In this document: piece by piece, positions 1-64,000 of the stretch
How positions within the stretch are numbered: position 1 is the first letter of the stretch
Layout of the letters: each line of letters starts with the position of its first letter
Program-made: the position numbers and the translations under genes
The notes under the pieces: model-generated
What the model saw: the letters and a program-made list of their open reading frames with translations, nothing else
Told to the model about the DNA's origin: nothing
Databases searched by the model: none
Virus record (IMG/VR): IMGVR_UViG_3300045885_000299
Coordinates: 1-64,000 of that record
Length of the DNA stretch: 64,000 nt
Reading direction: 5' to 3' (one strand)
Source: a virus

Positions 1-91
1 TCGGATTCCGACGCCGTGGGCTCCCCCGACTCCCGCGTCGGCCGCCTGTGGCGCAGCGTGGGGCGACCTGCGGCGCGGAGGGCACAGAGAA

Positions 92-117
92 AGCCCGCTG
101 CGGGGTCGCAGCGGGCT
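92..117 (-). terminator. Hairpin terminator of leftmost operon
   Basis: Ten-base-pair stem (AGCCCGCTGC with GCAGCGGGCT) around a 6-base loop. On the minus strand the stem is followed by TTTCTCT, so it should end the transcript that carries the two genes at 138-718. Bases 1-91 beyond it hold no gene I can support. Confidence 0.75.
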
Positions 118-137
118 CAGAGGGCGCTTGGGGAGAG

Positions 138-332
138 CTAGTCGGCGTCGGCGTCGTGGATGGGGCAGGGGAAGGTCGTGATGCGATCACAGCAGCAGTC
201 AAGCTTGGCGCACGCCTCGCAGGTGACGGTGTCAGCGTCAGACGAGAGCGCGAGCGGCTCGCCGAGCGCAGCCACAGCGCCGCACAGGGCGACGTCCGTG
301 TAGTAGGCGTCGAGATGGATGGTGATCGGCAT
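138..332 (-). CDS. Small cysteine-rich protein (64 aa)
   Basis: I do not recognise this protein. It has seven Cys residues, six of them in the C-terminal half (C38, C41, C46-C48, C56), followed by an Ile-His, so it may bind zinc. The ATG at 332 is chosen because AAGGAG lies six bases before it and it overlaps the upstream stop in a TGATG junction. A longer reading to 401 would ignore this ribosome site. It is the last gene before the hairpin at 92-117. Confidence 0.7.
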   Translation of the reverse strand: MPITIHLDAYYTDVALCGAVAALGEPLALSSDADTVTCEACAKLDCCCDRITTFPCPIHDADAD

Positions 333-718
333 CAGTTGCTCCTTGGGTTGACCGCCCATGAGCCACATGGGGAGGTCATGTAGAAGGCGTCGGCGGCCCA
401 CACCGGGCTGCCGTCCTCGAGGACGAACGTGTCGTGCTCGAAGGGGTTGAAGCAGACGCGCTGTGCGTCGGCAGGGAGAGCGAGCGGCTCATCGGAGAGC
501 GACTCGACAGTGCCGCGAACGTAGGCCACAACCTCACGCTCGTGGCGGCGGCGGATGCGCTGCACGCCGGCGGGGGCCACACGGAACACGACGTTGGTCA
601 TCACCACCGTCTGCCCACGAGCCACCACCTTGCCGTGCTGCCGAACGCTGACGCAGTTGCGAAGCAAGTTGCGATAGGCGTCGGCGGCGCCGCTGATGGG
701 GGTACTACAGGAGTCCAC
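332..718 (-). CDS. Conserved-type phage protein, function unknown (128 aa)
   Basis: A basic, beta-rich looking protein with two arginine-rich stretches (RRRHER at about 96-101) and a block HGKVVARGQ followed by VRF-like strands. I recall small proteins of this pattern in high-GC phages and plasmids, but no function. The start is the GTG at 718, because the natural-looking sequence begins before the first ATG (601) and the promoter -10 box at 725-730 puts the transcript start at about 718. That would make the message leaderless. The alternative start is 601. Confidence 0.6.
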   Translation of the reverse strand: MDSCSTPISGAADAYRNLLRNCVSVRQHGKVVARGQTVVMTNVVFRVAPAGVQRIRRRHEREVVAYVRGTVESLSDEPLALPADAQRVCFNPFEHDTFVLEDGSPVWAADAFYMTSPCGSWAVNPRSN

Positions 719-754
719 GGTGGAAAGATAGCGCCGCAGCCATTGCGAATGCAA
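718..754 (-). promoter_or_regulatory. Early promoter with 12-bp inverted repeat
   Basis: On the minus strand TTGCAT (754-749) is followed after 18 bp by TATCTT (730-725). The -35 box lies in the perfect inverted repeat TTGCATTCGCAA (743-754). It belongs to the family of sites at 1906, 3135, 5989, 7200 and 62484. The expected transcript start coincides with the GTG start codon of the gene at 332-718. Confidence 0.65.
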
Positions 755-804
755 TGAGTGAGCCCACCCCAAGGGGTAGTCTTTGGCGCTCCAGGAGGCG
801 CCCC

Positions 805-1020
805 TTAGCTGAGCTTGGTGCGCACGATGGCCGAGCACTCGCGGCAGTGACCTGCGAAGCGATCAGCATCGAAGTTACGCGGCTTGCGTTTGCCACAGCG
901 GAAGCAGCGCACGAGGCGCTCGCCGCCATCATGGACGTGACACAGACCCGACGCGCGGCTCGTGCGGTTCTTGCACCGCTTGCCGCGTGCATCGAGACCG
1001 GCGCGACAACGTTGCGTCAT
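805..1020 (-). CDS. Small zinc-finger protein (71 aa)
   Basis: Two cysteine clusters are visible. The first is C5...GxxC15...C25-x2-H28, resembling the CxxxxxxGxxCxNRTxxxxGxCxxH pattern of small phage zinc proteins. The second is CFRC then CREC, a four-Cys ribbon. Its ATG overlaps the stop of the Mom-like gene (ATGA), so it is translationally coupled to DNA modification. The role is unknown; nucleic-acid binding or a partner of the modification protein is inferred from motif and position only. Confidence 0.75.
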   Translation of the reverse strand: MTQRCRAGLDARGKRCKNRTSRASGLCHVHDGGERLVRCFRCGKRKPRNFDADRFAGHCRECSAIVRTKLS

Positions 1021-1868
1021 GCTGCGTCTGTGGCCTTCGGGTACGCGGCGGGGTTGGCGCGGCCGCCGCGCCGCTGCAGGCCGTAGCCGACCTTGGCGCC
1101 GCGATCGAGCGGGAACAGGTAGCGGTGCTGGCCGGTGTGCCACATGGTCTCGGCGCCCGCTTGGGCGAGCGCGGCGTCGACGTCGCCCTCGAAGATGGCA
1201 CCGTGCGCCTCCAGCTGGCGAATGGCGATCGCAGCGTTACGCTCGCCTGAGCGCGCCTTCTGCAAGCTGCGCTCGTTGGCGACCGTGGCGTCGGGGAGAA
1301 GCTGGATCTCGCGCGCCCTGGTGCGGCCGGCGTAGATCGCGTTGGCCGCCTGATAGATCGTGCCGATGTGGCCTGGGTACAGCACCGAGCCATCCTGGCG
1401 GCGCCTGGGGCACGGGTCGCTATGAGAAACCACACCGCGCACGCCAGCTTCGCGCAGCCCCTCGAACGCGCGGGCCAGGAACCATGTCTCGCCATTGGCC
1501 GGCACGTCGTCGGTCAGGATGAAGCGAGACAGTTCGAGGGACTGGCGCATCGGCTCAAGGGTCGGGAAGGCGTTGGGCAGCGTCCAGCGGCTCACGGGGA
1601 TGCCGAAGGCGGCCACACCGACCAGGTCCAGGCCGCGATAGAGGCCGAAGCGCAGGCGGTCGGCTGGATAGCTGTGGCTGTAGTGCCAGGCCTGGACGAA
1701 CGCCTTGGCCAGCCCCTTGGCGATCGGGCGCACGGTGTACTCGTGCGGCTGGATGGTCGGCCCGCTCATGTGCCGCCAGACGTGATAACCAGCCGGTCGC
1801 CAGCGCTGGCACCACTCGGAGGTGGGCAGCACGTCGGGGCTGAGATCGAAGCCTGGCAGGGTATCCAT
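1017..1868 (-). CDS. mom-like: Mom-like DNA modification protein
   Basis: The 283-aa protein has the conserved blocks of the Mom/GNAT-like family. These are WHYSHSYP after a basic helix (about 62-69), a GLYRG strand, ELSRF (about 113-117), and SHSDP followed by GxIYQAxNAIYAG near the centre. In phage Mu, Mom converts adenine in DNA to a carbamoylmethyl form and so blocks restriction. The same role is inferred here. The ATG at 1868 is 13 bases after the predicted transcript start and has no clear Shine-Dalgarno site. It is the first gene of its operon and overlaps the zinc protein at 805-1020. Confidence 0.75.
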   Translation of the reverse strand: MDTLPGFDLSPDVLPTSEWCQRWRPAGYHVWRHMSGPTIQPHEYTVRPIAKGLAKAFVQAWHYSHSYPADRLRFGLYRGLDLVGVAAFGIPVSRWTLPNAFPTLEPMRQSLELSRFILTDDVPANGETWFLARAFEGLREAGVRGVVSHSDPCPRRRQDGSVLYPGHIGTIYQAANAIYAGRTRAREIQLLPDATVANERSLQKARSGERNAAIAIRQLEAHGAIFEGDVDAALAQAGAETMWHTGQHRYLFPLDRGAKVGYGLQRRGGRANPAAYPKATDAA

Positions 1869-1873
1869 AGCGG

Positions 1874-1917
1874 GGTCTACGCGGCGGATGATGGCACGCG
1901 GGCCAGTGCATTCGCAA
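1874..1917 (-). promoter_or_regulatory. Early promoter of Mom-like operon
   Basis: Minus strand: TTGCGA (1917-1912) in the imperfect repeat TTGCGAATGCAC, a 17-bp spacer, then CCATCA. The element CGTAGACC (1881-1874) lies at the expected transcript start, 32 bp from the repeat as in the other early promoters. The weak -10 box may make the promoter dependent on an activator. Confidence 0.55.
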
Positions 1918-1941
1918 TGGTTTCGCTGCGAGCTCGCAGCA

Positions 1942-1967
1942 AAAGGCCCGCCTTGCGGCGGGCCTTT
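1942..1967 (-). terminator. Hairpin terminator
   Basis: Perfect 11-bp stem AAAGGCCCGCC / GGCGGGCCTTT with a 4-base loop. It lies just after the last gene of the operon 3085-1998 and just before the next early promoter, so it insulates the two transcripts. The T-rich arm is present in either direction. Confidence 0.85.
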
Positions 1968-1997
1968 CAGATGCGCGGGGGGCGCGGGAAGTGCGGC

Positions 1998-2282
1998 TTA
2001 TGCCTCGGTCCCCCATCGCGCACGAGGCTCCTGGGCGAAGCGCTCCTGACGAGCGCGGAGGTCGGCGCGGCGGGCCTCGTGAATGGCGCGCACGCGCTCG
2101 TGCACGGTCGTGGCGACGAAGTCGAAGGAGTCGCCAGCTTGCTGCTCTTCGCGGCCCTCGCGCCACACGATGTGCTTGTGGTCGTAGCGGATCGTGGCGC
2201 CCTCGCCATGCAGGTTGACCACCGCGCCGGCGTCCTCAGCGTGCTTGCAGGCCGCGACGTACTCGCCAGATGGCGAGTACAA
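1998..2282 (-). CDS. Hypothetical protein (94 aa), TTG start
   Basis: Unrecognised protein with a strand-rich first half and a long arginine/alanine helix in the second half (VHERVRAIHEARRADLRARQ). A stop codon lies six codons upstream, and the only start in the natural reading is TTG at 2282, immediately after GGAAGG. The spacing is unusually tight, so the start is uncertain. It is the last gene before the terminator at 1942-1967. Confidence 0.6.
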   Translation of the reverse strand: MYSPSGEYVAACKHAEDAGAVVNLHGEGATIRYDHKHIVWREGREEQQAGDSFDFVATTVHERVRAIHEARRADLRARQERFAQEPRARWGTEA

Positions 2283-2306
2283 CCTTCCAGAGTGGGCTAT
2301 TGGCCA

Positions 2307-2474
2307 TCAAGTGGCCTCCAGGAAGCGCGCGATGCGCTCAAGGATGGCGAACATTTCGCTCGCAGCACTGGTCACGTCCTGCATGTCCGCCGTGGGGTTC
2401 AGCACGCCTTCCTCGAACAGGTCGGCGTAGGCGGCAGTGGCGTTGTTGATGCGCTCAAGCAGTGCATTGGCCAT
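2307..2474 (-). CDS. Small helical protein (55 aa)
   Basis: An acidic, alpha-helical protein of 55 residues with heptad-like hydrophobic spacing. Its ATG overlaps the preceding stop in a TGATG junction, which fixes the start. Function unknown; no motif. Confidence 0.7.
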   Translation of the reverse strand: MANALLERINNATAAYADLFEEGVLNPTADMQDVTSAASEMFAILERIARFLEAT

Positions 2475-3085
2475 CAGACGTGCACCGGGTGCTTGCACTC
2501 GCGGCCGTCGTAGAAGTCGGCGCCGTGGCACATGCGCGGCAGGTACTCGGTCGCGTCCTGGAGGTACTTGCGCCACACCTCGGGATAGCTCGCTGGCCGT
2601 GGCGCGTCGACCAGGGGCGGCTGCGGCGTGTCGCCGGTCTCGATGATCGACAGGTACAGCGCCACGTGCACCTTCAACGCCCGGAGCTCGGCCGCCAGCT
2701 TCTCGGCCTCGCGCTTGTGCTGGAGCGCGAGTGTGGCGATCGGCGCGCTCAGGTAGCCAACACCGTCGCATAGCTGGCACGTGTGCTCGGCCATGCCGAG
2801 CCCGTCGCTCCAGGACACCGCCGCGCTGTAGCTGCCCTTGCTGTGGCAGTTGGGGCATGGCAAGTCCAGCCCCTCGCGCAGCCAGCGCTCGACAATGTCG
2901 CCGTCTTGCCAGCTAACCGTCGCGTCGGCGTAGTCGATCGTGGCTTCCAGCTGGCGATCGAAGTCGTCGCGCATGTCCTGCTCGGCGACCAGCCGCAAGG
3001 CGCCGCTCAAGCTGGCGGCCTTGACCAACGAGAACACGCCAGTGGCCTCGCCCTGTACGTATTCGTCAAACCTGAACTCTGTCAC
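2474..3085 (-). CDS. Zinc-ribbon protein (203 aa)
   Basis: The protein carries CPNC (about 76-79) and CQLC with a following DGxGY (about 103-110). This is the CxxC...CxxCxGxG pattern of DnaJ-type zinc ribbons and suggests one bound zinc. The rest is helical and ends in a histidine/cysteine tail. The start is the GTG at 3085, with AGGAGGA at good spacing. It is the first gene after the early promoter at 3104-3146. The role is unknown. Confidence 0.8.
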   Translation of the reverse strand: MTEFRFDEYVQGEATGVFSLVKAASLSGALRLVAEQDMRDDFDRQLEATIDYADATVSWQDGDIVERWLREGLDLPCPNCHSKGSYSAAVSWSDGLGMAEHTCQLCDGVGYLSAPIATLALQHKREAEKLAAELRALKVHVALYLSIIETGDTPQPPLVDAPRPASYPEVWRKYLQDATEYLPRMCHGADFYDGRECKHPVHV

Positions 3086-3103
3086 AAAGTCCTCCTAAAG
3101 ATG

Positions 3104-3146
3104 GGTCTACGCCCCGAAGGATAATCCCGCGCCGTTGCGTTTGCAA
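3104..3146 (-). promoter_or_regulatory. Early promoter
   Basis: Minus strand: TTGCAA (3146-3141), a 17-bp spacer, TATCCT, then CGTAGACC (3111-3104) at the expected start. The -35 box is half of the 12-bp repeat TTGCAAACGCAA. Apart from a few bases it is identical to the promoter at 5958-6000 over about 40 bp. Confidence 0.85.
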
Positions 3147-3150
3147 TAAA

Positions 3151-3182
3151 GAAGCCCCGCCAGGTGTAGCTGGCGGGGCTTC
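3151..3182 (-). terminator. Strong hairpin terminator
   Basis: Perfect 13-bp stem (GAAGCCCCGCCAG / CTGGCGGGGCTTC) with a 6-base loop. On the minus strand TTTATT follows. It ends the eight-gene operon 5932-3207 and sits directly before the next early promoter. Confidence 0.9.
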
Positions 3183-3206
3183 TGCGCGCGGCCTTCGGCG
3201 CGCGGT

Positions 3207-3428
3207 CTAGCGGGCTCGGTACAGGTCCTCGTCGTCTACGGCGTCGAGGAAGTCGCCCTCTGTGTAACTGTCGGGCACCGTCGCGGTGCGCTCTGGCAGC
3301 GCGTAGGCCCAATCCAGCACCAGCTTGTCCATGTCGCCGCCGAGCGTCTCGTTCAGCCAGTCGGTGACGTTGTCGATCTTGGCTTCGGGCTGCAGCGCGA
3401 TGCTCAGCCGCACGATGTTGATCTCCAT
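3207..3428 (-). CDS. Hypothetical protein (73 aa)
   Basis: Acidic protein with a Trp/Leu-rich centre and a C-terminal acidic patch (DAVDDEDLYRAR). ATG 3428 is chosen because AAAGGA lies nine bases upstream. Its tail (YTEGDFLDAVDDED) resembles the tail of the 83-aa protein at 3619-3870 (YSEREFFDAIEG), so the two may be distant duplicates. Last gene of its operon. Confidence 0.75.
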   Translation of the reverse strand: MEINIVRLSIALQPEAKIDNVTDWLNETLGGDMDKLVLDWAYALPERTATVPDSYTEGDFLDAVDDEDLYRAR

Positions 3429-3433
3429 TGGGT

Positions 3434-3622
3434 TCAGTCCTTTCGCTTGGGGTTCGGGGTGTGCCAGCGCAGCGTGCCGTTGTAGTTCACGGCCACTTCG
3501 CGCCGGCAGTGTGGGCACAGCGCGTAGGCGGGCAGCACGCCGCGCGCCCTGGCGCTGTACGGATTCCTGACCGCCTTGTAGCCCGTGCCTGTGCATTCGG
3601 GAACGCCGCCGCGTGCGCTCAT
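3434..3622 (-). CDS. Small zinc-ribbon-like protein (62 aa)
   Basis: A basic protein with C10 and then CPHC (about 41-44) near an aromatic strand, suggesting a partial zinc ribbon. ATG 3622 overlaps the upstream stop (ATGA). Function unknown. Confidence 0.7.
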   Translation of the reverse strand: MSARGGVPECTGTGYKAVRNPYSARARGVLPAYALCPHCRREVAVNYNGTLRWHTPNPKRKD

Positions 3623-3870
3623 GCCACACCTTCGATGGCGTCGAAGAACTCGCGCTCGCTGTACTCCGGGTAGACGTTCAACGCGACGGACAGCTTGACG
3701 GCGAGGATATTGAGCAGGCCCTCCTTCGTGATCGACGGGTTTTGCTCGATGGCTTCCCAGGCTTCGCGCAGAGCGCGCGCTACGCCGGCTTGAATGACGA
3801 TCGGGCATGAGCGCTCGGTGCGCGAATGCTCTTCGCTGCACTCCGGGCAGAACACCGTCTCGCGGCTCAT
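3619..3870 (-). CDS. Small protein with N-terminal CPEC (83 aa)
   Basis: FCPECSEEH at residues 7-15 plus a later Cys suggest metal binding. The rest is two helices ending in YSEREFFDAIEG, similar to the end of the 73-aa gene product two genes downstream. ATG 3870 overlaps the upstream stop. Function unknown. Confidence 0.75.
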   Translation of the reverse strand: MSRETVFCPECSEEHSRTERSCPIVIQAGVARALREAWEAIEQNPSITKEGLLNILAVKLSVALNVYPEYSEREFFDAIEGVA

Positions 3871-4166
3871 GCGCGCACCAGGCGCACGCCCATCTGCTCC
3901 AGACGCGGGACTAGCTCGCGCCAGAAGCAGCGGCGGTCATAGATGCTGTTGGCGAAGTTGGAATCGTGCAGCCGAAACGCCTCGTCGTGCAGGAACGGAT
4001 CGAGCGGCTGGTTGCACTGCCAGCACGTCTGGCCCGCCTGAGCTAGCTGGTAGCTGTACCTGATCGTCGTGGCGCACGTCCTGCACGGCCGATCGACCTG
4101 GATACCCAGGCCGCTCACCGGCGACTGGTGCCCGCACGAATAGGACACCAGCGCGCGGCCGCTCAT
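3867..4166 (-). CDS. Zinc-ribbon protein (99 aa)
   Basis: Two Cys pairs, CRTC (about 28-31) and CWQC (about 47-50), frame a short strand region, with a C-G-H motif before them. This is a typical small zinc ribbon. The C-terminal half is a basic/aromatic helix. ATG 4166 overlaps the upstream stop. Function unknown; nucleic-acid contact is possible. Confidence 0.75.
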   Translation of the reverse strand: MSGRALVSYSCGHQSPVSGLGIQVDRPCRTCATTIRYSYQLAQAGQTCWQCNQPLDPFLHDEAFRLHDSNFANSIYDRRCFWRELVPRLEQMGVRLVRA

Positions 4167-4666
4167 GGGGCGACCGCCATGCGTTCGAGTTCGGCCTCGA
4201 CTGCGTAGACACTCGTCTCGGTCCAGTCGAGCGTGCGCAGATCGAGGATCAGGATGGTCCCGCGACCGACGTTGCCAATCTCGTGGGTCAGGTCGGCCTC
4301 CCACTCGTCCAGGCCCTCGATCTCCACGTCGTCCTCGTCGGAGTCATCGACCAGGTGACCGAGCACGCGAATGCGGCTGAGCGCGAAGAAGTAGCCGTTG
4401 TCCCATTCGTCAGCGCCGAACACCGCCAGGCGTGCGCCAGGACGCGCCTGGAGGATCATGTCGCGGATCGTCTCCAGCACCATGCTCGGCGGCGGCGCGT
4501 GGGCCGCGTCAATGTCCTCGACTTCTGCGGTGAGCATCGCGGCTAGCTCCTGCGCGAACGGCTGGACTTCCTCGATGGTCCACGACGGGACGCTGTTTTC
4601 TTCCAGCTTGAGTGTGTCCTCGATGGCGCGCACCAGTTCCAGCGCGCGCCGTGCATCAAACGTCAT
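4163..4666 (-). CDS. Acidic hypothetical protein (167 aa)
   Basis: Strongly acidic protein with an N-terminal helical pair, a DDSDEDDVEIEG acidic loop near residue 110 and a strand-rich C-terminus. The acidity could reflect DNA mimicry, but nothing else supports that. ATG 4666 overlaps the stop of the downstream-numbered neighbour at 4663. Function unknown. Confidence 0.75.
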   Translation of the reverse strand: MTFDARRALELVRAIEDTLKLEENSVPSWTIEEVQPFAQELAAMLTAEVEDIDAAHAPPPSMVLETIRDMILQARPGARLAVFGADEWDNGYFFALSRIRVLGHLVDDSDEDDVEIEGLDEWEADLTHEIGNVGRGTILILDLRTLDWTETSVYAVEAELERMAVAP

Positions 4667-4923
4667 CGGTTGACCTCCGCGAAGGCCAGCGCCAGCGCGG
4701 CGGATTGCGCCGCGCTGAAACCAGCCGTTTTGAAGAATGTCGCGTCGAGTGTGGGGACCGCGTCCAGGTGCGCGTGCGCATCCTGCTGCGCGGCCTCAAA
4801 GTCGCTGCGCGCGTCGCCTGAATAGCCACACTCGCATTGCCCAATGAACCCCTGGCGACGGCCACTCACGCTCCGCCAGCGCTCCACGATGGTCAGCTTG
4901 TGACCAGGTTTCTCAGCGCTCAT
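4663..4923 (-). CDS. Zinc-finger-like protein (86 aa)
   Basis: The protein contains CECGY (about 33-37) followed 17 residues later by AHAHLD, reading like a CxC...HxH finger. This is the same style as the two fingers in the protein at 6081-6476. ATG 4923 overlaps the upstream stop. Function unknown. Confidence 0.7.
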   Translation of the reverse strand: MSAEKPGHKLTIVERWRSVSGRRQGFIGQCECGYSGDARSDFEAAQQDAHAHLDAVPTLDATFFKTAGFSAAQSAALALAFAEVNR

Positions 4924-5291
4924 CGGAGGTGGTCGTAGAACCACTGCGCGTGCGCTTCCTCGGCACCCTCGTCGGGCACTTCGCCCTCTTCGTAGCCCAC
5001 ATCGCGCACGACGATGTGGCAGTCGGGCTGGTCGATCGCAGGATCGTTGTCACCGCCCTGGTAGACGAACACCACCGGCACGCCTTCGCTGTCGCTCACG
5101 GCCGGGATCAGGTAGATGAACGTCTCCAGGCCAATGCCCGGGCGGTTGCTGGCCACGCGGTAGCCCACGCGGCCATCCTTGACGAACGGCTCGTAGTACA
5201 CGCCGCTGTCCTCGGCGTAGGTCGTCTGCTGGCGCAGCCACTCGGTCGGCGGGTGCGTCCGATCGGGGTCCAGATCGTCCAGCGGGTTCAC
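4920..5291 (-). CDS. Acidic hypothetical protein (123 aa)
   Basis: Strand-rich, acidic protein with a C-terminal EEGEVPDEGAEEAHAQWFYDHL segment. The GTG at 5291 is chosen because it overlaps the preceding stop (GTGA). Unrecognised. Confidence 0.75.
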   Translation of the reverse strand: MNPLDDLDPDRTHPPTEWLRQQTTYAEDSGVYYEPFVKDGRVGYRVASNRPGIGLETFIYLIPAVSDSEGVPVVFVYQGGDNDPAIDQPDCHIVVRDVGYEEGEVPDEGAEEAHAQWFYDHLR

Positions 5292-5932
5292 GCCGCACAC
5301 TCCCCGCACTTGCCCAGGCCAGAGCAGCCAGGGAGATCGTCGTCGTGGCTGGCGAAGTAGTGGCCACAGTCGCAGCGGTCGGCTGCCGGCACCGCTGGCG
5401 CGGCAACACGCTGGCGCCGCGGCCGAAGCTCGCTCATGCGCGGGCGCCGCACCTTACCCAGGTTCAGCATCCCGTCCTGGACGCCCAGGCCGTGCCAGGC
5501 CCACGCCATCGACGTGAGGCAATCATTCCAGTGCTTGACGCAGGCGAAGCGCTCTTCGGACGGCTGGTAGCCCTCGTGGGCCGCCTCGATCTGCACCACA
5601 TACGACGCCGGCAACTCGCAGTCGCCATCCTCGCACCACGGCGCCCAATGCTCGTGGCAGTGCGCGCCATCCAGGCCGGCGTACTTCTCGGCCACGTTGA
5701 AGCAGCCAGGATCGTCGCAGCGCAGCACGTCCATCGGCGCCCTGGCGCGCCAGGCCATCGGCAGGAACTCGGCCACAATCGTGCTCGTCGCCGACTCGTG
5801 CGCGCGCAGCCATGTGTACAGCGGGACGTCGTGCGTCTCGCAGGCGAAGTGCCAGAAGTCCCGTTCGACAAACTTCACGCAGGCCGCTCGGCCGCAGTTG
5901 TCGCCCGTCTCTAGCGTGTAATCGCAGAACAC
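5288..5932 (-). CDS. Cysteine/histidine-rich protein (214 aa)
   Basis: First gene of an eight-gene operon. There are more than a dozen Cys residues in clusters: C3...C13...C18 with a following CETH, CDDPGC...HCHEH, CEDGDC, and a C-terminal CDCGHYFASHDDDLPGC...CGEC. Several zinc sites are likely. The C-terminal block resembles the CxCGHxxxxH pattern seen in many small phage proteins. The start is the GTG at 5932, with AAGGGAG nine bases upstream. Function unknown. Confidence 0.8.
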   Translation of the reverse strand: MFCDYTLETGDNCGRAACVKFVERDFWHFACETHDVPLYTWLRAHESATSTIVAEFLPMAWRARAPMDVLRCDDPGCFNVAEKYAGLDGAHCHEHWAPWCEDGDCELPASYVVQIEAAHEGYQPSEERFACVKHWNDCLTSMAWAWHGLGVQDGMLNLGKVRRPRMSELRPRRQRVAAPAVPAADRCDCGHYFASHDDDLPGCSGLGKCGECAA

Positions 5933-5957
5933 TCGGGTGTTCTCCCTTCTCTAAGGT

Positions 5958-6000
5958 GGTCTACGCCCCGAAGGATACACCCGCGCTGTTGCATTCGCAA
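5958..6000 (-). promoter_or_regulatory. Early promoter
   Basis: Minus strand: TTGCGA (6000-5995), 17 bp, TATCCT, then CGTAGACC (5965-5958). The repeat TTGCGAATGCAA (5989-6000) is a perfect inverted repeat. Drives the operon 5932-3207. Confidence 0.85.
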
Positions 6001-6004
6001 CGAA

Positions 6005-6040
6005 ACGAGGCTGCCCCGACAGGCGAGAGGGCAGCCTCGT
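6005..6040 (-). terminator. Hairpin terminator
   Basis: Perfect 12-bp stem ACGAGGCTGCCC / GGGCAGCCTCGT around a 12-base loop. On the minus strand TTTCGTT follows. Ends the operon 7146-6081. Confidence 0.85.
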
Positions 6041-6080
6041 TAGGGAAAGGGCGCCCGCTGGCGAGGCGGGCAGGCCAGGA

Positions 6081-6476
6081 CTAGCTGGCGATCGGCTCTG
6101 GCTCGGCGAGCCACTGGCCGCCGCACTCGGCGCGATGCTTGGCGGCCGCGTCCTCGCCCTTGGCGCTCTTGCCGCAGCTGCACGTGAAGCTCGCCAGCGG
6201 CGCAGCGGCCTTGGTCTCGGCGACAGGGGCTTTCGATTTCTCAGTCATGGATGGGACTGTTGCATGTTCACTGCCACTCGTCATCTCGGCTGCGCGCGGG
6301 AACTGCTTGTTGAACTGCGTCATGGTCAGCCAGGTGCCGTCGGTGCACTTGCGCCGATGCGACCACTCGGAGCCATTGCCGAACAGGACGCGCCCGCACG
6401 AGCAGTAGTGCGCCCGGCTCGCGTGCACCGCTGCAGCCCGCGATCGGGCCAGGCTCACCACGCCACCCCTGCTCAT
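6081..6476 (-). CDS. Protein with two CxC-H-C fingers (131 aa)
   Basis: Two similar metal-binding units are seen: YCSCGR...HRRKC (about 26-45) and FTCSCGK...KHRAEC (about 99-120), joined by a Lys/Ala-rich linker. This duplicated finger suggests nucleic-acid binding. ATG 6476 overlaps the upstream stop (ATGA). No known function. Confidence 0.75.
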   Translation of the reverse strand: MSRGGVVSLARSRAAAVHASRAHYCSCGRVLFGNGSEWSHRRKCTDGTWLTMTQFNKQFPRAAEMTSGSEHATVPSMTEKSKAPVAETKAAAPLASFTCSCGKSAKGEDAAAKHRAECGGQWLAEPEPIAS

Positions 6477-6808
6477 GGCTGTTCGCCGAACGTCAGGCTG
6501 TTCAACCAGGCGTGATGACGGTCCAGGTCGCCCTCCTGGCTCGGACGCATCAGGCCCATCTGTACCAGGCCCATCGGGGCACCAGGCAGCCGCAGTTGCT
6601 CCTGGCGGTCGTTGGCAACCACCGTGCGCGCCATCTCCCAAGTGGGTACGTAGTCCAGGGCGACCAGCGTGTCGGCCGTCTGGCAGTCGTGGCAGCACGG
6701 CGTGTTGTCCGCGCGCGCCAACGGGCCAAAACGGTCAGGCAAGGGCTGCCAGGCTTCGCGACGGATATTCGCGCGCAAGCAATGCGGGCATATTGCGCCT
6801 GCGCTCAT
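6473..6808 (-). CDS. Zinc-ribbon protein (111 aa)
   Basis: CPHC at residues 7-10 and CCHDC near residue 38 form a zinc ribbon. The C-terminal half is helical with several Met. ATG 6808 overlaps the stop of the first gene of the operon. Function unknown. Confidence 0.75.
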   Translation of the reverse strand: MSAGAICPHCLRANIRREAWQPLPDRFGPLARADNTPCCHDCQTADTLVALDYVPTWEMARTVVANDRQEQLRLPGAPMGLVQMGLMRPSQEGDLDRHHAWLNSLTFGEQP

Positions 6809-7146
6809 GGCTCTTCGCCGTCAAAGCGAATCTGTGCCGCGACCACCTGGCCGGTCTCAGGGTCGTGCTCGATGTAGATCGGGAACACGCCGTCGCCACC
6901 GAAGTGGCCGATCACCACGCCAATGTCGGCGTGCCACTCGTTGGTCATCTGATAGCTGTCCAGCGTATGCCCATCGGGTACGCCCGCCTTCTGCTCCTGG
7001 CGCTGCAGGTCCTCGAGCATCTCGTCGTAGCTGTTGAACGGCTGGTACTTGTTCTCGTTGGAGTTGCGCACCACGTAGCACGGGTCGGTGATGATGATGA
7101 TCCCGGCGTCGACACCAGTACGCCCGGCGTACTTCCAAGGGGCCAT
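6805..7146 (-). CDS. DUF4241-like protein (113 aa)
   Basis: The N-terminus has IIITDPCYVV and the C-terminal half ADIGVVIGHFGGDGVFPIYI. This strand pair with a GDGxxPxY signature resembles DUF4241 proteins, whose function is not established. AAAGGAGAC precedes ATG 7146. First gene of the operon that starts at the bidirectional early promoter 7166-7229. Confidence 0.75.
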   Translation of the reverse strand: MAPWKYAGRTGVDAGIIIITDPCYVVRNSNENKYQPFNSYDEMLEDLQRQEQKAGVPDGHTLDSYQMTNEWHADIGVVIGHFGGDGVFPIYIEHDPETGQVVAAQIRFDGEEP

Positions 7147-7165
7147 GTGGCCAGTCTCCTTTCAA

Positions 7166-7229
7166 GGTCTACGACCCACACCTTACCATCTGTCGATTGT
7201 TGCGTCCGCAATCCCCGATCGCATATCTA
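7166..7229. promoter_or_regulatory. Divergent early promoter pair sharing one inverted repeat
   Basis: The perfect repeat TTGCGTCCGCAA (7200-7211) serves as the -35 region in both directions. On the minus strand TTGCGG is followed by a 17-bp spacer, TGGTAA, and CGTAGACC at 7173-7166. On the plus strand TTGCGT is followed by an 18-bp spacer and TATCTA (7224-7229), toward the HTH gene at 7387. Any protein binding the repeat would control both transcripts. The plus-strand leader would be about 150 nt (7235-7386) and holds no gene. Confidence 0.65.
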
Positions 7230-7386
7230 CTGCACTGCAACTGCTTGGGGTTGCTGTCCAGTTTCGCCTAGGCGTAACGTGACAGTTGTAGCCCCACCAC
7301 CATCGGAGACCCCATAGACCGCCTATGCCCCTATCGCCACCTGTCCACTCGCCGCGCCGTTTCTTAAAGCTCGGAGCCCCCCGCAC

Positions 7387-7644
7387 ATGCCGACCCTCAC
7401 ACCTGTGGTGACCGCCGACCCGCCGCGGCGCCCACCGCGTGAACCAAGTCTGAGCGTCCCGGAGGCGATCGACGCACTCCTGGCCGCCTTACCTCTGCCC
7501 GATCAGTCGATCAACGGCGTCGCGCGCCAGCTGGATATCCCACCCTCGACCGTGCTGCGCTGGTACAAGGGCGCCACGCCCCAGCCACGCTCGCGGCGCG
7601 ATCTGGCCAAGCTGTGCCGCCGCTACGGCATTCCATTCCGATGA
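7387..7644 (+). CDS. Small helix-turn-helix protein, candidate regulator
   Basis: 85 aa. Residues about 40-61 read as a helix-turn-helix (SINGVARQLDI, turn, PSTVLRWYKG), followed by a basic C-terminal helix. The N-terminus is a Pro/Arg-rich tail. It is one of the few plus-strand genes and lies divergent from an early operon whose shared promoter contains the repeated TTGC-N4-GCAA site. That makes it the best candidate for the protein that reads those sites, though this is inference. GGAG lies 12 bases before the ATG, which is weak. Confidence 0.75.
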   Translation: MPTLTPVVTADPPRRPPREPSLSVPEAIDALLAALPLPDQSINGVARQLDIPPSTVLRWYKGATPQPRSRRDLAKLCRRYGIPFR

Positions 7645-7670
7645 CGTGATCGTCGGTCCGCGCTACACAC

Positions 7671-7711
7671 ACAGACGCCCCGGCCGGGACTGAAGCGGCC
7701 GGGGCGTCTGT
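7671..7711. terminator. Bidirectional hairpin terminator
   Basis: Perfect 15-bp stem (ACAGACGCCCCGGCC / GGCCGGGGCGTCTGT) with an 11-base loop, placed between convergent genes (HTH gene on plus, zinc protein on minus). It can end both transcripts. Confidence 0.85.
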
Positions 7712-7880
7712 ATGTGCGGGCCATGTGCCCAAGCGCTCTAAAGAGTTAAGAGTCTGACCGGCCGGTGTAGACCCCTGTAGGGAGACCCGCGAGACACCCC
7801 CTCGGTGGAGATACGGCGCCCCGCTTGCGCTCTGTGACAAGGCCGACCGGCCTGACTCGCCATCCAGTGTAAACGTATGG
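7712..7880. other. Gene-free stretch with a near-perfect palindrome
   Basis: No convincing gene in either strand. It contains GTCTGACCGGCCGGTGTAGAC (7752-7772), in which ACCGGCCGGT is a perfect 10-bp palindrome framed by GTCT and AGAC. A second short repeat, GGCCGACCGGCC, lies at about 7840. It is probably a protein-binding site; purpose unknown. Confidence 0.4.
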
Positions 7881-8327
7881 TCAGGCCGAAACCAGGTGGC
7901 GCTCCTGTTGCGGCTGCAACACGAAGCCGCCACCGCACGCGCCGCAGCGCATGTGCGGACCAGGCGCCACGTCGCGGTACGCCACGCGCCCGCACAGCAG
8001 GCAGATCGCGTCGTACACATCGTGCGCAGATGGACGCCGCACCTCGCGCCAGCACGACGGCTCGCCCTGCTGCCAGCACAGTCCCTCGCGCAGCTCGGCC
8101 TGGTGCAGCCCGCCACACAAGCGTCCGCAATTGCGACAGCGCCGATGGCGCGCGACGCAGCCCGGGCTACACGTGGTCTTGGAGAAGTGCTGGCCGGTGT
8201 GGCGCTGGCAGCGTTTCGAGTGCGTGTGGATCAGCCACTCGATCCCTTCGGCCAAACAGTCGGGACAATTGTGGTCTCGGATGTGCACCTGGGGCACGGG
8301 CGCATTCCTCCGGCCTTGGGCGGCCAT
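7881..8327 (-). CDS. Multi-zinc-ribbon protein (148 aa)
   Basis: Dense cysteine content. CPDC (about 21-24) is followed by HTHSKRCQRH, then CSPGC, CRNCGRLCGG, CLLC and CGACGGG. At least three zinc sites are likely, of the rubredoxin/ribbon kind. It is the last gene of the methyltransferase operon, ahead of the bidirectional terminator. No Shine-Dalgarno site is clear for ATG 8327. Function unknown, presumably nucleic-acid or protein binding. Confidence 0.75.
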   Translation of the reverse strand: MAAQGRRNAPVPQVHIRDHNCPDCLAEGIEWLIHTHSKRCQRHTGQHFSKTTCSPGCVARHRRCRNCGRLCGGLHQAELREGLCWQQGEPSCWREVRRPSAHDVYDAICLLCGRVAYRDVAPGPHMRCGACGGGFVLQPQQERHLVSA

Positions 8328-8359
8328 GTTTCACGACCAGGAGCAGGCCCACCGCCGGC

Positions 8360-8527
8360 TCAGCGCCCACCAGGGCCACGTTTCACGGAGTGGCGCCGCG
8401 CCGGCGCGCGCTGACCAGCCGCAAACACCTTTCTGCGCGTCCGCTGCACGGAGTAGGAGCAGGCGTCGCTGCAGTATTTGCGTTGGCCGCTCTCAAGCGG
8501 CTTCCGGCAGCCCGCGCAGCGTTTCAT
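8360..8527 (-). CDS. 55-aa zinc-ribbon microprotein
   Basis: A short gene in the gap after the methyltransferase. It begins MKRCAGCRKPLESG and has a second pair YCSDAC (C4, C7, C19, C23), followed by an Arg/Lys-rich tail. The CxxC...CxxxC pattern is like small zinc ribbons of ribosomal or phage origin. It fits cleanly between its neighbours on the same strand. Function unknown. Confidence 0.65.
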   Translation of the reverse strand: MKRCAGCRKPLESGQRKYCSDACSYSVQRTRRKVFAAGQRAPARRHSVKRGPGGR

Positions 8528-8597
8528 GGCGTCACAGGCGCGTTACGCCGTGCATCACAGACACGTTGCGTTGTGACGCCGCTCGAGATCACGGCCA

Positions 8598-9908
8598 TCA
8601 CGCTGTGTCGGACTTGTAGTCCAAACGTGAAACATTCACGTTGGCCAAGCTGACCGCGGCCGGATCGACGTCCACCCCATACCCCCGGCGGCCACATTCG
8701 ACGGCCGCCATGATGGTCGTGCCGCTGCCCACAAACGGATCAACGACCAGGTCGCCACGATACGAGTACAGCCGAATCAACCGACGCGGCAGCTCAAGAG
8801 GAAAGAACGCCGGGAACTCGCCGGCTACCCGACCAGCCGTGCGCACGAACCACACGTTGCGCGTGTCGCGCTTGAAGTCGTCCACGCTCAGGTCGCTTTC
8901 GCCATCGTCCGGACGGTCGTAGCTAGATTTCGAGAACACGTAGATCGGCTCGCCCACCGCGCGCAGCACCGGGTTCTTCGCACTCAGCCACGTGCCCCAG
9001 GCCGTCGAGGGCGTGGTCACCTCGTCGGGGTCGTCCCCCTTGAGCCATTGAATGCGCTCGCGTGGGAGAAACCCGATCGCCGCGGCGAGCGGGTACAGAT
9101 GCGCCTCCACCAGCGCCGACCACACGCGCCCATTGGCCCCCGCTGGCGACCATTTGCGCCCGCCGTTGTTGCCGTAGGTCAGCCCCTCGTGGCGATACTC
9201 GGCCGTGCGTGAAACATCCTGACGCACCACGTTGGGCAGGTTCAGGCACAGCCGCCCGCCCGGGCACAGCACGCGGTACGCCTCGCGCAGCGCCGGCTCG
9301 ATGAGCCCCTGCCAGTAGTCCTCCCACGGCAGCCAGTCGACGTAGTTCGCGTACTTGACTCGTGCGTTGTAGGGCGGTGACGTCACCACCAGGTGCGCCT
9401 CGCCATCGGCCAGCTCGAGCTGGCGCGCGTCGCCGAGCTCGATGCGCCAGGTGGCCGCGTGCGCGACCTCCGGGGGCTGGCCAGCCCTGCGGTATTCCTC
9501 GCTGGCTTCCTCGCGCGCCCTGGACTGCTTCTGCGCGATCACACGGCGCAGCCATTTGATCGAGCCGTGCTCGACGGCCACCTGTTCGGCCAGCGCGATC
9601 TGCTCGTCGCGCGGCAGCGAATGCAGCAGCGCGGCGTGCGACACGGACGGCAGTTGTACCGACGTCGGGACATTTCGCGCGACTTCGGCAGCCTGGATGT
9701 AGGTGTAGCCGGTGTTGCGGCCCATCGACCATTGCTCTTTCAGGTACGCCTCGAAGCTGCGAAAGCCGCGTTCGCGGTAGAGGTGCTGGTCGCGGATCGC
9801 GCTCAGGGCTTCGCCGACTTCGACAAAGGTGTCCAGGCCGCGTGCGATCACCGCTTCGCAGCGCGCCAGCTCCGTCGACACAAGGCGCAGGCGCGCGCTG
9901 TCGGTCAC
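8598..9908 (-). CDS. DNA (adenine or cytosine-N4) methyltransferase
   Basis: 436 aa. The catalytic motif TSPPYN is at about residue 178 and the S-adenosylmethionine motif DPFVGSGTT at about 388. The catalytic motif therefore comes first, as in beta-class N6-adenine/N4-cytosine enzymes. The N-terminal about 130 residues are helical and resemble the DUF3102/KilA-like lead segments of phage methylases (GRNTGYTYIQAAEVARN). The start is the GTG at 9908, which overlaps the previous stop (GTGA) and has GGAGGTG upstream. No restriction enzyme is adjacent, so it is probably an orphan protective enzyme. Confidence 0.9.
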   Translation of the reverse strand: MTDSARLRLVSTELARCEAVIARGLDTFVEVGEALSAIRDQHLYRERGFRSFEAYLKEQWSMGRNTGYTYIQAAEVARNVPTSVQLPSVSHAALLHSLPRDEQIALAEQVAVEHGSIKWLRRVIAQKQSRAREEASEEYRRAGQPPEVAHAATWRIELGDARQLELADGEAHLVVTSPPYNARVKYANYVDWLPWEDYWQGLIEPALREAYRVLCPGGRLCLNLPNVVRQDVSRTAEYRHEGLTYGNNGGRKWSPAGANGRVWSALVEAHLYPLAAAIGFLPRERIQWLKGDDPDEVTTPSTAWGTWLSAKNPVLRAVGEPIYVFSKSSYDRPDDGESDLSVDDFKRDTRNVWFVRTAGRVAGEFPAFFPLELPRRLIRLYSYRGDLVVDPFVGSGTTIMAAVECGRRGYGVDVDPAAVSLANVNVSRLDYKSDTA

Positions 9909-10240
9909 GCACACACCTCCACCGCGGCTGCCAATGCAATTGCCAGGCGGCATCCGTCCGGTAGCTGGTCACGCCACAATTCCGGCACGAGTCGCAGCGC
10001 CGCCAGGCCAGCGATCTCGCGTTTTCTCACTGTTTCACGCGCGCAGCCGTAGCGCTCGGCCAGGACCTCCAGCGGCACTGGCCGCCAGTAGCAATAGCGC
10101 AGCTGCACGATCTCGGCCGCCTGACGCACCACCTGGGCGTCGATGCTCCAACCGGCGCCGATCCAGCCGGCCAGCTGGTTGGTGCTGACCTGTGGGGAGG
10201 CGGCGCCGGCCGAGAGACGGTCGAGCGGCATGTTCGCCAC
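9905..10240 (-). CDS. Putative HTH DNA-binding protein (111 aa)
   Basis: The central part (about 55-75) reads PLEVLAERYGCARETVRKREIAG, a helix-turn-helix of the sigma-like or resolvase type. It is coupled to the methyltransferase by a GTGA overlap and is the first gene after a strong -10 box (TATAAA, 10250-10255). The start may be GTG 10240 or ATG 10231; either leaves almost no leader. A regulator of the methylase operon is a fair inference. Confidence 0.65.
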   Translation of the reverse strand: MANMPLDRLSAGAASPQVSTNQLAGWIGAGWSIDAQVVRQAAEIVQLRYCYWRPVPLEVLAERYGCARETVRKREIAGLAALRLVPELWRDQLPDGCRLAIALAAAVEVCA

Positions 10241-10249
10241 TGACCGCTG

Positions 10250-10297
10250 TTTATACCCGGCCTAACCGCCGCGTTGCATGTGCTATTGCGTTAGCAC
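10250..10297 (-). promoter_or_regulatory. Early promoter with two tandem 12-bp sites
   Basis: Minus strand: TGCAAC, 17 bp, TATAAA (10255-10250). Two contiguous 12-mers related to the early repeat are present, TTGCATGTGCTA (10274-10285) and TTGCGTTAGCAC (10286-10297). The same head-to-tail pairing recurs at 60175-60198 and 60778-60801. Confidence 0.65.
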
Positions 10298-10767
10298 AGC
10301 CCCTGAGTGACAACCGCCCACTCGCGGATGCGCCCCTGGCCGATCATCCAGCGCGCTGCCTCGCGCGCCGCGACCGGATCAAACACGCTCAGGCCGGCCT
10401 TGCCTTGCGGCGTGGTCCTCCAGGTCGAGGGCAGGAATTGAAAGAGTCCCGACGCTCCCGAACTGCGGTTTATAGCCCCCGCAACTCCGCGGCTTTCAAA
10501 GTGCTGGATGCAATCCAGGCGCCGCTCCACTGCCAGGTTGAGCAGCGGCCGCGGCGGCTCAGGACACGGCCCTTCGCCGGTCATGCACAGGTAGGCGCGC
10601 GGCGCGAGCTGCGTCGTGTTGACCGCACCGCGCAGCAGGACCTCGTCAATGCTGTGCTCGGCCGCGGCCACGGCCACGTCATCGTCCTCGGCGTGAAGCT
10701 CCAGGGCCGCGCCGGCGATCATGCCGACCACCACCCCGAACACCGCACCGACCACCATGCGTGCCAT
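10291..10767 (-). CDS. Membrane-anchored lytic transglycosylase-like protein
   Basis: 158 aa. Residues about 4-23 form a hydrophobic anchor (VVGAVFGVVVGMIAGAAL). The C-terminal domain has CIQHFESRG...SGASGLFQFLPSTW, with the catalytic-type Glu and the GLFQ block of Rpf/SLT-type murein-cleaving enzymes. It could act in lysis or in host entry. ATG 10767 has GGAGC upstream. It lies after the late element at 10812-10841 and may be the last late gene. Confidence 0.8.
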   Translation of the reverse strand: MARMVVGAVFGVVVGMIAGAALELHAEDDDVAVAAAEHSIDEVLLRGAVNTTQLAPRAYLCMTGEGPCPEPPRPLLNLAVERRLDCIQHFESRGVAGAINRSSGASGLFQFLPSTWRTTPQGKAGLSVFDPVAAREAARWMIGQGRIREWAVVTQGLC

Positions 10768-10811
10768 CAGGCACGGAGCTCCAGTGTCGTCATGCAAGCC
10801 ACGTTTGGCGG

Positions 10812-10841
10812 GCTACCGCCCACCGACAACGCGGCTGCCCC
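10812..10841 (-). promoter_or_regulatory. Late intergenic element, copy C
   Basis: Minus strand GGCAG, 5 nt, TTGT; the right half (CTRGCGCTT) is degenerate here. It lies between the stop of the 727-aa gene and the lysozyme-like gene, about 45 nt before its ATG. See copies at 17090, 24390, 27235, 27639, 44636, 50638, 55156 and 57998. Confidence 0.5.
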
Positions 10842-10848
10842 GGCTAGC

Positions 10849-13032
10849 TCACATCACCCACACGACTTGCGGATGCTGCGCGCTCGTCGCTGGGCCACAG
10901 CCGTTGAAGGTCAGGCTGAGCGAAGCGGCGATGGGGTAATCCGTGCTCGGGCTCTGCGGCGACGTGCCTGTCGGGCGGGTCCACAACGACACGTAGCGAA
11001 TCGCATCCCGATCCTCGGGCGTGCTGAACTCGAAGTTGGTGTACGGCGTGGCCGTACCGCCCGCGGGCAGGGTGGCCGTAAAGAAACCTTTGCCGAACGA
11101 CGGGTTGACCGGCTCCTGGTCGGCGCCCTCGAACACGAATGACAGGTAGGCATCGCCCGCCGTGCCATCGCTGCCACGCTCCACGATGCTCGTGAAGCCC
11201 GTCCAGCCGCTCGTGCACAGCGCGCGTCCGGCCAGCTGGTAGTTGTCATCGAAGCTGCCCAGCGTGTCGCCGCCGAACTCGTTGACCGGCACGCACCCGC
11301 CAATGGGCGGGACTTCGCCGGTGGTGATCTCCAGGCGGTACGAGGTCTCGAGCGCCGAGCCGCTGGTGTTTTCGACGCACAGCGCCAGGATGTTCTCGGC
11401 AGTGTCGGCATACGTGATGTCCGTGTAGCCCGTGATGTGGGTCGGCGTCACCCCGTCGCCTACCCCATACACGTAGATGCCGGCGGTTGTCGCGGCATCG
11501 TCAATGGTCAGCGTCGATGTGTTCGTCGCGTCGGTTTCGCCAACCAGGACGTTGGCCTGGATGACGATGCCACCCCCTGCCGGGCCATCAATCGCCCTGA
11601 GCGAGCACAACAGCCCAATGCCACCGCTAATCTCCAACTCGACTGGCGCATCGAGATGCGTGTGCATGTGCGTCGGGATACGCCCAGCAACCGGGAACAT
11701 CTGGACGATCTCGTTGCAGCCGCTGGTAAAGGTGCACGTGAAGTCGATCGGGTAGCGGACTACGGTCGGCGTGTGCAGCAGTTCGAGCGGCACCGCCAGG
11801 TTCATGCGGTTGTAGATATCGCCCACGGACGGGTCGATCACCGAGCTGTAGGCGAGCATCGTCCCGTTGACGTAGACGCCGATCGGCGTGGCGTCCTCGA
11901 CGTGCGCGTCCAGCAGCGCGCTCACAATGTCGCCGGCAGGCAGCGTGAACTTGTGGCGGTAAAAGACGCGCTCGCCTATGGCGGCGTTCGGAAACAAGGC
12001 CAGCGCGTGGGTGACGCTCTGCGTCTCGGGCAGGATGAACGGCGGCAGCGGCGCCGGCGGCGCCGAGATGGCAACGCTGGTCGTGGCCGGGAACTGCCAA
12101 CTCGAGTCGTCGTAGTCGTATGCGGTCCAGTCACCACCTGGTGGCGGCGGCGTGACCGTATTGGGTGGCGCCACGAACGAGACCGAGATGCGCGGGGTGA
12201 ACGTGTAGTTGGTGGTCGTGTTCTGTGGGTCCAGGCCAGTGGGCATGCCCCACACCGAGATGTAGCGCGCAGAGGCGAGCTCCTCGGGTGTCCAGGCGCT
12301 CGAGTTATTGCGTATCTCGTGCTGGCCGTTCGTGAGGTTGACCATCAGTTGGCCGGTCGAGTACCTGATGCCCTGGTGGTCGGCATCTTCCAGCAGGTAG
12401 GCGACGTAGAAACCGCCCTGCAGCGCCGGGTCGATCAGCGTGTAATCCACGATGAACTGCGACCAGCCACCAACGGGCACTGGCTGAGTGCCCGCTTTGA
12501 CCATGCCGGTGGTGAGGAAGCCGGCCGTGATCTCGTCGCCAAACTCGGGGATCGACGGCGGCGGGATGTTGCCGCACATACCAACGAAGCGGCCGCTGAA
12601 GTGCCATGTGTAGTCGTACGGCGTGCTGACGTCGGGCGCGCTCGCCGTTCGCGGCGCAATGGACAGCTTGAGCCGCGTCCCAGCCGGCGGCGTTCCTCCA
12701 ATAAAGTTGCCAGCCGCGTACTCGGGGTCCTCGGCGCTCGGCATGACCGTCACGTGGGTCTCGGGGAAACCGTCCAGCGTGGCGCCGTCCGGGTCGATGA
12801 AGCGCCACCAGCAGCGGTAGGGGCCGTTTTCGCTGACCGGGTCGATGCGGTACTTGATGAAGAAGTCGGTCCAGCCGTACGGCAGGTCTATGATCGCCAC
12901 ATCGCGTTCACCCTCCGCTCGGCTGGCGTCGACTTCACTGCCAGTCAGTGGAGCGAGGGGCGCACACTGGCCCGGCACCGAGTCGTACACCCTGACCTGG
13001 TTGGCCAGGCTGGCGGCCAGGATCAGCACCAT
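10849..13032 (-). CDS. Tail or adsorption protein with repeated beta modules (727 aa)
   Basis: Large strand-rich protein with no enzyme motif. Three copies of one module are visible: near residue 53 (YGWTDFFIKYRID), near 190 (GGWSQFIVDYTLID) and near 620 (SGWTGFTSIVERG). The last two end in closely matching segments (RYISVWGMPTG and RYVSLWTRPTG). The middle has a sugar-binding-like segment with SALLDAHVEDATPIGVYVNG. Six or more Cys are spread through it. The position at the end of the tail cluster suggests host recognition. Confidence 0.7.
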   Translation of the reverse strand: MVLILAASLANQVRVYDSVPGQCAPLAPLTGSEVDASRAEGERDVAIIDLPYGWTDFFIKYRIDPVSENGPYRCWWRFIDPDGATLDGFPETHVTVMPSAEDPEYAAGNFIGGTPPAGTRLKLSIAPRTASAPDVSTPYDYTWHFSGRFVGMCGNIPPPSIPEFGDEITAGFLTTGMVKAGTQPVPVGGWSQFIVDYTLIDPALQGGFYVAYLLEDADHQGIRYSTGQLMVNLTNGQHEIRNNSSAWTPEELASARYISVWGMPTGLDPQNTTTNYTFTPRISVSFVAPPNTVTPPPPGGDWTAYDYDDSSWQFPATTSVAISAPPAPLPPFILPETQSVTHALALFPNAAIGERVFYRHKFTLPAGDIVSALLDAHVEDATPIGVYVNGTMLAYSSVIDPSVGDIYNRMNLAVPLELLHTPTVVRYPIDFTCTFTSGCNEIVQMFPVAGRIPTHMHTHLDAPVELEISGGIGLLCSLRAIDGPAGGGIVIQANVLVGETDATNTSTLTIDDAATTAGIYVYGVGDGVTPTHITGYTDITYADTAENILALCVENTSGSALETSYRLEITTGEVPPIGGCVPVNEFGGDTLGSFDDNYQLAGRALCTSGWTGFTSIVERGSDGTAGDAYLSFVFEGADQEPVNPSFGKGFFTATLPAGGTATPYTNFEFSTPEDRDAIRYVSLWTRPTGTSPQSPSTDYPIAASLSLTFNGCGPATSAQHPQVVWVM

Positions 13033-13036
13033 CGCT

Positions 13037-14086
13037 TTAGGTCGCGCTCCGCCGCAGGCGCAGCCCGCAACTCACCTGCCTGAGCGTCCCGCCGATGGCC
13101 GTGAGCTTGACGCGCAGCGTGGTCTCGGCCGCGATCGCGCCGCCGCCCGCCCAGCTCGCAACCGCGGTATCCATGTCCGATTCCTCGGCCAGCAGCGTCG
13201 GGAAGGCCGTGCCGCAGATGCTCGTCGCACTCGCCGCGGAGAACGTGGGTGAGGGTGCCGCGAGTATGTCGAAGCGCGCCGAGCCGCCCGCCGAGTCGCC
13301 GGTCAGCGCCACCGCGGTGACCGTGCACGCGAACGGCACGTACACGTCGGCGTAGTCGCCGACCAGCGGCGGCGCAGTGCTGGCGCCGAAGTTGACCGAG
13401 AACGCGCCGACCATCGGCCGCATGGCCAGGATCGAGCCGGCGGTGCCACTCGGCACGGCGGTCAGCACGTCGCCAATCGCGTGCCCGACCGGCATGTTGT
13501 GGTCGGACGCCAGGAAGTCGTGCACCCGCCCGTGGTGATCGTCGGGCCCGATGCCGGCCAGGGCGCTGTGGTCAGCCATGCCGCCGCCAGCCGTGCCGCC
13601 AGTCGTGTGAAAGTGGTTGCCTGGCGCGGCCTGGCTGGCGCCCGAGCCGAGCGTGTGGTGGACCGCCGAGCCGGCCGCGTCGGCGTCGATGTGCAGCAGA
13701 TGGCGGTGGTCGATCTGGCCGCCGCTGGTGACGCCCTGGTGCGTATGGTTGGCCAGCGACCAGCCGGCCGTGCCGACGTGGAAGGACGAGATTTCGCCGT
13801 CCGGCTCAATGTCGAATAATTCCTGGCCCAGGTGGTTGATGACCTGGAAGATGGGCGCGGTCTGGCCGACCGTGCCCTGCACGATCAGGCTGATCGTGGT
13901 CCCGTTGGGCGAGATGATGGTCGTGTTCGAGCCGCCCGCCATCGTCAGCCCGCCGAGCACCGTGACGCTGTTGGCAAACACCACCGGCTGATCGGTCATC
14001 ACGCCGGTCAGCAGATCGGCAAACTGGCGGATGTGGGAAGCCCGAATGCGCTTCCCCGGGCCGATTTCAGAGACGTCCAGCGGCAT
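13037..14086 (-). CDS. Tail fibre with HxH metal-site repeats (349 aa)
   Basis: The N-terminus is a helical attachment segment (ISEIGPGKRIRASHIRQFADLL-like). The middle has repeated His pairs (NHTH, DHRH, NHFH, DDHHGRVH), as in trimeric phage fibre shafts where the His residues bind metal ions. The C-terminal about 130 residues form a separate strand-rich domain. The order N-anchor, shaft, head is typical of a short tail fibre. Adjacent to the nozzle-like gene. Confidence 0.75.
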   Translation of the reverse strand: MPLDVSEIGPGKRIRASHIRQFADLLTGVMTDQPVVFANSVTVLGGLTMAGGSNTTIISPNGTTISLIVQGTVGQTAPIFQVINHLGQELFDIEPDGEISSFHVGTAGWSLANHTHQGVTSGGQIDHRHLLHIDADAAGSAVHHTLGSGASQAAPGNHFHTTGGTAGGGMADHSALAGIGPDDHHGRVHDFLASDHNMPVGHAIGDVLTAVPSGTAGSILAMRPMVGAFSVNFGASTAPPLVGDYADVYVPFACTVTAVALTGDSAGGSARFDILAAPSPTFSAASATSICGTAFPTLLAEESDMDTAVASWAGGGAIAAETTLRVKLTAIGGTLRQVSCGLRLRRSAT

Positions 14087-14089
14087 CGG

Positions 14090-16084
14090 TCAGGGGCTCC
14101 AGTAGTAGGACTCGGTGTCGTACAGGCCGCCTTCTTCACCCAGCACCGGGTAGTCGTAGATCGACTGGTGGCCCGTATCAAGCTGCGGAATGGCCTGCGT
14201 CAGCGCCAGCGCGACCTGCCACTCGGGCAGGCGCCCCGGCTCCTGGTTGCGCGTGACCCGCACGCGATCGACCAGGACCTTCCACGGGTAGCCGTCAGGG
14301 TCGCGGAAGCGCGCCGGCTTGGCTTCCTCGCGCAAGCGCTGCAGCTTGCGCTCGAGCAGGAACGTGTCGCGTTCGATCTGCGCCAGGTTGTCGGCCGTCT
14401 CGGCGCGGCCCAGCACACCCGTGATGTTCCAGTGCCACTTGGTCTGGATCGCCACCCGGCCGTGTATTGCAACGGCCCGGATTTCCGGGGGACTGATCGG
14501 GTCCATATTGAAAAAACGCAGCCGCAGCGCAACCCATCGACATTGCGTCCCCTCGGGGAACGTCAGCTCGCACGTCGGGCTCGAGCGCGCATCGCCGAGT
14601 GCGCCGCGGCCGGCGTCCAGGTCGGTGCGCCAGCGGCCATCCGAATCCAGCTGGTAGGCGACCTCGACCCAGCGCCAGGCGCCCATCAGTCGACGGCTCG
14701 AGAGGCGCACCGTGAGCAGCGTTTTCTTCTCGTCGGGCAGGAGAAAATCGAACTCGGGCAGGGTGGCCTCGGGCTGCCACGGCTGCATGTCGTCAATCAC
14801 GTAGCGGCAGTTCGGATCGGAGATCGGATCGTCGCCGTTTGCCGGCAGGATCACCTGCGCGTGACCGGCCGTACCGGCGCTGATGAACAGGTGCGGCGGT
14901 GATTCGGCGTCGGTCAGGTCGTGCTGGCGGAAGTACAGGGCGGATGCCTCGACGCTGCCCATCGTCAGCCAGCTGTGCCATTTGCCGGTGCGCGAGTCGC
15001 GGCGCACGACGTAGCTGGTCTGTGTGTCGTCATCGAACAGGCTGGCGATCGTGTAGCGCAGCGTGTCGCACACGCCAACGACGCGCCCGCGCACCTGGCC
15101 GAGCGCATCGGCGTCGCGGCTCGGGCTGATGTTGGCCGCGGCACCGCTCGTCTGGCTCGAGGGCTGATACTCCCACAGCCCGTTGCCGTTGGGCACCAGC
15201 ACGATGCCGCCGCGCCACACCAGCGGCCAGCAGTTGTCAGGGTCGCGCCGATCGAAGTCCAGGTAATGCGCGGCCGTCCCGGCCACGCCCGGTGGGATGC
15301 CCCACAGACCGTCAGTTTTCCCGACCCACAACGTGACCAGGCCGCCGCCGGCGAGCAGGCTGGTGATCGGTGCCGACGTGTCGCCGATGAGCGCGGTGCC
15401 CTCGGTCCAGGCCGTGCCGACTGTCGTGGCCTGCACTTTGTTCGACCAGCCGCGATACAGCGCGCTCCGATCGGACACCAGCGCCTCGGCCACTTCGCCG
15501 CCAGTCGCGGAGCTCCAGGTCGCCAGGTCGAGCGAGTGCTGCAGCGGGGTGTCGAGGCCGAGCGCAACGTAGGCGCGCTCGCCGTAGATCGCCAGGTCGC
15601 GGCACGGCGCGGGGAACGTGGCCATCTTGACCCAGCCCGGCGGGGCATCCAGGCGCATGTACAGGTGGCTGCCGGCGGTGCAGATGAGCGTGCCGTTCAT
15701 CTCCGTGTACGTGCGCCGCGCGTCGACCTCGCTGCCCAGATCCGGCAGCGGCTCCCACACCTTGGGCGGCGCGGGGATGATGCGGTTGCGATCGGCCTCG
15801 ACGTCGTGGCCCTCGAAATAGCCGACCGTGTCAGTGTCCGACTCGGCGCGTTTCTGGCCGTAGCCGCCATGCCACGACGACTGCGCCACGGGCGAGTCAT
15901 ACGGCTGGTAGTTGCCGAAGCGCCGATCGCCCTGGCTGACCTTGGGCGCGAACGGCTCGAGGGCTGTCACGTCATAGCCGCCGGCGGTCAGCAGCAGCGG
16001 GTCGCCGTCGATCTCGACGTCGCCGATCGGCGGCGCGTGGTCCGCCAGCTGGCCGCCGTAGCCGCCCAGGCGCAGCTCGCTCAC
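14090..16084 (-). CDS. Putative tail nozzle / tubular protein B-like (664 aa)
   Basis: A strand-rich protein with repeated WGIPPG, WEYQPSS and WHSWLTMG-like blades that suggest a beta-propeller. Size and position, directly after the adaptor-like gene and before the fibres, match T7 gp12-type nozzle proteins. This rests on position and fold style, not on a clear sequence match. The GTG at 16084 overlaps the preceding stop (GTGA), which fixes the start. Confidence 0.55.
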   Translation of the reverse strand: MSELRLGGYGGQLADHAPPIGDVEIDGDPLLLTAGGYDVTALEPFAPKVSQGDRRFGNYQPYDSPVAQSSWHGGYGQKRAESDTDTVGYFEGHDVEADRNRIIPAPPKVWEPLPDLGSEVDARRTYTEMNGTLICTAGSHLYMRLDAPPGWVKMATFPAPCRDLAIYGERAYVALGLDTPLQHSLDLATWSSATGGEVAEALVSDRSALYRGWSNKVQATTVGTAWTEGTALIGDTSAPITSLLAGGGLVTLWVGKTDGLWGIPPGVAGTAAHYLDFDRRDPDNCWPLVWRGGIVLVPNGNGLWEYQPSSQTSGAAANISPSRDADALGQVRGRVVGVCDTLRYTIASLFDDDTQTSYVVRRDSRTGKWHSWLTMGSVEASALYFRQHDLTDAESPPHLFISAGTAGHAQVILPANGDDPISDPNCRYVIDDMQPWQPEATLPEFDFLLPDEKKTLLTVRLSSRRLMGAWRWVEVAYQLDSDGRWRTDLDAGRGALGDARSSPTCELTFPEGTQCRWVALRLRFFNMDPISPPEIRAVAIHGRVAIQTKWHWNITGVLGRAETADNLAQIERDTFLLERKLQRLREEAKPARFRDPDGYPWKVLVDRVRVTRNQEPGRLPEWQVALALTQAIPQLDTGHQSIYDYPVLGEEGGLYDTESYYWSP

Positions 16085-17067
16085 ATTGGTCCCGGCGTCG
16101 AGTGTGCCGCCAGATAGTCTCCGTTGCGTCGCCAGCCGAGCGTGGGTGCCGCCCACGGCGTGATCGAGCGCCGCGGCGGATGCGACATGAGCAGCTGCGG
16201 ACGCAGGTCGTTGGCGTCGTTGCGCGCGACCTGGACCAGCTCGAGGATGCGCTTGACGTCCTTGACCGGCGCACCGTTGGCGCCCCACATCCACAGCCGC
16301 TGGATGGCCACGGCCAGCAGGTACTCGACCATCTGTCCGTCACGATCGTCAGCGCCGACCGTGACCACGTCGCTGGCCTGGCTGAACGGCGGCAGGATGC
16401 CCTTGCCGACGATGCGCAGGAAGTGGTCGGGCGGTGGCGCGTTGCGGAACGCGATCGTGCGCGTGACGGAACCGCCAGACTGGACCGCGTTGCGCACGCT
16501 CCACCCGTAGCCCGCCGCATCCTCACCCGGTTCGTCTCGCTCGCGCAGGACCTCGATGCCGAGCACCTCCTGGATCGCGGGCGGGCACGGATAGAGCGTC
16601 GTGCCAGTGGTCGTGGTCGTGCTCAGGTCCTCGACGCGCCGCCAGAAGAAGATCGGCAGCATGCGGATCGCCGCATTGAGTGCCGCCAGCTTGCGTTCGC
16701 GCGACCAGTGCCAGTTGACCTGGTACTGGTCGCCCACCGAGCCCTGGACGAGCAGCGTGCCGCCACCGAAGGTGAAGTGCCCGACCTGGGCGGTGCCGCC
16801 CTCGAGTCCGTCGTAGGCAGTGATGCGCAGCTCGCGGCCGATGTTCGAGGTGGCCGCGCCGCCGTGGTAGTAGAACCAGCCGTACTTGTAGGTGTTGCTC
16901 TGCTCGAAGCGCGTGGCATCGCGCACGCTGATGGTGTCGCCGGTCACATGGGTGAGCGTGCCCTCGGCATAGTCGCCCATGCGCGAGGCCAGCTCGCGGA
17001 TCAGGTCAGCGGCGGTGGTCGCACCGCTGGGGGCTGGGCTTTCGCCACCAGGCAGGACGATCGGCAT
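16081..17067 (-). CDS. Putative head-tail adaptor (T7 gp11-like position, 328 aa)
   Basis: It begins with a helix LIRELASRMGDY and has a second helical block WHWSRERKLAALNAAIRMLP, followed by strands. This resembles the layout of podovirus adaptor/gatekeeper proteins. It is followed by the nozzle candidate with a GTGA overlap. The start ATG 17067 is 23 nt after the late element at 17090-17116. Confidence 0.55.
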   Translation of the reverse strand: MPIVLPGGESPAPSGATTAADLIRELASRMGDYAEGTLTHVTGDTISVRDATRFEQSNTYKYGWFYYHGGAATSNIGRELRITAYDGLEGGTAQVGHFTFGGGTLLVQGSVGDQYQVNWHWSRERKLAALNAAIRMLPIFFWRRVEDLSTTTTTGTTLYPCPPAIQEVLGIEVLRERDEPGEDAAGYGWSVRNAVQSGGSVTRTIAFRNAPPPDHFLRIVGKGILPPFSQASDVVTVGADDRDGQMVEYLLAVAIQRLWMWGANGAPVKDVKRILELVQVARNDANDLRPQLLMSHPPRRSITPWAAPTLGWRRNGDYLAAHSTPGPM

Positions 17068-17089
17068 GCGCCTAGCAGCGTGCCGTCCG

Positions 17090-17116
17090 AAGCGCTAGGG
17101 CCCAAGGCGGCTGCCC
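17090..17116 (-). promoter_or_regulatory. Late intergenic element, copy E
   Basis: Minus strand GGCAG, CCGCC, TTGG, GCC, CTAGCGCTT: a full match to the 26-nt consensus. It sits between the stop at 17119 and ATG 17067. Confidence 0.65.
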
Positions 17117-17118
17117 GT

Positions 17119-18081
17119 TCATTCCTCGTGCGGCTGGAAGGCCGAGCCGTCCCACTGCACCAGCGGATCATCGCCGGCTTCGGTGAAGGCTGTGCCTGTC
17201 CAGCGCACGGGCGTCACACCCGGGCCAGTCATAGCCTCGTCAAACTCGGTCGCGGCCCATATGACGACCTCGATCGGGACCACCGGCGCCGTGTCCGACC
17301 ACCACTTGTTAGCCAGCTGCGGCGTCACCTGGTACGCGGCGAACGCGACTTCCTCGAGCAGCGCCCCCACCTGGGCGGCCGCGGTCGTCGGATACCACGC
17401 TGGGCCGGACGGCGGGCGCTCCGCAAGGTCGACCTGGAACAGGATGCTGTCGAGTCGACGGTCGACGATGCCCGCCAGCGTGATATCAACCTGCAGCCCA
17501 ATGCTGTCGAGTCGACTGTCGGCTACGGCTGGTGGCGCAATGTCAACCTGCAGTCCGACGCTGTCGAGTCGGGGCGCCGTGTCACTGACGGTGACGTCGA
17601 TGCCGTAGTTGTTGGTCGATTCCTGCGCTGTCGGAAACTGGAGCCCTGTGCCAACCGTGTGGCACGGTTGGGGCGACGACTCGGCATTGGTCGGCGCATA
17701 CAGCGGCCCGTTCGTGATCGAGGCGGAATGATCCGCCCCCGCGGCGAGCGAGCGGGCGAAGTGCCCCGTTGGCATATACACGCCGACCACGTAGTACGCG
17801 CCGACCGTCAGTGCGATGGGCGGGGAGAAGGTTGCGCTTTGCCAGCCGCTCGCCGTTTCGCCCGTGAAGGTAACGCTGCCCTGAAGGGTCCCCGCGGCGT
17901 CCCAGATCGCACCGATATGCGTCCCTGGGTTTGCGCCCGCTGGCGCCTTGTAGAACCAGACCTGAGTTGCGCTCGCCGCGGCTGTGACTTTGAACCGTGA
18001 GCCGACGGTAATGGCACCGGCATAGCCGGCGTCCGGCGCAAAGGGGACCGGGTTGGTCGGAAAGAGCCGATAGTCAGCCAC
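17119..18081 (-). CDS. Tail-associated protein with DUF4082 domain (320 aa)
   Basis: Residues about 25-115 match the DUF4082 pattern (GSRFKV, VWFYKAP, GTHIGAIWDAAGT, GWQSATFSPPIAL, GAYYVVGVYMPTGHFA). This is a beta-sandwich found in sugar-binding or secreted proteins. Then follow three 19-residue repeats beginning RLDS and containing QVDI (about 168-222), and a C-terminal domain. A carbohydrate-contacting spike or fibre is inferred. Confidence 0.7.
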   Translation of the reverse strand: MADYRLFPTNPVPFAPDAGYAGAITVGSRFKVTAAASATQVWFYKAPAGANPGTHIGAIWDAAGTLQGSVTFTGETASGWQSATFSPPIALTVGAYYVVGVYMPTGHFARSLAAGADHSASITNGPLYAPTNAESSPQPCHTVGTGLQFPTAQESTNNYGIDVTVSDTAPRLDSVGLQVDIAPPAVADSRLDSIGLQVDITLAGIVDRRLDSILFQVDLAERPPSGPAWYPTTAAAQVGALLEEVAFAAYQVTPQLANKWWSDTAPVVPIEVVIWAATEFDEAMTGPGVTPVRWTGTAFTEAGDDPLVQWDGSAFQPHEE

Positions 18082-18096
18082 GGCTCCCTCCAGGAA

Positions 18097-19194
18097 TCAG
18101 CGGACCGTCGCGCCGGCCTCTGCCGCGTTGACTGCCGCCAACGTCCACGCGGCGCCCGTATTCGGGTCCACTTCCCAGCGTGCCCTGTAGTAGTCGGGCG
18201 ACACTGCGAGCGCCTGCGCGCTGGCTTCGTTGATCGTTGCGCCGCTCTTGACCGTCAGGCCCATCGAGCCACTGCCGGCATCAGACAGGTGGGCCAGGGC
18301 GATCGCCTCAACCACGTTGATGCTGCCCACGCTCACGCCGCCAGGAACGTCGGTCAGCGCATACAGATCGCGTTGCCCAACGGTTGCCGAGCCCACGTAC
18401 TGCGCGGCTGAGGGTGGGATCTCGCTGCACTGACTCCAATTTGCGCCAGTATCCGTCCCACCCCTGGCCAGTTGCGTGGAGCTGCCTGCGCCGCTTGGCT
18501 TCAGGAGCACGACGACGCCGGGCCCTGGACGCCCGTTATTGATGGTCCCGCTGGTGTCGTTGATCGCAATGTCGTCGTAGCCGAAGTGGGCGTTGACGCC
18601 CGGTACGGGGATATTGGCTAACGATCCGAAATGGAGCCGCTGCACGTTTGCCTGGGTGCCGCTCGCCGTGTTGTCGCCAGAGAAGTTGATGACCTGAATC
18701 CCGTTGACCCAAACCTCGGACACCCCCACCGTCCCGCTCGTGATTTGGGTGCGCCAGTCGATGACATGCCAACTCCCACGGGCGAACGTCGCACTCGTGA
18801 CCGCCAGTTGCGTCGTCAGGAAGCCGCTCCACAGACGCAGAAAGCCGTTCGTGCGGTCGTAACTCAACGAGCACTGCGCCGCGCCTGTCGCATCGCTCAT
18901 CCCCGCGATGCTCCACTCCCCACTGGCTTGCAGGTTGTTGGTCGGATCGCCGTACCAGGCGAAGCGCGTCCACACGTCTGTCAGCGCGCTGGGGAGAATG
19001 AACGTTTTGTAGCCAATGAGATACGACGAACTGGAAGCCAGACGGAGGCAATAGGCGCCGCCGCCGGCGCGTGGCGCAGGGTCGGTCGCTGTAACGGACG
19101 CGCCCGTCCCGCCGCTCATCGCCTGGTAGCCGCCGTTCCCTGCGCCTTCGTTGACGTCGCCGGTCTCCCAGCCCATCGTGAACAGGCGGGTCAT
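18097..19194 (-). CDS. Lectin-like tail protein (365 aa)
   Basis: The N-terminal about 210 residues have the layout of a concanavalin/LamG-type jelly roll: an aromatic strand, SGEWSIAGMSD, WHVIDWRTQI, VWVNGIQVINFSGD and FGYDDIAINDTSG. The C-terminus resembles repeats of structural phage proteins. It probably binds host glycans. It overlaps the next gene by ATGA. Confidence 0.65.
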   Translation of the reverse strand: MTRLFTMGWETGDVNEGAGNGGYQAMSGGTGASVTATDPAPRAGGGAYCLRLASSSSYLIGYKTFILPSALTDVWTRFAWYGDPTNNLQASGEWSIAGMSDATGAAQCSLSYDRTNGFLRLWSGFLTTQLAVTSATFARGSWHVIDWRTQITSGTVGVSEVWVNGIQVINFSGDNTASGTQANVQRLHFGSLANIPVPGVNAHFGYDDIAINDTSGTINNGRPGPGVVVLLKPSGAGSSTQLARGGTDTGANWSQCSEIPPSAAQYVGSATVGQRDLYALTDVPGGVSVGSINVVEAIALAHLSDAGSGSMGLTVKSGATINEASAQALAVSPDYYRARWEVDPNTGAAWTLAAVNAAEAGATVR

Positions 19195-20105
19195 TGGGTC
19201 GGCACCGCGATGATGGGCGACGGGGCGCCCGAGTAGTTCGACCAGCCCAACGCTGAGCGCGACTGGATGCCCGCCCCCCCGAGTTGCCTATGTGGCTGGA
19301 CGTAGATGTACGTTTCCGCGTTGTAGGTCACTCGGGTATACACCGCTGGCGGGGCGTCGGCGGCCGTTTGCCCGATCGACTGTGTATACCAGCCGACGAG
19401 AAAGGCCTTGCCCAGCCGACCGCGCAAGCCCGCGACTTCCTCGATCACCACATACGGCCACATGTAGGTGTTGCCGTCAGCCTGGCAATAGCGAATCGGT
19501 GAGACGAATGCCGCGTTGGTGTTCACGTTTGGTTGACACAGGCTGACCAGGCGGGCTGGCACCCAGGATGAGGTGTTTGCGCGATTCCGTGACACCCACA
19601 CGAGCTCCGTCGTTTGGGTGCTCGCGTTGCTCGTATTCGCCAGCAGCACGACCACGGGATTGGGCTCGCCGGCGACGTACGGCACCAGGTCGCCCAGGAA
19701 GAAGCACTGCCGCGGAGTCCCGTCAGCGACGCTCTGAGCGTTGACTTCGCCAGGACGCGGGCCCTCGAGCGCGATGAACAGGTGATCCTTGCCCACACTG
19801 AGCATGCAATGGATCACATCGGTCATGGTCGCGGTGCCGCCGTCTTTCCAGCACAGGTAGCGCACGAGCTTGTCCGTGCCCGTCCCGCTGTACGTGCGGT
19901 AGACGCCAATTTGCAGCTGCCTGCTGCTCACCGCGGCATCCGCCAGGTCGACGGCCATCTGCGCACCGCGGGTGGTCGTAGCCGACATGACGCTGCCCGT
20001 GCCGCCGGCGATGTTCGCCCAATCACTCGAGTTCAGAATCCTCGACTTGAGGTCGGCCAGGATCGTTGTCGGCGTCGAGTCCCACTCACCAAACCAGTTC
20101 GCCAT
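19191..20105 (-). CDS. Hypothetical structural protein (304 aa)
   Basis: It starts MANWFGEWD with helical ILADLKSRIL, then a strand-rich body. ATG 20105 overlaps the upstream stop (TGATG). Lying among the fibre genes, it is probably a virion surface protein. No family recognised. Confidence 0.65.
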   Translation of the reverse strand: MANWFGEWDSTPTTILADLKSRILNSSDWANIAGGTGSVMSATTTRGAQMAVDLADAAVSSRQLQIGVYRTYSGTGTDKLVRYLCWKDGGTATMTDVIHCMLSVGKDHLFIALEGPRPGEVNAQSVADGTPRQCFFLGDLVPYVAGEPNPVVVLLANTSNASTQTTELVWVSRNRANTSSWVPARLVSLCQPNVNTNAAFVSPIRYCQADGNTYMWPYVVIEEVAGLRGRLGKAFLVGWYTQSIGQTAADAPPAVYTRVTYNAETYIYVQPHRQLGGAGIQSRSALGWSNYSGAPSPIIAVPTQ

Positions 20106-20818
20106 CAGGCAACGTCTCCTGCATCCTGGGTACTTGAATCGCGGCCCTTGTAGACGAACGCTGGCACCCCCGCGGCTGGCGCTGGCATCGTGAGCCTGGC
20201 AATCAGGCCGATCCAGGCCGCTGAGGTAATCGTCCAGGTGAGCTGCGACGCCGCGGCCGCGGCCGCGCTGCAGAACGCCATCCCCATGCACGTCGCGCTG
20301 CCGGTGCGCTCGTTGTTCCAGACAAACGTGTTGCCCGCGCTGGTCCGCGCCGATGAATTGGAGCTGTTCGCCCACACGGCGGTGGCCACCACGATTTCGC
20401 CAACGGCCGGCGTGATCGTGCCGCTGTTGGCCGACGTGCTGGTGCCCGCGTTGTTCGCCGTCGCCACGGTCGGCAGGATCGCGCAGTCCGCATCCGCGGC
20501 GATCACGATGATCTGGACCATGATGTTGCCGGCGCCGGTCCAGGCAATGCTCAAGTTCGTCGGTGAGCCGACGCAGGCATAGCCGAGCCACAGCTCGAGC
20601 ATGCGCCCACCGCCGCTGTGCTGCCCGATCTTGGCGAAGGTCGCGCTCGCGCCGGCCGGCTGGGTGACCGTGATCGCCGTCACCGCCTGGCCGGTGGCGG
20701 GAAAGCCAACCAGGATGAGCATCAGCGACGTCGGCCCGGTGGGCGGAATGCCGCTCATCGGCATTGGCGACGACACCCCTCCGAAGTTGGCCGCGGCGAC
20801 GTACTGCGTTGCGGTCAC
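20105..20818 (-). CDS. Ala/Thr/Ser-rich beta protein (237 aa)
   Basis: Low-charge, Ala/Gly/Ser/Thr-rich strand protein without enzyme motifs. Similar Ala/Thr-rich proteins occur as head or tail decoration. Flanked by overlapping structural genes. Function inferred only from position. Confidence 0.6.
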   Translation of the reverse strand: MTATQYVAAANFGGVSSPMPMSGIPPTGPTSLMLILVGFPATGQAVTAITVTQPAGASATFAKIGQHSGGGRMLELWLGYACVGSPTNLSIAWTGAGNIMVQIIVIAADADCAILPTVATANNAGTSTSANSGTITPAVGEIVVATAVWANSSNSSARTSAGNTFVWNNERTGSATCMGMAFCSAAAAAASQLTWTITSAAWIGLIARLTMPAPAAGVPAFVYKGRDSSTQDAGDVA

Positions 20819-21054
20819 GGCGGTGGTGGGCCGGTTGGGTCGAGCTCAGCCATGATCTGCTGGACGTAGGTGCGCAGCGCGCTGTCGACGGCTCCGCCGG
20901 CGCCGGCCAGCATGTAGCGCGCATCGGCTTCGGCCTGGGTCAGGTAAGATGGGTGTCCATCAGGGTCGTTGAGATGGTCTGTCAGGCGTGGGTCGCCAAC
21001 CGTCTCCCATTGACCCGTCGATTCATTCCAGAGTTGCAGGCGACGAAGTGGCAT
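20815..21054 (-). CDS. Small structural-type protein (79 aa)
   Basis: Contains PDGHPSYLTQAEADARYM, a collagen-free fibre-adaptor style motif often found at the start of phage fibre proteins. It closely resembles the AADPHPAYLAAGEAD segment of the neighbouring 174-aa protein. The start is ATG 21054. The HNH gene begins 17 bp upstream on the other strand, so the endonuclease has landed next to or inside a fibre transcription unit. Confidence 0.6.
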   Translation of the reverse strand: MPLRRLQLWNESTGQWETVGDPRLTDHLNDPDGHPSYLTQAEADARYMLAGAGGAVDSALRTYVQQIMAELDPTGPPPP

Positions 21055-21071
21055 CAGTGGAAGCTCCCGAA

Positions 21072-21644
21072 ATGTGGCGCCCCGTCGCCGGGACATGGAG
21101 CCGCTACGAGATCAGCGATCAGGGCCGGGTCCGCTCCCGTTTCAAGACACAATGGGCCCGCCGTCGTCGCCGCGCAGGACTGCCGTCTGACGAACCCTGG
21201 CGTCTGCTCCGTCCGAGCCTGAACCCGCGGACGGGCTACCTGTCCGTGCAGCTGGGCCGCGGTCGGTGGGTCTACGTTCACCATCTCGTGCTGGAGGCAT
21301 TCGTCTCGCGGCGTCCGCTTGGCAAGGAATGCCGTCATCTCAACGGGATGCGTGGTGACAATCGCGTGGCGAACCTGGCATGGGGGACGCGGCGAGACCA
21401 GCAGTTGGACCAACGGGTTCACGGCACGTATCGCTTGCCTGACGGGGCCAACAATCGTGGCGCACGGAACGGGCGGGCCATTCTCAATGAGACCGCCGTT
21501 CGCTGGATCAAGACCTGCGGACTGCCAACCGCGCAAGTGGCCGAGCGGCTCGGTATCGCTGATACGACGGTGAGGAACATCCGCAACGGCTACCGCTGGA
21601 AGCATGTTCAGGCCACCGCCGTGGGATCAAACCAGAAATCGTAG
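21072..21644 (+). CDS. HNH homing endonuclease (NUMOD4-type)
   Basis: 190 aa. The N-terminus MWRPVAGTWSRYEISDQGRVRS is a NUMOD4 module. The middle has HHLVLEAFVSRRP...CRHLNGMRGDNRVANLAWGTRRDQ, a complete HNH core. The C-terminus is a small helix-turn-helix (AQVAERLGIADTTVRNIRNG). It lies on the opposite strand to all surrounding fibre genes and overlaps the end of the next gene by 37 bp. This is typical of a free-standing mobile endonuclease. ATG 21072 has GGAAG upstream. Confidence 0.9.
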   Translation: MWRPVAGTWSRYEISDQGRVRSRFKTQWARRRRRAGLPSDEPWRLLRPSLNPRTGYLSVQLGRGRWVYVHHLVLEAFVSRRPLGKECRHLNGMRGDNRVANLAWGTRRDQQLDQRVHGTYRLPDGANNRGARNGRAILNETAVRWIKTCGLPTAQVAERLGIADTTVRNIRNGYRWKHVQATAVGSNQKS

Positions 21645-22132
21645 CCGCCACCTGGTGAACTCGCGCCCACCCACATCCTGGCGTACACCGGGTGCGGATC
21701 ACTGGCCGCCACGTGCGCCGCATCACCCGCCGCGGCGGTCCCGACGGGGTCAGCCTCGCCCGCTGCCAGGTACGCCGGGTGCGGGTCGGCGGCCGCGACG
21801 TGCGCCGCGTCGGCGGCGATCCTGGCCGACGTTTCGGCCGCCACCGCCGCGCTGCCAGGGATCACCAGCTGGAGCGTCTCGCGCACTTGTGGATAGCCCG
21901 CGCAGGTGACCAGCGCGTCGTACGGGCCATCGGTGCCATGCCAGAAGGCGAACTCGCCCTGCTCGTTGGTCAGCAGCGGGTTGCCAAGTGACGTGGTGTC
22001 GGGCTCGTCGGCCGCGTACAGCGTGAAGTTGACGGGCGTGGTCGTGCCCTTGTGGACGACCAGGACCTGGGCGCCTTGAAGGACGTCGCCGGCCGAGTTG
22101 GCTACCTGGTCTCGGTAGTAGCCGCGAGCCAC
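21608..22132 (-). CDS. Fibre-adaptor-like structural protein (174 aa)
   Basis: The N-terminal part has LQGAQVLVVHKGTTTPVNFTLYAAD...GEFAFWHGTDGPYDALVTCAGYP, a beta-sandwich seen in phage fibre or baseplate adaptors. The C-terminus has two HPxY motifs (DPHPAYLAAGEAD and DPHPVYARMW). The start is the GTG at 22132, with AGGAG seven bases before. It shares the DPxGHPxYL style motif with the 79-aa gene downstream, so the HNH gene may have split one gene or separated two related ones. Confidence 0.65.
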   Translation of the reverse strand: MARGYYRDQVANSAGDVLQGAQVLVVHKGTTTPVNFTLYAADEPDTTSLGNPLLTNEQGEFAFWHGTDGPYDALVTCAGYPQVRETLQLVIPGSAAVAAETSARIAADAAHVAAADPHPAYLAAGEADPVGTAAAGDAAHVAASDPHPVYARMWVGASSPGGGYDFWFDPTAVA

Positions 22133-22575
22133 TCGTGCTCCTGGTCCTGGGGTGCTTCCTCTTGCTGCGCGTGGCCGCGGTGCGGCTGGTCGTTGCGCCG
22201 GTGGCGGCCCAGCTCGAGTGGCGTCATAAAGCCGATGCCGCAGCAGCCATACGGCGGGGCCACGATCCAGCCGTAGATGCCGTCTGTTTCGAGTCGCACA
22301 TAGCTCTCGCGCAGGAACGCCAGCTCGACGTTCTGGCCGCAGCGGAACTTCTCGGGCAGGCTCTGCTTGAGCAAGTCGGCCTCGATCGGCGAGACCTCCA
22401 CAACCACGTTGTCGGCGCCCAGCGCCGCCTCGAGCGCCGGCCAGTCGAGCTCGTTGCGCTCGGCGAGCGAGCCGATCATCGACAGCCGCCCGCGCGCCAG
22501 CATCGCGTTGCGGCCGGCGATCGGGATGGTTCTCGAGGGCAGCCCGCCCTTGTTCCACACGCGCAGGCGGCTCAT
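22102..22575 (-). CDS. Hypothetical virion-region protein (157 aa)
   Basis: Unrecognised. A globular N-terminal part with two Cys in a PPYGCCGIGF segment, and a charged Gln/Glu-rich tail. ATG 22575 overlaps the preceding stop (ATGA). Late region neighbour. Confidence 0.65.
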   Translation of the reverse strand: MSRLRVWNKGGLPSRTIPIAGRNAMLARGRLSMIGSLAERNELDWPALEAALGADNVVVEVSPIEADLLKQSLPEKFRCGQNVELAFLRESYVRLETDGIYGWIVAPPYGCCGIGFMTPLELGRHRRNDQPHRGHAQQEEAPQDQEHEWLAATTETR

Positions 22576-23063
22576 GCGAGCACGCTCCATTCACCCGCCG
22601 TTGCGCCCTCGGGGTCGCACTCGTCGCAGTCGTAGCTCGAGGCCATGTGCCAGCGCTCGACCCACTCGGCGTCGGGCATGCCTTCGGGTTTGCTCAGTTT
22701 TCTCAGGTGCCCACAGCGGAAGGTGAAGCGGCCGAAGGCCAGGTCGAAGTTGTTGGAGTAGCGGCGGCTGGGCATCGACCAGGTGCGGCCGACCTGGAGC
22801 GACGGCAGCAGGTTGCCGATCGAGCGGTTGTCGGGCCCGATACCGCCGATCTGCTCGTTATGCTCGGCGCCGCGGCGCGTGGTGCGCTCCCAATTGGCAC
22901 CGCACCCCAGCGTGGCGCCACGGTCACCCTTCTGCTTCGGGCCACCGCACACGTACAGCGCGTAGTCCTGGAAGGCGCCCTCTCCGTGTTTGTAGTACGG
23001 CTCGTTGTCGGTGCCGCAGCACGCGCAGCGTTCGTGTTCTGCGCCGACGTCGCTACTCTGCAT
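22572..23063 (-). CDS. Zinc-binding hypothetical protein (163 aa)
   Basis: Contains CACCG (about 13-17), a later YVCGG...LGCGANW, and CDECDPEG near the C-terminus. Two metal sites are likely. The start is ATG 23063, preceded by AAAGGA at about ten bases. It overlaps the end of the glycosyltransferase gene by 11 bp. Function unknown. Confidence 0.65.
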   Translation of the reverse strand: MQSSDVGAEHERCACCGTDNEPYYKHGEGAFQDYALYVCGGPKQKGDRGATLGCGANWERTTRRGAEHNEQIGGIGPDNRSIGNLLPSLQVGRTWSMPSRRYSNNFDLAFGRFTFRCGHLRKLSKPEGMPDAEWVERWHMASSYDCDECDPEGATAGEWSVLA

Positions 23064-24366
23064 AGACCAGGTCCTTTCCTTGGGCGTCCACCAGGTAGCC
23101 GTCCGCCGTCTCCTGGACGTCGCCGCGCTCGAGCGCCTCGCGCACCTCGTGCATCGTGCGGTGACCCGGCACCTGGACGCGGTTCTGCTCGCGCAGCGTC
23201 GGCTTCCCCAGGTGCGCGGCGCAGCCCTCGAGCAGCGGCCGCCAGTAGTTGTCGGCCACCACCTGCCAGTCATAGGCCAGCGCGAACGCGCGCGCACTGT
23301 CGCGCCGCTCCTGCTCGTGCCGTGCGTCGTAGGCGTCGTCCAGGGCGCTGGCCAGGCCGTCGATATCCGGTATCCACTGCCACGAGTTCTGCGGCGTCCA
23401 CCAGCGCTGCAGCGGCGGCACCGCCCAGCCCGGCCCGACCAGCTCGCTCATGCTCGTGCAGTCGTTGACGATCACCGGCGTGCCGCACGCCTGGGCCTCG
23501 ATGAGCGGTATGCCAAACCCCTCGGCCATCGACGGCTGGAGCAGCACGTCCATCGCGTTGTAGGCCTGAGCCAGCCACACGTCAGTCAGGCCGAGCAGGT
23601 GGCGGTACTGGTTCGGCCAGCGCACGAAGTCCTCGATGCCGTAGCGCTTGGCCAGCTCCATCAGGTCCGGCCCACCCATGTGGCTGCCGACGTGGGCGTG
23701 CACGTACAGCCGCGCATCCGGGTGCGTTTCGCGTAGCTGCGCGAAGGCCTCGAAGGCCTCGGGAAACGCCTTCCTACTCGGATACCCCTTGTTCGCGCCG
23801 ACCATGCCGACGACGAAGTCGCCGTCGTCAAAGCCGAGCATGCGCTTGCACTCGGCGCGGTCCTCGAGCGGACGGAAGATGCTCGTCTCGACGCCGTGCG
23901 GAATGTACGTGCAGTCGTGGCCAGCGGCGCGGATCAGCCGTTCGCCGAAGCGCGAGTAGGGCACCGTGCGCATCGCCTTCTCGATCCGCGGGACCACGTT
24001 CGGCGGGATCGGATCGTGGTCGATCGGCAGCCACTGCACCCACGGATGCGAGCCATACGTTTCGGGGTCGAGCACCCAGGTGTCCATGAGCGTGATGAGC
24101 AGCTCGGCGCCCGAGTGGTACATGTGCTCGCTGATGACGTCGTTGCCCCACGGATCGAACGCGCGCGGGTAATGGCGGATGGGCCACGAGACGTCGGGCT
24201 CGAGCGGGTCTCGGACCGGGATATCCACGACACCGCCCTCGATGCCGTAGAAGGCGAAGATGCTGACCTCGTGGCCCATGCGCAGCAGCCGCGGCAGCAG
24301 GTACTTGCCCTGGATGCCGTAGCCCTGCGGGGCAAAGACGCTATTGGACTGCCAGAGAATCTTCAC
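23053..24366 (-). CDS. Family 4-type glycosyltransferase
   Basis: 437 aa with the GT-B fold pattern. The N-terminus has VKILWQSNSVFAPQGYGIQGKYLLPRLLRMGHEV; the C-terminal domain has MAEGFGIPLIEAQACGTPVI (about 283-302), the E-x7-E motif of retaining enzymes. It could add sugars to virion proteins, to modified DNA bases or to the host surface. The genes around it are capsid and tail genes. The start is the GTG at 24366, 24 nt after the late element. Confidence 0.85.
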   Translation of the reverse strand: MKILWQSNSVFAPQGYGIQGKYLLPRLLRMGHEVSIFAFYGIEGGVVDIPVRDPLEPDVSWPIRHYPRAFDPWGNDVISEHMYHSGAELLITLMDTWVLDPETYGSHPWVQWLPIDHDPIPPNVVPRIEKAMRTVPYSRFGERLIRAAGHDCTYIPHGVETSIFRPLEDRAECKRMLGFDDGDFVVGMVGANKGYPSRKAFPEAFEAFAQLRETHPDARLYVHAHVGSHMGGPDLMELAKRYGIEDFVRWPNQYRHLLGLTDVWLAQAYNAMDVLLQPSMAEGFGIPLIEAQACGTPVIVNDCTSMSELVGPGWAVPPLQRWWTPQNSWQWIPDIDGLASALDDAYDARHEQERRDSARAFALAYDWQVVADNYWRPLLEGCAAHLGKPTLREQNRVQVPGHRTMHEVREALERGDVQETADGYLVDAQGKDLVYAE

Positions 24367-24389
24367 GTTGGCGCCTAGCGTGTTTGAGA

Positions 24390-24416
24390 AAGCGCCAGGC
24401 GCCAACCTGACTGCCT
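24390..24416 (-). promoter_or_regulatory. Late intergenic element, copy H
   Basis: Minus strand GGCAG, TCAGG, TTGG, CGC, CTGGCGCTT: full match to the consensus. Directly after the small Pro-Glu gene and 24 nt before the glycosyltransferase start. Confidence 0.65.
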
Positions 24417-24501
24417 ACGCTTGGGGCGCAGGCTCCGGCTCGGGTTCGGGTTGCGGCTCGGGCTCCGGCTCGGGGTCCGGCTTCGGGTCCTCAAACATCA
24501 T
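24415..24501 (-). CDS. 28-aa Pro-Glu repeat microprotein
   Basis: A short reading frame begins MMFEDPKPDPEPEPEP and continues as Pro-Glu/Gln repeats to APQA. Its ATG overlaps the stop of the decoration gene. GAGG lies five bases upstream, so translation is plausible. It may be a surface tail of the decoration layer or a coding relic. Confidence 0.4.
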   Translation of the reverse strand: MMFEDPKPDPEPEPEPQPEPEPEPAPQA

Positions 24502-24896
24502 GCTTGCCTCGCCCAGGTGCCTGAAAGGTTGGTGATGAGGTAGCCGTCGACGCCGTCGCCCACCAGCGTGACGGTGTCGCCGACCACGTCGGTGGAGCCC
24601 GTGTTGATGAGGTCCTTGTCGTCGGCCGGGGTCACGCCGCCGCCGATGATCTGATCGAGCGGCTGCGGACTGATCGACAGGCCGGTCGTGGTGCTGAGCG
24701 TGCGCACCACGAAGGTGAACATCAGCCCGGCCCTGGTCGGCGGCAGGGTGACCACCAGGTCCGCGGCGCCGGTGATGAACACCTTGCCCGAGTCGGCCGC
24801 GGTCAGCGTGCGGTTGGCGGTCAGCGTCGTGGTCGCCGGACGGAAGCTGCCGTCCGGCCGAAAGACGGTGGTGTCGGTCACGCCCGTCGCAGGCAT
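24498..24896 (-). CDS. Putative capsid decoration / head protein (132 aa)
   Basis: Begins MPATGVTDTTVFRPDG and contains LTANRTLTAADSGKVFITGAADLVVTLPP, a beta-strand pattern common in small head-surface or fibre-head proteins. It starts at the capsid gene's stop (TGATG), so the two are co-translated. Decoration or stabilising role inferred. Confidence 0.65.
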   Translation of the reverse strand: MPATGVTDTTVFRPDGSFRPATTTLTANRTLTAADSGKVFITGAADLVVTLPPTRAGLMFTFVVRTLSTTTGLSISPQPLDQIIGGGVTPADDKDLINTGSTDVVGDTVTLVGDGVDGYLITNLSGTWARQA

Positions 24897-26122
24897 CAGT
24901 AGGTCCCTCCTACCTCGAGACGCATGATCCAGCGCTCGGTGGTGCGGCCCCAGCCCGCGATGAGCCACCAGCCATGATTAATAAAACGCTGGAGAATGTC
25001 GAACGGGCCGCTGGTGATCGCCAGGCCGAAGGGCCCGGTCTCGTCGCTGGCCAGCTTGGTCACCGACTGCGGACCGAAGATCGGCACCGGATAGACGTTG
25101 GTCGACCCGTCCGAGCGGACCGCCGACTTGACCACCGTGCCCGCGGCGTGCGCGTAGCGGCAGCCCATCGACTTGGTGGCGGTGTCGGGGCCAGGATCGG
25201 CGAACTGCACCGTGAGCGTGGTGCTGACGATGTTGGTCACCAGGCCCGACTCATTGGTGTCCGACCAGGTGTTGCCCGTCTCCTGGCCGTCCTGGATGGC
25301 GATCCAGTCACCAATGGCGATGTTGGTCGCCGCGGCGACGACGATCTGGTTCTCGCCCGGGGTAATCGGGCTGGCGAGCGTGGTGCTGGCCGCGGCCGCG
25401 AAGGTGCTCGAGGCACCCACGCCCCAAAACGCCTTCCAGTTGGCCATCGTGCAGAACCGCAAACCGCCCCACACGCCAATCTCGTTGTTGAACAACAACT
25501 CTTCGCGCTGGTACGTGCCGAGATTGGTGAGCAGCGAGTCCTGGAGCAGGTCGTAGTGCACATTCGGATGGAGCACCGATGCGTAGAAGCCGTCCTCGAA
25601 GCTCGGCGTCTTGGTCAGCCGAGCCAGGGTGACCGCGCGCTGGATGAGGGCGGAGGTCATCTTGTTGGTTTCGCTGAGCCCGGTCCGCCCGGTGATGCCG
25701 CCCGGGTACATGACGCGCTGGCCTGAGCCGAAGATCGGCCGCAGCACGAAGTCGATCGACTCGGCCTGGTTCTGCCCGCACGCCTCGGCGGCCTGCTGAT
25801 ACACATCTGGATAGGCCACCGTCTTGAGGAACCTGGTCACCTGTACCGCGTTGCCGTACTCGGCCAGGGTGACCACGAACTTGCTGGCCACCATCTGCTG
25901 CGGCGTGACGTCGGACACCTCGGACAGGGTGTTGGGCTGTGGCGGCATCTGCTCGAGGATGGGCACCTCGACCGAGTTGCCGCGCTGACCGTTCTGCACG
26001 GCCTGGCGCAGGTCGGTGAACTGATCGAGACCAGTCATCGACACCGCGGCCATGAGGTAGTCCTGGTCGTAGAGGGGCCGTACCTCTTCCGACAGGACGC
26101 TGGTGGATGTAACGCCGTCCAT
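24896..26122 (-). CDS. Major capsid protein, N4 gp56 family
   Basis: 408 aa. The pattern matches the N4 gp56-type HK97-fold capsid family: an N-terminal LYDQDYLMAAVSMTGLDQF segment, KFVVTLAEYGNAVQVTRFLKTV (about 82-103), VLHPNVHYDLLQDS, and GEIG-like NNEIGVWGGLRF (about 215-226). The insertion at about 235-310 is strand-rich and Ala/Thr-rich. It lies between the scaffold-like gene and the decoration gene. AAAGGTGAG precedes the ATG. No late element is present directly upstream, so it is probably transcribed with the scaffold. Confidence 0.85.
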   Translation of the reverse strand: MDGVTSTSVLSEEVRPLYDQDYLMAAVSMTGLDQFTDLRQAVQNGQRGNSVEVPILEQMPPQPNTLSEVSDVTPQQMVASKFVVTLAEYGNAVQVTRFLKTVAYPDVYQQAAEACGQNQAESIDFVLRPIFGSGQRVMYPGGITGRTGLSETNKMTSALIQRAVTLARLTKTPSFEDGFYASVLHPNVHYDLLQDSLLTNLGTYQREELLFNNEIGVWGGLRFCTMANWKAFWGVGASSTFAAAASTTLASPITPGENQIVVAAATNIAIGDWIAIQDGQETGNTWSDTNESGLVTNIVSTTLTVQFADPGPDTATKSMGCRYAHAAGTVVKSAVRSDGSTNVYPVPIFGPQSVTKLASDETGPFGLAITSGPFDILQRFINHGWWLIAGWGRTTERWIMRLEVGGTY

Positions 26123-26183
26123 TCAGGCTCTCACCTTTCGTATAGGTCCTGGAGGCCGGCCATAGACGGCATTCGGTCTCCGG

Positions 26184-26984
26184 CTAGCGCGGGTTCTGAC
26201 CCGAGCTGATGCGCGCGAAGTTTTCGGGGGTGGGCTGGTAGCCGGTCTCGCCCGTGCTGACGGTGGGCGCGCGGCCGTTCTGACGCATGGATTCGATCTG
26301 CTGGCGCAACCGTGCTGGCGGATTGCGTTTGGAGCTGTAGCCCCACGCCAGACGCGCGACGTCCTGCGACGTCACCGGCTGGTTGAATGGCGCGGCGCGG
26401 CCGCCGTCGCGGTGCGGAATGACCATGCCCTGGCGGCGTGCCGCTTCGGCCACCAGCTCGTCGTGGTCGACGCCCTGCTGCGGCTGCGCCGCGGCGCCCC
26501 TGGCGGCGACGATGCGCTGCGCGGACGCGACCAGCTCTTGCGGGGTGTCGAAGATCAGCCCTGGTTCGGAGCCCGAGAGCCCGAAGCCGCGCAGGATGGA
26601 CTCCTGGCCGATGCGCCGCTGCACGTCATTGACGTCGACCGGCGGTGGTTGGGGTGCCGCCACCATCGCGGCCGCGGCCGCGCGGCGGTTGGCGACGTGC
26701 TCGGCCACCTCCATCGCGGCGTCGGTGGCGCTGATCTCGCCCGAGTCGAGCCGCGCGCGTACCCGCTCGCGGAAGGCCACGTCGGCCGCCTCGGCATCGC
26801 GTTGCTGCTGCTCGGTCAGCATGGCGCCCATCTGTTGCAGCTGGCTGCCCATCGCGTTGAGGCGCGCGTTCATGCTCTGCATGGCGCGATAGGCGGCGAC
26901 GTCTGGACCGCGTGAAGTGCCCGGCGCGGCGACAGGTGCCTGTGCAGTGCTGTTGGCCACGGCGGGAGTCGTCGGTTCCATCAT
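26184..26984 (-). CDS. Scaffold-like protein (266 aa)
   Basis: Pro/Ala-rich N-terminus, then a Gln/Met-rich helical coiled-coil stretch (about 30-110: LNAMGSQLQQMGAMLTEQQQ), a VDVNDVQRRIG linker and a basic C-terminus. Position immediately before the capsid gene and composition fit a scaffolding protein. There is no protease motif. The first two codons are both ATG, so the start may be 26984 or 26981. Confidence 0.75.
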   Translation of the reverse strand: MMEPTTPAVANSTAQAPVAAPGTSRGPDVAAYRAMQSMNARLNAMGSQLQQMGAMLTEQQQRDAEAADVAFRERVRARLDSGEISATDAAMEVAEHVANRRAAAAAMVAAPQPPPVDVNDVQRRIGQESILRGFGLSGSEPGLIFDTPQELVASAQRIVAARGAAAQPQQGVDHDELVAEAARRQGMVIPHRDGGRAAPFNQPVTSQDVARLAWGYSSKRNPPARLRQQIESMRQNGRAPTVSTGETGYQPTPENFARISSGQNPR

Positions 26985-26993
26985 GGCTCGGGC

Positions 26994-27143
26994 CTAGCGC
27001 GGCAGGTTGTGGTTCGGCGCGCCCGTGTACGGCTTGCCGCCCTTGGACGCACGCGCGTGCTGTTCGACGGGGCCCTTGGGCAGCGAGGCCAGCTGGAGCT
27101 TGTTGTTGCCCGTCTGCGAACTGACCTTTTTCTCGGTAGCCAC
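26994..27143 (-). CDS. Basic 49-aa protein
   Basis: Lys/Gln/Asn-rich with ASKGGKPYTGAPNHNL at the C-terminus. The GTG at 27143 has AAAGGAG at nine bases. An upstream reading to 27191 exists but lacks a ribosome site. Function unknown; possibly a small virion protein. Confidence 0.6.
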   Translation of the reverse strand: MATEKKVSSQTGNNKLQLASLPKGPVEQHARASKGGKPYTGAPNHNLPR

Positions 27144-27218
27144 TCGGCAGGTCTCCTTTGTCTCGTGTGCGATGAGAAGCTGGAGACCCACCGGGGTCGC
27201 GGTCCAAGCGAGGCTGGT

Positions 27219-27440
27219 CTAGACGCTAGGCGTCCTTCTGCTAGGGCCCAAGCGCTCTGCCTGCACGAGCTCGCCCTCGTCGCCAGAGAAGCGCACCGCG
27301 ACCTCCTGGCGGATGTGGCAGTCCATGCAGCGCGGGAAGTTCAGGTGCACGACGACACTCCCGCTGCGTACCTCGTCGCGCATCTCGACCAGCACGCGGT
27401 GGCGCCCGCACCTGTCGCAGGCAACCGACACGCCAGCCAA
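27219..27440 (-). CDS. Small zinc-binding protein (73 aa)
   Basis: CDRCGRHRVLVEM near residue 8 and CMDCH near 38 make a four-Cys ribbon with strand-rich sequence between. The start may be TTG 27440, directly after the neighbour's stop, or GTG 27431. The late element copy F lies inside its 3' end. Unknown function. Confidence 0.6.
   Translation of the reverse strand: MAGVSVACDRCGRHRVLVEMRDEVRSGSVVVHLNFPRCMDCHIRQEVAVRFSGDEGELVQAERLGPSRRTPSV
27235..27262 (-). promoter_or_regulatory. Late intergenic element, copy F
   Basis: Minus strand GGCAG, AGCGC, TTGG, GCC, CTAGC then a divergent end. It overlaps the end of the 73-aa gene and is about 90 nt before the GTG at 27143. A short palindromic CTAGACGCTAGGCG lies just after it. 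Confidence 0.5.
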
Positions 27441-27441
27441 T

Positions 27442-27618
27442 CTAGCGTCGTCCCATGCCCTGGCCGGTGCGGTAGGCCTGACGGCGTGCTTTCGAGCGCT
27501 TGGTGGGCTGGGCGTCGGTGGGCGTCAGTGGACGTGGGCGGCGCGTGTTGATCGACTGGCCGAGCGCCTTGCTCTCGCGCGCGGTCTTGCCCTGCGAGCT
27601 GGGCGTGGGAGGCTGCAT
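27442..27618 (-). CDS. Basic Arg/Thr-rich protein (58 aa)
   Basis: Starts MQPPTPSSQGKTARESKAL and ends in a very basic stretch. ATG 27618 is 21 nt after late element copy I. It could be a DNA-binding virion protein; no family recognised. Confidence 0.55.
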   Translation of the reverse strand: MQPPTPSSQGKTARESKALGQSINTRRPRPLTPTDAQPTKRSKARRQAYRTGQGMGRR

Positions 27619-27638
27619 GTTCGGGAGCGTGCAGATCG

Positions 27639-27700
27639 AAGCGCCAGAGGCAAACCCGACTGCCCCTGAGCGCTCCAAAATCGACGGTTCTGCAGATTTT
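27639..27700 (-). promoter_or_regulatory. Late element copy I with adjoining hairpin
   Basis: Minus strand GGCAG, TCGGG, TTTG, CCT, CTGGCGCTT at 27639-27666. Just upstream of it (27677-27700) AAAATC and GATTTT form a 6-bp stem. The same arrangement of hairpin then element occurs at 50638-50694. Confidence 0.6.
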
Positions 27701-27747
27701 CGGGCAGCCCGGTTGTCGACCAGCGGTTCGATCGAGAGCGTGTCGGG

Positions 27748-28560
27748 ATGCCGACGCCAATCCCGGTGCTCGACCTGGCCGTGGCCGACTACCAGCCCGC
27801 TGGCGTGTTCGGCATGTTCTCTGGCGGCCACGATTCGCTGTGCTCGACCCACATCGCGGCCCAACACCCCAGCTTCTCAGGCGTGTTGCACGTGAACACC
27901 GGCATCGGCATCGAAGAGACGCGCGAGTACGTGCGCCAGACGTGCGATCGCTTCGGGTGGCGACTGTATGAAGTGCGCGCGCCCGAAGGGCTGTATGAGC
28001 GGCGCTGCTTGCAATACGGCATGCCTGGCGGCCCGGTCGAGCACGGGATCATGTACCAGTTGCTCAAGGATGAGCAGGTGCGCATTCACGTGCGCACCCA
28101 CAAGGGTCGCCGCGGCGGCAAGGTCGGCCTGGTGACGGGTATCCGCGCGGGCGAGTCCAACCGCCGCATGCGCGTCTACCCGACGCCGATCCGGCGCGAG
28201 TTTGCACAGCTGTGGATCAACCCGATTCTCGACTGGTCCGCACGCGACGTGAACGACTACATCGCCGAGCACGATCTGCCGCGCAATCCGGTGGTCGACA
28301 AGCTGCACCGCTCAGGCGAGTGCCTGTGCGGCGCCCTGGCGCGGCCGGAAGAGCTGGACGAGATCGGCTTCTGGTATCCCGACGTCGCGCGCCGCATCCG
28401 CGACCTGGAGCGGACGTGCTACGAACGCGGGCTGCCCCATCGCTGGGGCGCCGACCAGGCGCAGAAGATCAACCCGAATCAGCCGTGGCTGCCGCTGTGT
28501 CAGGACTGCCCGACGCGCTGGGAGAGCAGCGAGCCGGCCAGCTCGCGGTATTTGGCGTAG
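27748..28560 (+). CDS. PP-loop ATPase, PAPS reductase-like
   Basis: 270 aa on the plus strand between minus-strand late genes. FSGGHDSLCSTH (about 27-38) is the PP-loop in the His variant often seen in phage homologues. ECLCG (about 191-195) is a C-terminal Cys cluster. Family members activate a substrate with ATP and include PAPS reductase and DndC, so sulfur transfer to DNA or tRNA is possible; the target cannot be told here. Its 3' end overlaps the start of a small minus gene by 61 bp. Confidence 0.8.
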   Translation: MPTPIPVLDLAVADYQPAGVFGMFSGGHDSLCSTHIAAQHPSFSGVLHVNTGIGIEETREYVRQTCDRFGWRLYEVRAPEGLYERRCLQYGMPGGPVEHGIMYQLLKDEQVRIHVRTHKGRRGGKVGLVTGIRAGESNRRMRVYPTPIRREFAQLWINPILDWSARDVNDYIAEHDLPRNPVVDKLHRSGECLCGALARPEELDEIGFWYPDVARRIRDLERTCYERGLPHRWGADQAQKINPNQPWLPLCQDCPTRWESSEPASSRYLA

Positions 28561-28661
28561 GCCTGCTCGAGGTGCGCGCTCTTGCGCTCCAGGTCGCGCG
28601 GCGACGGCGCCTGACAGTGCTGGATCGCCGTCAAGTACACCGCGTCCTCGTAGTCGGACAT
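28500..28661 (-). CDS. Small helical protein (53 aa)
   Basis: Helical, charged protein beginning MSDYEDAVYLTAIQHC with an Arg/Lys helix later. It overlaps the plus-strand PP-loop gene antisense by 61 bp. No strong ribosome site is seen for ATG 28661, so the start is tentative. Function unknown. Confidence 0.5.
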   Translation of the reverse strand: MSDYEDAVYLTAIQHCQAPSPRDLERKSAHLEQAYAKYRELAGSLLSQRVGQS

Positions 28662-28729
28662 GGCCCGCGAGAGATGTTCGCGCGCGACGTCTAACCGCAG
28701 GCGCGTGCCCGGTGGCGAGAAGCCGCTTA

Positions 28730-28855
28730 CTACAGGCCGCGCCACAGGTGCTTCGTCCACCACGAATGGCAGCCGGTGAACGAATACCCGTACAGCAGCG
28801 GCGCGAACCGTCCGTAGCGCCGCCCGCGCCGAAGCCGCCGCCCCCACCACTTCAT
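28730..28855 (-). CDS. Basic/aromatic 41-aa microprotein after giant gene
   Basis: Begins MKWWGRRLRRGRRYGRFAP and ends with an aromatic-rich segment. ATG overlaps the stop of the giant polyvalent gene (ATGA), so it is translationally coupled. Possibly membrane-active, but this is inference from composition. Confidence 0.5.
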   Translation of the reverse strand: MKWWGRRLRRGRRYGRFAPLLYGYSFTGCHSWWTKHLWRGL

Positions 28856-31800
28856 GCCGCTGACGCCAGGTCGTCGGTGCCGTACACGCTCAGGTAGTCG
28901 GTCTCCTTCACGAAGCGCTTGAAGGCCGGGTTGACCAGCCGCTTGAGCTGGCGCGCCAGGGCGAGCGTCTGCAGCCGCCGCGGATCGAGCCGCGGCAACG
29001 TGTTCCAGGTCTTGAGCCAGGCGTCCCACTGCGCCCATTGCGCGGGCGTGCCGACCGCCTGGCCGCGCCGATCGGCGTAGCGCGGAATCTGCTGCAGTTG
29101 CTCCCATTGCTCGTCGCTGAGTGATTTGCCGACGCCGTACCAGCGCTGATAGTCGGGGCTCGACAGCTGCGCCTGGAGGACCTGCTGATTCTGCATGATC
29201 TCGAGCGTCTGGCCCTCGCGCGCGTACCGCTTCTTGAGGGCGCTTGCGTTCGGCAGCGCGCGCCACTTGGCCAGCCAGGCGTCCCACTGCTCCCACTGCT
29301 GCGGCGTGCCGTAGGCCTGGCCGTTCCAGATGTAGCGCGGCATCTGATCGGTCTGCTGCTTGACCTGGCCGGCGCGCACGATCGACTGCTGGTGCGGCCC
29401 ATCCAGGTTGGCGAAGGCGTCCGGCGAGAGCACGCGCGAAATGTCGCCGCGCTCGGCCGCCGCGGTCGTCGTCTGTGCGCGCACCGCCTGGCGGTAGGCG
29501 GGATTGACCAGGTCCTCGTCGCTGTAGGTCGACGCGAGCTCGGCTTGCCGTTCGGTGGGCGGCACCGCGTGCGCCGGGTCCTTGCTGAACGCGGAGGTGA
29601 CGCGCAGCGATTCGTCTATTTCGGCCTGCAGCGTCGGGCTGGTGACGTTGCGGTACTTGGCCGGCAGCGTGCTCGGCTCGGGCGGCGCTTCCAGCCCGAG
29701 CGCCTGGAGCGCGGACTCGCGGGCCAGGCTCTTGGCGTTTTCGACCATCAGCTTCTTCCGATTGTCGGGCGAGTCCTGATAGCCGGGCGAGGCGAACAGG
29801 GTTTTCAGCGCCAGGCGCGTCTTGGTGCCCTGGTCGATCTGCAGCGCGCGCTGCTCGGTGTCGGTCAGCACGCGCTCGCCGAGCTTCCTGTCGGGTTTTG
29901 TCACCAGCGGTGCGCCAATGCGCAGCAGCTCGGCCGTCTCGGGATCGGCCTGGTACGCGCTCGGCCGAATCGGCGTCCAGCTCCAGACGCCCGGCCCGGC
30001 GTGCGGCCGCGCCTCGCCGTAGGCGGTCAGCTTGGCCGGCACCATCTGCGACAGGCCTGGAATGCCCATCAGGATCGCGTCGAGCGGGCTCTTGGGGTCC
30101 TTCATCATCGGGTCCATCGCCCGCGCGAACATATTGAGAAAACCGCGGTACGGGACCATGCTCGAGAGCTGGTTGTCGACAAACGCATCCCAATACTGCT
30201 CGGGGTCCTGGATCGCCTGGATGGCGTCGCGGATGGCGACCAGCCCGGACTGCTGCAGGAACACGCCGCCGAAGTTGGACACGAAGTAGAAGAGCGAGGC
30301 GGTGTTCTTATCCAGCGTGCCCGGCTCGACCTTGTCGCTCTGTGATTCGACCAGCGTGGCCGCCAGCGCGATCGGCAGCGTCCAGTGGCCCATCAGGTTC
30401 TGATACGGCACGTAGGTGTCGCCGATCTTGAACGACCACGGCGTCCAGCCCTGCTCGCGCAGCGCCCGCCGCTTCTGATCGTTGCTCGGCCCGGCCCCGG
30501 TGATGAAGCCCTGCGCGGTCAGTGCGGCAATGCCCATCATGGCCAGCGTGCCGACGATCGCCCGCCCGCGGTCCTCGGCCGCGAGCGCCATGTTGCCCTG
30601 GCGCCGCCGCCGTTCTGCCCGCGCGAAGCCATACGGGGTGAGGCCGGCGCCGACGCGCAGCAGGTTGAGCGTGGTGCGCAGGAACGGCAGCAGCCACGCC
30701 ACGCCCGGGTTGGCGCGCATCGAATTGAGCCCGCCCAGCCAGCCCTCGAGCCGCTCCTGGAAGATGCGCCGCTCGGCTCCACGCGCCGATCGCTCGAGCA
30801 AATCGGGGTAATCGAGAATGTTGTCGCGCACTTCGCCGAAGCTACGGCCGGTGCGACGGGCGGTGCCCTCGATCTCGGACGCCATCGACATGCTGTGGGC
30901 CAGCGAATAGAAGAAGTCGTCGACTGTGGCCATCGTGCGGAACACCAGGTTCAGCGGACGGAACGGCGCCCAGGTGATGAGCCCGCTGTACTGCGTCTGC
31001 AGGTCGCGCATCTGGCGCGTGCTGATGCCGGTGGCCCACGTCACCTTGGCGTCCTGGAGCGCCTTCGACCAGCCGCTTGTCAGGCCTGAGATTTCGGCCG
31101 CCATCTGCGAGTAGTACGCCTCGCGCGGTCGGCGCCGGCCGCGGATGGTCAGAATGTCCTCGCCGAGTGCCGCCGCACCGCGCTCGATCGGTGCCGCGAA
31201 CGCCATCATCAGGTTGCCGAAGGTGTTGACCAGCTGGGTACTGCTGCCCGACAGCAGGCTGGCCACGCGGATCGCGCTGACCTGGTTCCACACGCTCGGC
31301 GTGACCATCATGCGCGCCAGCGTGGCCGCCGAGCGCGGGTCGGTCCAGTCGATCACCTTGAGCAGCGCCGCGCGGCGCTCTTCGGTCAGCGCCTTCCAGT
31401 CGGGCCCTGTGAAGATGCGCATCAGCTGCGCCTCGCTGACCCGCCGCTGATAGGCCTCGGCTTTGCGCTTCGCGTACCCGCCCAGCTCCGAGAGGTTGTC
31501 CAGGAGCCCCTTGGCGTCCTTGAGAAAGGCCGGGCTGCGCTCCTGGGCCTTGATGATGCGGTCGATGCGCTTGAGTGCATCGCGCACCATCTCGCGCAGC
31601 TCGGTGTCTTTCGGCTCGGGCGCGCCCTTGCCGAGCATCTCGCGTTCGAGCTCGCGTTCCAGCTTGCGCTCTTCGGCACGCCGCGCCTTATCGGTGTCCG
31701 AGACGGCTGGCCGTTCGGCCTTTTTGCGGGCGCGGTCCTGGATCTTGCCGCGTAGCTCGGTCAGGACCTGGTCGTGCAGCTGCTGGAGGGTGTCCAGCCG

Positions 31801-34800
31801 TGGGTCGGCCGTGGCCCGCGCGAGCGCGATCTGCTGACGCAGGTCGATCAACTGCCGCGCGAGGTTCTGATCGACGCCATTCAGCGTGCGCGCATTGAGC
31901 GGATCGCGGTACAGCCGCGTGAGCGCGTCGGCGTCGGTCTTGGACTTCTCGATCGCCTGGCGCAGGCGGCTGGTGAGGCCGGCGGCCATGCGCCGCAGGT
32001 CCTTGTCCTCGGGCGTGCGCTGGACCTGGTTCTCGATCTGCGCGCGCACCTTCAGCTCCAGGGCGGCCAGCTCGCGGTCGCGGTCCTCGCGTAAGCGGGC
32101 TTCACGGCGCACATCACCGTTGGCCAGGGCTTTCAGGCGCTCCTGCTCGAGCTGCACCACGTTCAGCGCGCGCTCGCGGTCGAGCGTCGAGAGCATGCCC
32201 TTCTGGATCGCGGCCGACGTCTGGATCAGCCACTTGGGTTGTCCGCGCACGCCTTGCGGCCCGATGCGTCCGGCCGCGTCGATGCCGAGCTCGCCGCCGA
32301 TCAGGGTGAGCAGGTCCAGGCGCTTCTGCTCGGGCATGCCGCGGATCATGCCCTCCATCTCGTCCGGGCTGATGGACTGGTGGATGCCCTCTGCAATCAT
32401 GCGCCTGGCTTGCGCCTTGGCCTTCGCGCGCAGCCGTTCGCGGACCGACTCGTGGAACGTCTCGGCCGTCAGGTCCTCGTCAAACGGGATCTCCCGATTG
32501 AGCTGCTTGTACAGGTCGTCGTAGACCCGCTCGGCGAGCTGCGAGAGCACCTCGACGCGCTCAGAGGCAATCTCGTCGGCGCGCGCATGGTTCCCGGCCC
32601 GGCGCTCTTCCATGATCGCCTCGTTCAGGTCCAGGAACTGGTCCCACAACGAGGCCTCGACCTCGCGCGCGGTGCGTTCGGCGTCCGGATCGGTCTCCAG
32701 CTGCGGCTCGCGGCGCTCGGTCTTGACCAGCGGCGTCTTGCCGTTGACCGATGGGCCACGGCCGTCGAGCATCTCGTCCACGACGCCGGTGTCGGGCGTG
32801 TAGCCGCCCTTGCCGTCCGCGATCCCTTCGAGGTGCTTGCGCAGACGTTCGAGCTCGGCGCGCTCGGTGTCGCTCAGCGGCGCGCCCTCCTTGCCGTTGG
32901 TCAGGCTGCCGAGCTTGGCGCGCGTCTGGCCGTCGTAGTCGGCGCGCGCGCGCCAGTAGTCGGCGGCCGCGATCAGGTGCTGCAGCTGCATGTGAATCTG
33001 CAGGCTGTTGAGCGCGCGCGCGTGCTCGGTGGAGGCGCGCGTCATGCCCAGCCACAGGTGCTCGTAGATCGCCGACAGGTCCTCGAGGCGGGCCGACAGC
33101 GCCGCCTGGTCGCCCAGCCCGGCGTCCAGGTCGCTGCGCGTCTGGCCGATCTCGCGGATGGTTTGCAGCACGCCGGCGCGCAGCGCGGTCAGGTCGCTGG
33201 CCATGCGGCCGGCGTCCATGCTTCTCCACGCGCGGGCCAGCGTTTCAGTATCGAGACCCGTCAGCTTGGCCGCCTCGTCAATCCAGTCCTGGTGGCTCAT
33301 CACCTCCTTGACCTGGCCGTAGTCGACCCAGCCCTTGTCGATCATCTCGAGCACGGCGTTGGGCATGGCCGAGTGCCAGTAGCCCGAGCGGACGCGGTGG
33401 AGCGGGCCGTTTTCGGCGCCGCCGGTGGGTGGTGGCGGTGGCGGGGTTGGCGGAGCCGGCGGCGTGGGCGGTGGCGGCTCGCCTGCACCGGGGCCTTGTG
33501 GCGGACCTGCGGGAGGGACAGCGGCGCCGCCCGCATTTGTCGGCGCCGCTGTCGGCGGCAGTTGGGGAGTTGGAGGCACTCCTGCCGCCGGCTCGACCGT
33601 AGGCGCTTCGACGGGTGGTGTCTCCAGTTCTGCCTCGAGCGTCTTGGCCTGCTCGGTCGCCGGCTCGGCCACCTCGTCGCCATCGGGCCGCGGCTTCTGC
33701 GATGGCGACGGCTTGCTGCTCTCCCCGCCGCGGTACTGGTTGGTGACGAAGCTCGGCAGCACGTAGGTGGTGGAGCCGTCGACGCCGGTGGCGATCTGCG
33801 GCGTGGGCGTCTTGGCCGGCTTGGGCGCTGGTTCGGGCTCGGCGGCCTGAGTTACGACGAAGGCGTCGTAGCCCTCTTCCCAGGCCTTCCGCTCGGCTGC
33901 CTTCGATGGACCCTTGTAGTACGGCGGCACGTCGCGCGGCTTGCCTTCGCGCGCATCGTTCTCGCCGCGCAGGTACGGGATCGAGGCCTCCTGCGACGGC
34001 TTCCGCGTCGGCTTCGGCTGGTCGCCGGGCGTGGGCGGCACGTTGACGTCGGGCTGCTTCTCGGCCTTCTCCGCGGCGTCAAACTGCTTGAGCAGGTCCG
34101 GGTGGTCGGCCAGGATGCGCTGGCTCTCGGGCAGGTCGCGGTCCATGTCGCCGCGCGTGATCGCGTCGATGATCGCCTGGCGATGCGACTCCCTGTGGTT
34201 GGGGCGCATGATCGTGTCCACACGCCGGCGCACCCAGGTCTTTTCGACCTCCCACTCTTTGAGCGTCTGCTGCCAGGCGGGCCGAGGGTCCACGACCGGC
34301 TTGTCGAACACCAGCCGTACCGTGCGCGCGTCATCGAACGTCTCGCGGATGACCTCGTAGCCCTGTTCGGCCAGGAGCTGCTTGTAGCGCTCGACGCGCG
34401 CCAGGTCCTCGGGCCGCGCGTCCTTGCCGCGGAAGATGCCTTTCAGCTTGAGGACGCCCTGCTGCGCGTCCCAGGCGACGTCGATCTGCGCGAGTGCGAC
34501 CGTGCGTTCGGCGTCCTCGAGCGGTGGCGGGGTGTCGGTGACGCTGCTCGGCGTTTCGGGGTTTTCGTCCAGCCAGGCCTTGGCGCCGCCATACTCGCCG
34601 CGCAGCTGCTCGTCCGACCACTCCGCAACCCCGACGATCGTCGGGTCGTCACGGGTCGACTCAAACGCGCGAACGTAGAAGTCCTGAATGGTACGGACGG
34701 CGTTGTCGCGGCCTTCCTGCGTCAGCGGCTCGATGACCGGCTCGGGTTCCGGCGCGGGCGTCGTCGGTTCGCCCGGTGTCACGTCGGTCGGTGTTTCGCC

Positions 34801-37800
34801 GAATCGAACTTCCACAGGGTTACCAGCCGTGTCGGTCAGGCTGATCCGATCGACCGTGATCGGATCGCCAAAGCTGCTGTGGTCGTAGCCCGAGTAGCGA
34901 TCGCCGGCGCCCGCCTTCACGTAGGCCAGCGTCACGTGCGGCACGTAGTCGGGATACGTGGCCCCCTCGACGTCGCCGGCCGCGTCGAAGATGGCCACCC
35001 GCAGCTCCTTGAGCAGGTCGTTCGGTTCGACCGACGCATACACCACGTCCGACTCGGGGCGGTTGTCGTCGGCCGGGAAGTGGCGGGTCTGGCCCAGCTT
35101 GATCTCGAACGGCTTGAGGTCCTGGACGGCCTGGCGGATGGCGTCCTCGCTGCCCGGCTTGATGCCGTAGACCACCGTCAGGTGCGGCGTCGCTTCGATC
35201 TCGATGACGTCCTCTGTGCGCAGGCCTGGACCAACGACCTCGAGGAAGCTGGGGATGCCGGTCAGGTCGATCTGCGTCGAGGCCTGCGAGAACTTGGGCT
35301 CCGGCGGCGGTGGTGCCGCCTCGGTGCCGGTGTCCATCAGGTCCTGCAGCAGCTCGCCGCGGATGGCCGCCTCCAGGTCCTCGTCGGTCGGCACGCGATC
35401 GAGCTCGGCCCACTTCTCGTTCGACATGCGGGCCATAATCATCGCCTCGGCCTGCTGGTTGGCCCGCAACCGCAGCTCGTCCGGCCAGACCGCGGTTTCC
35501 TCGAGCGAGCGCTGCACGCTCTCGAGGTCCTGGGTCGCGCGCTCGATCTCGCGCTGGTACAGGGACACGTTGTCGGGCACCTTCGCCCGTGCGTTTTCGA
35601 CGCGCTGGATCAAGCCCGGCCCGCTCATCGCATCCCGCTTGGGTAGGAACGTGGTGAAGTACGGCGTCTCGGTCGGCCCAATCAACGCGAGCGTGAAGCC
35701 CGGCACGCCCTCGTGCATGCCCGCGGCGACCAGGTGTAGCGGCCAACCGTCGAGCGCGCCGAGCTCCGATGCCCTCGCCTCGCTGTTGTCGATCACGTCC
35801 ATTTCGCGCAGCACGGCTTCGGCCAGGTGTTGGCCGACGTCGTCGCGGCTGTAGTTGGCGCCGTCGATGTTCCAGGCCGTCCCGCGCGTCGGGTCCGGCA
35901 GCAGCGCCAGCGCCTCGGCGTCCTGTTGCGCCTTGGCCAGCTTCTCGGTGTTCTCGGCGATCTGCTTCGGCAGCGTGTTCAGCTTCCAACCTGATTGCGA
36001 GCGCTGGCCCTCCCACGCTCGCTTCTGCGCGCGCAGCGTCTTGCCGGTGTCCTGGACCTGGAGCAGCCGCAGACCCCACGGATCGCCCGACGCCAGCATG
36101 CGGAAGGTCGCGGCGTCCATCGTGCCCTCGTCGGCTTCTTCGACGGTGCGCTCGGTGACTTCGCGGCGCATCAGGGCCTTGATGGCCTTCCACTTGGCCA
36201 GCACCGTGCTCCACAGGTAGGCGTCGAAGGGCCACTCCGTGACATACGTGTAGACGCGCACGCCGCGGCCAGGATCGGCAACGTTCGGTAGGCCGCTCGC
36301 GTCGCGCACGGTGTTGCCGTTGGCGTCCTTCTCGAGCTCGGGACCGTAGATGTTGCCCTGGCGCAGGATGCGCCCCTCGCGCTGCTCGATATCGCGCGGC
36401 CGCCACGGCGTGTCCAGGTGGTGCAGCGCCGCCAATCGCTCCTGGATGTTGACGCCGGCGCCGAGCTTTTCCGTCGAACCAAGGATGACGCGCACTTCGC
36501 CGCGGTTGACCTGGTCGAACAGCGACTCCAGTGCGGCCTTGTTCTTGGCCTCGTGCACGAACCGAATCTCGGCCGCCGGGATGCCGCGCTGCACGAGCAG
36601 CTGCTTCATCTTTTCGTAGGTGACCTGGCGATCGCGCGCCTCCTGGGCGTCCTCGGCGTGCTCTTCCCAATAGTCGTCCACGATCGCCGTGCGCTGGTCC
36701 TCGTCGGTCACCCCCTGCAGCTTCCGCTTGAGCTCGTCGGGGTAGTCCGATTCCTTGACGGAGGCCTTCTCCTTGGGCGTGCCCATGTCCATGAACACGA
36801 CCTGCGCGCCGCGATCGGCCGCGCTCTCGCGCCACACCTCGTGGATGCGCTGGGCGGCCTGGCGCAGCTTGGAGTTGGGCAGGTCCGGGCCGCCGACCAG
36901 CGTCGGATCAAGCGAGGCCTTCCTGGCGTCGCTGGTGATCTTGAGCATGTTGTCGGTCTTGCGGTCGCGCGGATCGAGCGCCGCGGCGCGATCGGCCAGG
37001 CGCTTCTGCTCTTCCTTGTGCCAGTCGGTCGACCTGATCTGGACCGGGATGCGCTCGCCGCCCTTCTCGGTGCCGACCATGCGCGGCTTGAGCGCTTCCA
37101 TCTCGGGCACATCGACCGACATGCGCACGTCGGCGAAGTCCTGGAACATGCTCGACAGCTCGGGCACGTTGATGAACCGCGAGAAGCGGTACAGCATCTT
37201 GTTTTCGCCGGTGATCGTGGTCTCGAAGCTCGGGTGGGCTTGCCCGTAGGCCTTGGCCCAGCCGTCGAAGTGCTGCATCGCCTGGCGCTCGAGCTCGGGC
37301 CGCGCCAGGTAGCGCATCATCGTCCACAGCTCGGCGATCGAGTTACTGATCGGGGTGCCAGTGGCGAACACCACGCCGCGCCCGTTCTGCTTCGACTGCA
37401 GCCAGCGCACCTTGTTGAACATGTCCTGGGCGCGCAGCGCGCGCGAGCCCGGATTGAGGCCCTTGATCGAGCCCATCTTGGTCACGAACGGCAGGTTCTT
37501 GTACAGGTCGGCCTCGTCCACAAAGACCTGGTCGACGCCCAGCTGCTCGAACGTGAGTGCGCCCTTCTTGCGCTCTTTCTGATACCTGGCCAGCCGCGCC
37601 GCGTTGTCGCGGATTTGGGTCTGCGTCTTGACGATCATGGCCCGGATTTCCTTGAACGTCCGGTCCTGGTTCTTGGGCCCCTTGTAGCCCTCGTGCTCCA
37701 TCTCGGGTCGCCAGTCGATGCCGTTTTCCTGGGCGTATTCCTCGGCGATCTTGATGACCTCGTTCAGGTCGCCCGTGAGCAGGTCGATGGTGGTCTGCGG

Positions 37801-40800
37801 GTGCAGCTCCAGGAGCGTGAACTGGCTCTGCGCCATGATGACCGCGTCCCAATCGCCAGTGGCGATGCGCGCCATGAGCACGTTGCGCCGCTCGGGGGAA
37901 AAGTCGGCCGTGGTCGGCACCAGCAGCCGCGCCTGCGGATACAGCCGCTGGAACTGCGCCGCGAACTGCGGCACCACGCTGTTGGGCGTGACGATCAGGT
38001 TCTTCTTGGCCAGCCCCAGGCGGCGCAGCTCCATCGCCGCGGCGGCCATCGTGTACGTCTTGCCGAAGCCGACCTCGTGCGCCAGCAGCGCGACACCCTT
38101 CTGGATGATGCGCCAGATGGCTGCCTTCTGATGCGGGTACAGGCCGATGCGCTGGTTGGTGCCATCCAGCGACAGGTGCATGCCGTTCCACTCGCGGTTT
38201 TTGAACACGTTGATGTTCTCGTTGTAGAAGGCGACCAGGCGGCCGGCGCGCTCGGGGTCGGACCACACCCAGCGCTTGAACTCGTCCCGAATCTCGAGCT
38301 TCTTCGCCTCGGCCAGGCGCGTCGCCTCTTCGTTGACGTAGCTGCGGCCGTCAGAGTCCTTGTCCATGACCCTGGTCTGCTTGCTGTTGAGGACGTCGTT
38401 GATGAGGTCAAACGGACTGCGCCGGTCGGTTTCCCAGCGCTGCTTCTTGGCCCAATCCATCCACGGCGCGGTGCGCACGTCCATCTGCCACGAGGCGTTG
38501 GCCGGCAGATAGCGATACCAGTCCATCGGGACGTAGGCGTAGGAGTTGGGGTTGCCGAGCAGGTCGTACACGAACTGGTTGACGTCGGTTTCGGGAATCC
38601 AGCCGACGCCCAGCTCGGCCAGAATCTCTGACGGGCCGACGTCCTTGGGCTGGTTGGCTGCCAGCGCATCCACGTTCGGCTGGTACATCGGGTTGCGCGC
38701 GGCGGCCTGCTCCGCGTCCTTGAGTTTTTGCCGCACGTTCCCCGACAAGTAATCGTCGGCCAGCACGTAGTGCCGATCGGCCGCGTCGACCTCGAGGTAG
38801 GCGCCGCCCTTCGGGTCCAGGAAGATCACGCCCTGGTTGAGCAGGTCGGTGGCGACGTCGGCGACGGAGTGGCCGGTCAGCGACGAGATGCGCGGCAGGT
38901 CGAGTTTTCCCGACTCGTTGAGCGCGATCATCAGGCCGTCTTTGGGCGACTCGGCGCGATCGACGGCGCGCCCGGCGCTCATCACGCGCCTGGTGAACAT
39001 GGCTGACTTGAGCGCCGCCAGGTCCGCCGCGGTGATCGGTTGCTTGCGGTTCTCGGCGCCCTCCCAGCGGCGTTTGGCGGTGTCGTTCCACTCTTCGAGC
39101 GCGCGGAGAAAGAAGCCGCGAGGGTCGTCGCCCATCACACGGCGATTGGTGACGTCGTTCAGCGGCCGCCACTTGCGCACGTACTTGTCGTAGGCGGTGC
39201 GCAATGCCTCCTGGGCGCGCAGCACCTGGTGGTCGGGAGCGCCGGCGCGCTGCAGGTCGAGCACGGCATGCGCCATGTCGTTCAGCTGGAGCATGGCTTT
39301 GACGCGCGCTTCGCCATCCTTGACGTGAAACATTTGTTTCACGAGCTTCCCGGAACGGCTGACCATGACCTGCCCGTTCTGGATGGTGTAGGCGCCCTCG
39401 GCGCCGACGTTCGGGTCGACGCGCGTCGGCAATTCGACCTCGGCCGGCAGCAGCACGTTCTCCGGCAGCTTGGCCAGGACCCGCGGCAACTCCGTGTCCC
39501 ACTCCCGCCCGGCGAGATGGAGCAGCTGGTAATCGTTAGGACCGAACTGACCGCGGCCGATGTGCTCGGCGCCCAGGAGATGGTCCGGGTTGGCGTCGAA
39601 GTAGGCGTTGCGGTAGATCGTCGCCTCGCGGTCGCCACCGCGCGTGGTCAGCGTGTGCTCGTTCGACTCGTACCACGGCACGCGCCGCGCCTCTTCTGGC
39701 GTAAGGGGTTGCTCGCGCTTGCGGAGAAAGATGATGTCGGTCTCGACGTGGGTGTCTTTGAACGTGTTGCGCGGCAGCCGCACGGCGAGCAGCAGGTCGC
39801 CTTCCTGCGCGATGCGCTGGCGGAACTTGAGCGCGTCCTCGGCGTAGCCGTCGAGCGTGAAGCGGCTGGTGATGAACGCCAGCACGCCGCCCGGCCGCAG
39901 CTGATCGAGCGTCTTTTTGAAGAAGTAGTTGTGGATGGTGCGCAGGTACGGCTGATCCAGGTACTCGACGTCGGTCACCTTGAAGTCACCGAACGGCACG
40001 TTGCTGATGGCCACGTCGATCGAGCCCTTGTTGATCGGCGCGTCCTGGTAGCCCATGCCGTGATAGACGTCGGCCTGCGGATAGAGATGCCGCAGCAGCC
40101 CGCCGGTGATCGTGTCCAGCTCGACGGCGGTCATCGCGGCCTTGGGCGCCAGCTGGTCCGGGATCAGCCCCAGGAAGCGGCCGACGCCGGCCGCCGGTTC
40201 GAGCAGGTTGAAGCGGCTCAGGTTTTCGATGCCCAGGCGGCGGAGCGCCTGCCACATGTGCCCGATCACGGTGGGGCTGGTGAACATCGCGTTCAGCCGC
40301 GAGGTGGCCAGTGCTTCCCACTCGGGCGACCCGGGCACGCCTTTCGCCCGGGTTCGCCACCCGGGGTCGATCAGGTCGCGCAATTCTTCGCCCAACGCCA
40401 CGAACTCCGGGTCTGGCTTCGCCTTGCGCGACCTGGGAAAGGCGTCGTTGAAGGCGCTATCGCCCATGCCGCTGTAGCGCGCGAAGGCCTGCAGGTCCTC
40501 GACGGTTGGCTCGCCGCGGCTTTCCTCGAGCGCTTTCAGGCGGCGGATGGCGTCGACGTTGGCGCGGAAGCGCTCGCGCGGGCTGGCGGCCTCCTGCCAG
40601 GCCGCGTCACCGTCCGAGATGCGGTAGTTCTGGCCGAGCTTGACGTCGGGTCGCGCGGGGTCGACGCCCGGTCCGGGCGTGGCGGGTTCTAACTCTGGGG
40701 AAGGAGCGCCAGCACCTCGCGGCGAGCCTGGTCCCACGCCATCCACGCCGGGACGCCGGATCTCTCGAGGTTGCCCACCAGCCGCTTGCACCTCTGGACC

Positions 40801-43800
40801 CGCCGGTCCAGGTCCTGCTCCAGGTCCTTCTCCTGGACCAGGTCCCGGTACGACCTCGGGTCGTTGCTCTTCAGTCCCTCCAGGGCCTGCTCCCTCAGCT
40901 CGCTGTCGCTCGGCGGCTGAAACGGCTCGTCCTGCATCACCCGTAGTTTCGCGCACCCGGGTTGCGGTGTCAGTTGCGGTGGGTGCCAGATGCGCGCCGC
41001 GTTCGCGCAGCCAGCCGGCCGAGACAGGCGCGTTGATGGCGGTGCTGTCGTCATCCTGCGTCCGCCACATGTCGGCGCCCTCGTGCGAGACGACGGTGCT
41101 CATGCCGCCGCCGATGCGCTGGAAGGTGGCGCCGTGCCAGTCGGTCTGGCCGACCTCGAGCGGCGCGTCGATGTAGGCCTCCATCACCTGGAAGCGGCCG
41201 CTGTAGCCCCACGGGCCCAGCGTGATGCCGCGTCGCTCGGCCTCGGCGCGGATGGCGGCCAGGGCCCGCTCGAAGCGCGGGCTGAGCTGGCGGCCGCCGT
41301 ACTGGCGCGGCAGGTCACCTTCGCCCGGCTCCACCTGGACCACGTTGCCGGGGAATTGCTCCAGGCGATTGACCGCGTCGACGGCGAAGGTCTCGTCGGT
41401 CTGTTCTTCCACGCCCATCTGACGGCGGATGGCGGCCTCGGCTTCGGACTGCGTTGGGTACGCCATCTCGAGCCCGATCTGCTCGTCAGGCCGACCCATA
41501 TCGCGGTTCTCGATGTTCCAGGCGGTGACGCCGAATCGGCCGTCCGCCAGCTGGCGAACGCGGAACTCAGTCGTGAAATCCTCGGTCGTGAAGTGGCTCA
41601 GAAAACCCTCGGGTGGCGGACGGCCGTCGCTCTCCTGACGCCGCCGCTCCAGGTCGTAGGCCTCGAACCAGGCCGCACGTTCGGCGCGTGCCTCGGTCAC
41701 GAGCAGGCCCTGCCGAATCGTGCGCGGCTGGCGCGTAAGCGCGGCCTGGCGCCCCTCCTGGCTGGCTTGCTCGATCGACTCGGGCGAGCCCAACGCGATG
41801 GTGCCAGCGGCGCGTTCGTCGGCGCCGCGCTCGTAGCCGCGCACGAGCGCCTGACGGATCGCCTGCCCCTCCGTGGTGCGGTCATCGCGCATGAGCTCGC
41901 CGCCGCGGAGCAGCTTGGGATCGTTGTGCGCGTCGATCAGCTTGCTGCCGCGCAGCCCGTGGTCGTAGCCCAGCTGCTCGGCCTGCGCGGTCATGGCCGC
42001 CAGGTCGCCACCCGTGCGCTGCACGTATTGCATGGCCTTCTTGACCAGCGCTTGCGGCGTCGACGGCACCTTCTGGCCGGTCTTGCGCACGGCCTCGCGG
42101 AAGGCATCGAGCGCCGTCGTGAGCTCGGGCGTCTCCCGATCGTAGGAGGGCCATTGCGAGATGGTCGGGTCGAAGCCGGCGTCCTCGAGCGTGCTGACCA
42201 GTGTGAGCGCCTGGTTGCGCATCGAACGTGGCGCCTGCATACGGAGTTCCCAACGCAGCGGCGCGGCTGGTTCCGCAGCTTGCTCTTCCAGCAGCGGCAT
42301 CTGCCCGGGGAGCACGCGCGCGGGCGCCTCGGCGGGCGGCTCCGTCCCAGGTTCGGGCCGCCGCCAGCTCGGCTCCATGTAGGTCAGCGCTTGCTGGAAC
42401 GCACGCGGGTTGTACGGCTGCCGATCGGCGGCATTCAGCAGCCCCTTGCGCGCGTTATCCAGGTCCTCATACGCGACGGGCTGGCGCCAGTCGATATCGG
42501 TCTGCAGCACGTTCCAGGCCTTCACCCGCGCTTCATTCACGTCGCGCGCGCGCATGACCGCTTTGGCGTTGCCCTCTGCGTCGGGCGGCCACTGCACCAG
42601 CCACACTTCGTCGGCGCCGATATCGCGGATCGCCAGGCCCGTGTCACCGATGATGTGCACCTGCTCGGGCCCGCCGATCGGCGTGCCAACCTCGTCGCGG
42701 TCCTGGAAGGCCTCGGTGCGCGTGATCGGCCCAAGCCCCTCGTCGGCCGCGCGCTGGACCAGCTCGGTCGCGCGCTCGGGCGTGTACTCGGGCACGCCAG
42801 GGAAGAAGGCGCCCAGGTTCAGCTCCGCGCGCTGCCTGGTGCGCAACGCCTGCTGCACCTCGGGCCGCTGCGCCGCGCGCATCGTGGCACCCAGCGCCGG
42901 CCTGGCACCGACACCAGCCGTTACGCCGACCACACGCGCGAGCGCCAGTTCCTCGGGCGTGACCGCCGCGGCCGCGGCGTCGCGTGTCGCCTGCCGCTCT
43001 TCGGGCGTGGCGTTCGGGTTGGTCGCCAGCAGCTGCTGCTCGGCCTCGTTCGCCTTGTCGTTGCGCACCTTCTGCTCGGCCGTCTGCAGGCCGACCGCGC
43101 CGCCGAACACCGTCTCGCCCGGCGACAGCACGCGCCCCGCCACGTTGCCCGCCACTTCGGCCGCGCGCACGCCGCGCGCCCCAGCACCCACGGCTCGAGC
43201 GCCGGCACCACCGACCCGCGCCACCACGCCGGCTTCGGGCGCGAAGTTGAACGGCCCGCCCTCGGCCAGGCCTTTGACCAGCGGCAGCCGCGCGGCCACG
43301 TTCCACGGGCCCTGTCCGAGCGGCGAGTTGGGGTCCTGCGCCATGCGCCAGTAGGCGTCGAAGGCGGCGTCCGGCCCCTGCTCAGCGTGCACCTGGCGCA
43401 GGAACGGCGCGCGCTCGCCGTACAGGTTGTTGACCAGGTCGCCCAGCACGTTCTTGGTCGCTTCGGTGACGCCGGTGATGCCCTCGAACGCCAGCCCGAC
43501 GCCGCCGCCGGCGAGTGCGGCGCCGACCTGGAGCGGCTCGCCCGTCTGCCATGCGCGGTTCACCTCGGCGCCGGCCTGCTCGAGTCGGCGCTGCGGGTTG
43601 AAGCGCATCTCCTGGCGGTTGAAGGCCGCCGATGGCTGTACCAGCGTCTCGGGCTGCTGGATGGCTTGCTGCTCGATCGCCGCGGCGCCGGGGATTTCCT
43701 GGAAGCCGAGACCCTGGCCAACCGCCTGCACGATGGGCGACTGCACGGCGCCCTGGACGGTCTGTCCGAGCCCGCTTTCGCCGAGCTGCTGGAGCGCCTG

Positions 43801-43881
43801 GTCCTTTAGCTGCCCGGCGGCATTGCGCGACTGGTCAATGTAGTCGAGCAGGTCCTTCCAGGGGTCCTGGACTGGCCACAC
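28852..43881 (-). CDS. Giant polyvalent internal virion protein (5009 aa)
   Basis: One uninterrupted frame. Approximate domains: N-terminal about 1-960 of mixed helix/strand; Gly/Pro linker about 980-1070; N6-adenine methylase-like with LLEPAAGVGRF (about 1230) and SNVPFGDF (about 1293); SNF2/DEAD helicase with HEVGFGKT (about 1934), VDEAD (about 2122), ATGTPISNS (about 2173) and a helicase-C block REGRILRQGN (about 2497); two HxT motifs (about 2900 HLTVVYG, 2984 HVTLAYV) of 2H phosphodiesterase type; Pro-rich linker about 3360-3490; coiled coil about 3560-4090; hydrophobic region about 4190-4560; two WxQWDAWLxxW repeats near the C-terminus. Such proteins ride in the capsid and enter with DNA. 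The start is GTG 43881; ribosome site weak. Confidence 0.85.
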   Translation of the reverse strand: MWPVQDPWKDLLDYIDQSRNAAGQLKDQALQQLGESGLGQTVQGAVQSPIVQAVGQGLGFQEIPGAAAIEQQAIQQPETLVQPSAAFNRQEMRFNPQRRLEQAGAEVNRAWQTGEPLQVGAALAGGGVGLAFEGITGVTEATKNVLGDLVNNLYGERAPFLRQVHAEQGPDAAFDAYWRMAQDPNSPLGQGPWNVAARLPLVKGLAEGGPFNFAPEAGVVARVGGAGARAVGAGARGVRAAEVAGNVAGRVLSPGETVFGGAVGLQTAEQKVRNDKANEAEQQLLATNPNATPEERQATRDAAAAAVTPEELALARVVGVTAGVGARPALGATMRAAQRPEVQQALRTRQRAELNLGAFFPGVPEYTPERATELVQRAADEGLGPITRTEAFQDRDEVGTPIGGPEQVHIIGDTGLAIRDIGADEVWLVQWPPDAEGNAKAVMRARDVNEARVKAWNVLQTDIDWRQPVAYEDLDNARKGLLNAADRQPYNPRAFQQALTYMEPSWRRPEPGTEPPAEAPARVLPGQMPLLEEQAAEPAAPLRWELRMQAPRSMRNQALTLVSTLEDAGFDPTISQWPSYDRETPELTTALDAFREAVRKTGQKVPSTPQALVKKAMQYVQRTGGDLAAMTAQAEQLGYDHGLRGSKLIDAHNDPKLLRGGELMRDDRTTEGQAIRQALVRGYERGADERAAGTIALGSPESIEQASQEGRQAALTRQPRTIRQGLLVTEARAERAAWFEAYDLERRRQESDGRPPPEGFLSHFTTEDFTTEFRVRQLADGRFGVTAWNIENRDMGRPDEQIGLEMAYPTQSEAEAAIRRQMGVEEQTDETFAVDAVNRLEQFPGNVVQVEPGEGDLPRQYGGRQLSPRFERALAAIRAEAERRGITLGPWGYSGRFQVMEAYIDAPLEVGQTDWHGATFQRIGGGMSTVVSHEGADMWRTQDDDSTAINAPVSAGWLRERGAHLAPTATDTATRVRETTGDAGRAVSAAERQRAEGAGPGGTEEQRPEVVPGPGPGEGPGAGPGPAGPEVQAAGGQPREIRRPGVDGVGPGSPRGAGAPSPELEPATPGPGVDPARPDVKLGQNYRISDGDAAWQEAASPRERFRANVDAIRRLKALEESRGEPTVEDLQAFARYSGMGDSAFNDAFPRSRKAKPDPEFVALGEELRDLIDPGWRTRAKGVPGSPEWEALATSRLNAMFTSPTVIGHMWQALRRLGIENLSRFNLLEPAAGVGRFLGLIPDQLAPKAAMTAVELDTITGGLLRHLYPQADVYHGMGYQDAPINKGSIDVAISNVPFGDFKVTDVEYLDQPYLRTIHNYFFKKTLDQLRPGGVLAFITSRFTLDGYAEDALKFRQRIAQEGDLLLAVRLPRNTFKDTHVETDIIFLRKREQPLTPEEARRVPWYESNEHTLTTRGGDREATIYRNAYFDANPDHLLGAEHIGRGQFGPNDYQLLHLAGREWDTELPRVLAKLPENVLLPAEVELPTRVDPNVGAEGAYTIQNGQVMVSRSGKLVKQMFHVKDGEARVKAMLQLNDMAHAVLDLQRAGAPDHQVLRAQEALRTAYDKYVRKWRPLNDVTNRRVMGDDPRGFFLRALEEWNDTAKRRWEGAENRKQPITAADLAALKSAMFTRRVMSAGRAVDRAESPKDGLMIALNESGKLDLPRISSLTGHSVADVATDLLNQGVIFLDPKGGAYLEVDAADRHYVLADDYLSGNVRQKLKDAEQAAARNPMYQPNVDALAANQPKDVGPSEILAELGVGWIPETDVNQFVYDLLGNPNSYAYVPMDWYRYLPANASWQMDVRTAPWMDWAKKQRWETDRRSPFDLINDVLNSKQTRVMDKDSDGRSYVNEEATRLAEAKKLEIRDEFKRWVWSDPERAGRLVAFYNENINVFKNREWNGMHLSLDGTNQRIGLYPHQKAAIWRIIQKGVALLAHEVGFGKTYTMAAAAMELRRLGLAKKNLIVTPNSVVPQFAAQFQRLYPQARLLVPTTADFSPERRNVLMARIATGDWDAVIMAQSQFTLLELHPQTTIDLLTGDLNEVIKIAEEYAQENGIDWRPEMEHEGYKGPKNQDRTFKEIRAMIVKTQTQIRDNAARLARYQKERKKGALTFEQLGVDQVFVDEADLYKNLPFVTKMGSIKGLNPGSRALRAQDMFNKVRWLQSKQNGRGVVFATGTPISNSIAELWTMMRYLARPELERQAMQHFDGWAKAYGQAHPSFETTITGENKMLYRFSRFINVPELSSMFQDFADVRMSVDVPEMEALKPRMVGTEKGGERIPVQIRSTDWHKEEQKRLADRAAALDPRDRKTDNMLKITSDARKASLDPTLVGGPDLPNSKLRQAAQRIHEVWRESAADRGAQVVFMDMGTPKEKASVKESDYPDELKRKLQGVTDEDQRTAIVDDYWEEHAEDAQEARDRQVTYEKMKQLLVQRGIPAAEIRFVHEAKNKAALESLFDQVNRGEVRVILGSTEKLGAGVNIQERLAALHHLDTPWRPRDIEQREGRILRQGNIYGPELEKDANGNTVRDASGLPNVADPGRGVRVYTYVTEWPFDAYLWSTVLAKWKAIKALMRREVTERTVEEADEGTMDAATFRMLASGDPWGLRLLQVQDTGKTLRAQKRAWEGQRSQSGWKLNTLPKQIAENTEKLAKAQQDAEALALLPDPTRGTAWNIDGANYSRDDVGQHLAEAVLREMDVIDNSEARASELGALDGWPLHLVAAGMHEGVPGFTLALIGPTETPYFTTFLPKRDAMSGPGLIQRVENARAKVPDNVSLYQREIERATQDLESVQRSLEETAVWPDELRLRANQQAEAMIMARMSNEKWAELDRVPTDEDLEAAIRGELLQDLMDTGTEAAPPPPEPKFSQASTQIDLTGIPSFLEVVGPGLRTEDVIEIEATPHLTVVYGIKPGSEDAIRQAVQDLKPFEIKLGQTRHFPADDNRPESDVVYASVEPNDLLKELRVAIFDAAGDVEGATYPDYVPHVTLAYVKAGAGDRYSGYDHSSFGDPITVDRISLTDTAGNPVEVRFGETPTDVTPGEPTTPAPEPEPVIEPLTQEGRDNAVRTIQDFYVRAFESTRDDPTIVGVAEWSDEQLRGEYGGAKAWLDENPETPSSVTDTPPPLEDAERTVALAQIDVAWDAQQGVLKLKGIFRGKDARPEDLARVERYKQLLAEQGYEVIRETFDDARTVRLVFDKPVVDPRPAWQQTLKEWEVEKTWVRRRVDTIMRPNHRESHRQAIIDAITRGDMDRDLPESQRILADHPDLLKQFDAAEKAEKQPDVNVPPTPGDQPKPTRKPSQEASIPYLRGENDAREGKPRDVPPYYKGPSKAAERKAWEEGYDAFVVTQAAEPEPAPKPAKTPTPQIATGVDGSTTYVLPSFVTNQYRGGESSKPSPSQKPRPDGDEVAEPATEQAKTLEAELETPPVEAPTVEPAAGVPPTPQLPPTAAPTNAGGAAVPPAGPPQGPGAGEPPPPTPPAPPTPPPPPPTGGAENGPLHRVRSGYWHSAMPNAVLEMIDKGWVDYGQVKEVMSHQDWIDEAAKLTGLDTETLARAWRSMDAGRMASDLTALRAGVLQTIREIGQTRSDLDAGLGDQAALSARLEDLSAIYEHLWLGMTRASTEHARALNSLQIHMQLQHLIAAADYWRARADYDGQTRAKLGSLTNGKEGAPLSDTERAELERLRKHLEGIADGKGGYTPDTGVVDEMLDGRGPSVNGKTPLVKTERREPQLETDPDAERTAREVEASLWDQFLDLNEAIMEERRAGNHARADEIASERVEVLSQLAERVYDDLYKQLNREIPFDEDLTAETFHESVRERLRAKAKAQARRMIAEGIHQSISPDEMEGMIRGMPEQKRLDLLTLIGGELGIDAAGRIGPQGVRGQPKWLIQTSAAIQKGMLSTLDRERALNVVQLEQERLKALANGDVRREARLREDRDRELAALELKVRAQIENQVQRTPEDKDLRRMAAGLTSRLRQAIEKSKTDADALTRLYRDPLNARTLNGVDQNLARQLIDLRQQIALARATADPRLDTLQQLHDQVLTELRGKIQDRARKKAERPAVSDTDKARRAEERKLERELEREMLGKGAPEPKDTELREMVRDALKRIDRIIKAQERSPAFLKDAKGLLDNLSELGGYAKRKAEAYQRRVSEAQLMRIFTGPDWKALTEERRAALLKVIDWTDPRSAATLARMMVTPSVWNQVSAIRVASLLSGSSTQLVNTFGNLMMAFAAPIERGAAALGEDILTIRGRRRPREAYYSQMAAEISGLTSGWSKALQDAKVTWATGISTRQMRDLQTQYSGLITWAPFRPLNLVFRTMATVDDFFYSLAHSMSMASEIEGTARRTGRSFGEVRDNILDYPDLLERSARGAERRIFQERLEGWLGGLNSMRANPGVAWLLPFLRTTLNLLRVGAGLTPYGFARAERRRRQGNMALAAEDRGRAIVGTLAMMGIAALTAQGFITGAGPSNDQKRRALREQGWTPWSFKIGDTYVPYQNLMGHWTLPIALAATLVESQSDKVEPGTLDKNTASLFYFVSNFGGVFLQQSGLVAIRDAIQAIQDPEQYWDAFVDNQLSSMVPYRGFLNMFARAMDPMMKDPKSPLDAILMGIPGLSQMVPAKLTAYGEARPHAGPGVWSWTPIRPSAYQADPETAELLRIGAPLVTKPDRKLGERVLTDTEQRALQIDQGTKTRLALKTLFASPGYQDSPDNRKKLMVENAKSLARESALQALGLEAPPEPSTLPAKYRNVTSPTLQAEIDESLRVTSAFSKDPAHAVPPTERQAELASTYSDEDLVNPAYRQAVRAQTTTAAAERGDISRVLSPDAFANLDGPHQQSIVRAGQVKQQTDQMPRYIWNGQAYGTPQQWEQWDAWLAKWRALPNASALKKRYAREGQTLEIMQNQQVLQAQLSSPDYQRWYGVGKSLSDEQWEQLQQIPRYADRRGQAVGTPAQWAQWDAWLKTWNTLPRLDPRRLQTLALARQLKRLVNPAFKRFVKETDYLSVYGTDDLASAA
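39324..39343. repeat. Inverted repeat CGTGAAAC-N4-GTTTCACG
   Basis: Perfect 8-bp arms with a 4-bp spacer inside the giant gene. The half-sites match those of bacterial parS but point outward, so this is not a canonical parS. Similar half-sites occur at 8319-8332, 8384-8392 and 8626-8640. It may be a chance product of VK-type codons. Confidence 0.35.
40689..40937 (-). CDS. Nested overlapping gene inside giant gene (82 aa)
   Basis: In a different minus-strand frame of the Gly/Pro linker of the giant gene lies an 82-aa frame that reads like a true helical protein. It begins MQDEPFQPPSDSELREQALE, continues RDLVQEKDLEQDLDRRVQRC and ends VPAWMAWDQARREVLALLP. The pattern of charged helix, then GxPxWxAWxxARREVLxLLP, resembles small proteins of high-GC mobile elements. 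The giant gene's own codons here use C or G at third positions in only about 13 of the first 40, against a high value elsewhere. This suggests the linker is shaped by the second frame. Start ATG 40937; ribosome site weak (GGGTG). Confidence 0.6.
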   Translation of the reverse strand: MQDEPFQPPSDSELREQALEGLKSNDPRSYRDLVQEKDLEQDLDRRVQRCKRLVGNLERSGVPAWMAWDQARREVLALLPQS

Positions 43882-43890
43882 GGGTTTTTC

Positions 43891-44610
43891 TTAGGCCTGG
43901 GCGACGATGATGACGCTCACGTCAGTCTCGACGGCGTTCGACAGCAGCTTCCAGTACGGCCAGCCAACGACACTGGAGGGCAGCTGGCACGCCCAGTTCT
44001 TGTTCGCCGGGATGGTGACCAGGGCCGTGCCGGCGTACAGCGGACGGTACTGGCCGTTGAGCGTGCTGCTGACCAGGAAGCTGAGCGAGGTGCCCTGGAA
44101 GTTGGCCGGCAGGATGATGCCGCACGTCCCGAAACCGCGGCTGTCGAACGGTTCGCTGGTCGTCACCCCGCCTGGCGGAGCCACGGCCGGCGTGAGCGTG
44201 ACCTGGATCGAGGCACCGCTGTTGGGCAGCGTGCCGCCGCTGCTGCTCAGCGTGACGGGGTAGCTGAACACGCCGCCGCTGCTCGAGGGCGCACCCGATA
44301 CCGTGTACACGGCGAAGCGCGAGTAGTCGGTCGCCTGCTCCAGGCGGATCGAGTCGCCGGCCTTGATGGTCGCCTGCGAGGTCGTGGTGTCGGTGCCGTC
44401 GCCGGTCAGCGAGTGAATCTGCAGCTGCGTCGCGGTCGCCCAATCGCGCGAGTTGGTCCGGACCTGACCGCTGGCCGGTGGCGGGGCCTGCGTATTCCAG
44501 TTCCAGAACGCGCTGGTGGCGTATTGGGCCGCTTCCATCACCATTGCCTTGTTCTGATCCAGGAACAGCTTGGTGGACTGCGTATAGGCGCGGGTCAGTT
44601 CCATCGACAT
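43891..44610 (-). CDS. Putative virion protein (239 aa)
   Basis: The N-terminal helix (MSMELTRAYTQSTKLFLDQN) is followed by a strand-rich, Ser/Thr/Gly-rich body. Its start is 26 nt after late element copy A and its stop is 10 bp before the giant gene. A head or internal-core protein is likely. The start could be ATG 44610 or 44604. Confidence 0.65.
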   Translation of the reverse strand: MSMELTRAYTQSTKLFLDQNKAMVMEAAQYATSAFWNWNTQAPPPASGQVRTNSRDWATATQLQIHSLTGDGTDTTTSQATIKAGDSIRLEQATDYSRFAVYTVSGAPSSSGGVFSYPVTLSSSGGTLPNSGASIQVTLTPAVAPPGGVTTSEPFDSRGFGTCGIILPANFQGTSLSFLVSSTLNGQYRPLYAGTALVTIPANKNWACQLPSSVVGWPYWKLLSNAVETDVSVIIVAQA

Positions 44611-44635
44611 GGCAGTGGCCACACGTTCGAGCGCC

Positions 44636-44663
44636 AAGCGCCAGCGGCCAACGCCGCTGCCCC
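44636..44663 (-). promoter_or_regulatory. Late intergenic element, copy A
   Basis: Minus strand GGCAG, CGGCG, TTGG, CCG, CTGGCGCTT. It would start the transcript of the 239-aa gene and the giant gene. Confidence 0.65.
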
Positions 44664-44666
44664 GCC

Positions 44667-44879
44667 TTACTCAGTAAAGATCCTTCCCAGCAGTTGGAAC
44701 ACCTGCAGGATGACCAGCACCAGCACGACCGCCGAGACCACTGCTATGGCCAGCGTAGTCAGTCTGGCTTCCCAATGGTCCTGGTAGACGGCGCGCTTAC
44801 GTGCGATCTGGATCGAGACGCTGAACTCGAGCCCGACCGATGAACGCCGTTCGTCGGGGTCTTGTGGCTTGTCCTGCAC
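44667..44879 (-). CDS. Single-span membrane protein, holin candidate (70 aa)
   Basis: A charged N-terminal half is followed by one strongly hydrophobic segment (about 41-65, LTTLAIAVVSAVVLVLVILQVFQLL) and a short tail. Size and layout fit a small holin or a pore/ejection component. The start is GTG 44879 with GGGAAG six bases upstream. It precedes the late element of the giant gene. Confidence 0.65.
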   Translation of the reverse strand: MQDKPQDPDERRSSVGLEFSVSIQIARKRAVYQDHWEARLTTLAIAVVSAVVLVLVILQVFQLLGRIFTE

Positions 44880-44910
44880 TCACAGCTTCCCGACAATGAC
44901 CATCCCGTGT

Positions 44911-45471
44911 CTAGAGCCTGCCCACTACCGCGAGCCCATTCCAGGTGCCCCACTCCGCGGCCTCGTCGGCGCTCAGCACCTGGCCGACACCTTTCCAGGA
45001 CGGGGCGGGGTTGGCCAGGGCGATCACGCCGGGGCCCAGCGTGCGCGCGCCGGTGTGGTGATACCAGCGTGCGCCGTTCATCTGGAGCGGGTAGGCGCCG
45101 GCCCACGCCAGAATGTCCTGGCGGGTGAGGTACTGGCGGCGCACGGCGATGTAGCCCAGGCTGGCGAACATCGTCTCGAGGTCGAACATGTCCGCCCTGG
45201 CCAGCCCATAGTCGGGCGAGATGGCGCCGTAGTACGTCGCCGCGCGCAGCGCATCGACCACGTCCCATTCGGTCCACGGCCGCCCCAGCCGATCGTCGCC
45301 CAACGCATTAAGCAGCCACGCACTCGAGGCCGCTGAGCAGGTCCAATCGGCCTGCTGGATAACCGCCGGCTCGGTCGGGTCGTACTCGATCGCTGGTTGC
45401 GGCGGCTCGGGATCGGGCGGAAACGGCTCGCGCGGTGTGTGCCGCCAGACTGGCGTCCACCAGGCGGGCAT
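44911..45471 (-). CDS. C39/papain-like cysteine peptidase candidate (186 aa)
   Basis: QADWTCSAASSAWLLN (about 40-55) places a Cys at the start of a helix, as in papain-like peptidases. WYHHTGARTLGPGVIALANP (about 137-156) supplies the His. The Asp/Asn is probably in the C-terminal part. Could be a head maturation or cell-wall enzyme. Neighbours are virion genes. The assignment is by pattern only. Confidence 0.6.
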   Translation of the reverse strand: MPAWWTPVWRHTPREPFPPDPEPPQPAIEYDPTEPAVIQQADWTCSAASSAWLLNALGDDRLGRPWTEWDVVDALRAATYYGAISPDYGLARADMFDLETMFASLGYIAVRRQYLTRQDILAWAGAYPLQMNGARWYHHTGARTLGPGVIALANPAPSWKGVGQVLSADEAAEWGTWNGLAVVGRL

Positions 45472-45707
45472 TAGAGTGGGTCGTTGGCCAGGTGCGGCCC
45501 GTTGTCCGCGGAGTATTCGATCACCGCGCCGGACGCGAACGCGCGTTGCACCACGCCGGCGGCGATCTGGATGGCGTCGCTGATCGGCGGGCCCAGGTAC
45601 TGCGGCGGGTCGGCCGACTTGAGCGACCGCCAGTAGCGGTAGGTCGGGTCGTCAACGGACGTCCAGTATTGCCCCCACACGATGTGGTCCAGTTGGCTTC
45701 CGCTCAT
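45471..45707 (-). CDS. Hypothetical virion-region protein (78 aa)
   Basis: Starts MSGSQLDHIVWGQYWTSVD; aromatic and strand-rich. ATG 45707 overlaps the stop of the preceding gene. Unrecognised. Confidence 0.6.
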   Translation of the reverse strand: MSGSQLDHIVWGQYWTSVDDPTYRYWRSLKSADPPQYLGPPISDAIQIAAGVVQRAFASGAVIEYSADNGPHLANDPL

Positions 45708-45907
45708 CGCTTGAACTCCGCTTGCCAGAACTTGCGCCCGATGCGCCGCACAAAGAGCAGATGGGTCAGAAACGCCCGGTCCTCGGTGGCCAGCTTGCAC
45801 AGAGCGCAGCGCCGTCCCGTCTCGGGGTCACACGTGCAGTTGCGCGCGATCGCCCGCTCGAGATCGGCGGCTTCCTGCTCGGTCGACTCGATAATCACCA
45901 CACTCAC
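45704..45907 (-). CDS. Small zinc-ribbon-like protein (67 aa)
   Basis: CTCDPETGRRCALCK (about 27-41) is a four-Cys cluster on a helical protein. GTG 45907 overlaps the upstream stop (GTGA). Function unknown. Confidence 0.65.
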   Translation of the reverse strand: MSVVIIESTEQEAADLERAIARNCTCDPETGRRCALCKLATEDRAFLTHLLFVRRIGRKFWQAEFKR

Positions 45908-46263
45908 TCGGTGTCGCCCCAGGTCTCGAGCGTGTCGGGCACGGGCCCACCTGGCAGCAACTCGAACGCGGCACTCATGGGAAAACCCCATGCGGACGGA
46001 AAGACGGTGACCAGCCGTTGCTCGCGGTCCGAGCACACGCTGCAGCGGTAGGCCATGTGGCGCATGGTGTTGGCGAGCCACTGCGCATAGGTGACCACCG
46101 GGCGGTTCTGATCCTTCGGCCACCAGCACGTGCGACAGCCGACCCACACGAAGTCGGGCTCGAGCACGGCGGCCAGGACCTGATCCACCATCTCGTCCGC
46201 CAATTCGTCGGCGTCAGGCGGGCTGGCCAGGACCTCCATCAGCGGCCGCCCCTGCTCGGTCAT
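45904..46263 (-). CDS. Zinc-binding hypothetical protein (119 aa)
   Basis: CRTC (about 43-46) and CSVC (about 74-77) form a four-Cys site between helices. ATG 46263 overlaps the stop of the 1452-aa gene (ATGA), so it is coupled to it. Function unknown. Confidence 0.65.
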   Translation of the reverse strand: MTEQGRPLMEVLASPPDADELADEMVDQVLAAVLEPDFVWVGCRTCWWPKDQNRPVVTYAQWLANTMRHMAYRCSVCSDREQRLVTVFPSAWGFPMSAAFELLPGGPVPDTLETWGDTE

Positions 46264-49200
46264 GCCGCGTAAGCCGTGCGCGCCTCAGTTGGCTGCCAGC
46301 GCCGCTGCTCCTTCTCGAGCCAGTCGCTCACCGGCATGAACAGCTCGGCCTCGTTGCTGTACTGAGCCTTGGTGGTCGGGCTGGCGACGTCGTAGCCGAG
46401 CCGCGAGACGTTGCGCGGCGCCCACCCGCTGAGCCCGGTCGGCGCCTGCTGATTGGTCTGCCGCCAGGCGCCCAGCATGGCGTCAGCCCACGGCCGCCAC
46501 GGCACGCCCGCGCTCTCCATGCCGTAACGCATGGCCGACTGACCGAACGGACCCAGGTTGGTGAACTCGTCGGCGCTGGGCGGGCTCGGCCAGCCGCTCT
46601 CCATGCCCTCGTACTGCTGATCGACGTTGGCGTAGTCCGACCAGTCGCCCGCGCCCGAGCCGACCAGGTCCTCCCACCCGAGCGCCTTCTGCGAGTACGC
46701 GCCCGACGTCGCGCCCGGCACGGCGTCCTGCCAGCTGCCGCTGGTCGGGCTCTGCGCCGGCCCGGTGATGTTCTGGAGCAGCTGCGCGGACTGCTGCGAC
46801 TGTGGCGGTGGCCACCCGAACCCGCCGGAGGCCTCCGGCGAGCCCAGGTCGCCGGGCGCGGGTGAACGCCCGGTCAACCGCGAAATCCACGGACTGCCCG
46901 CGGCCGTGCGGCCCCAGGTGGCGAGCACGTTGGAGCGGCCGGTGATGCCGGCCACGTCGCGCTCGGCCTGTGCCCGCTGTTTGGCCAGCTCGGCGGCCGC
47001 GGCTTGCGCGCTCTCCTGGAGCTTGAGGTTCCAGCCGCCTTCGGTGTCGGCCTGCGCCGGGTTGTAGCGCGGCTGGTAGGAGACCAGGTTGCCGTCCGCG
47101 TCGTAGACGAACTCCCAGCCATTCTGGCTCTGCGTCGTGAACGGTCCGCGCGCGCGCTGCGCCGCGGCCGGATTGGTGGTGCCTGGTGCGGTCGAAACGT
47201 TGCCGCCGGTGGTGCGCGCATAGGCATCCACGACCGATTCGCCACCGGGCCAGCCGGCGTTACGCAGCTCCTGCTCCATCTGCGCTTCGGTGCGCGCGCC
47301 GTTCTTGGTCTGATAGACGCGGCTCGAGCTGCTCGCATTCGCCGTGGGCGTGGCCGCGGCCGCAGTGGACGTCGCGGCGGGCGCCGTGGGCTGCGCGGCC
47401 GTGCCCTGGCCCGCCAGTCCTTCGGCGCTCTGGCTGGCGGTGCCATCCGGCGCCTGCGTCGCCATGCCGGTGTCCTCGTACACGGCTGATGACTCATCGC
47501 CACCCCAGGTGGTCTTGCGGATCACGCGGCCGCCGTCCGCGTAGTAGACGACTTCTTCACCCTCGCCCTGGCCGGAGCCGAACGCCCACGGATCGCCGCC
47601 GCCGGCGCCGATCGGCGTGTTGGCCCAGCCAGTCATATTGGTCGGGTACTGGTCGTCCGGTGCCGACAGCGCCCACGGGTTGCTGGGCGCCCGTGGCGGG
47701 CCGTAGCCCCAGCCCTCGCCCTGGCCGGAGCCTGGATTCAACTCGTCCTGTGGCATGCCTTCCATGTCGGGCATTCCTCCCAGCACGTCGCCCACGCCCG
47801 GCAGGGCATTCGGGTCGGTGAAATCGCCGTTCTGGCCGCGCACGCGGTAGTCCAGGTGGGCGCCGGTGGATGCTCCGGTGCTGCCCACCTGGCCTACCGG
47901 CTGGCCAGCCTGGACGGGGTCGCCAACCTGCACGTTGGCGTCCGCCAGGTGGTTCAGCTCGTGGCTCTGTCCGGCCTCATCCTGGATGACCACGGACAGC
48001 CCGAGATCGCCGCGCTCGCCGACGTAGACCACGGTGCCGGTGACGGGCGCCTGCGCCGGCGTGCCTTCGGCCGCCTGGTAGTCGACGCCCTTGTGATAGG
48101 GCGTCTCGTTGGACACCGGCTCACCGAACTGGTTGCCCTGGCCGACCACGGCCTCGGGCGGCACCGGGCTCATCGAGCCGCCTGGTGGCGGTACGGGCGG
48201 CTGGCCGAGCTGCGGGCCGGCACCGAGCGCCGCCAGGTCCTCCATCGGGTCACCCTGGCCCGAGCCGAAGTCCCACTCGCCCCCGCCAGCTGGACCGTGC
48301 CATGTGCCGCTGTTCGGGTCCCAATAGGTGCCGTCCGGACGGACCCAGGTGCGGCGGGTGTCGTCCCACTGCTCACCTTGCGGGTGCGCCACGCGCTCCA
48401 TCACGTTGCGGCCGTCGTTGGGCACGCTGGAGCGGCCGCCAAAGAGATTGCCGGCCGCGTTACCAATGTCGTCCCACGACCACGGCATGCTCGGCCAGCC
48501 GCCGCCCTGGCTGCCGCCTGGATACATGTAGCCGCGCGGATAGGCCCCGGAAATCGAGTTGGAGCCAGTGGGTGAGGCGGTCGGCGTGGCCGCCGGTGGC
48601 GTGGGCGCGGCCGCGTTGTAGCCGACGTCGGCGCTGTACGGGTCGCTGGCCGGCTCGTAGGTCCACGAGTCGTCGCTCCATTGGGTGTCTTTCCACCACT
48701 GGCCGTCGTCGTGCTGCTGGACGGTGCTGGTGACCGGCGTCTTGCCCGCGCCGCCGGCCGCGGCGCCGCCGGCCGTGCCGCCCTGCTGGCTCGGGTACAT
48801 GTAGCCACGCGGGAAACCGCCGCTGATCGAGCCGCTGACCAGGGGCGGCGCCGTGAACTGGCGCGAGCGATCGGTGCCGGGCGGATACATGGCGCCATAC
48901 GGGAAGCCGCCGCTGATCGAGCCGCTGACCAGGGGCGGGGCCGTGAACGTGCGCGGACCGCCCTGACCGCCGGCCGGTTGCCCGCCCGGTGAGGCCGGAT
49001 TCATGGCCGCGTCGGCGGCGTAGGGGTCACTGGCCGGGGTCGGGAGGCTGCCTGGCGGGAAGTCGACGTCGAGATTGCCGACCGGCTGGGCGGGAGTGGG
49101 CAGGCTGCCTGGCGGGAAGTCGACGTCGAGATTGCCGACCGGCTGGCTGGGCGTCGGGCTGTTTGGCGCGGCCGTCACGTCGCTCGCGCCGATCGCCGAT

Positions 49201-50618
49201 GCGGCCGTGAGCTGCGGTGTGGGCCGCGGCTGCCCGGTGGGTTGCTGGCCCTGGATCGTGGGCGCGGTCTGCGGCTGGAGGATCTGCGGCCACTGGTTCT
49301 GTACGCCGCCGCCGGCGTTCTTGAACGCCTCCTGGACGTTGGGCGGCTGGCCCCAGGCGCCGCTGTCCTCGTAGGCCGGGCCCCACTGGCCGCTGAACGC
49401 GGAGCCGACCAGCGCGCTGGGCAGGACCACCGTGCCGTAGGGCGTGCCGGCGCCAAACATCATCGGCTGCGCCATCTGGCGGTCCTGGACCGCCGCACTC
49501 TGCGCCGCGACCAGCCGCGTGTTGCGCAGCGACTCGTTCTTGTACCAGCTGTCCACCGCGGCGACGGCCATCTTGTAGGCGTTGTCGTCGCGGTCGGTCT
49601 GCCAGCGCCGCTGCGCCTCGGCCATCTGGACCTGGTAGGCCTGGTTCAGCTCCTGCTGCTTGAGCGCGATCTGCTCGGGCGAAAGCGCCGGGTTCTGCGC
49701 CTGTATCTGGCCGCCCGGCCCGACCTGCATCTGACCCTGTCCCAGCACCGTGGGGCCGGCCGGGTTGCTGGCCAGCACGCTGCCGGTGGGGCCGACCAGG
49801 GATTGATTGGCACCCAGGACGGTGTTGCCCGCCACACCGCCCGCGCCGGACGTGTTGGAGATGATGCGGCCGTCCGGCATGACGGCGATCGCGCCCTTGG
49901 CCACGGTGATCGGGCGCACGGTGGTCGCGGCCTGGCCGGTGGCGCCGATCGGCACCAGGTCGGTGCCGGCGCCGCTGGCGGACTGTCTGAGGAAGTAGCG
50001 CGCGCCGCCGCTGCCGAGATAGGTGTGGCGGGCGAGCGTGGTTGGATTCAGGTAGTAGCCCTCGGCATCGGTCGGCAGCGACTCGATCGCCGAGCCACCA
50101 GTGCCGCCAATGTTCGGCAGCCCGAGCCCACCACCACCCTGCAGGCCTGGTAGCCCACCGACCGGACCGAGATCGTCGTCCATCATCCCTCCACCCGCGC
50201 CGGCTTGCGCGCGCGACTGTGCCACCAGGTTCCCGACCTGGTCGTCGCCAACCTCGGCTGCGGCCTGCTGCGCGGCGCCCAGGTACTGCCGATAGGCGCC
50301 GTTCAAGTACACCGACCAGTGGTTCCAGCTGCGCGGCGTGCGCGCCAGGTTCAGCGCGACCTGGGCGTTGTAGAGCGGGTCCACGAGCTGGTCGGGCGTG
50401 CCGCGTCCGCCGAGCTCGTTGTTGACGCCGCGATTGACCTGCCACAAGCCGTAGGAGTTATCCGGCGGCTGGTTGTTCCAGTTGTTGGTGATGCCGCTCG
50501 ACTCGGCCAGCGCGATCGCGGTCGCGTACACGGCCTCGCCAGGGGAAAAGCCCGCCTGGCGAGCAACGGCATACACCTGCTGCGGAGTGAGTTGGGTGCC
50601 AGGGCCGTATCGAGCCAC
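46260..50618 (-). CDS. Virion-associated lysin/internal protein with SLT and M23-like domains (1452 aa)
   Basis: The N-terminal about 120 residues contain the SLT/lysozyme pattern ALAESSGITNNWNN...SYGLWQVN. At about 843-930 is an M23-like peptidase domain: HKGVDYQAAEGTPAQAPV, NHLAD and GAHLDYRV. The usual second HxH is HLD here, so zinc binding may be altered. The rest is Gly/Pro/Ser-rich, including two 19-aa repeats (GNLDVDFPPG...) and repeats around FTAPPLVSGSISGGFP. Likely ejected to open the wall during infection. The start is GTG 50618, 20 nt after late element copy G; a TTG at 50639 is possible. Confidence 0.8.
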   Translation of the reverse strand: MARYGPGTQLTPQQVYAVARQAGFSPGEAVYATAIALAESSGITNNWNNQPPDNSYGLWQVNRGVNNELGGRGTPDQLVDPLYNAQVALNLARTPRSWNHWSVYLNGAYRQYLGAAQQAAAEVGDDQVGNLVAQSRAQAGAGGGMMDDDLGPVGGLPGLQGGGGLGLPNIGGTGGSAIESLPTDAEGYYLNPTTLARHTYLGSGGARYFLRQSASGAGTDLVPIGATGQAATTVRPITVAKGAIAVMPDGRIISNTSGAGGVAGNTVLGANQSLVGPTGSVLASNPAGPTVLGQGQMQVGPGGQIQAQNPALSPEQIALKQQELNQAYQVQMAEAQRRWQTDRDDNAYKMAVAAVDSWYKNESLRNTRLVAAQSAAVQDRQMAQPMMFGAGTPYGTVVLPSALVGSAFSGQWGPAYEDSGAWGQPPNVQEAFKNAGGGVQNQWPQILQPQTAPTIQGQQPTGQPRPTPQLTAASAIGASDVTAAPNSPTPSQPVGNLDVDFPPGSLPTPAQPVGNLDVDFPPGSLPTPASDPYAADAAMNPASPGGQPAGGQGGPRTFTAPPLVSGSISGGFPYGAMYPPGTDRSRQFTAPPLVSGSISGGFPRGYMYPSQQGGTAGGAAAGGAGKTPVTSTVQQHDDGQWWKDTQWSDDSWTYEPASDPYSADVGYNAAAPTPPAATPTASPTGSNSISGAYPRGYMYPGGSQGGGWPSMPWSWDDIGNAAGNLFGGRSSVPNDGRNVMERVAHPQGEQWDDTRRTWVRPDGTYWDPNSGTWHGPAGGGEWDFGSGQGDPMEDLAALGAGPQLGQPPVPPPGGSMSPVPPEAVVGQGNQFGEPVSNETPYHKGVDYQAAEGTPAQAPVTGTVVYVGERGDLGLSVVIQDEAGQSHELNHLADANVQVGDPVQAGQPVGQVGSTGASTGAHLDYRVRGQNGDFTDPNALPGVGDVLGGMPDMEGMPQDELNPGSGQGEGWGYGPPRAPSNPWALSAPDDQYPTNMTGWANTPIGAGGGDPWAFGSGQGEGEEVVYYADGGRVIRKTTWGGDESSAVYEDTGMATQAPDGTASQSAEGLAGQGTAAQPTAPAATSTAAAATPTANASSSSRVYQTKNGARTEAQMEQELRNAGWPGGESVVDAYARTTGGNVSTAPGTTNPAAAQRARGPFTTQSQNGWEFVYDADGNLVSYQPRYNPAQADTEGGWNLKLQESAQAAAAELAKQRAQAERDVAGITGRSNVLATWGRTAAGSPWISRLTGRSPAPGDLGSPEASGGFGWPPPQSQQSAQLLQNITGPAQSPTSGSWQDAVPGATSGAYSQKALGWEDLVGSGAGDWSDYANVDQQYEGMESGWPSPPSADEFTNLGPFGQSAMRYGMESAGVPWRPWADAMLGAWRQTNQQAPTGLSGWAPRNVSRLGYDVASPTTKAQYSNEAELFMPVSDWLEKEQRRWQPTEARTAYAA
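48812..48940 (-). repeat. Coding repeats in the 1452-aa gene
   Basis: Near-identical stretches at about 48812-48850 and 48901-48940 encode FTAPPLVSGSISGGFP. A second pair at 49045-49158 has a 57-bp period. They indicate recent local duplication in a linker. Confidence 0.7.
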
Positions 50619-50637
50619 GCCGAGAGCTTCCGCCCTC

Positions 50638-50694
50638 AAGCGCTAGACGCTAAGGCCTCTGCCTGCCCCCAAAATCGACAGAAGTGTCGATTTT
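50638..50694 (-). promoter_or_regulatory. Late element copy G with perfect hairpin
   Basis: Minus strand GGCAG, AGGCC, TTAG, CGT, CTAGCGCTT at 50638-50665. Upstream of it, 50671-50694 forms a perfect 10-bp stem (AAAATCGACA / TGTCGATTTT) with a 4-base loop. It is a terminator or processing hairpin for the preceding gene followed by the element for the next. Confidence 0.7.
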
Positions 50695-50867
50695 CAGGAC
50701 GGTTTCTTCATGCCCTTGCGCGCCGGCAGCTTCGACTCGTTGACGCCTCTGAGCTTGTTGCGCGCCTCGGTCGGCGAGAAGCCGGGCACCTTGCCGCCGG
50801 CCGCGGCGCCAAACAGTCGGGCTTGGCTTTTACTTACTGGTGGTTTGTAGCGTTTTCCGCCCGGCAT
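50694..50867 (-). CDS. Small basic structural-type protein (57 aa)
   Basis: MPGGKRYKPPVSKSQARLF followed by GAAAGGKVPGFSPTEARNKLRG. Such short Lys-rich SKxQxRLFGAxAGGK proteins occur next to structural genes in many phages, with no proven role. It overlaps the homing endonuclease 3' end by 38 bp. Confidence 0.65.
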   Translation of the reverse strand: MPGGKRYKPPVSKSQARLFGAAAGGKVPGFSPTEARNKLRGVNESKLPARKGMKKPS

Positions 50868-51336
50868 AGAGCAAGGCCCTCCGTATCTCAGCTCGCCGCT
50901 TGGGCGAGAGCATGGCGAACAACGTGAACATGACTCCGCGCGCACGGTGCCCGTGAATCTGCCAGGTGTGCACGGGCTGTCGACTCTTGACTCCGCCACC
51001 TGGCCATTGCTCGTGCAGTGCGATCTTTCCGCCAAATAGCGTGACTAGCCGCTCCAGCGGCTCGCGCTGGACCTGTTTGACTCCGACGACTTCCGTGCCA
51101 TTGGCGCCACGACTGAACCAACCTTCACCTTCGAGGAACCCGGCTGCCCAATAGAGTTGAGCGATCGAGGGCGAGGCCACGGCTTTGACAGTCCCGGGCC
51201 GATCAACCCCCAACCCGCCTCGTCGGTGCACGGTGAGCGGATCGCCATATCGCTGCCAGCGGTGGTAGTGCATCGTGCACCACCCTCTCGACTTCGAGCG
51301 CCTCGCACACCCGTCGATTGCACAAGCACCGGCCAT
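50830..51336 (-). CDS. LAGLIDADG-like homing endonuclease
   Basis: 168 aa. The N-terminus has a finger-like CAIDGCARRSKSRGWCTMHYHRWQR. The catalytic-type helix LYWAAGFLEGEGWF (about 77-90) is a LAGLIDADG motif with the acidic residues kept. The C-terminus contains GGKIALHEQWPGGGVKSRQPVHTWQIHG. GGGAG is nine bases before ATG 51336. It interrupts the small structural gene cluster, which suggests a mobile insertion. Confidence 0.75.
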   Translation of the reverse strand: MAGACAIDGCARRSKSRGWCTMHYHRWQRYGDPLTVHRRGGLGVDRPGTVKAVASPSIAQLYWAAGFLEGEGWFSRGANGTEVVGVKQVQREPLERLVTLFGGKIALHEQWPGGGVKSRQPVHTWQIHGHRARGVMFTLFAMLSPKRRAEIRRALLYAGRKTLQTTSK

Positions 51337-51444
51337 TGCCCATCTCCCTGCAAGCCGAGATGTGCGTCGGTCAGGCCGCAGGCTTTTGCAGGTGCGCTTA
51401 CGGGGGTAGCTAATCCCACCTGACTGACGCACCCTCATTGTCGC

Positions 51445-51690
51445 TCATAGGTCAGGCGGTGGGCCGAGCCGGCCGTCCCGCTCGCGGCGCCTGAGTCGAC
51501 GCTCGAGCATGCGCTCCAGGTCGGGCTCGAGTGGCGCGCCGTCCGCGCGGCGGGTTTCGTATTCGTTCAGGCGCTTGCGCGCGTCCGCGGTGACCTGCCC
51601 CCAGCGACCGAAGTCGGCCGGTGGCGGCAGCAGCTTGTAGGCCGGCGGCACGATCGTCTCGTGCCACGGCGTGGTTGGGCGCGGCTTCAC
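51445..51690 (-). CDS. Charged helical protein (81 aa)
   Basis: Arg/Glu-rich C-terminal helix after a Pro-rich N-terminus. GTG 51690 overlaps the preceding stop (GTGA). Function unknown; possibly a virion minor protein. Confidence 0.6.
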   Translation of the reverse strand: MKPRPTTPWHETIVPPAYKLLPPPADFGRWGQVTADARKRLNEYETRRADGAPLEPDLERMLERRLRRRERDGRLGPPPDL

Positions 51691-51836
51691 GACGCTGACC
51701 GCCGCACAACCCAGCCCAGCGGACTTTCAGCAATCCTGAAGCCCTCGATCAGCAGGATCAGGCGCTGCTCGATACACAGGTGCGGCACCAGCGCTGATTG
51801 CGTCGGCCGCAGACGTCGCAGCCGATCCAGGATCAC
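51687..51836 (-). CDS. 49-aa hypothetical microprotein
   Basis: Starts MILDRLRRLRPTQSALVPHL and has a hydrophobic stretch CIEQRLILLIEGFRI. Both ends overlap their neighbours by GTGA, which is good evidence that it is translated. Function unknown. Confidence 0.55.
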   Translation of the reverse strand: MILDRLRRLRPTQSALVPHLCIEQRLILLIEGFRIAESPLGWVVRRSAS

Positions 51837-52102
51837 GTCTCGGCCTCGATCTCGGTCTCGATCTCGCCGTTGGGCACCAGGACCAGGCCGGCCTCGGCGG
51901 CTTGCAGGTCGCGCTGCACGCGCTTCCAGACCCGCTCGGAGCCGGCGAACTGGCGCGCGACGTCGTCAAACCGCCCGGGTGGAATGGGCAGGTAGGCGTT
52001 CAGCACGAAGCCCGACGAGCACGCGCTACAGCGGTAGAGCGGGATCGGCCCGGGCATGCGCGTGAGCTGCAGGTGCGTGCACTTGTCGGCAGGAATGTCC
52101 AT
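51833..52102 (-). CDS. Zinc-ribbon-like protein (89 aa)
   Basis: MDIPADKCTHLQLTR begins the protein; YRCSACSSGFVLNA (about 22-35) supplies a second Cys pair, and the tail is Glu-rich. ATG 52102 is followed closely by the next gene. Function unknown. Confidence 0.65.
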   Translation of the reverse strand: MDIPADKCTHLQLTRMPGPIPLYRCSACSSGFVLNAYLPIPPGRFDDVARQFAGSERVWKRVQRDLQAAEAGLVLVPNGEIETEIEAET

Positions 52103-52107
52103 TTCGC

Positions 52108-52698
52108 TCAAGCCTCCGCTTGTGGCTCGCCGGTCAGGTCGACCACCGTCACGCCGAAGGCGTGCAGGATCTGGACGATGGTCCCGCTCGAGCCGAGCAC
52201 GTCCCAGGTCCTGGTTGCCAGGTGGCCGACGAGGCGCGTCAGCCGCAGCGTGTCGTGCGGCCCCCACGTCAGCACCGCCGCGGTCGGCAGTTGCGGAGGC
52301 GCCGGCGGCGCAGGCGGAATATTTTGGGAATATTCTGCCGGCGGATTCGGCATGGGCGGCGGGACGATCTGCTCGGGGTGCAGGCCCAGCTGGCGCAGCT
52401 CTTCGGCGATCTCGGGGTCGAGCACCGCCGCGTAGTCCTCGCCATTCAGCTCCGGCGGGTCGGCCACGATCGGCGGCGCGTGGTAGGTCACGCTCGAGGC
52501 CTGGGTCTGAGGAAAAGCCGGCATCGGCCCACTGGTGATGCGCGGGGCGCGCACCGGGCCGCCCACGCCGTTGCTGACCAGCCGCGCGGCGCGCTCCATG
52601 TTCAGCGCCGTGACCTGGTCGTTATCGAGTCCATCGCTCAGCGGTGGCTGCTGTGGCTCTTCTCGCTTGACGAACTTTCCCTTGCTATCGCGGGGCAT
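52108..52698 (-). CDS. Pro-rich hypothetical virion protein (196 aa)
   Basis: The N-terminus is charged (MPRDSKGKFVKREEPQQ), the middle is Pro-rich, and the C-terminal about 60 residues form a compact domain (LTWGPHDTLRLTRLVGH...). A strong TTAGGAGG ribosome site precedes ATG 52698. Directly after the portal gene, so a head-assembly or core role is likely but not shown. Confidence 0.65.
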   Translation of the reverse strand: MPRDSKGKFVKREEPQQPPLSDGLDNDQVTALNMERAARLVSNGVGGPVRAPRITSGPMPAFPQTQASSVTYHAPPIVADPPELNGEDYAAVLDPEIAEELRQLGLHPEQIVPPPMPNPPAEYSQNIPPAPPAPPQLPTAAVLTWGPHDTLRLTRLVGHLATRTWDVLGSSGTIVQILHAFGVTVVDLTGEPQAEA

Positions 52699-52716
52699 GT
52701 TGAGAAAACCTCCTAA

Positions 52717-54540
52717 CTAGGCCGCCCCATTCGGGCTGCGGGTGGGTGAGCCGCCGGCCAATGCGGCGCCCATCTGAGGACCTGTGCCCGGGTTCTGCAG
52801 CGTGTCGTTGCCGCCCTGCGCGCCGGCCTGGCTCGGGCCGATCGCCGCGGGCTGCTGCGGGCCAGAGCTTTCCTCGGCGTTCTGCATGTTGAAGGCGCCG
52901 GCGGCGACCATCATCTCGAACATGTCCGGGGCCCATTCGCGCAGCCGCTCGGCCACGTGCGCCTGGATCATCAGCGGGTGGTTGTCGCTGGTTTCCAAAA
53001 TCAGCTCGCGCTCGGCATCAGTCACGCTGTCGATCAACTCGGGGACGAAGCCCCACGCGCGTTTGCGACTCAGGAACTTGGCCGCCACGAGCTGGGCGAG
53101 CATGAGTGCGCGTTGATAGACCTCCTGGCCGAACTGCGGGCCCAGGTTGACGTCCTTGCGGTAGTAGCCGCGAATGTCGCGCGGGCCAACGGTGATGAGC
53201 TGCAGATCGGATGCGGCGCCCTGGTCGCGCTTGGCGGCCGGCAGGCTGACGGGCTGGCGGTGGATGCGCTCGAGGATTTGCTCGGCGATGGTCAAGCACT
53301 CGGTCAGTCCGCGGGCGAGCGCGCGCGAGGCGTTCAGCACCTTGCCGCGATCGACGCCCTGGACCATGTTCAGCGCCAGCGCCGAGCGGATGCCGGGCGG
53401 CATCTGACCGGCCGCGGCGCCGAGCGCGTTCTGGCGCGTGGCCAGCCGCAGCCGTTCCCATGCGTCTCCAACCGCGGGGAGCGGTCCTTCGCCGGCGAAC
53501 GGCTCGACGGTTTCGCCGGGGTTCAGGTTGAAGCTGGTGCCTGGAACTTGCGAGAACTGGCGGCCGTCGAGGAAGCGCGTGAGCGTGACCGGCCAGGCCG
53601 CGCGGGACGTGATGGCCACGAACTGCGACGCCATGATCGACTCCAGCTCGTAGGCCTCTTTGCCGTTGGTGAGAAAACCGCGGTACTGGCGCGCCTTGTC
53701 GCCGGCCGCGGTCGGCAGCTGGCGGAACGCGAACTTGACGAATGGGATGCGGCCGTACTCGTTGGCCACGAAGCCGTCGTTGTCGGCGGACGGGTAGAAC
53801 GGCTGCTCGTTGACGAAGGCGCACCGCCAGGAGTCGTTCCAGTATTGGGTGAAGGTGACGTACTGCGTCGGCGACATGCCCATCGTGATGCGCCGGATGG
53901 CCGGGAAGATCGACGGCGGGAACCAGTATTCGAGATCGCTGACGGTGCGCTGGTAGTGCTGGAACAGGTGCAGCGGATGGCCGGTGTGCGACTCGATGGC
54001 GAAGCACGTCCCGCGCTCCTGGAGCTCGAAGGTGAAGGGCACGTGCATGCGCCGCTGCAGGTCCCAGGCATCCACGCGCGCGCCGTAGCTGGCAGCGCTC
54101 TCGTTGCGGTCCGGCGTAGGCGGGCTCTGCAGGTGCTCCGGGAGCGGCTGGTAGCCGACGAACACCCAGCGCGCGCGGTGGACGAGCATGCCCCACAGCA
54201 CCAGCTCGATCACGTCCATGTCCTCGCGCCACGAGCTCAGCAGCGCGCGACACCACTTGCTCCGCGCGTCCGCCAGCTTCTGCCATTCCTCGGTCGCTTT
54301 GGCGGCGGGCACGGTGACGCCGATGTACTGGTCCGGCTGGACGGCCTGGACGCCCTGGTCGACGTCGCCCGGCGCCGTACCCAGGCGCACGGTGCGGTAG
54401 CCCTCGGGCGCCGGGATCGAGAACTGCTGGAAATACAGGTCCTCTTCGGCTTGCGCGGCCGAGTCGAGCTGCGCCTCCTGCTGCCACTGCTCGTGCAGCC
54501 ACTGGAGGACCTGGTTACGGGTCGGCTTGGGCGACGGCAC
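52717..54540 (-). CDS. Portal protein
   Basis: 607 aa, between terminase and head genes. The predominantly helical layout, the central QYWNDSWRCAFVNEQPFYPS stretch and the long helical C-terminus ending in a Gly/Gln-rich tail match portal proteins of podovirus-like phages. The assignment rests mainly on size, place and overall pattern. The start is the GTG at 54540, directly after the stop of the small membrane gene. Confidence 0.7.
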   Translation of the reverse strand: MPSPKPTRNQVLQWLHEQWQQEAQLDSAAQAEEDLYFQQFSIPAPEGYRTVRLGTAPGDVDQGVQAVQPDQYIGVTVPAAKATEEWQKLADARSKWCRALLSSWREDMDVIELVLWGMLVHRARWVFVGYQPLPEHLQSPPTPDRNESAASYGARVDAWDLQRRMHVPFTFELQERGTCFAIESHTGHPLHLFQHYQRTVSDLEYWFPPSIFPAIRRITMGMSPTQYVTFTQYWNDSWRCAFVNEQPFYPSADNDGFVANEYGRIPFVKFAFRQLPTAAGDKARQYRGFLTNGKEAYELESIMASQFVAITSRAAWPVTLTRFLDGRQFSQVPGTSFNLNPGETVEPFAGEGPLPAVGDAWERLRLATRQNALGAAAGQMPPGIRSALALNMVQGVDRGKVLNASRALARGLTECLTIAEQILERIHRQPVSLPAAKRDQGAASDLQLITVGPRDIRGYYRKDVNLGPQFGQEVYQRALMLAQLVAAKFLSRKRAWGFVPELIDSVTDAERELILETSDNHPLMIQAHVAERLREWAPDMFEMMVAAGAFNMQNAEESSGPQQPAAIGPSQAGAQGGNDTLQNPGTGPQMGAALAGGSPTRSPNGAA

Positions 54541-54690
54541 TTAGATCAGGCGGGCAACTGCGAGGGCGGCGATCAGCACGAGCGGGATTTTCGGATCGGG
54601 CACGCCGAAGATCAGGAGGATGGCGACCAGGACCAGGACGATGATGGCGAGTATCCAGCCAAGGGTGATGGGCTGAATGGTGAGGTTCAC
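54541..54690 (-). CDS. Two-span membrane microprotein (49 aa)
   Basis: Starts MNLTIQPITLGWILAIIVLV and has a second hydrophobic segment (PLVLIAALAVARLI) after a short VPDPK loop. GTG 54690 overlaps the KTSC gene stop. Could be a holin-like or membrane-anchoring protein; the packaging context does not decide. Confidence 0.6.
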   Translation of the reverse strand: MNLTIQPITLGWILAIIVLVLVAILLIFGVPDPKIPLVLIAALAVARLI

Positions 54691-54911
54691 GACACACGCT
54701 CCCACGGATAGCGGTTCTTGATGAGCTGGCCGAAGGCCTGGCCGACGCTCGGGGCGGTGTGCAGCTGCTCGAAGATCTCGGCCGGCACGTCGTGGTAGCG
54801 ATACACGCCACCCGTCGTGGAGAAGGTGACCTCGAGGTCGTTCGTCTCGTCGTCGTAGCGCAGCTGGCTAATCATGGTCGAGCCCTCGACGGGCACGGTG
54901 AGCTCGGGCAC
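54687..54911 (-). CDS. KTSC domain protein (74 aa)
   Basis: SQLRYDDETNDLEVTFSTTG, VYRYHDVPAEIFEQLHTAPS and GQAFGQLIKNRYPW match the KTSC domain pattern. KTSC proteins are small and associated with lysine-tRNA synthetase-like and phage contexts; their role is not established. Coupled by overlap to the membrane microprotein. Confidence 0.75.
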   Translation of the reverse strand: MPELTVPVEGSTMISQLRYDDETNDLEVTFSTTGGVYRYHDVPAEIFEQLHTAPSVGQAFGQLIKNRYPWERVS

Positions 54912-54914
54912 GGC

Positions 54915-55136
54915 TCAGCGTTTCGACTTCGATTTCGACTTCGATGCGCTCTTTGCCTTGGCCTTGGGGCGCGACGGTTTGGCGCGGTTGGCGGTCGGCG
55001 CGGCGCCACCAGGTGCCGCCGGCATGGGCATCGGTGCACCCATCCCACCGCCCATCGGGGCGCCCATCCCGCCCATCGGCATTTGCGGCGGACGACGGAG
55101 GCCGGCGCTCGGGCCGGGGACTGGCATACGTGGCAT
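54915..55136 (-). CDS. Gly/Met/Pro protein with basic Ser-Lys tail (73 aa)
   Basis: MPRMPVPGPSAGLRRPP, a Met-Gly-Pro repeat (MGGMGAPMGGGMGAPMP) and a C-terminal (SK)n tail. The tail is strongly basic, so DNA or nucleic-acid binding is possible. It lies 20 nt after late element copy B and after the terminase gene. Function unknown. Confidence 0.55.
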   Translation of the reverse strand: MPRMPVPGPSAGLRRPPQMPMGGMGAPMGGGMGAPMPMPAAPGGAAPTANRAKPSRPKAKAKSASKSKSKSKR

Positions 55137-55155
55137 GGCCGGAGCGTGGCCCCCC

Positions 55156-55183
55156 GAGCGCCACGGGCCAACGCCGCTGCCCC
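55156..55183 (-). promoter_or_regulatory. Late intergenic element, copy B
   Basis: Minus strand GGCAG, CGGCG, TTGG, CCC, then GTGGCGCTC (two mismatches). It lies between the terminase stop and the 73-aa gene. Confidence 0.6.
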
Positions 55184-55258
55184 AACACCCGTAGCCACAG
55201 CAGGGCGGACAGGCGCAACGCTGGCCGTGGCCGTGCAAGCACAGCCAGGCGTTGCGCC

Positions 55259-57226
55259 TCACGCGCTGCGCAGGTAGCTGCGCGGGCTGTGACTGCGCCG
55301 CGCGGCGCGCATGCGCAGGTCCTCGAGCCAGTTGCGGCCGAGCGGCAGATTGCTGTCCGGCGGCGGCCCGAAGTCGCGCAGGTAGCTGGTGGTGCGCCCG
55401 GGCTGGACCAGGTGCCGAAAATAGATGTGCGCCAGATAGCGCAGGCAATCGGCCAGGTGGTTGTAACGATCGCGCGGCTTTTCCGAGAGCGGCTGATCGT
55501 CGCGGCGCGGCTTGCGCCAGCGGTAGAACTTGGCCTCCATGCGCATGTTCGCGCACGACGGATCGCAGAAGTAGTGCGAGGCCTGCTGCATGCGCTCGAC
55601 GTCGCGCTCGGTCGCGGCGTTATCGGCCAACCGCTCTTCGAGCTCGATCGTCGCGTTCAAGCGCTGCTCGCCGTCCAACTTGGGCAGGTCCTCGAGCCAG
55701 AAGCCCATGTCGGCCAGGACCAGCGCCAGCTTTTCCTGCTGGTACTGGTGCCACAGCTGCGGGTCGCGCAAGAGCGCACCGACCACCGGCAGCGACTCCG
55801 CGACGTCGGGCTTGCCCACTTTCTGATGGCCAGGGTGCGCCGGGTCGTCAACCATGATCGGCTGCGACGGCCAGCCGGCGGCACGCCAGTTGTCGACCTC
55901 CATGTACCACGAGCCCTGGTCGACCCACAGCACCTGGACGTTTCGGCGCCACGGCCGCTCGTCCAGCGCCGCGGCGACCTGACCAGCCGTCACCCCGCGC
56001 TGGTAATACTCGTCGATCTGATGCGCGCGATCGCGCCACACCTGGTACACGCCGACCGCGTATTCGTTGATGCCGCCGGACGGGTCGGCCACACACACGA
56101 TCGGGTGGGTGTCGTCGTACAGGACGGGGCGGACGTGGACGCGCTCCTTGAACTGGTGCAGCACGCGGTGCAGCTCGCCGCTCGGTCGGGCGCCGTAAAT
56201 GGCGGCCACTTCGGCGGCCGTCGACTCCTTTTCGGCGTCCCGGATGGCTTGTGAGCGGCGACCGAGCGGAAACTTGAAGAAGTTTTCCCAGGTCGCGCCC
56301 TGAAAGCCCTCCCACGGCGATTCGGCGTCCTGTTCGTGCATGGCCTGGTAGCAGCGCTGCCAGAACCAGGTCTCGTCATCCTGCGCCGAGCTGATGATTA
56401 AGGCCTTGCCTTCTTTGTCGGCCAGCGTCGGCAGCACCAGCCGCCGGAACTGGTCGCCGGACAGGTACTCCGATTCGTCCATGACCACCAGGTCGATCGA
56501 CGTGCCGGCCGCGGTGCGGTCGTCCTCGAGCGAGATGCCTTCGATGCGCGAGCCGTTGTGCAGGACGATCAGCTTCTCCTGCTCGATGTTTCTCCATGTG
56601 CTGGCTTCCGCTCGCTGGCCCAGGTCCTCGAGCAGCTGGCAGACCATGTCAAAGACGCGGCCGACGCTCTTGTTGATCGGCGCCGCGACCCATATCCACG
56701 AGCGCGGCCGTGCCAGCGCGAGTGAGACTGCTTCGCGCGCGGCATGAAACGACTTGCCGCCGCGGCGACCCCAGGCGACGATGCGAAAGCGAGCCTCGCT
56801 GCGCGCGACAGCCTGCTGCCAGGTCCAGCGCCCGGGTATGCCGTCGAGCGCCCACTGCTCGGTCTCGGCCTGGTAGGCGCGATAGGCGGCCTCGCGCTTG
56901 TGGCCATTGGTCATATGACCTAGGTCATCCAGGTGCGCGCGCACCTCGAGCTGCATGTCGGCGTCGGCCGGCATGTAGATGCCGCCGGGGATGTAGCCGA
57001 CGCGCTTGAAGGACTCGAGCCGATCGGCGGCATGGAAGGGCTTGTAGGTCTGCGAGCGGGCCTCGGCGCGCAGCACCAGGGCCTGCACCGGGTTGGCCTT
57101 CTTGGACTCGGTCAGCCGGCGCGCGTTGACCTGGCCGTGGTGGCGCCCCAGCTCGTTGAGAAAATCCTTGACGTCGGGCGCGCGTGGCGGGCTCAGACCA
57201 GGACCTCGTCTAGCAGCCAGCCGCAT
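55259..57226 (-). CDS. terL: Terminase large subunit
   Basis: 655 aa. Walker A WGRRGGKS (about 152), Walker B VVMDESEY (about 247) and a coupling segment IISSAQ (about 270) form the packaging ATPase. The nuclease half has VCVADPSGGINEYAVG (about 380) and the final YNHLADCLRYLA (about 590). It works with the small subunit to fill the head through the portal. The start is tentative: ATG 57226 overlaps the zinc-ribbon gene by 34 bp and lacks a ribosome site. Confidence 0.9.
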   Translation of the reverse strand: MRLAARRGPGLSPPRAPDVKDFLNELGRHHGQVNARRLTESKKANPVQALVLRAEARSQTYKPFHAADRLESFKRVGYIPGGIYMPADADMQLEVRAHLDDLGHMTNGHKREAAYRAYQAETEQWALDGIPGRWTWQQAVARSEARFRIVAWGRRGGKSFHAAREAVSLALARPRSWIWVAAPINKSVGRVFDMVCQLLEDLGQRAEASTWRNIEQEKLIVLHNGSRIEGISLEDDRTAAGTSIDLVVMDESEYLSGDQFRRLVLPTLADKEGKALIISSAQDDETWFWQRCYQAMHEQDAESPWEGFQGATWENFFKFPLGRRSQAIRDAEKESTAAEVAAIYGARPSGELHRVLHQFKERVHVRPVLYDDTHPIVCVADPSGGINEYAVGVYQVWRDRAHQIDEYYQRGVTAGQVAAALDERPWRRNVQVLWVDQGSWYMEVDNWRAAGWPSQPIMVDDPAHPGHQKVGKPDVAESLPVVGALLRDPQLWHQYQQEKLALVLADMGFWLEDLPKLDGEQRLNATIELEERLADNAATERDVERMQQASHYFCDPSCANMRMEAKFYRWRKPRRDDQPLSEKPRDRYNHLADCLRYLAHIYFRHLVQPGRTTSYLRDFGPPPDSNLPLGRNWLEDLRMRAARRSHSPRSYLRSA

Positions 57227-57387
57227 TCGCGGCAATGTGTCCACGGCCGCTTCGGGTCGTCGTCCACCATGCGCCAGCAGCGCGCGCAAATGCGGCGTGA
57301 GCGCGCGGCACGGCTGGTCGCGTCCAGCTGGCGATCGCTGTTGTAGCGCCGATCGCGCGCCAGGACGGCGCGTTTCAGAGAATCCAC
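57193..57387 (-). CDS. Zinc-ribbon protein between terminase genes (64 aa)
   Basis: CARCWRM (about 34-40) and CRECGWLL (about 52-59) form a four-Cys zinc ribbon in a basic protein. GTG 57387 overlaps the preceding stop in TAGTG. Its place between both terminase genes suggests a packaging or HNH-like cofactor role, not shown. Confidence 0.65.
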   Translation of the reverse strand: MDSLKRAVLARDRRYNSDRQLDATSRAARSRRICARCWRMVDDDPKRPWTHCRECGWLLDEVLV

Positions 57388-57980
57388 TACGACTTGCCCA
57401 TGACCCGATCGCGCACGGCGAGCACGATGGTCCGAAACAGGTCCGGGTCGTCGGTCAGGTAGGCCTCGACAATCAACAGCGTCTCGCGCACGGCGGCGTT
57501 GACCTCGTTGCGCACGACCTCGCTCTTGCGTGATTCCGTGTAGCGCTGGCCCTGGTCCAGCAACTTTCTGAGCAGGTCGAGGGCCTTGGTGTAGTGCGGT
57601 GTGTCGACGGACATGCCCTGCTGCTCGGCGCGGCGGATGTTGACCCAGGTGCCGGCGACCATCTGGCACAGCAACCTGTACTGCGGCCCGTAGGCGCCGT
57701 AGTGGTCCAGCAGCTCGTCGCGCACCTGCTGGAAGTACGGCCCCCACTCGCCCTTGAACATGGGCTCCTTGACGGCGTACCAGCGCGAGTAGTTGGCCGC
57801 GGCGCGGCCGCGCTTGCCGGCCGCCATCGCCTCTTCGCGCGACTTCCAGGCGCCGCCGGGGCTTTTGAGCGGGGGGCCGCTGGGTTTGGGCATGTCGGGG
57901 TGGAGCTCTCTCAGTGTTGGGCGTGGCGGGCCCGGTGGGCGGCCGGTTGGGCGGCCAGTTCGTGGTGTCACCACGGACAC
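57387..57980 (-). CDS. terS: Putative terminase small subunit (197 aa)
   Basis: Pro/Gly-rich N-terminus, then a helical body (about 80-195) with a basic patch (NIRRAEQQG) and LLRKLLDQGQRYTESRKSEVV. Position directly before terL and the helical layout suggest TerS; no clear DNA-binding motif is visible. The start GTG 57980 is 18 nt after late element copy D. Confidence 0.55.
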   Translation of the reverse strand: MSVVTPRTGRPTGRPPGPPRPTLRELHPDMPKPSGPPLKSPGGAWKSREEAMAAGKRGRAAANYSRWYAVKEPMFKGEWGPYFQQVRDELLDHYGAYGPQYRLLCQMVAGTWVNIRRAEQQGMSVDTPHYTKALDLLRKLLDQGQRYTESRKSEVVRNEVNAAVRETLLIVEAYLTDDPDLFRTIVLAVRDRVMGKS

Positions 57981-57993
57981 GAGCGTGACGGCT

Positions 57994-58947
57994 TCACGTT
58001 GCCGCCGACAACGCGGCTGCCTGCCTGCCGTTCATGGGGATGACGAACTCCGATTTGCGCTCGGAGATGAGCGTATCGAGGACCTGCAGGCAATACGGCC
58101 AGCCCTTCATCTTGCCGTAGCGGTCGCGCTCGCGGATGGTGCCGGTCATCTGGCGTGCCTTGGTTTCGTCCACGGCTTGTTCGAGCACCAGCAGGAAGTC
58201 GTTGCGGTCGTAGCCACTGTTGATCCAGACGTGGGTCAAGGCGAGCATGGTGCGCTCGGGGTTGTTGTCGTGGAAGCCGTATTCGCGGGCTGCGACGTAG
58301 CTGCGTAAGGCCGGGTCGATCTCGACGCCGTTCTCGGGGCGCCCTTTCGGATTGCTTTTGCGGATCGGATTCCGACCTATGGGTCCACCGGGCGGCCGCA
58401 GCCGCTCCGTTGTGCCGTTTGTGTGCACAGGCTGTGGATAACTTTCGATCGGGCTGCCTCCCGGGAATCCCGGTGGGTCCGGTTCTAGTTCAAGTTCTAG
58501 TTCTAGGTTCCGGTTCGAGGTTCCGGTTTCCGGCTCCCGGTTCCCGGTTAAGTGGAAATCTAGATCGTGCTCGACATTTTCTAGATCGTGTCCGACATTT
58601 TCTAGATCGTGCTGGGCCTCGAAGCCAGGCGGCGGCGGGATGACGGACGCGATCTCCTTGGCGTTCGGCGTCTGATGCTTGCCGAATGTCACGACCTGGA
58701 TGTAGCGCTGCTCGCAGGCCGCGTAGCGCACGATGAAGCCGCGGTTGCCGAGCTGGTCGAGCAGGCCGTTGGCGTCGACGTCGTCGTAGGGCAGCACGGC
58801 CACCTTGATGCGCTTGGGCCGATCCTCGAGGCGGCCCTCGCGGTCAGCCAGGCACCACAGGCCCTGGAACAGCAGGCGTGCCAGCGGCTCCAGCTCGGCC
58901 AGGTCCTCGTTGGCAAAGAAGCCGGGCTTGAGCGAGCGGGTTCTCAT
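57994..58947 (-). CDS. Phage replication initiator (O-like)
   Basis: 317 aa. The N-terminus RTRSLKPGFFANEDLAELEPLARLLFQGLWCLADREGRLEDRPKRIKVAVLPYDDVD has the winged-helix layout of phage replication initiators. The middle is a low-complexity region (two ENV-spaced repeats of HDLENV, then LELELELEPD) encoded by the iterons at 58560-58622. The C-terminus is a further helical domain (ALTHVWINSGYDRNDFLLVLEQAV). This resembles lambda O, whose gene contains the origin. ATG 58947 overlaps the upstream stop. Confidence 0.7.
   Translation of the reverse strand: MRTRSLKPGFFANEDLAELEPLARLLFQGLWCLADREGRLEDRPKRIKVAVLPYDDVDANGLLDQLGNRGFIVRYAACEQRYIQVVTFGKHQTPNAKEIASVIPPPPGFEAQHDLENVGHDLENVEHDLDFHLTGNREPETGTSNRNLELELELEPDPPGFPGGSPIESYPQPVHTNGTTERLRPPGGPIGRNPIRKSNPKGRPENGVEIDPALRSYVAAREYGFHDNNPERTMLALTHVWINSGYDRNDFLLVLEQAVDETKARQMTGTIRERDRYGKMKGWPYCLQVLDTLISERKSEFVIPMNGRQAAALSAAT
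57998..58022 (-). promoter_or_regulatory. Late intergenic element, copy D
   Basis: Minus strand GGCAG, CCGCG, TTGT; the right half is degenerate. It lies in the last codons of the replication-initiator gene and just before the putative terS start. Confidence 0.45.
58490..58622. repeat. Iteron-like repeats, candidate replication origin
   Basis: CTAGATCGTG recurs at 58560, 58581 and 58602 with an exact 21-bp step (two helical turns), including CGACATTTT between copies. A flanking stretch at about 58485-58552 repeats GGTTC and TCTAG. All lie inside the initiator gene, as in lambdoid origins. Confidence 0.65.
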
Positions 58948-59183
58948 GGCCGCGGTCCCACGAACTGCGCCCAAAACGTGACGCGATGGACATAGCGGCA
59001 GCCAGGGTGGACCGGGTAGGATTCCATCCATCCTCCGACGCCTGTGTCCCGCTCTTTGGCGGATAGGGACGCAGGCGTTGTGTGTTTAATCGGCCGAACG
59101 GCCGTCCGCGCCATCCTACCCTCGAACAGCCGTTCACGCCCGCTGGCGCCGGCATCTGTGCCGAGACTGTGTTGCGTTTGCAC
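58944..59183 (-). CDS. Hypothetical protein between integrase and initiator (79 aa)
   Basis: Ends in RYVHRVTFWAQFVGPRP, with its stop overlapping the initiator ATG (ATGA). The start is GTG 59183, supported by GGGGAG at eight bases; an alternative ATG is 59114. The GTG lies in an early-type repeat (TTGCGTTTGCAC, 59172-59183). Function unknown; it could be a small regulator or excisionase, but no motif shows it. Confidence 0.5.
   Translation of the reverse strand: MQTQHSLGTDAGASGRERLFEGRMARTAVRPIKHTTPASLSAKERDTGVGGWMESYPVHPGCRYVHRVTFWAQFVGPRP
59036..59080. repeat. Inverted repeat, candidate attachment-site arm or operator
   Basis: Arms CGACGCCTGTGTCCC (59036-59050) and GGGACGCAGGCGTTG (59066-59080) pair at 13 of 15 positions. 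Further on, two copies of CGGCCG (59091-59104) sit two bases apart. The integrase gene ends at 59248. This could be an attP or regulatory site, but overlaps a predicted small gene. Confidence 0.35.
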
Positions 59184-59247
59184 GTGGGCAGCTCCCCTCC
59201 TTGGCGAAGCCGCCCGATTACTCCCGAGCCTGGGTGCTGCGCCGGTT

Positions 59248-60117
59248 TTAGATTGCGAGCGCGAGTGCGGAGCTCTGCGTTGGACGCACGTGCAGGTAAC
59301 GTCCGGTGGTGTCCAGGCGTGCGTGACCGAGCGTGGCCTGGACGACGTGGATCGGCACGCCTGCTTCCAGGGCGTGCGTCGCATGCGAATGGCGCAGCCA
59401 GTGCGGGCTGGCGTCGACGCCGAGTCGGGCCGCGGCGGCCGTCACGATACGGCGCACCTGGCGTGCGGAGAGCGGCCCATGTTTGCGCGAAAAAAACACC
59501 GCCTCTGCCGCGCTGCGGTCGCATCCAAGGGCAGCGATGTGTGCGCTGCGCTCGCCTCTGAGGGCAGCGATGTGGGGCCACAGCTCGGCTGGGAGCAGCA
59601 CCACGCGCTGGCGTGAGCCCTTGCCGTGCAGCAGGACCTGGAAGCGGCCGCCGTCGCGTGCCGAAATGTCCTGCCAGCGCACCGCGCACACCTCGGCCAG
59701 ACGGGCGCCGGTGGCGTACAGAAAACGCAGCAGGGTGCGGTTACGGGCATTGGGCTCGTGGTCGACCATCGCGCGGTAGGTGGTTTCCTCGAGGAAGCGG
59801 AAGCTGAGGTTGTCGTCGGCTGGTTTACGCCACGCGGCGCCGACATTGAAGGGCAAATATCCCAGGCGCACGCCGAAGCCGAGCAGCGATTTGATGCTGG
59901 CCACGATGCGGCGGCGGGTGGCCGGCGCCAGGTGCTCGAGCGCGTCATCGAAGGCGTACAGGTCGTCCAGGCGCAGTGCGCCGAGCGGCAGCGAGCAGTG
60001 CTGCTGCAGGCGGGCCAGGTCGCTGCGGTAGGCGCGCACGGTATGTGCCGGGCGGCCGTGCAGCCACAGCTCGATCAGGCGCTCGTCAGTGCTCGCGCGG
60101 GCAAGAGTGGGAAGCAT
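59248..60117 (-). CDS. int: Tyrosine recombinase (integrase)
   Basis: 289 aa with the full set of active-site positions: Arg in ATGARLAEVCAVRW (about 137), Lys in HGKGSRQRVVLL (about 165), HWLRHSHATHALE (about 243), and Tyr in TTGRYLHV (about 271). The N-terminus is a core-binding domain. It recombines phage and host attachment sites and signals a temperate phage. ATG 60117 is chosen because GGGAG precedes it at about ten bases. Confidence 0.9.
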   Translation of the reverse strand: MLPTLARASTDERLIELWLHGRPAHTVRAYRSDLARLQQHCSLPLGALRLDDLYAFDDALEHLAPATRRRIVASIKSLLGFGVRLGYLPFNVGAAWRKPADDNLSFRFLEETTYRAMVDHEPNARNRTLLRFLYATGARLAEVCAVRWQDISARDGGRFQVLLHGKGSRQRVVLLPAELWPHIAALRGERSAHIAALGCDRSAAEAVFFSRKHGPLSARQVRRIVTAAAARLGVDASPHWLRHSHATHALEAGVPIHVVQATLGHARLDTTGRYLHVRPTQSSALALAI

Positions 60118-60154
60118 TCGGATGGGTCTCCCTGGATGAACCGCCAGCAACGGG

Positions 60155-60198
60155 GGTCTACGACGTCCAGAACGTTGCGAACGGTATTGCAAATGCCA
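60155..60198 (-). promoter_or_regulatory. Early promoter of integrase with two tandem 12-bp sites
   Basis: Minus strand: TTGCAA (60192-60187), a 17-bp spacer, TGGACG, then CGTAGACC at 60162-60155. Two contiguous 12-mers are present, TTGCGAACGGTA (60175) and TTGCAAATGCCA (60187), like those at 10274 and 60778. The remaining bases up to 60273 hold no gene. Confidence 0.6.
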
Positions 60199-60273
60199 GC
60201 CCACGAACTGAGTAGTTGACTTCCCCCGTAGGCTGGCTCGTCAAGGGGGTAGGTCTGCGCAGTAAACGGTTGT

Positions 60274-60621
60274 TTAGGCAGTCCTCCCTCGGGCGCGCCA
60301 GTCGCGCTTGCGATCGCGCTCGGCGGCGCGTATGCAGTCGGGTTGGCCGCACACCGCACGCCGGCCGCGGGCGTGGCCGCGACCGCCGAGCAGGGGCAGT
60401 TCGGTGGCGCAATACGAGCAGCGCGTCAGCTCGGCGGAATAGATGCCGATGGTCACCACCTGGTCTCTGAAACGCGCCAGGAGCTGGCCCAGCGAGTAGC
60501 CCTTGGCCGGCACGACGTCGAGCGACGGCTCGCCGCGGGCATGCGCGCGCACGCGCCCGGTGACCTCAAACAGCGAGCCCACGACGAAACCCAGGACGTC
60601 CGCGTCCATAAATTCCTGCAT
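60274..60621 (-). CDS. Zinc-binding early protein (115 aa)
   Basis: MQEFMDADVLGFVVGSLF leads into a strand-rich part with RVRAHARGE; the C-terminus has CSYC...CGQPDC and a very basic tail. A zinc ribbon on a DNA-binding-like protein is likely. The start may be ATG 60621 or 60609; both have weak upstream sites. Function unknown. Confidence 0.6.
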   Translation of the reverse strand: MQEFMDADVLGFVVGSLFEVTGRVRAHARGEPSLDVVPAKGYSLGQLLARFRDQVVTIGIYSAELTRCSYCATELPLLGGRGHARGRRAVCGQPDCIRAAERDRKRDWRARGRTA

Positions 60622-60777
60622 GCCCGACTTCACCCCCTGCCATTGTCGGACACTCTGCGGGACACTGTCCATGAATGTCCCGCATGGTTATCGGCGCAGC
60701 CACCACAGCCAGCGTGCCCACCAGGTGTGGCCAGCGCACAGCCACACGCCGCGGCCCGTTGGATATAGACAGGTCCA

Positions 60778-60801
60778 TTGCGTTCGGTGTTGCATGTGCA
60801 G
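60778..60801. promoter_or_regulatory. Tandem early operator pair between divergent genes
   Basis: TTGCGTTCGGTG (60778-60789) directly followed by TTGCATGTGCAG (60790-60801). On the minus strand a weak ATATCC is correctly spaced for the gene at 60274. On the plus strand TTGCCG-17-TATACC (60820-60848) lies further on. A regulator binding here would control both directions. The 240-bp gap 60622-60860 has no further gene. Confidence 0.5.
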
Positions 60802-60819
60802 TCCCACCGGGCCGTGTGC

Positions 60820-60848
60820 TTGCCGGCCCGCGCGGACCTGACTATACC
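60820..60848 (+). promoter_or_regulatory. Plus-strand early promoter
   Basis: TTGCCG, a 17-bp spacer and TATACC lie 12 bases before ATG 60861. The transcript would start about six bases before the ATG, so it is nearly leaderless. Confidence 0.65.
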
Positions 60849-60860
60849 GGGGCTCCAGGC

Positions 60861-61226
60861 ATGCCAAAGGCGACACAAGAACCAGCTGGCGAGTGGATGC
60901 AGGTGACCGTCGAGAAGGCCAATCGGACGGGCATCTGTGTCGATGATGAGTGGCTCGACTACAGCCGCTTTTACAAGGGCCCCAAGGACCTCAGCGAAGG
61001 CTGGACGGGCCGCATTCGGGTGGATGGCAGGTGGATCATGGAGATCGAGGGCGCGGTGGTGCGCAGCTCTGCCAATGGCCGCGTGTACCCGGCTGCGCCG
61101 GCGATCGACCAGGAGCGGCTGCTGGCCGGCATTTCGCTGCTGTGCGCGGTGATCTTCTGTGGCAAGGGCGCCGGCGACGGCGACCTGGAGAGCGCGGCGA
61201 CCAAGTTCCGCGAATGGATCGGCTGA
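60861..61226 (+). CDS. OB-fold-like early protein (121 aa)
   Basis: Strand-rich N-terminal half (WMQVTVEKANRTGICVDDEWLD...GRIRVDGRWIMEI) reads like an OB-fold, as in small single-strand-binding proteins. The C-terminal half is helical with two Cys. A single-stranded DNA-binding role is a guess from the fold style. One of two plus-strand genes next to the integrase. ATG 60861 fits the promoter. Confidence 0.55.
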   Translation: MPKATQEPAGEWMQVTVEKANRTGICVDDEWLDYSRFYKGPKDLSEGWTGRIRVDGRWIMEIEGAVVRSSANGRVYPAAPAIDQERLLAGISLLCAVIFCGKGAGDGDLESAATKFREWIG

Positions 61227-61429
61227 ATGGCTCGGCGAGCGGAGCATCGGCGCCGACCATCCTGGCCTACAAGCTGATCGAACTCGAGTCCGCGGCCAGG
61301 GCGGCTGAGGCTGCCGATAACCACCTGCGCGCCGGCCAGCTGTGGTATCAGCGCGAAGAGCTGCGCCACCAGCGCTCGCTGCTTCTGCGCGCGATCTGGC
61401 GCAGCGGCTCAATCACCCGCTCAGGGTGA
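61214..61429 (+). CDS. Helical hypothetical protein (71 aa)
   Basis: Ala/Leu/Arg-rich helical protein (AYKLIELESAARAAEAADN, REELRHQRSLLLRAI). It begins 13 bp before the end of the previous gene and ends over the end of the opposite gene by 9 bp. Function unknown. Confidence 0.5.
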   Translation: MDRLNGSASGASAPTILAYKLIELESAARAAEAADNHLRAGQLWYQREELRHQRSLLLRAIWRSGSITRSG

Positions 61430-61639
61430 TGCGCGATAGCGGATCGGCTGGCGCGTTGGCGCTGGCTGCTTCTTTTTTTTGCTTGTTCTTTTTTCTTGAG
61501 ATCGCAGGGCGCGGTTACGGGTCGCCTGATCGCCCCAGCCGCGCGGCGCGCCGCGCACCGGAATCTCGAGCCAGCGCCGATCGAAGGGGTCCCACACCGC
61601 CAGCCAGCCGCGCTCGGCGGCCCAGCGCACCAGGACCAT
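61421..61639 (-). CDS. Small basic protein (72 aa)
   Basis: GWLAVWDPFDRRWLEIPVRGAP reads like the Trp-rich core of small phage proteins; the C-terminus is Lys/Arg-rich. Convergent with the plus gene. Function unknown; the basic tail suggests nucleic-acid contact. Confidence 0.6.
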   Translation of the reverse strand: MVLVRWAAERGWLAVWDPFDRRWLEIPVRGAPRGWGDQATRNRALRSQEKRTSKKKKQPAPTRQPIRYRASP

Positions 61640-61644
61640 GCGCC

Positions 61645-61905
61645 CTAACTACACGGCCGCCACAGAAACAGCGGCGTGTGCTCGCCCATCCACGCCCCGG
61701 TCACGTTGAAGCTGAAGTATTCCTCGGCCTCTTCGCGGCTCAGGCCGTCGCGCTCGACCAGGATATCCAGGCACTTGGCGGCGTCGTAGACGACCAGGTG
61801 CGGCTGCGAGCAGCGCTCGGCCAGGCCCAGGATGGCGTCCTCGAAGCCATCGGCCAGCAGCGCCTCCGGGTTGACTTCACCGATCCACTCGAGCAGCGCA
61901 CTCAT
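61645..61905 (-). CDS. Hypothetical early protein (86 aa)
   Basis: Acidic, helical, with LVVYDAAKCLDILVERDGLSREEAEEYFSFNVTGAWMG. This pattern resembles small phage proteins of unknown role. ATG 61905 overlaps the upstream stop. Confidence 0.65.
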   Translation of the reverse strand: MSALLEWIGEVNPEALLADGFEDAILGLAERCSQPHLVVYDAAKCLDILVERDGLSREEAEEYFSFNVTGAWMGEHTPLFLWRPCS

Positions 61906-62117
61906 CGCTCGAAGGAGTGCACGAACCACACGGTGCCGCGGCGCGGGTCGGCCTGCTCGAGCAGGCTGCCGAGATGGCTAGCGCAGGCGAAGATGAGCGT
62001 GCTCGGCGCGACGGCGGCCCAATCGGCCAGGTCCTGGCACGGCTCGTGGGCGCACGGCGGGCGCGGACCCTTGAGGATGCGGTCGAGGCTGCCGAAGTCG
62101 ACCTGGCCCCTGCTCAC
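61902..62117 (-). CDS. Hypothetical early protein (71 aa)
   Basis: Two Cys near CAHEPC and a hydrophobic middle (APSTLIFACASHLGSLL). ATG 62117 overlaps the preceding stop (ATGA). Unrecognised. Confidence 0.6.
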   Translation of the reverse strand: MSRGQVDFGSLDRILKGPRPPCAHEPCQDLADWAAVAPSTLIFACASHLGSLLEQADPRRGTVWFVHSFER

Positions 62118-62314
62118 AGGATGGGCCCCGGCCGGCCATCGGCTTCGACGTCCTGGCGGTACTGGTTGATGATGGCGCGGTCGTAGCTGGCCCAGGCCCG
62201 ATCGAGCTCGGTGGCCAACGCTTCGCTGACACTGATGCGCTGATCCAGGTGCATGGCGTGGAAGGCCTCGACCAGCCGCTTACGGGCGTCCAGGACGCGC
62301 TGCGTCTCGGTCAT
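62114..62314 (-). CDS. Helical early protein (66 aa)
   Basis: Charged helices (VLDARKRLVEAFHAMHLDQR...) without motif. ATG 62314 overlaps the stop of the first operon gene. Function unknown. Confidence 0.65.
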   Translation of the reverse strand: MTETQRVLDARKRLVEAFHAMHLDQRISVSEALATELDRAWASYDRAIINQYRQDVEADGRPGPIL

Positions 62315-62454
62315 ACCGGCTTCCGGGCGATCGCGTTGCGCAAGGCCAGCGCACGGGCCTCGTAGCACGGCCAGGGCAGCTTGCACAGGGCGCAGCGCAC
62401 GATGCGCGTGTTCGGCTTATGCAGCATCTCCAGGTCGAGCTGGTGCTTGTCCAT
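62311..62454 (-). CDS. Small CxxC protein (47 aa)
   Basis: MDKHQLDLEMLHKPNTRIVR is followed by CALCKLPWPCYEA (C21, C24, C30), a compact Cys site. First gene of the early operon 62454-61421. The leader is only about six bases, and no clear ribosome site is seen. Confidence 0.6.
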   Translation of the reverse strand: MDKHQLDLEMLHKPNTRIVRCALCKLPWPCYEARALALRNAIARKPV

Positions 62455-62466
62455 GTGCCGTGTTTG

Positions 62467-62495
62467 AGCATGCCCGCGGTGCCTTGCGAATGCAA
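62467..62495 (-). promoter_or_regulatory. Early promoter with perfect 12-bp inverted repeat
   Basis: Minus strand: TTGCAT (62495-62490), a 17-bp spacer, CATGCT (62472-62467). The perfect repeat TTGCGAATGCAA is at 62484-62495. The -10 box is weak. Confidence 0.55.
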
Positions 62496-62595
62496 CCCCG
62501 CTACGAGGGTGTGGTGGGGAGCGCTGGAGTGGGAAGCGAAGGTGCGCTTAGACGAGGCGCGTCGGTGGCGGCCAGGTGAGCATAGGCGGGTGCAG

Positions 62596-63595
62596 GTCTG
62601 AGTTGTCGGCGGGGACGGGGGCGGGTCGGCGTCGTGTTGGCTCGTGAGGGCTCGGGCTGTCGGCGTGGCTGGATGGGAGACGGTCCGGGTAGCGTCGGGG
62701 CGGCGCGGGTTGTCGGTGAGCCGAAGGTGTGGGCAGGCGCGCACAGGGTAGTCGGCGTGACGCGAGCTGTGTTGCGGCGGCAAGCGGGCGATGAGGGCAG
62801 TCGGTTCGGCAAGGCTTGATCCGGATGAGCTGCGGACGGGCGAGGGATGAGTTGTCGGTGTGCCGTGGCTTGATGTGGATCAGGCGGGGGTGGGCTTGGC
62901 TGGTGCAGTCGATGGGCTGGCGGGGCGGGGGCCGGTATGTCGGATCTGGCTTGGGACGGCAGGGCAGGGCCGGCGTAGGTTGGACGGGGACTGTCGAGAC
63001 GGCTGGTTTTGGCGTGGCGGGGCGTGACCAGGGTTTGACTAGTCGAGGAGTGCTGGCGAGTACGGAGCGAGACGCGGGATGGGACGGCAAGGGGCGTCGA
63101 GTGGACCTGACAATGACGAGACCAGGGGCGACCAGGGAAGCGCAGGCACGGTGAGTCGACTGGCTTGCGACGGCAGGACGCGCAGTTGGCATGGCGGGGG
63201 TAGTCGGAGCAGCGGCGGGCACAGGAATGGGTTGGCTAGTCGGGGTGTGCTGGCGAGGCGAGGGCTCGGCCTGAGCAGGGCGAGGCTTGGCCCGGGTTGT
63301 CGACTCGAGCAGGGTTGGGCGGCGCAGGGCGGGTTTGAGTGGACATGGGCCGGTTGGCGCAGTCGGTGCGGGCCGGATCGGGCGGGCAGGCGAAGGCCTT
63401 GGTTTGAGTAGTCGGTGCGAGCAGACATGGCAGGGTAAGGCGAGCGCTGGCGGGCAGTTGGCCAGGGTAGTCGGGCCGGGCGGGCTTGACGGGCTATGTC
63501 GAGGGAAGTCGGTGCGCTCAGGCGAGGGACGGACGGCGAGGGCTCGGGACGGGTGGGGTAGTCGGGCGCCGGGCAGGGTAGATAAGTCGGGGTAG
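62596..63595. repeat. 1-kb strand-skewed array of degenerate repeats
   Basis: The plus strand is very G-rich and C-poor. A short core, most often TAGTCGG or TTGTCGG, recurs about 22 times (for example 62603, 62656, 62709, 62851, 62905, 63200, 63408, 63467, 63558). Gaps are mostly 47-61 bp. There is no credible gene in 62496-63622. Long minus-strand open frames here follow from the skew. The complementary minus-strand RNA would be C-rich and G-poor. Confidence 0.65.
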
Positions 63596-63622
63596 AGCGT
63601 CCCGAATGCCTTTGTCAGAAGG

Positions 63623-64000
63623 TCAGGGTCGGGAGCGCGATCGCCGCGGCGCGGCGCTGGTGTGCTCGATGGCTTCCCACTCGAGCAGGTCAAACTTGCC
63701 GAAGCCCTGGCTACGCAGGGCGCCCAGGCCGAGCTCCTGGCTCTGGACCCAAATGTCGGCCCACCACTCGGGCTCGATCGAATCCCTGGTCACCTTGACC
63801 TCGAACTCGATCTCCGAGCGCTGCGTGTACTCGTGGTAGCCAAGCGTGCTCTTCGGCCCCTGCGGCCCGCTCGGATGCCCAATCGCCAGGTGCACGCCGT
63901 CCGGCTCGGTGCGGCCCAGCCACAGCATGTCGGGCTCGACAAACACCCGTTCCGCCAGAAACGACTTGGGCCCCTTGCGCGTGGCGCCCCACTTGTCGCC
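63623..64000 (-). CDS. Partial protein with glycine-rich C-terminal loop
   Basis: The frame is open to the window edge (the first codon at 64000 reads Gly), so the N-terminus is missing. The C-terminus contains WVQSQELGLGALRSQGFGKFDL, a glycine-rich loop that resembles the RAMP/Cas7-type loop but also occurs in phage proteins without that role. About 125 residues are seen. Function unknown. Confidence 0.6.
   Translation of the reverse strand, partial: GDKWGATRKGPKSFLAERVFVEPDMLWLGRTEPDGVHLAIGHPSGPQGPKSTLGYHEYTQRSEIEFEVKVTRDSIEPEWWADIWVQSQELGLGALRSQGFGKFDLLEWEAIEHTSAAPRRSRSRP

Follow-up and report, generated by a model that had tools for sequence, protein, structure and literature searches.

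Does this phage mark its late genes with a dedicated signal, and if so, what would read it? The question is raised by a short sequence that recurs at gene junctions in front of virion genes. The phage is uncultivated and probably temperate; it is represented by a 68,797-base virus record, of which bases 1-64000 form the window, the whole stretch of DNA analysed here (67.9% G+C). Nearly all genes of the window lie on the minus strand, and gene starts were set with a purpose-written codon-usage caller together with the geometry of the element itself. Rfam and tRNA scans were both empty.

The gene order (terL, portal-like protein, lysin, giant protein, capsid) is similar to that of podovirus MW202608, and the capsid proteins of the two phages share 28% identity. 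The nearest relatives of the integrase are plasmid integrases of Bacillus, cyanobacteria, Methylorubrum and Rubrobacter, all below 50% identity. The 5009-aa protein combines a DarB-like antirestriction methylase/helicase part (PHROG 10089, E 0), a 2'-5' RNA ligase domain (PF13563, 8e-12), a weak match to ribosome modulation factor and an internal virion protein part; its earlier consideration as a P23-45-like tape measure was dropped in favour of this PHROGs assignment. Neither the giant protein nor the other proteins scanned yielded an RNA polymerase domain.

A 39-nt element at late gene junctions

The sequence-only reading had listed nine copies of a 26-nt element, GGCAG-N5-TTGG-N3-CTRGCGCTT. 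Six of these (17090, 24390, 27639, 44636, 50638 and 55156) match the consensus with at most three mismatches, and the remaining three (10812, 27235 and 57998; exact 26-mers 10814-10839, 27236-27261 and 57996-58021, all minus strand) were overstated, as they match GGCAG-N5-TTG and not the full CTRGCGCTT, with more than three mismatches. The list was also incomplete, a plus-strand copy at 27703 having been missed, and the length was set too short: the alignment of the copies revealed a further conserved block at positions 34-39, nAnGCT or similar, which extends the unit to 39 nt. The phage has at least seven copies of this element and probably ten (Table 1). Across the ten window copies, GGCAG and the TT at positions 11-12 are invariant.

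Table 1. Copies of the element and associated features (window coordinates; PWM, score in bits against the 39-nt profile; L008, the relative described in the text).
Feature	Position	Strand	Remarks
Copy before terS	57983-58021	-	Divergent, GGCAG-N5-TTGTCG, 18-nt spacer; -10-like CACGCT 57982-57987; GTG 57974; weak in window, L008 counterpart
Copy after terL, before 73-aa gene	55143-55181	-	ATG 55136; PWM 44.1
Copy before lysozyme/M23-peptidase virion protein gene (1452 aa)	50625-50663	-	GTG 50618, exactly 6 nt past -10-like GAAGCT; PWM 41.4
Copy before 239-aa gene and 5009-aa protein gene	44623-44661	-	ATG 44610; PWM 43.2
Copy before PAPS-reductase-like gene (270 aa)	27703-27741	+	3 mismatches in 26-mer; -10-like GAGCGT, then ATG 27748 after 6 nt; PWM 14.0
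Copy before 58-aa gene	27626-27664	-	ATG 27618; PWM 47.0, highest; divergent from 27703(+)
Degenerate copy upstream of major-capsid-gene unit	27223-27261	-	4 mismatches; nAnnnT block TAGCGT in register; PWM 4.0
Copy before glycosyltransferase gene	24377-24415	-	GTG 24366; PWM 40.0
Copy before 328-aa gene	17077-17115	-	ATG 17067; PWM 45.1
Degenerate copy before transglycosylase-like gene (ATG 10767)	10801-10839	-	nAnnnT block AAACGT in register, ATG 7 nt later; PWM 9.2
Terminase	55259-57226	-	
Portal-like protein, 607 aa	52717-54540	-	Assigned from gene order only
Lysozyme/M23 virion protein, 1452 aa	46260-50618	-	
DarB-like antirestriction and internal virion protein, 5009 aa	28852-43881	-	PHROGs
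Major capsid protein	24896-26122	-	
Integrase	59248-60117		
111-aa protein, sigma-70 region 4 domain	9905-10240	-	Pfam PF04545, E 7.5e-8, 32.2 bits (cut-off 24.1)
TATAAA, possible sigma-70 -10 of region-4 gene	10250-10255	-	9 nt before GTG; read from sequence

The 39-nt element is real. Scanning the window with GGCAGN5TTGGN3CTRGCGCTT and up to three mismatches returned 7 matches against 0.14 expected from dinucleotide shuffles, the largest number in any shuffle being 2, and the same pattern written backwards did not occur in the whole record. We then scored the whole record with a 39-nt profile built from the six strong window copies and from L008, a 5-kb relative. The scan of the full record that had been proposed placed the six strong minus-strand copies (17077, 24377, 27626, 44623, 50625 and 55143; 40-47 bits) far above everything else, all other places in the 68.8 kb reaching 14 bits at most; with leave-one-out profiles, each of the six still exceeded all non-sites. 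The next-best scores were 14.0 (27703, plus strand, ranked 7th), 9.2 (10801, the 10812 of the earlier list, 8th), 7.5 (inside a gene) and 4.0 (27223, formerly 27235, 10th), compared with a null top score per strand of 6.8 on average and 14.0 at most; 57983 (formerly 57998) fell outside the top 22.

All copies lie at gene junctions, as had been claimed. The strong ones are without exception intergenic and absent from the early regions, and every copy points into late genes. This includes the plus-strand copy, which faces the PAPS-reductase-like gene, the only called plus-strand gene within the late region.

Conservation in a relative

The terminase, portal, capsid and 239-aa proteins and the element patterns were searched against viral and genome collections. 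Only one relative was recovered, L008, with a terminase 80% identical to that of the window. In the comparison with relatives that had been proposed, L008 covers two homologous junctions, and it keeps the element at both. Behind the terminase gene, L008:2853-2891 and copy 55143 are identical at 33 of 39 positions, the six differences sparing all invariant positions, and the following gene begins with ATGCCACGT in both genomes. Before terS, L008:396-435 reads GGCAGTCGCATTGTC and its window counterpart GGCAGCCGCGTTGTC. Positions 35-40 are CACCGT in L008 and CACGCT in the window, followed by an in-frame GTG after 6 and 7 nt, respectively. The terS copy, the weakest on the original list, is thus rescued because L008 has a counterpart at the homologous place.

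Across 84,980 bacterial and archaeal species, each represented by one genome, the 39-nt pattern had no exact match, and nothing else convincing matched the consensus in the viral or genome collections searched. The other pattern matches were discarded, coming from unrelated contigs and resembling coding or tRNA sequence. Likewise, in L032/L033 a loose pattern match accompanied a distant capsid homologue, but lay on the strand opposite the capsid gene and was attributed to chance.

Promoter-like geometry and start codons

The distance between TTGGnn and nAnnnT is 17 nt in nine of the ten copies and 18 nt in the terS copy, whose -10-like block is shifted by one base. A35 and T39 occur together in 9/10 window copies (chance ~5e-14 under base composition) and in three of the four weak copies, which had not been chosen on those columns (~7e-5). 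These two positions, which played no part in finding them, also support the copies listed at 10812 and 27235. Six other GGCAG-N5-TT places exist in the record, none with both A35 and T39.

The spacing of the element had been described as fitting neither sigma-70 nor sigma-54 promoters, and both statements were wrong: the extended element has a 17-nt -35/-10 spacing, and GGCAG-N5-TTGG has the spacing of sigma-54 sites, though not the GC of their -12. With A35 and T39 taken as A-11 and T-7, nine of ten copies combine these bases with a -35/-10 spacing of 16-18 nt. Closeness to TATAAT or TAnnnT including T-12 was not seen; T-12 is present only in 27223, and the first -10 position is C, G or A in every other copy. 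If T39 is equated with -7, GGCAG would occupy -45 to -41, TTG -35 to -33 (within a -35 hexamer at -35 to -30), the spacer block CTRGCGCTT -28 to -20 (GCGCT at -25 to -21) and the nAnnnT -10 positions -12 to -7. The start codon would then fall at +1 to +7 in nine window copies and close to +1 in both copies of L008, and most late mRNAs would be leaderless.

Start codons usually follow nAnnnT by 6-12 nt, mostly without a Shine-Dalgarno sequence; they lie at position 46-52 in nine window copies and at position 47 in both L008 copies. The short distance to the start codon claimed earlier was therefore borne out in nine of ten copies (19-25 nt from position 26, counting the terS GTG at position 48) and failed at 27223, which has no start codon at the expected distance and whose first clear gene (GTG 27143) carries its own Shine-Dalgarno, AAAGGAGA. 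A Shine-Dalgarno sequence precedes one of the eight genes right behind a copy, compared with 17 of 30 other late genes, a modest difference that depends on start codons of our choosing (Fisher p 0.045; rank test p 0.014). A start codon near +1 and the scarcity of Shine-Dalgarno sequences suggest leaderless promoters; against this, G-rich stretches before the start at two strong copies could serve as Shine-Dalgarno sequences. For 50618, 57974 and 10793, the argument from start codons runs partly in a circle. This does not apply to 17067, 24366, 27618, 44610 and 27748, which the caller picked alone, nor to 55136, where the N-terminus is kept in L008. Leaderless geometry in turn predicts start codons, for example GTG 50618, GTG 24366 and the terS GTG 57974.

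A putative phage activator

The element had been proposed as a late promoter or an RNA-level control site. Of these, a late promoter fits best, given the -10-like block, a start at +1 to +7, the few Shine-Dalgarno sequences, the conservation in the relative and the confinement to the late region. We consider it likely that the copies are late promoters worked by the host RNA polymerase and a phage-encoded activator, and that most of their transcripts are leaderless. The -35/-10 remnants (TTG; A-11 and T-7) would be recognised by host polymerase carrying the main host sigma, and the activator would bind GGCAG and the conserved block in the spacer, which flank the -35. The late genes would stay silent until the activator is made.

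The need for an activator is suggested by comparison with a second repeated family, found on the minus strand near 754, 1917, 3146, 6000, 7211, 60180 and 67509 at early genes and the integrase. Its members consist of a palindrome, TTGCRNNYGCAA, overlapping the -35, followed by TATCCT or similar and then GTAGACC, and look like early promoters with a repressor operator. These apparent early promoters share the TTG and a 17-18-nt spacing, have a better -10, and in several cases a Shine-Dalgarno behind. Because the late -10 blocks (CACGCT, GAAGCT) are poor next to TATCCT, the late promoters would seem to need help.

The regulator had been described as a phage factor not seen in this sequence, which may be wrong. 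Among the proteins scanned, only the 111-aa region-4 protein was recognised as being of a transcription type, and we regard it as the best, if tentative, candidate for the late activator; its link to the element is putative. Pfam detected no other sigma region in it, it had no PHROG or PDB match and no tblastn match in the phage collection, and compared with the Ltr families it matches only the generic Sigma70_r4 Pfam model. An AlphaFold model computed without relatives (pLDDT 53) was too poor to use. The gene lies downstream of the weak copy 10801 and may itself be late, which counts against the activator model; with the TATAAA in front of it, a sequence that a consensus scan did not list, it could be made both early and late.

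Alternative readings

The strongest competitor, though an unlikely one, is a phage-encoded alternative sigma that replaces the host main sigma, with the 111-aa protein or an unrecognised early protein as all or part of it. A dedicated sigma would be expected to leave just such a long and almost unvarying motif whose canonical -10 is poor, and the phage does encode a region-4 domain. Yet region 2, the part that melts the -10, was not detected in the 111-aa protein, Pfam scans of most other proteins gave no sigma domain, and the TTG and -35/-10 spacing suit the main sigma. A precedent exists in phages phiEco32 and 7-11, where a sigma-like phage protein serves phage promoters (PMC8948821); here, only region 4 was detected, not a full sigma. 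In a related and slightly less probable scheme, the 111-aa protein would read -45 to -20 and dock on host RNA polymerase, replacing or joining host sigma region 4, with region 2 coming from the host and region 4 from the phage. If true, such a split sigma would mean a holoenzyme reprogrammed for leaderless late promoters.

An RNA-level signal in late mRNA leaders, acting in translation control or as a protein-bound hairpin, would account for the position just before start codons, and at copy 24377 a hairpin of 14 bp is possible (z -6.3). However, of the seven copies folded with their leaders, the other six do not exceed their shuffled versions (z -1.0 to +0.9), no common structure emerges and there is no Rfam match, while a -10-like block and conserved blocks separated by roughly one turn of the helix are in keeping with a site read as DNA. 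Such a signal would also need a further, undetected upstream promoter to transcribe it, and leaderless promoters argue against it, since transcription starting at the start codon would leave the element outside the RNA. We therefore disfavour this reading strongly.

It is just as improbable that the copies are operators or other DNA sites (repressor binding, packaging, recombination) merely placed between genes. Repeated intergenic sites are common in temperate phages, and the early promoters of this one carry an operator-like family of their own, but a fixed distance and orientation to start codons, kept even by the plus-strand copy, is a promoter property. Least credible is a sigma-54 promoter with GGCAG-N5-TTGG as its -24/-12 element and the remainder as leader: the spacing is identical to that of the sigma-54 consensus TGGCAC-N5-TTGCW and the GG is present, but the GC ten bases on is missing at positions 13-14 in 12/12 copies (GG, AG, TG or GT), for which reason we rejected it; the conservation at 19-25 and 35-39 would also be left unexplained.

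Comparison with known late promoter systems

Phage late promoter families are already known as a kind, either as late promoters present in multiple copies and served by a phage activator or sigma (Mu C, phiEco32, P23-45, T4) or as single late promoters with RinA/Ltr; the signal sequence described here was not found elsewhere in the collections searched. Late promoters activated by a phage protein with host polymerase, as favoured above, have several partial parallels. Middle and late transcripts of Thermus phage P23-45 are leaderless. As proposed here, its late promoters are read by host RNA polymerase (PMC7403470); they belong to the extended -10 class, whereas in our element the -35 and its surroundings are best conserved. 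The terminases of the two phages show distant similarity (28%), and P23-45 is not a close relative.

RinA/Ltr proteins of Gram-positive temperate phages, of ~130 aa, act with host RNA polymerase on terS and virion genes (PMC13123087), and here too a small phage protein, of 111 aa, is proposed to switch on such genes. Those systems have one late promoter with several upstream direct repeats (-76 to -32 in TP901-1; -107 to -42 in Phi13), in contrast to about ten separate promoters here, in each of which a single compact element overlaps the -35. The RinA/Ltr systems and that of this phage showed no relation in sequence. In Mu, one activator, C, serves several late promoters (lys, I, P and mom; PMC4461284), although no C/Mor homologue was seen in the proteins scanned here. 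Consensus late promoters and leaderless mRNAs are also treated for AR9 (PMC5312081); that phage uses multisubunit RNA polymerases of its own, none of which was found in the scanned proteins. For a podovirus-like phage with a 5009-aa DarB-like virion protein, the copies would define a late regulon in which each promoter has an exact position and for which a candidate regulator can be named.

Additional sequence features

Copy 24377 is associated with a 14-bp inverted repeat (GTTGGCGCCTGGCG...CGCTAGGCGCCAAC, 24367-24406), which amounts to a further partial copy of the element in inverted orientation (TTGG-N3-CTAGCG, plus strand), placed between promoter and start codon. At copy 10801, leaderless translation from 10793 would cover a short ORF of 8 codons (10767-10793, minus strand) that ends in TGATG, overlapping the ATG of the transglycosylase-like gene and making translational coupling possible. 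Two mutually related A+T-rich hairpins on the minus strand, 50671-50694 (AAAATCGACACTTCTGTCGATTTT) and 27677-27700 (AAAATCTGCAGAACCGTCGATTTT), could be terminators or a further binding site; the first lies 7 nt upstream of copy 50625, the second 12 nt upstream of copy 27626.

The PAPS-reductase-like gene (27748-28560, plus strand) was recognised by PF01507 (2e-18). A Mom family protein (1017-1868, minus strand; PF25680, 3.5e-28) is encoded by a DNA modification gene with an early-type promoter, and a second DNA methylase lies at 8598-9908.

Follow-up and report, generated by a model that had tools for sequence, protein, structure and literature searches.

In the window, the 64,000-nucleotide stretch analysed here (positions 1 to 64,000 of the IMG/VR viral record IMGVR_UViG_3300045885_000299), a giant polyvalent gene contains a small gene within a linker-like stretch of its own reading frame (Table 1). 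The small gene shares the strand of the giant and lies in the +1 phase relative to it. Its open frame extends upstream of the ATG to position 41099 and includes another ATG at 41054.

Table 1. Features of the nested locus in the window.
Feature	Coordinates	Strand	Description
Nested gene	40689..40937	-	TnpV-like protein with four predicted helices; 82 aa, from ATG to TAG
Giant polyvalent gene	28852..43881	-	5009 aa; contains the nested gene
Giant-frame stretch over the nested gene	40690..40935	-	Gly/Pro-rich linker, by translation and positional GC
N6-adenine methyltransferase region of the giant	39445..40650	-	Adjoins the nested gene on its 3' side
SNF2/SF2 helicase part of the giant	35401..39444	-	Pfam matches above cut-offs
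N-terminal part of the giant, 5' to the small gene	40993..43881	-	No Pfam match

The nested frame carries a coding signature, with a GC content at the three codon positions of 0.72/0.40/0.93, while the giant frame in the same bases gives 0.93/0.73/0.40 and the giant gene overall 0.70/0.47/0.89. A first-pass annotation of this DNA had proposed a real 82-aa gene in another phase of the same strand, with about one-third G/C at the third positions of the giant gene, lower than in its other linker. Both points stand: the first is borne out by the coding signature and by a match to a family profile (below), and, in 40-codon windows, the third-position GC of the giant drops to 0.30–0.33 at the nested gene, the gene-wide minimum (mean 0.89, sd 0.09), versus 0.57–0.70 in its other linker, at about 33.5 kb. 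Codon scores favour the +1 frame over that of the giant by at most 1.09 nats per codon, with the peak at 40944; marginally positive +1 windows reach 33546, and no positive +2 windows were found in the giant.

The giant gene resembles DarB-like polyvalent proteins, which are organized as LPD36, methyltransferase and SNF2 helicase; in the giant, an adenine methyltransferase is likewise followed by an SNF2/SF2 helicase. When it was searched in pieces against Pfam, SNF2-rel_dom (30.9 bits) and Helicase_C (31.4 bits) exceeded their cut-offs, N6_Mtase fell just under its own (19.9 versus 20.4 bits) and Eco57I matched weakly. In tblastn searches, E-values to DarB-like and related proteins reached 3e-59, and relatives are annotated as DarB-like. 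The methyltransferase region was matched in 98 phage and 1915 plasmid records. The LPD36 domain has been described N-terminal to the methyltransferase in DarB-like polyvalent proteins, in a paper whose passages retrieved by search term mention neither TnpV nor an overlapping gene or frameshift (PMC5512222).

The first-pass annotation had left the 82-aa product to be searched against databases. As a single sequence it produced only weak matches in Pfam, PHROGs and NCBIfam, among them PHROG_938 at E 0.0067, a match that fits the PBC5-type protein end; the best phage match had an E-value of 0.5, plasmids yielded nothing but a ribokinase match (E 0.6), and viral contigs yielded none. A family profile built from 39 relatives with the window left out matched the nested frame at E 5.4e-9 (32.0 bits), the next best of the 829 six-frame ORFs of the window reaching E 0.31. 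Among the further queries, P0001 alone found one viral locus, the nested protein of locus L004 had no match in plasmids, and PADLOC gave no match. P0002, a 403-aa piece of the N-terminal part of the giant, matched nothing among viral contigs or phages; the searches thus uncovered no close relative of the window itself.

Nested homologues sit just 5' of the N6-methyltransferase domain. Of the 87 loci found with the family profile, 78 contained the methyltransferase, and the relative phase was +1 in all 78. In a methyltransferase-anchored census, the +1 signature was present in 65 of 79 loci and the +2 signature in none, and a control region showed neither signature in any of 80; homology (E<1e-3) was detected in the +1 frame in 57 loci and never in the giant or +2 frame. 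By either test, 69 of the 79 loci contain a nested gene, and 10 were recovered by neither. Many of the loci counted in these surveys are kindred, and the counts are therefore not independent. All 12 annotated phage relatives examined besides PBC5 have a +1 ORF ahead of the methyltransferase, seven of them identified by homology and five by ORF and codon-position signature. The nested gene is absent from three plasmid loci (L220, L223 and L224) and also from P1 darB, which differs in this from the giant of the window.

Open frames are common in this GC-rich window, where 415 ORFs of at least 60 aa occur, and a chance frame or an assembly artefact could be considered for that reason; homology and the repetition of place and phase across many independent assemblies make such an origin negligible in probability. 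The carriers, phages as well as plasmids, come from widely differing bacteria, and the sharing of place and phase by such distant relatives indicates a real, old and overlooked gene.

Selection acts differently on the two frames. Across 70 sequences and 17 pairs (excluding the window, PBC5 copies, truncated loci, free-standing loci and identical sequences), pN/pS was 0.24 in the nested frame, 1.63 in the linker frame and 0.10 in the giant downstream; with duplicate prophages still in the set, the nested and linker values were 0.21 and 1.66. Per-frame conservation in homologues, which the first-pass annotation had named as a check, thus shows that selection protects the nested frame and not the amino acids of the linker. 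The linker frame is nevertheless kept open across the family. In 55 nested representatives, no giant-frame stop was observed versus 60.2 expected after synonymous shuffling, and seven examples of nested bona fide TnpV had none versus 16.1. Six free-standing representatives contained 29 stops versus 31 expected, and free-standing TnpV 31 versus 43.5, from which the codon-shuffle expectations are judged slightly high.

These counts bear on the idea that two genes make up the giant, its frame across the nested gene being open merely because GC-rich third positions make stops rare, with no translation through it. In the window alone, only 1.1 giant-frame stops would be expected and the probability of seeing none is 0.21, so that openness is significant only across the family; moreover, the methyltransferase gene of Acaryochloris does not begin until TnpV ends. 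Two separate genes are nonetheless highly improbable, given the missing stops in both nested sets, the presence of stops in free-standing copies at rates equal to the shuffled one or a little lower, and the agreement of the upstream and downstream reading frames with no stop between them.

The nested gene is predicted to encode a protein of four helices, which appears to be a relative of TnpV, a protein of conjugative elements. The AlphaFold model of the window protein (pLDDT 88.3) has helices at residues 11–25, 27–35, 39–59 and 64–75, in accordance with the helical product proposed earlier. The predicted model of one TnpV (L131) has helices at 26–38, 40–48 and 52–78, and the two models, compared without superposition, are alike in a one-residue break, a nine-residue helix and a three-residue loop. 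TnpV (PF14198) ranked first among Pfam families in 32 of 40 nested relatives at E<=0.1, with E 3.6e-5 as its best match, versus three of 40 for the next family. Scores of the window and of the proteobacterial phage members lie below the Pfam cut-off: the nested protein of SopranoGao scored 18.3 bits, where 27 are required, and that of the window had no TnpV match at E<=10 or at 0.1. Alignment of the nested family with TnpV by hhalign gave a P-value of 0.0033 and a probability of only 9.8, with the motif aligned. Bona fide TnpV genes also occur nested in Firmicutes elements, in the +1 phase inside a methyltransferase-helicase giant, although with a longer distance to the downstream methyltransferase than phages show. 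The two groups are alike in helix spacing, place and phase, and the suggested resemblance to small proteins of mobile elements can be traced to TnpV, albeit below the cut-off for the window.

Among solved structures, no sequence relative was detected, the best being a designed protein (E 0.0085), and Foldseek with the nested model found nothing significant in the PDB. The best BFVD match was the unnamed entry Q8W6J4_2 (E 0.014). A VIA fold search ranked 2apl first (Z 7.2 across 67 residues), a score that a common helical arrangement can explain, and the TnpV model gave nothing above Z 3.7. DUF1896 was considered as a family for 2apl; PF08989 had no match in the three records searched, and this candidate was dropped.

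A Shine-Dalgarno sequence of at least four bases precedes the nested gene in 61 of 64 family representatives. The ATG of the window lacks one, and only 5 of the 14 large window ORFs examined have one of this length at their listed starts. Start codons, chosen by a script favouring ATG near the expected place, were ATG in 61 and GTG in 2 of 63 loci. Instead of a separate small protein, a programmed +1 frameshift could yield a short giant product consisting of the N-terminal part and the helical domain. In PBC5, the nested frame is indeed fused to the upstream reading frame, the domain forming the C-terminal end of gp22, and Shine-Dalgarno-like sequences can stimulate frameshifting. The conserved start codon and the usual spacing of the Shine-Dalgarno sequence argue against such a frameshift, as does the finding that a nested-frame stop precedes the start by at most 10 codons in 16 of 63 loci and by at most 30 in 38 of them, and we regard frameshifting as decidedly improbable. 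From these sequence features, we infer that the small protein would be made separately.

A true same-strand overlapping pair, with a TnpV-like gene inside the linker of a DarB-like giant, is thus the strongly favoured explanation. The giant would be read in frame 0, crossing some 83 codons that would form a disordered linker free of constraint and may join its N-terminal part to the methyltransferase-helicase module; the +1 frame of the same bases would encode the TnpV-like protein from its own internal ATG and end before the methyltransferase domain.

How such a pair arose is a separate matter. The first-pass annotation had supposed that a linker tolerating drift was overprinted by a new gene, and the unconstrained amino acids of the linker agree with this, since a linker of this kind could leave room for a new gene. 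Free-standing homologues (L095, L096, L102, L103, L106 and the Acaryochloris TnpV; 10 of 11 in one TnpV set), gene-typical codon usage and the confident fold of the nested frame render a de novo origin very unlikely. The polarity is probably the reverse, the nested gene being the older and the linker having been overprinted when the giant frame extended across it. This suggests an origin for linkers in which the frame of a large gene runs across a neighbouring gene that survives.

Nested phage genes have a precedent in Rz/Rz1, where one gene holds a smaller, out-of-frame gene on the same strand; the proteins are unrelated to the present pair, in which the host gene spans 15 kb and the overlap falls in a linker. 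TnpV is a small protein of Tn4451-like integrative elements. Many TnpV genes are free-standing, in elements with recombinases, and for these a part in excision like that of Xis has been postulated (PMC3158075); a tested function was not found in the literature examined. With the nested loci, TnpV gains a recurrent genomic partner. We tentatively propose, while leaning against it, that the small protein partners the methylase-helicase antirestriction module as a chaperone, inhibitor or DNA-loading factor, nesting keeping both on one mRNA and inseparable in transfer. With similar reserve, TnpV-like proteins might be dedicated partners of this module in phages, plasmids and conjugative elements, nested since before their divergence, the free-standing transposon TnpV being escapees or forerunners. 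If so, out-of-frame nesting would keep recombination from ever parting the enzyme from its partner.

We found no description of a TnpV gene nested in, or of any gene overlapping, a DarB-like gene in the open-licence literature, and the nested gene is listed in none of the 12 phage records examined. Annotation has thus passed over a long-lived overlapping gene of constant phase in mobile-element genes of a very common class. The circumstances that the first-pass annotation held would speak against the gene, an alternate frame broken by stops or a lack of homologues in related phages, were not encountered, as relatives keep the frame open and homologues are abundant. Where plasmid tables do annotate the small gene, either no giant CDS is listed (L113 and L114, tables stated to be incomplete) or the large gene starts after the small one (L017 and L019). 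The nested ORF of a further plasmid (L222) resembles those of L017 and L019, and in another (L221) a different, longer gene overlaps in the identical phase.

The first-pass annotation had proposed a gene nested in the Gly/Pro-rich linker of the giant polyvalent gene of this virus (source record, 68,797 bases), and both composition and homologues bear this proposal out. By codon position, the GC content of the nested frame (0.72/0.40/0.93) resembles that of the whole giant gene (0.70/0.47/0.89), and the same bases read in the giant frame give 0.93/0.73/0.40, their GC3 being the minimum of the gene. In a codon-usage scan of the entire giant gene, the best +1 window lay at 40944, with zero positive windows in the +2 frame. 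A profile of 39 relatives, built without the window sequence, matched the window frame at E 5.4e-9, the runner-up among 829 ORFs reaching 0.31.

Location of the giant and nested reading frames in the window
Feature	Coordinates	Strand	Length	Phase
Giant ORF	28852..43881	-	5009 codons	
Nested ORF inside giant	40689..40937	-		+1

The best tblastn match of the 82-aa nested product in phages, at only E 0.5, fell within Sinorhizobium phage PBC5, at the end of its DarB-like gp22 and immediately 5' of a methyltransferase-helicase reading frame. Further phages were fetched as relatives of the giant's methyltransferase part. The PBC5 end matches a co-located, unannotated +1 ORF in Atu_ph08, POI1126, Stean, Mwe-JY07, Itty13, SopranoGao and VvAW1, while BcepIL02, JC1, 8P, Y7 and USP_25 carry a more diverged +1 ORF there with the same codon-position signature; the nested frame was thus present in 12 of the 12 phages fetched besides PBC5 and annotated in none of their records. 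P1 darB has no nested gene. In PBC5 (L002:13734-29482), the upstream frame, gp22, shares the phase of the nested frame, so that the nested domain forms its C-terminal end; this may be why PHROG_938 covers that domain. The methyltransferase frame is already open far upstream of the start annotated for gp21, and a frame change is located upstream of the nested gene. In Pseudomonas phage Itty13 (L009:2625-14960), the giant frame lies on the locus plus strand, and the record annotates opposite-strand hypothetical proteins over it.

A family profile search yielded 87 loci, 67 viral and 20 from genomes; together with the window and 8 named phages, these make 96 sequences, 81 of them distinct. A methyltransferase lies downstream in 78 of the 87, with identical relative phase in all 78. 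Another two are truncated at contig ends, the giant frame still being open. Six (L094, L095, L096, L102, L103 and L106) lack a methyltransferase and have a would-be giant frame interrupted by stops; L060 is stop-free but has an upstream open frame of only 7 codons. The free-standing homologue of Pseudidiomarina (L103:5974-6762; 262 aa) has a long hydrophobic extension, probably membrane-spanning. A second census took 80 loci by the methyltransferase alone, so that selection was independent of the nested gene, although these were the best 80 of 466 confirmed relatives and hence biased toward those of the window. Within the 1.5 kb upstream, a lead of >0.3 nats per codon over the giant frame was reached by the +1 frame at 65 of the 79 loci and by the +2 frame at none of the 79; in the downstream control region, neither frame reached this lead at any of the 80. 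At E<1e-3, 57 of these loci gave a family-profile match in the +1 frame, and no locus did so in the giant or +2 frame. Codon score or profile was positive in 69 of 79; the ten negative in both include L157, the contig of L131, where TnpV (PF14198, a small protein of Tn4451-like integrative elements) is nested farther upstream.

Over the nested gene, and uncorrected for relatedness, the giant frame of 55 nested representatives (<90% identity) contains 0 stops, where synonymously shuffled nested codons give 60.2; in six free-standing representatives with stops, the would-be giant frame has 29, against about 31 when shuffled. In 17 pairs of distinct relatives, kinship ignored, pN/pS is 0.24 in the nested frame and 1.63 in the giant frame of the same bases, with 108, 91 and 232 substitutions at nested codon positions 1, 2 and 3; 3' of the nested gene, pN/pS in the giant is 0.10 (12 pairs, kinship ignored). 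Therefore, the small protein is conserved, and the giant needs nothing there but an open linker. Free-standing homologues and codon usage suggest that the small gene is the older and that the linker was overprinted on it.

Of 64 representatives, 61 have four or more Shine-Dalgarno core bases ahead of the chosen start. Among 63 distinct loci, the start codon is ATG in 61 and GTG in 2, and a nested-frame stop occurs ≤10 codons upstream in 16. At the sequence level, these features favour independent initiation over frameshifting. The window's own nested start lacks a Shine-Dalgarno sequence, as do many large window ORFs at their listed starts. Most likely, a single mRNA would give two proteins: translation of the giant would begin at the giant's start codon, and that of the small protein at an internal +1-frame start.

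The window protein is predicted by AlphaFold to form four helices (pLDDT 88.3). Pfam TnpV was matched at E<=0.1 by 32 of 40 family members (best 3.6e-5), and not by the window protein; the phage members tested scored below the Pfam cut-off. In the predicted models, the first three helices are spaced alike in TnpV and in the window protein. The window protein is accordingly TnpV-like and, by Pfam's rule, not a TnpV. Five records with such giants, chosen from Firmicutes or gut samples, contain TnpV above the cut-off. Of six records inspected, five have TnpV nested in +1 phase (Monoglobus, Cohnella and Subdoligranulum plasmids, fecal phage MT835575 and Ruminococcus pRUMAL02); in Acaryochloris pREC3 it is not nested, the methyltransferase gene beginning where TnpV ends. 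In a Streptococcus suis record, TnpV follows the SNF2 gene, which fits the insertion of TnpV-bearing elements into snf2 reported in PMC9815147. Ten of 11 viral TnpV loci are free-standing, only L131 being nested, with a methyltransferase downstream. Seven nested TnpV show 0 stops in the giant frame against 16.1 expected, and six others 31 against 43.5. At L113:2464-9045 and L114:3550-9810, TnpV is annotated and the surrounding giant frame has no listed CDS, in plasmid tables stated to be incomplete.

In plasmids of Burkholderia (L017), Pseudomonas (L019) and Salmonella (L222), the methyltransferase ORF has an N-terminal extension that holds a small nested ORF in the same phase. By place, phase and appearance, and with no firm match, these would belong to the nested family; one L222 frame reached E 0.004 with the family profile. 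The nested ORF is absent from the Agrobacterium (L224), Enterococcus (L223) and Spirosoma (L220) loci. The annotated methyltransferase gene starts 3' of the nested small gene in L017 (3199-3504; 3597) and L019 (3187-3492; 3822), and an open frame with related N-terminal residues continues upstream of that start. In a Mycolicibacterium plasmid (L221:3668-4261), an annotated gene that is longer than, and distinct from, the small nested one overlaps the upstream extension of the methyltransferase frame, also in +1 phase. Given the recurrent linkage of the two, the small protein may serve the methylase-helicase module.

Taken singly, overlapping genes in phages, TnpV and giants of the DarB-like type are already known. 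We found no report in the open-access literature of a TnpV-like gene nested in fixed phase inside DarB-like giants, nor did a term search of PMC5512222, the main polyvalent-protein paper, find one.

Elsewhere in the window, the giant also contains a 2'-5' RNA ligase superfamily (2H-type) domain (28855-35400, minus strand; 46.1 bits). The opening codons of ORF 14090..16294 (16219-16294, minus strand) score higher in a different frame, and the real start of this ORF therefore probably lies downstream of the listed one.
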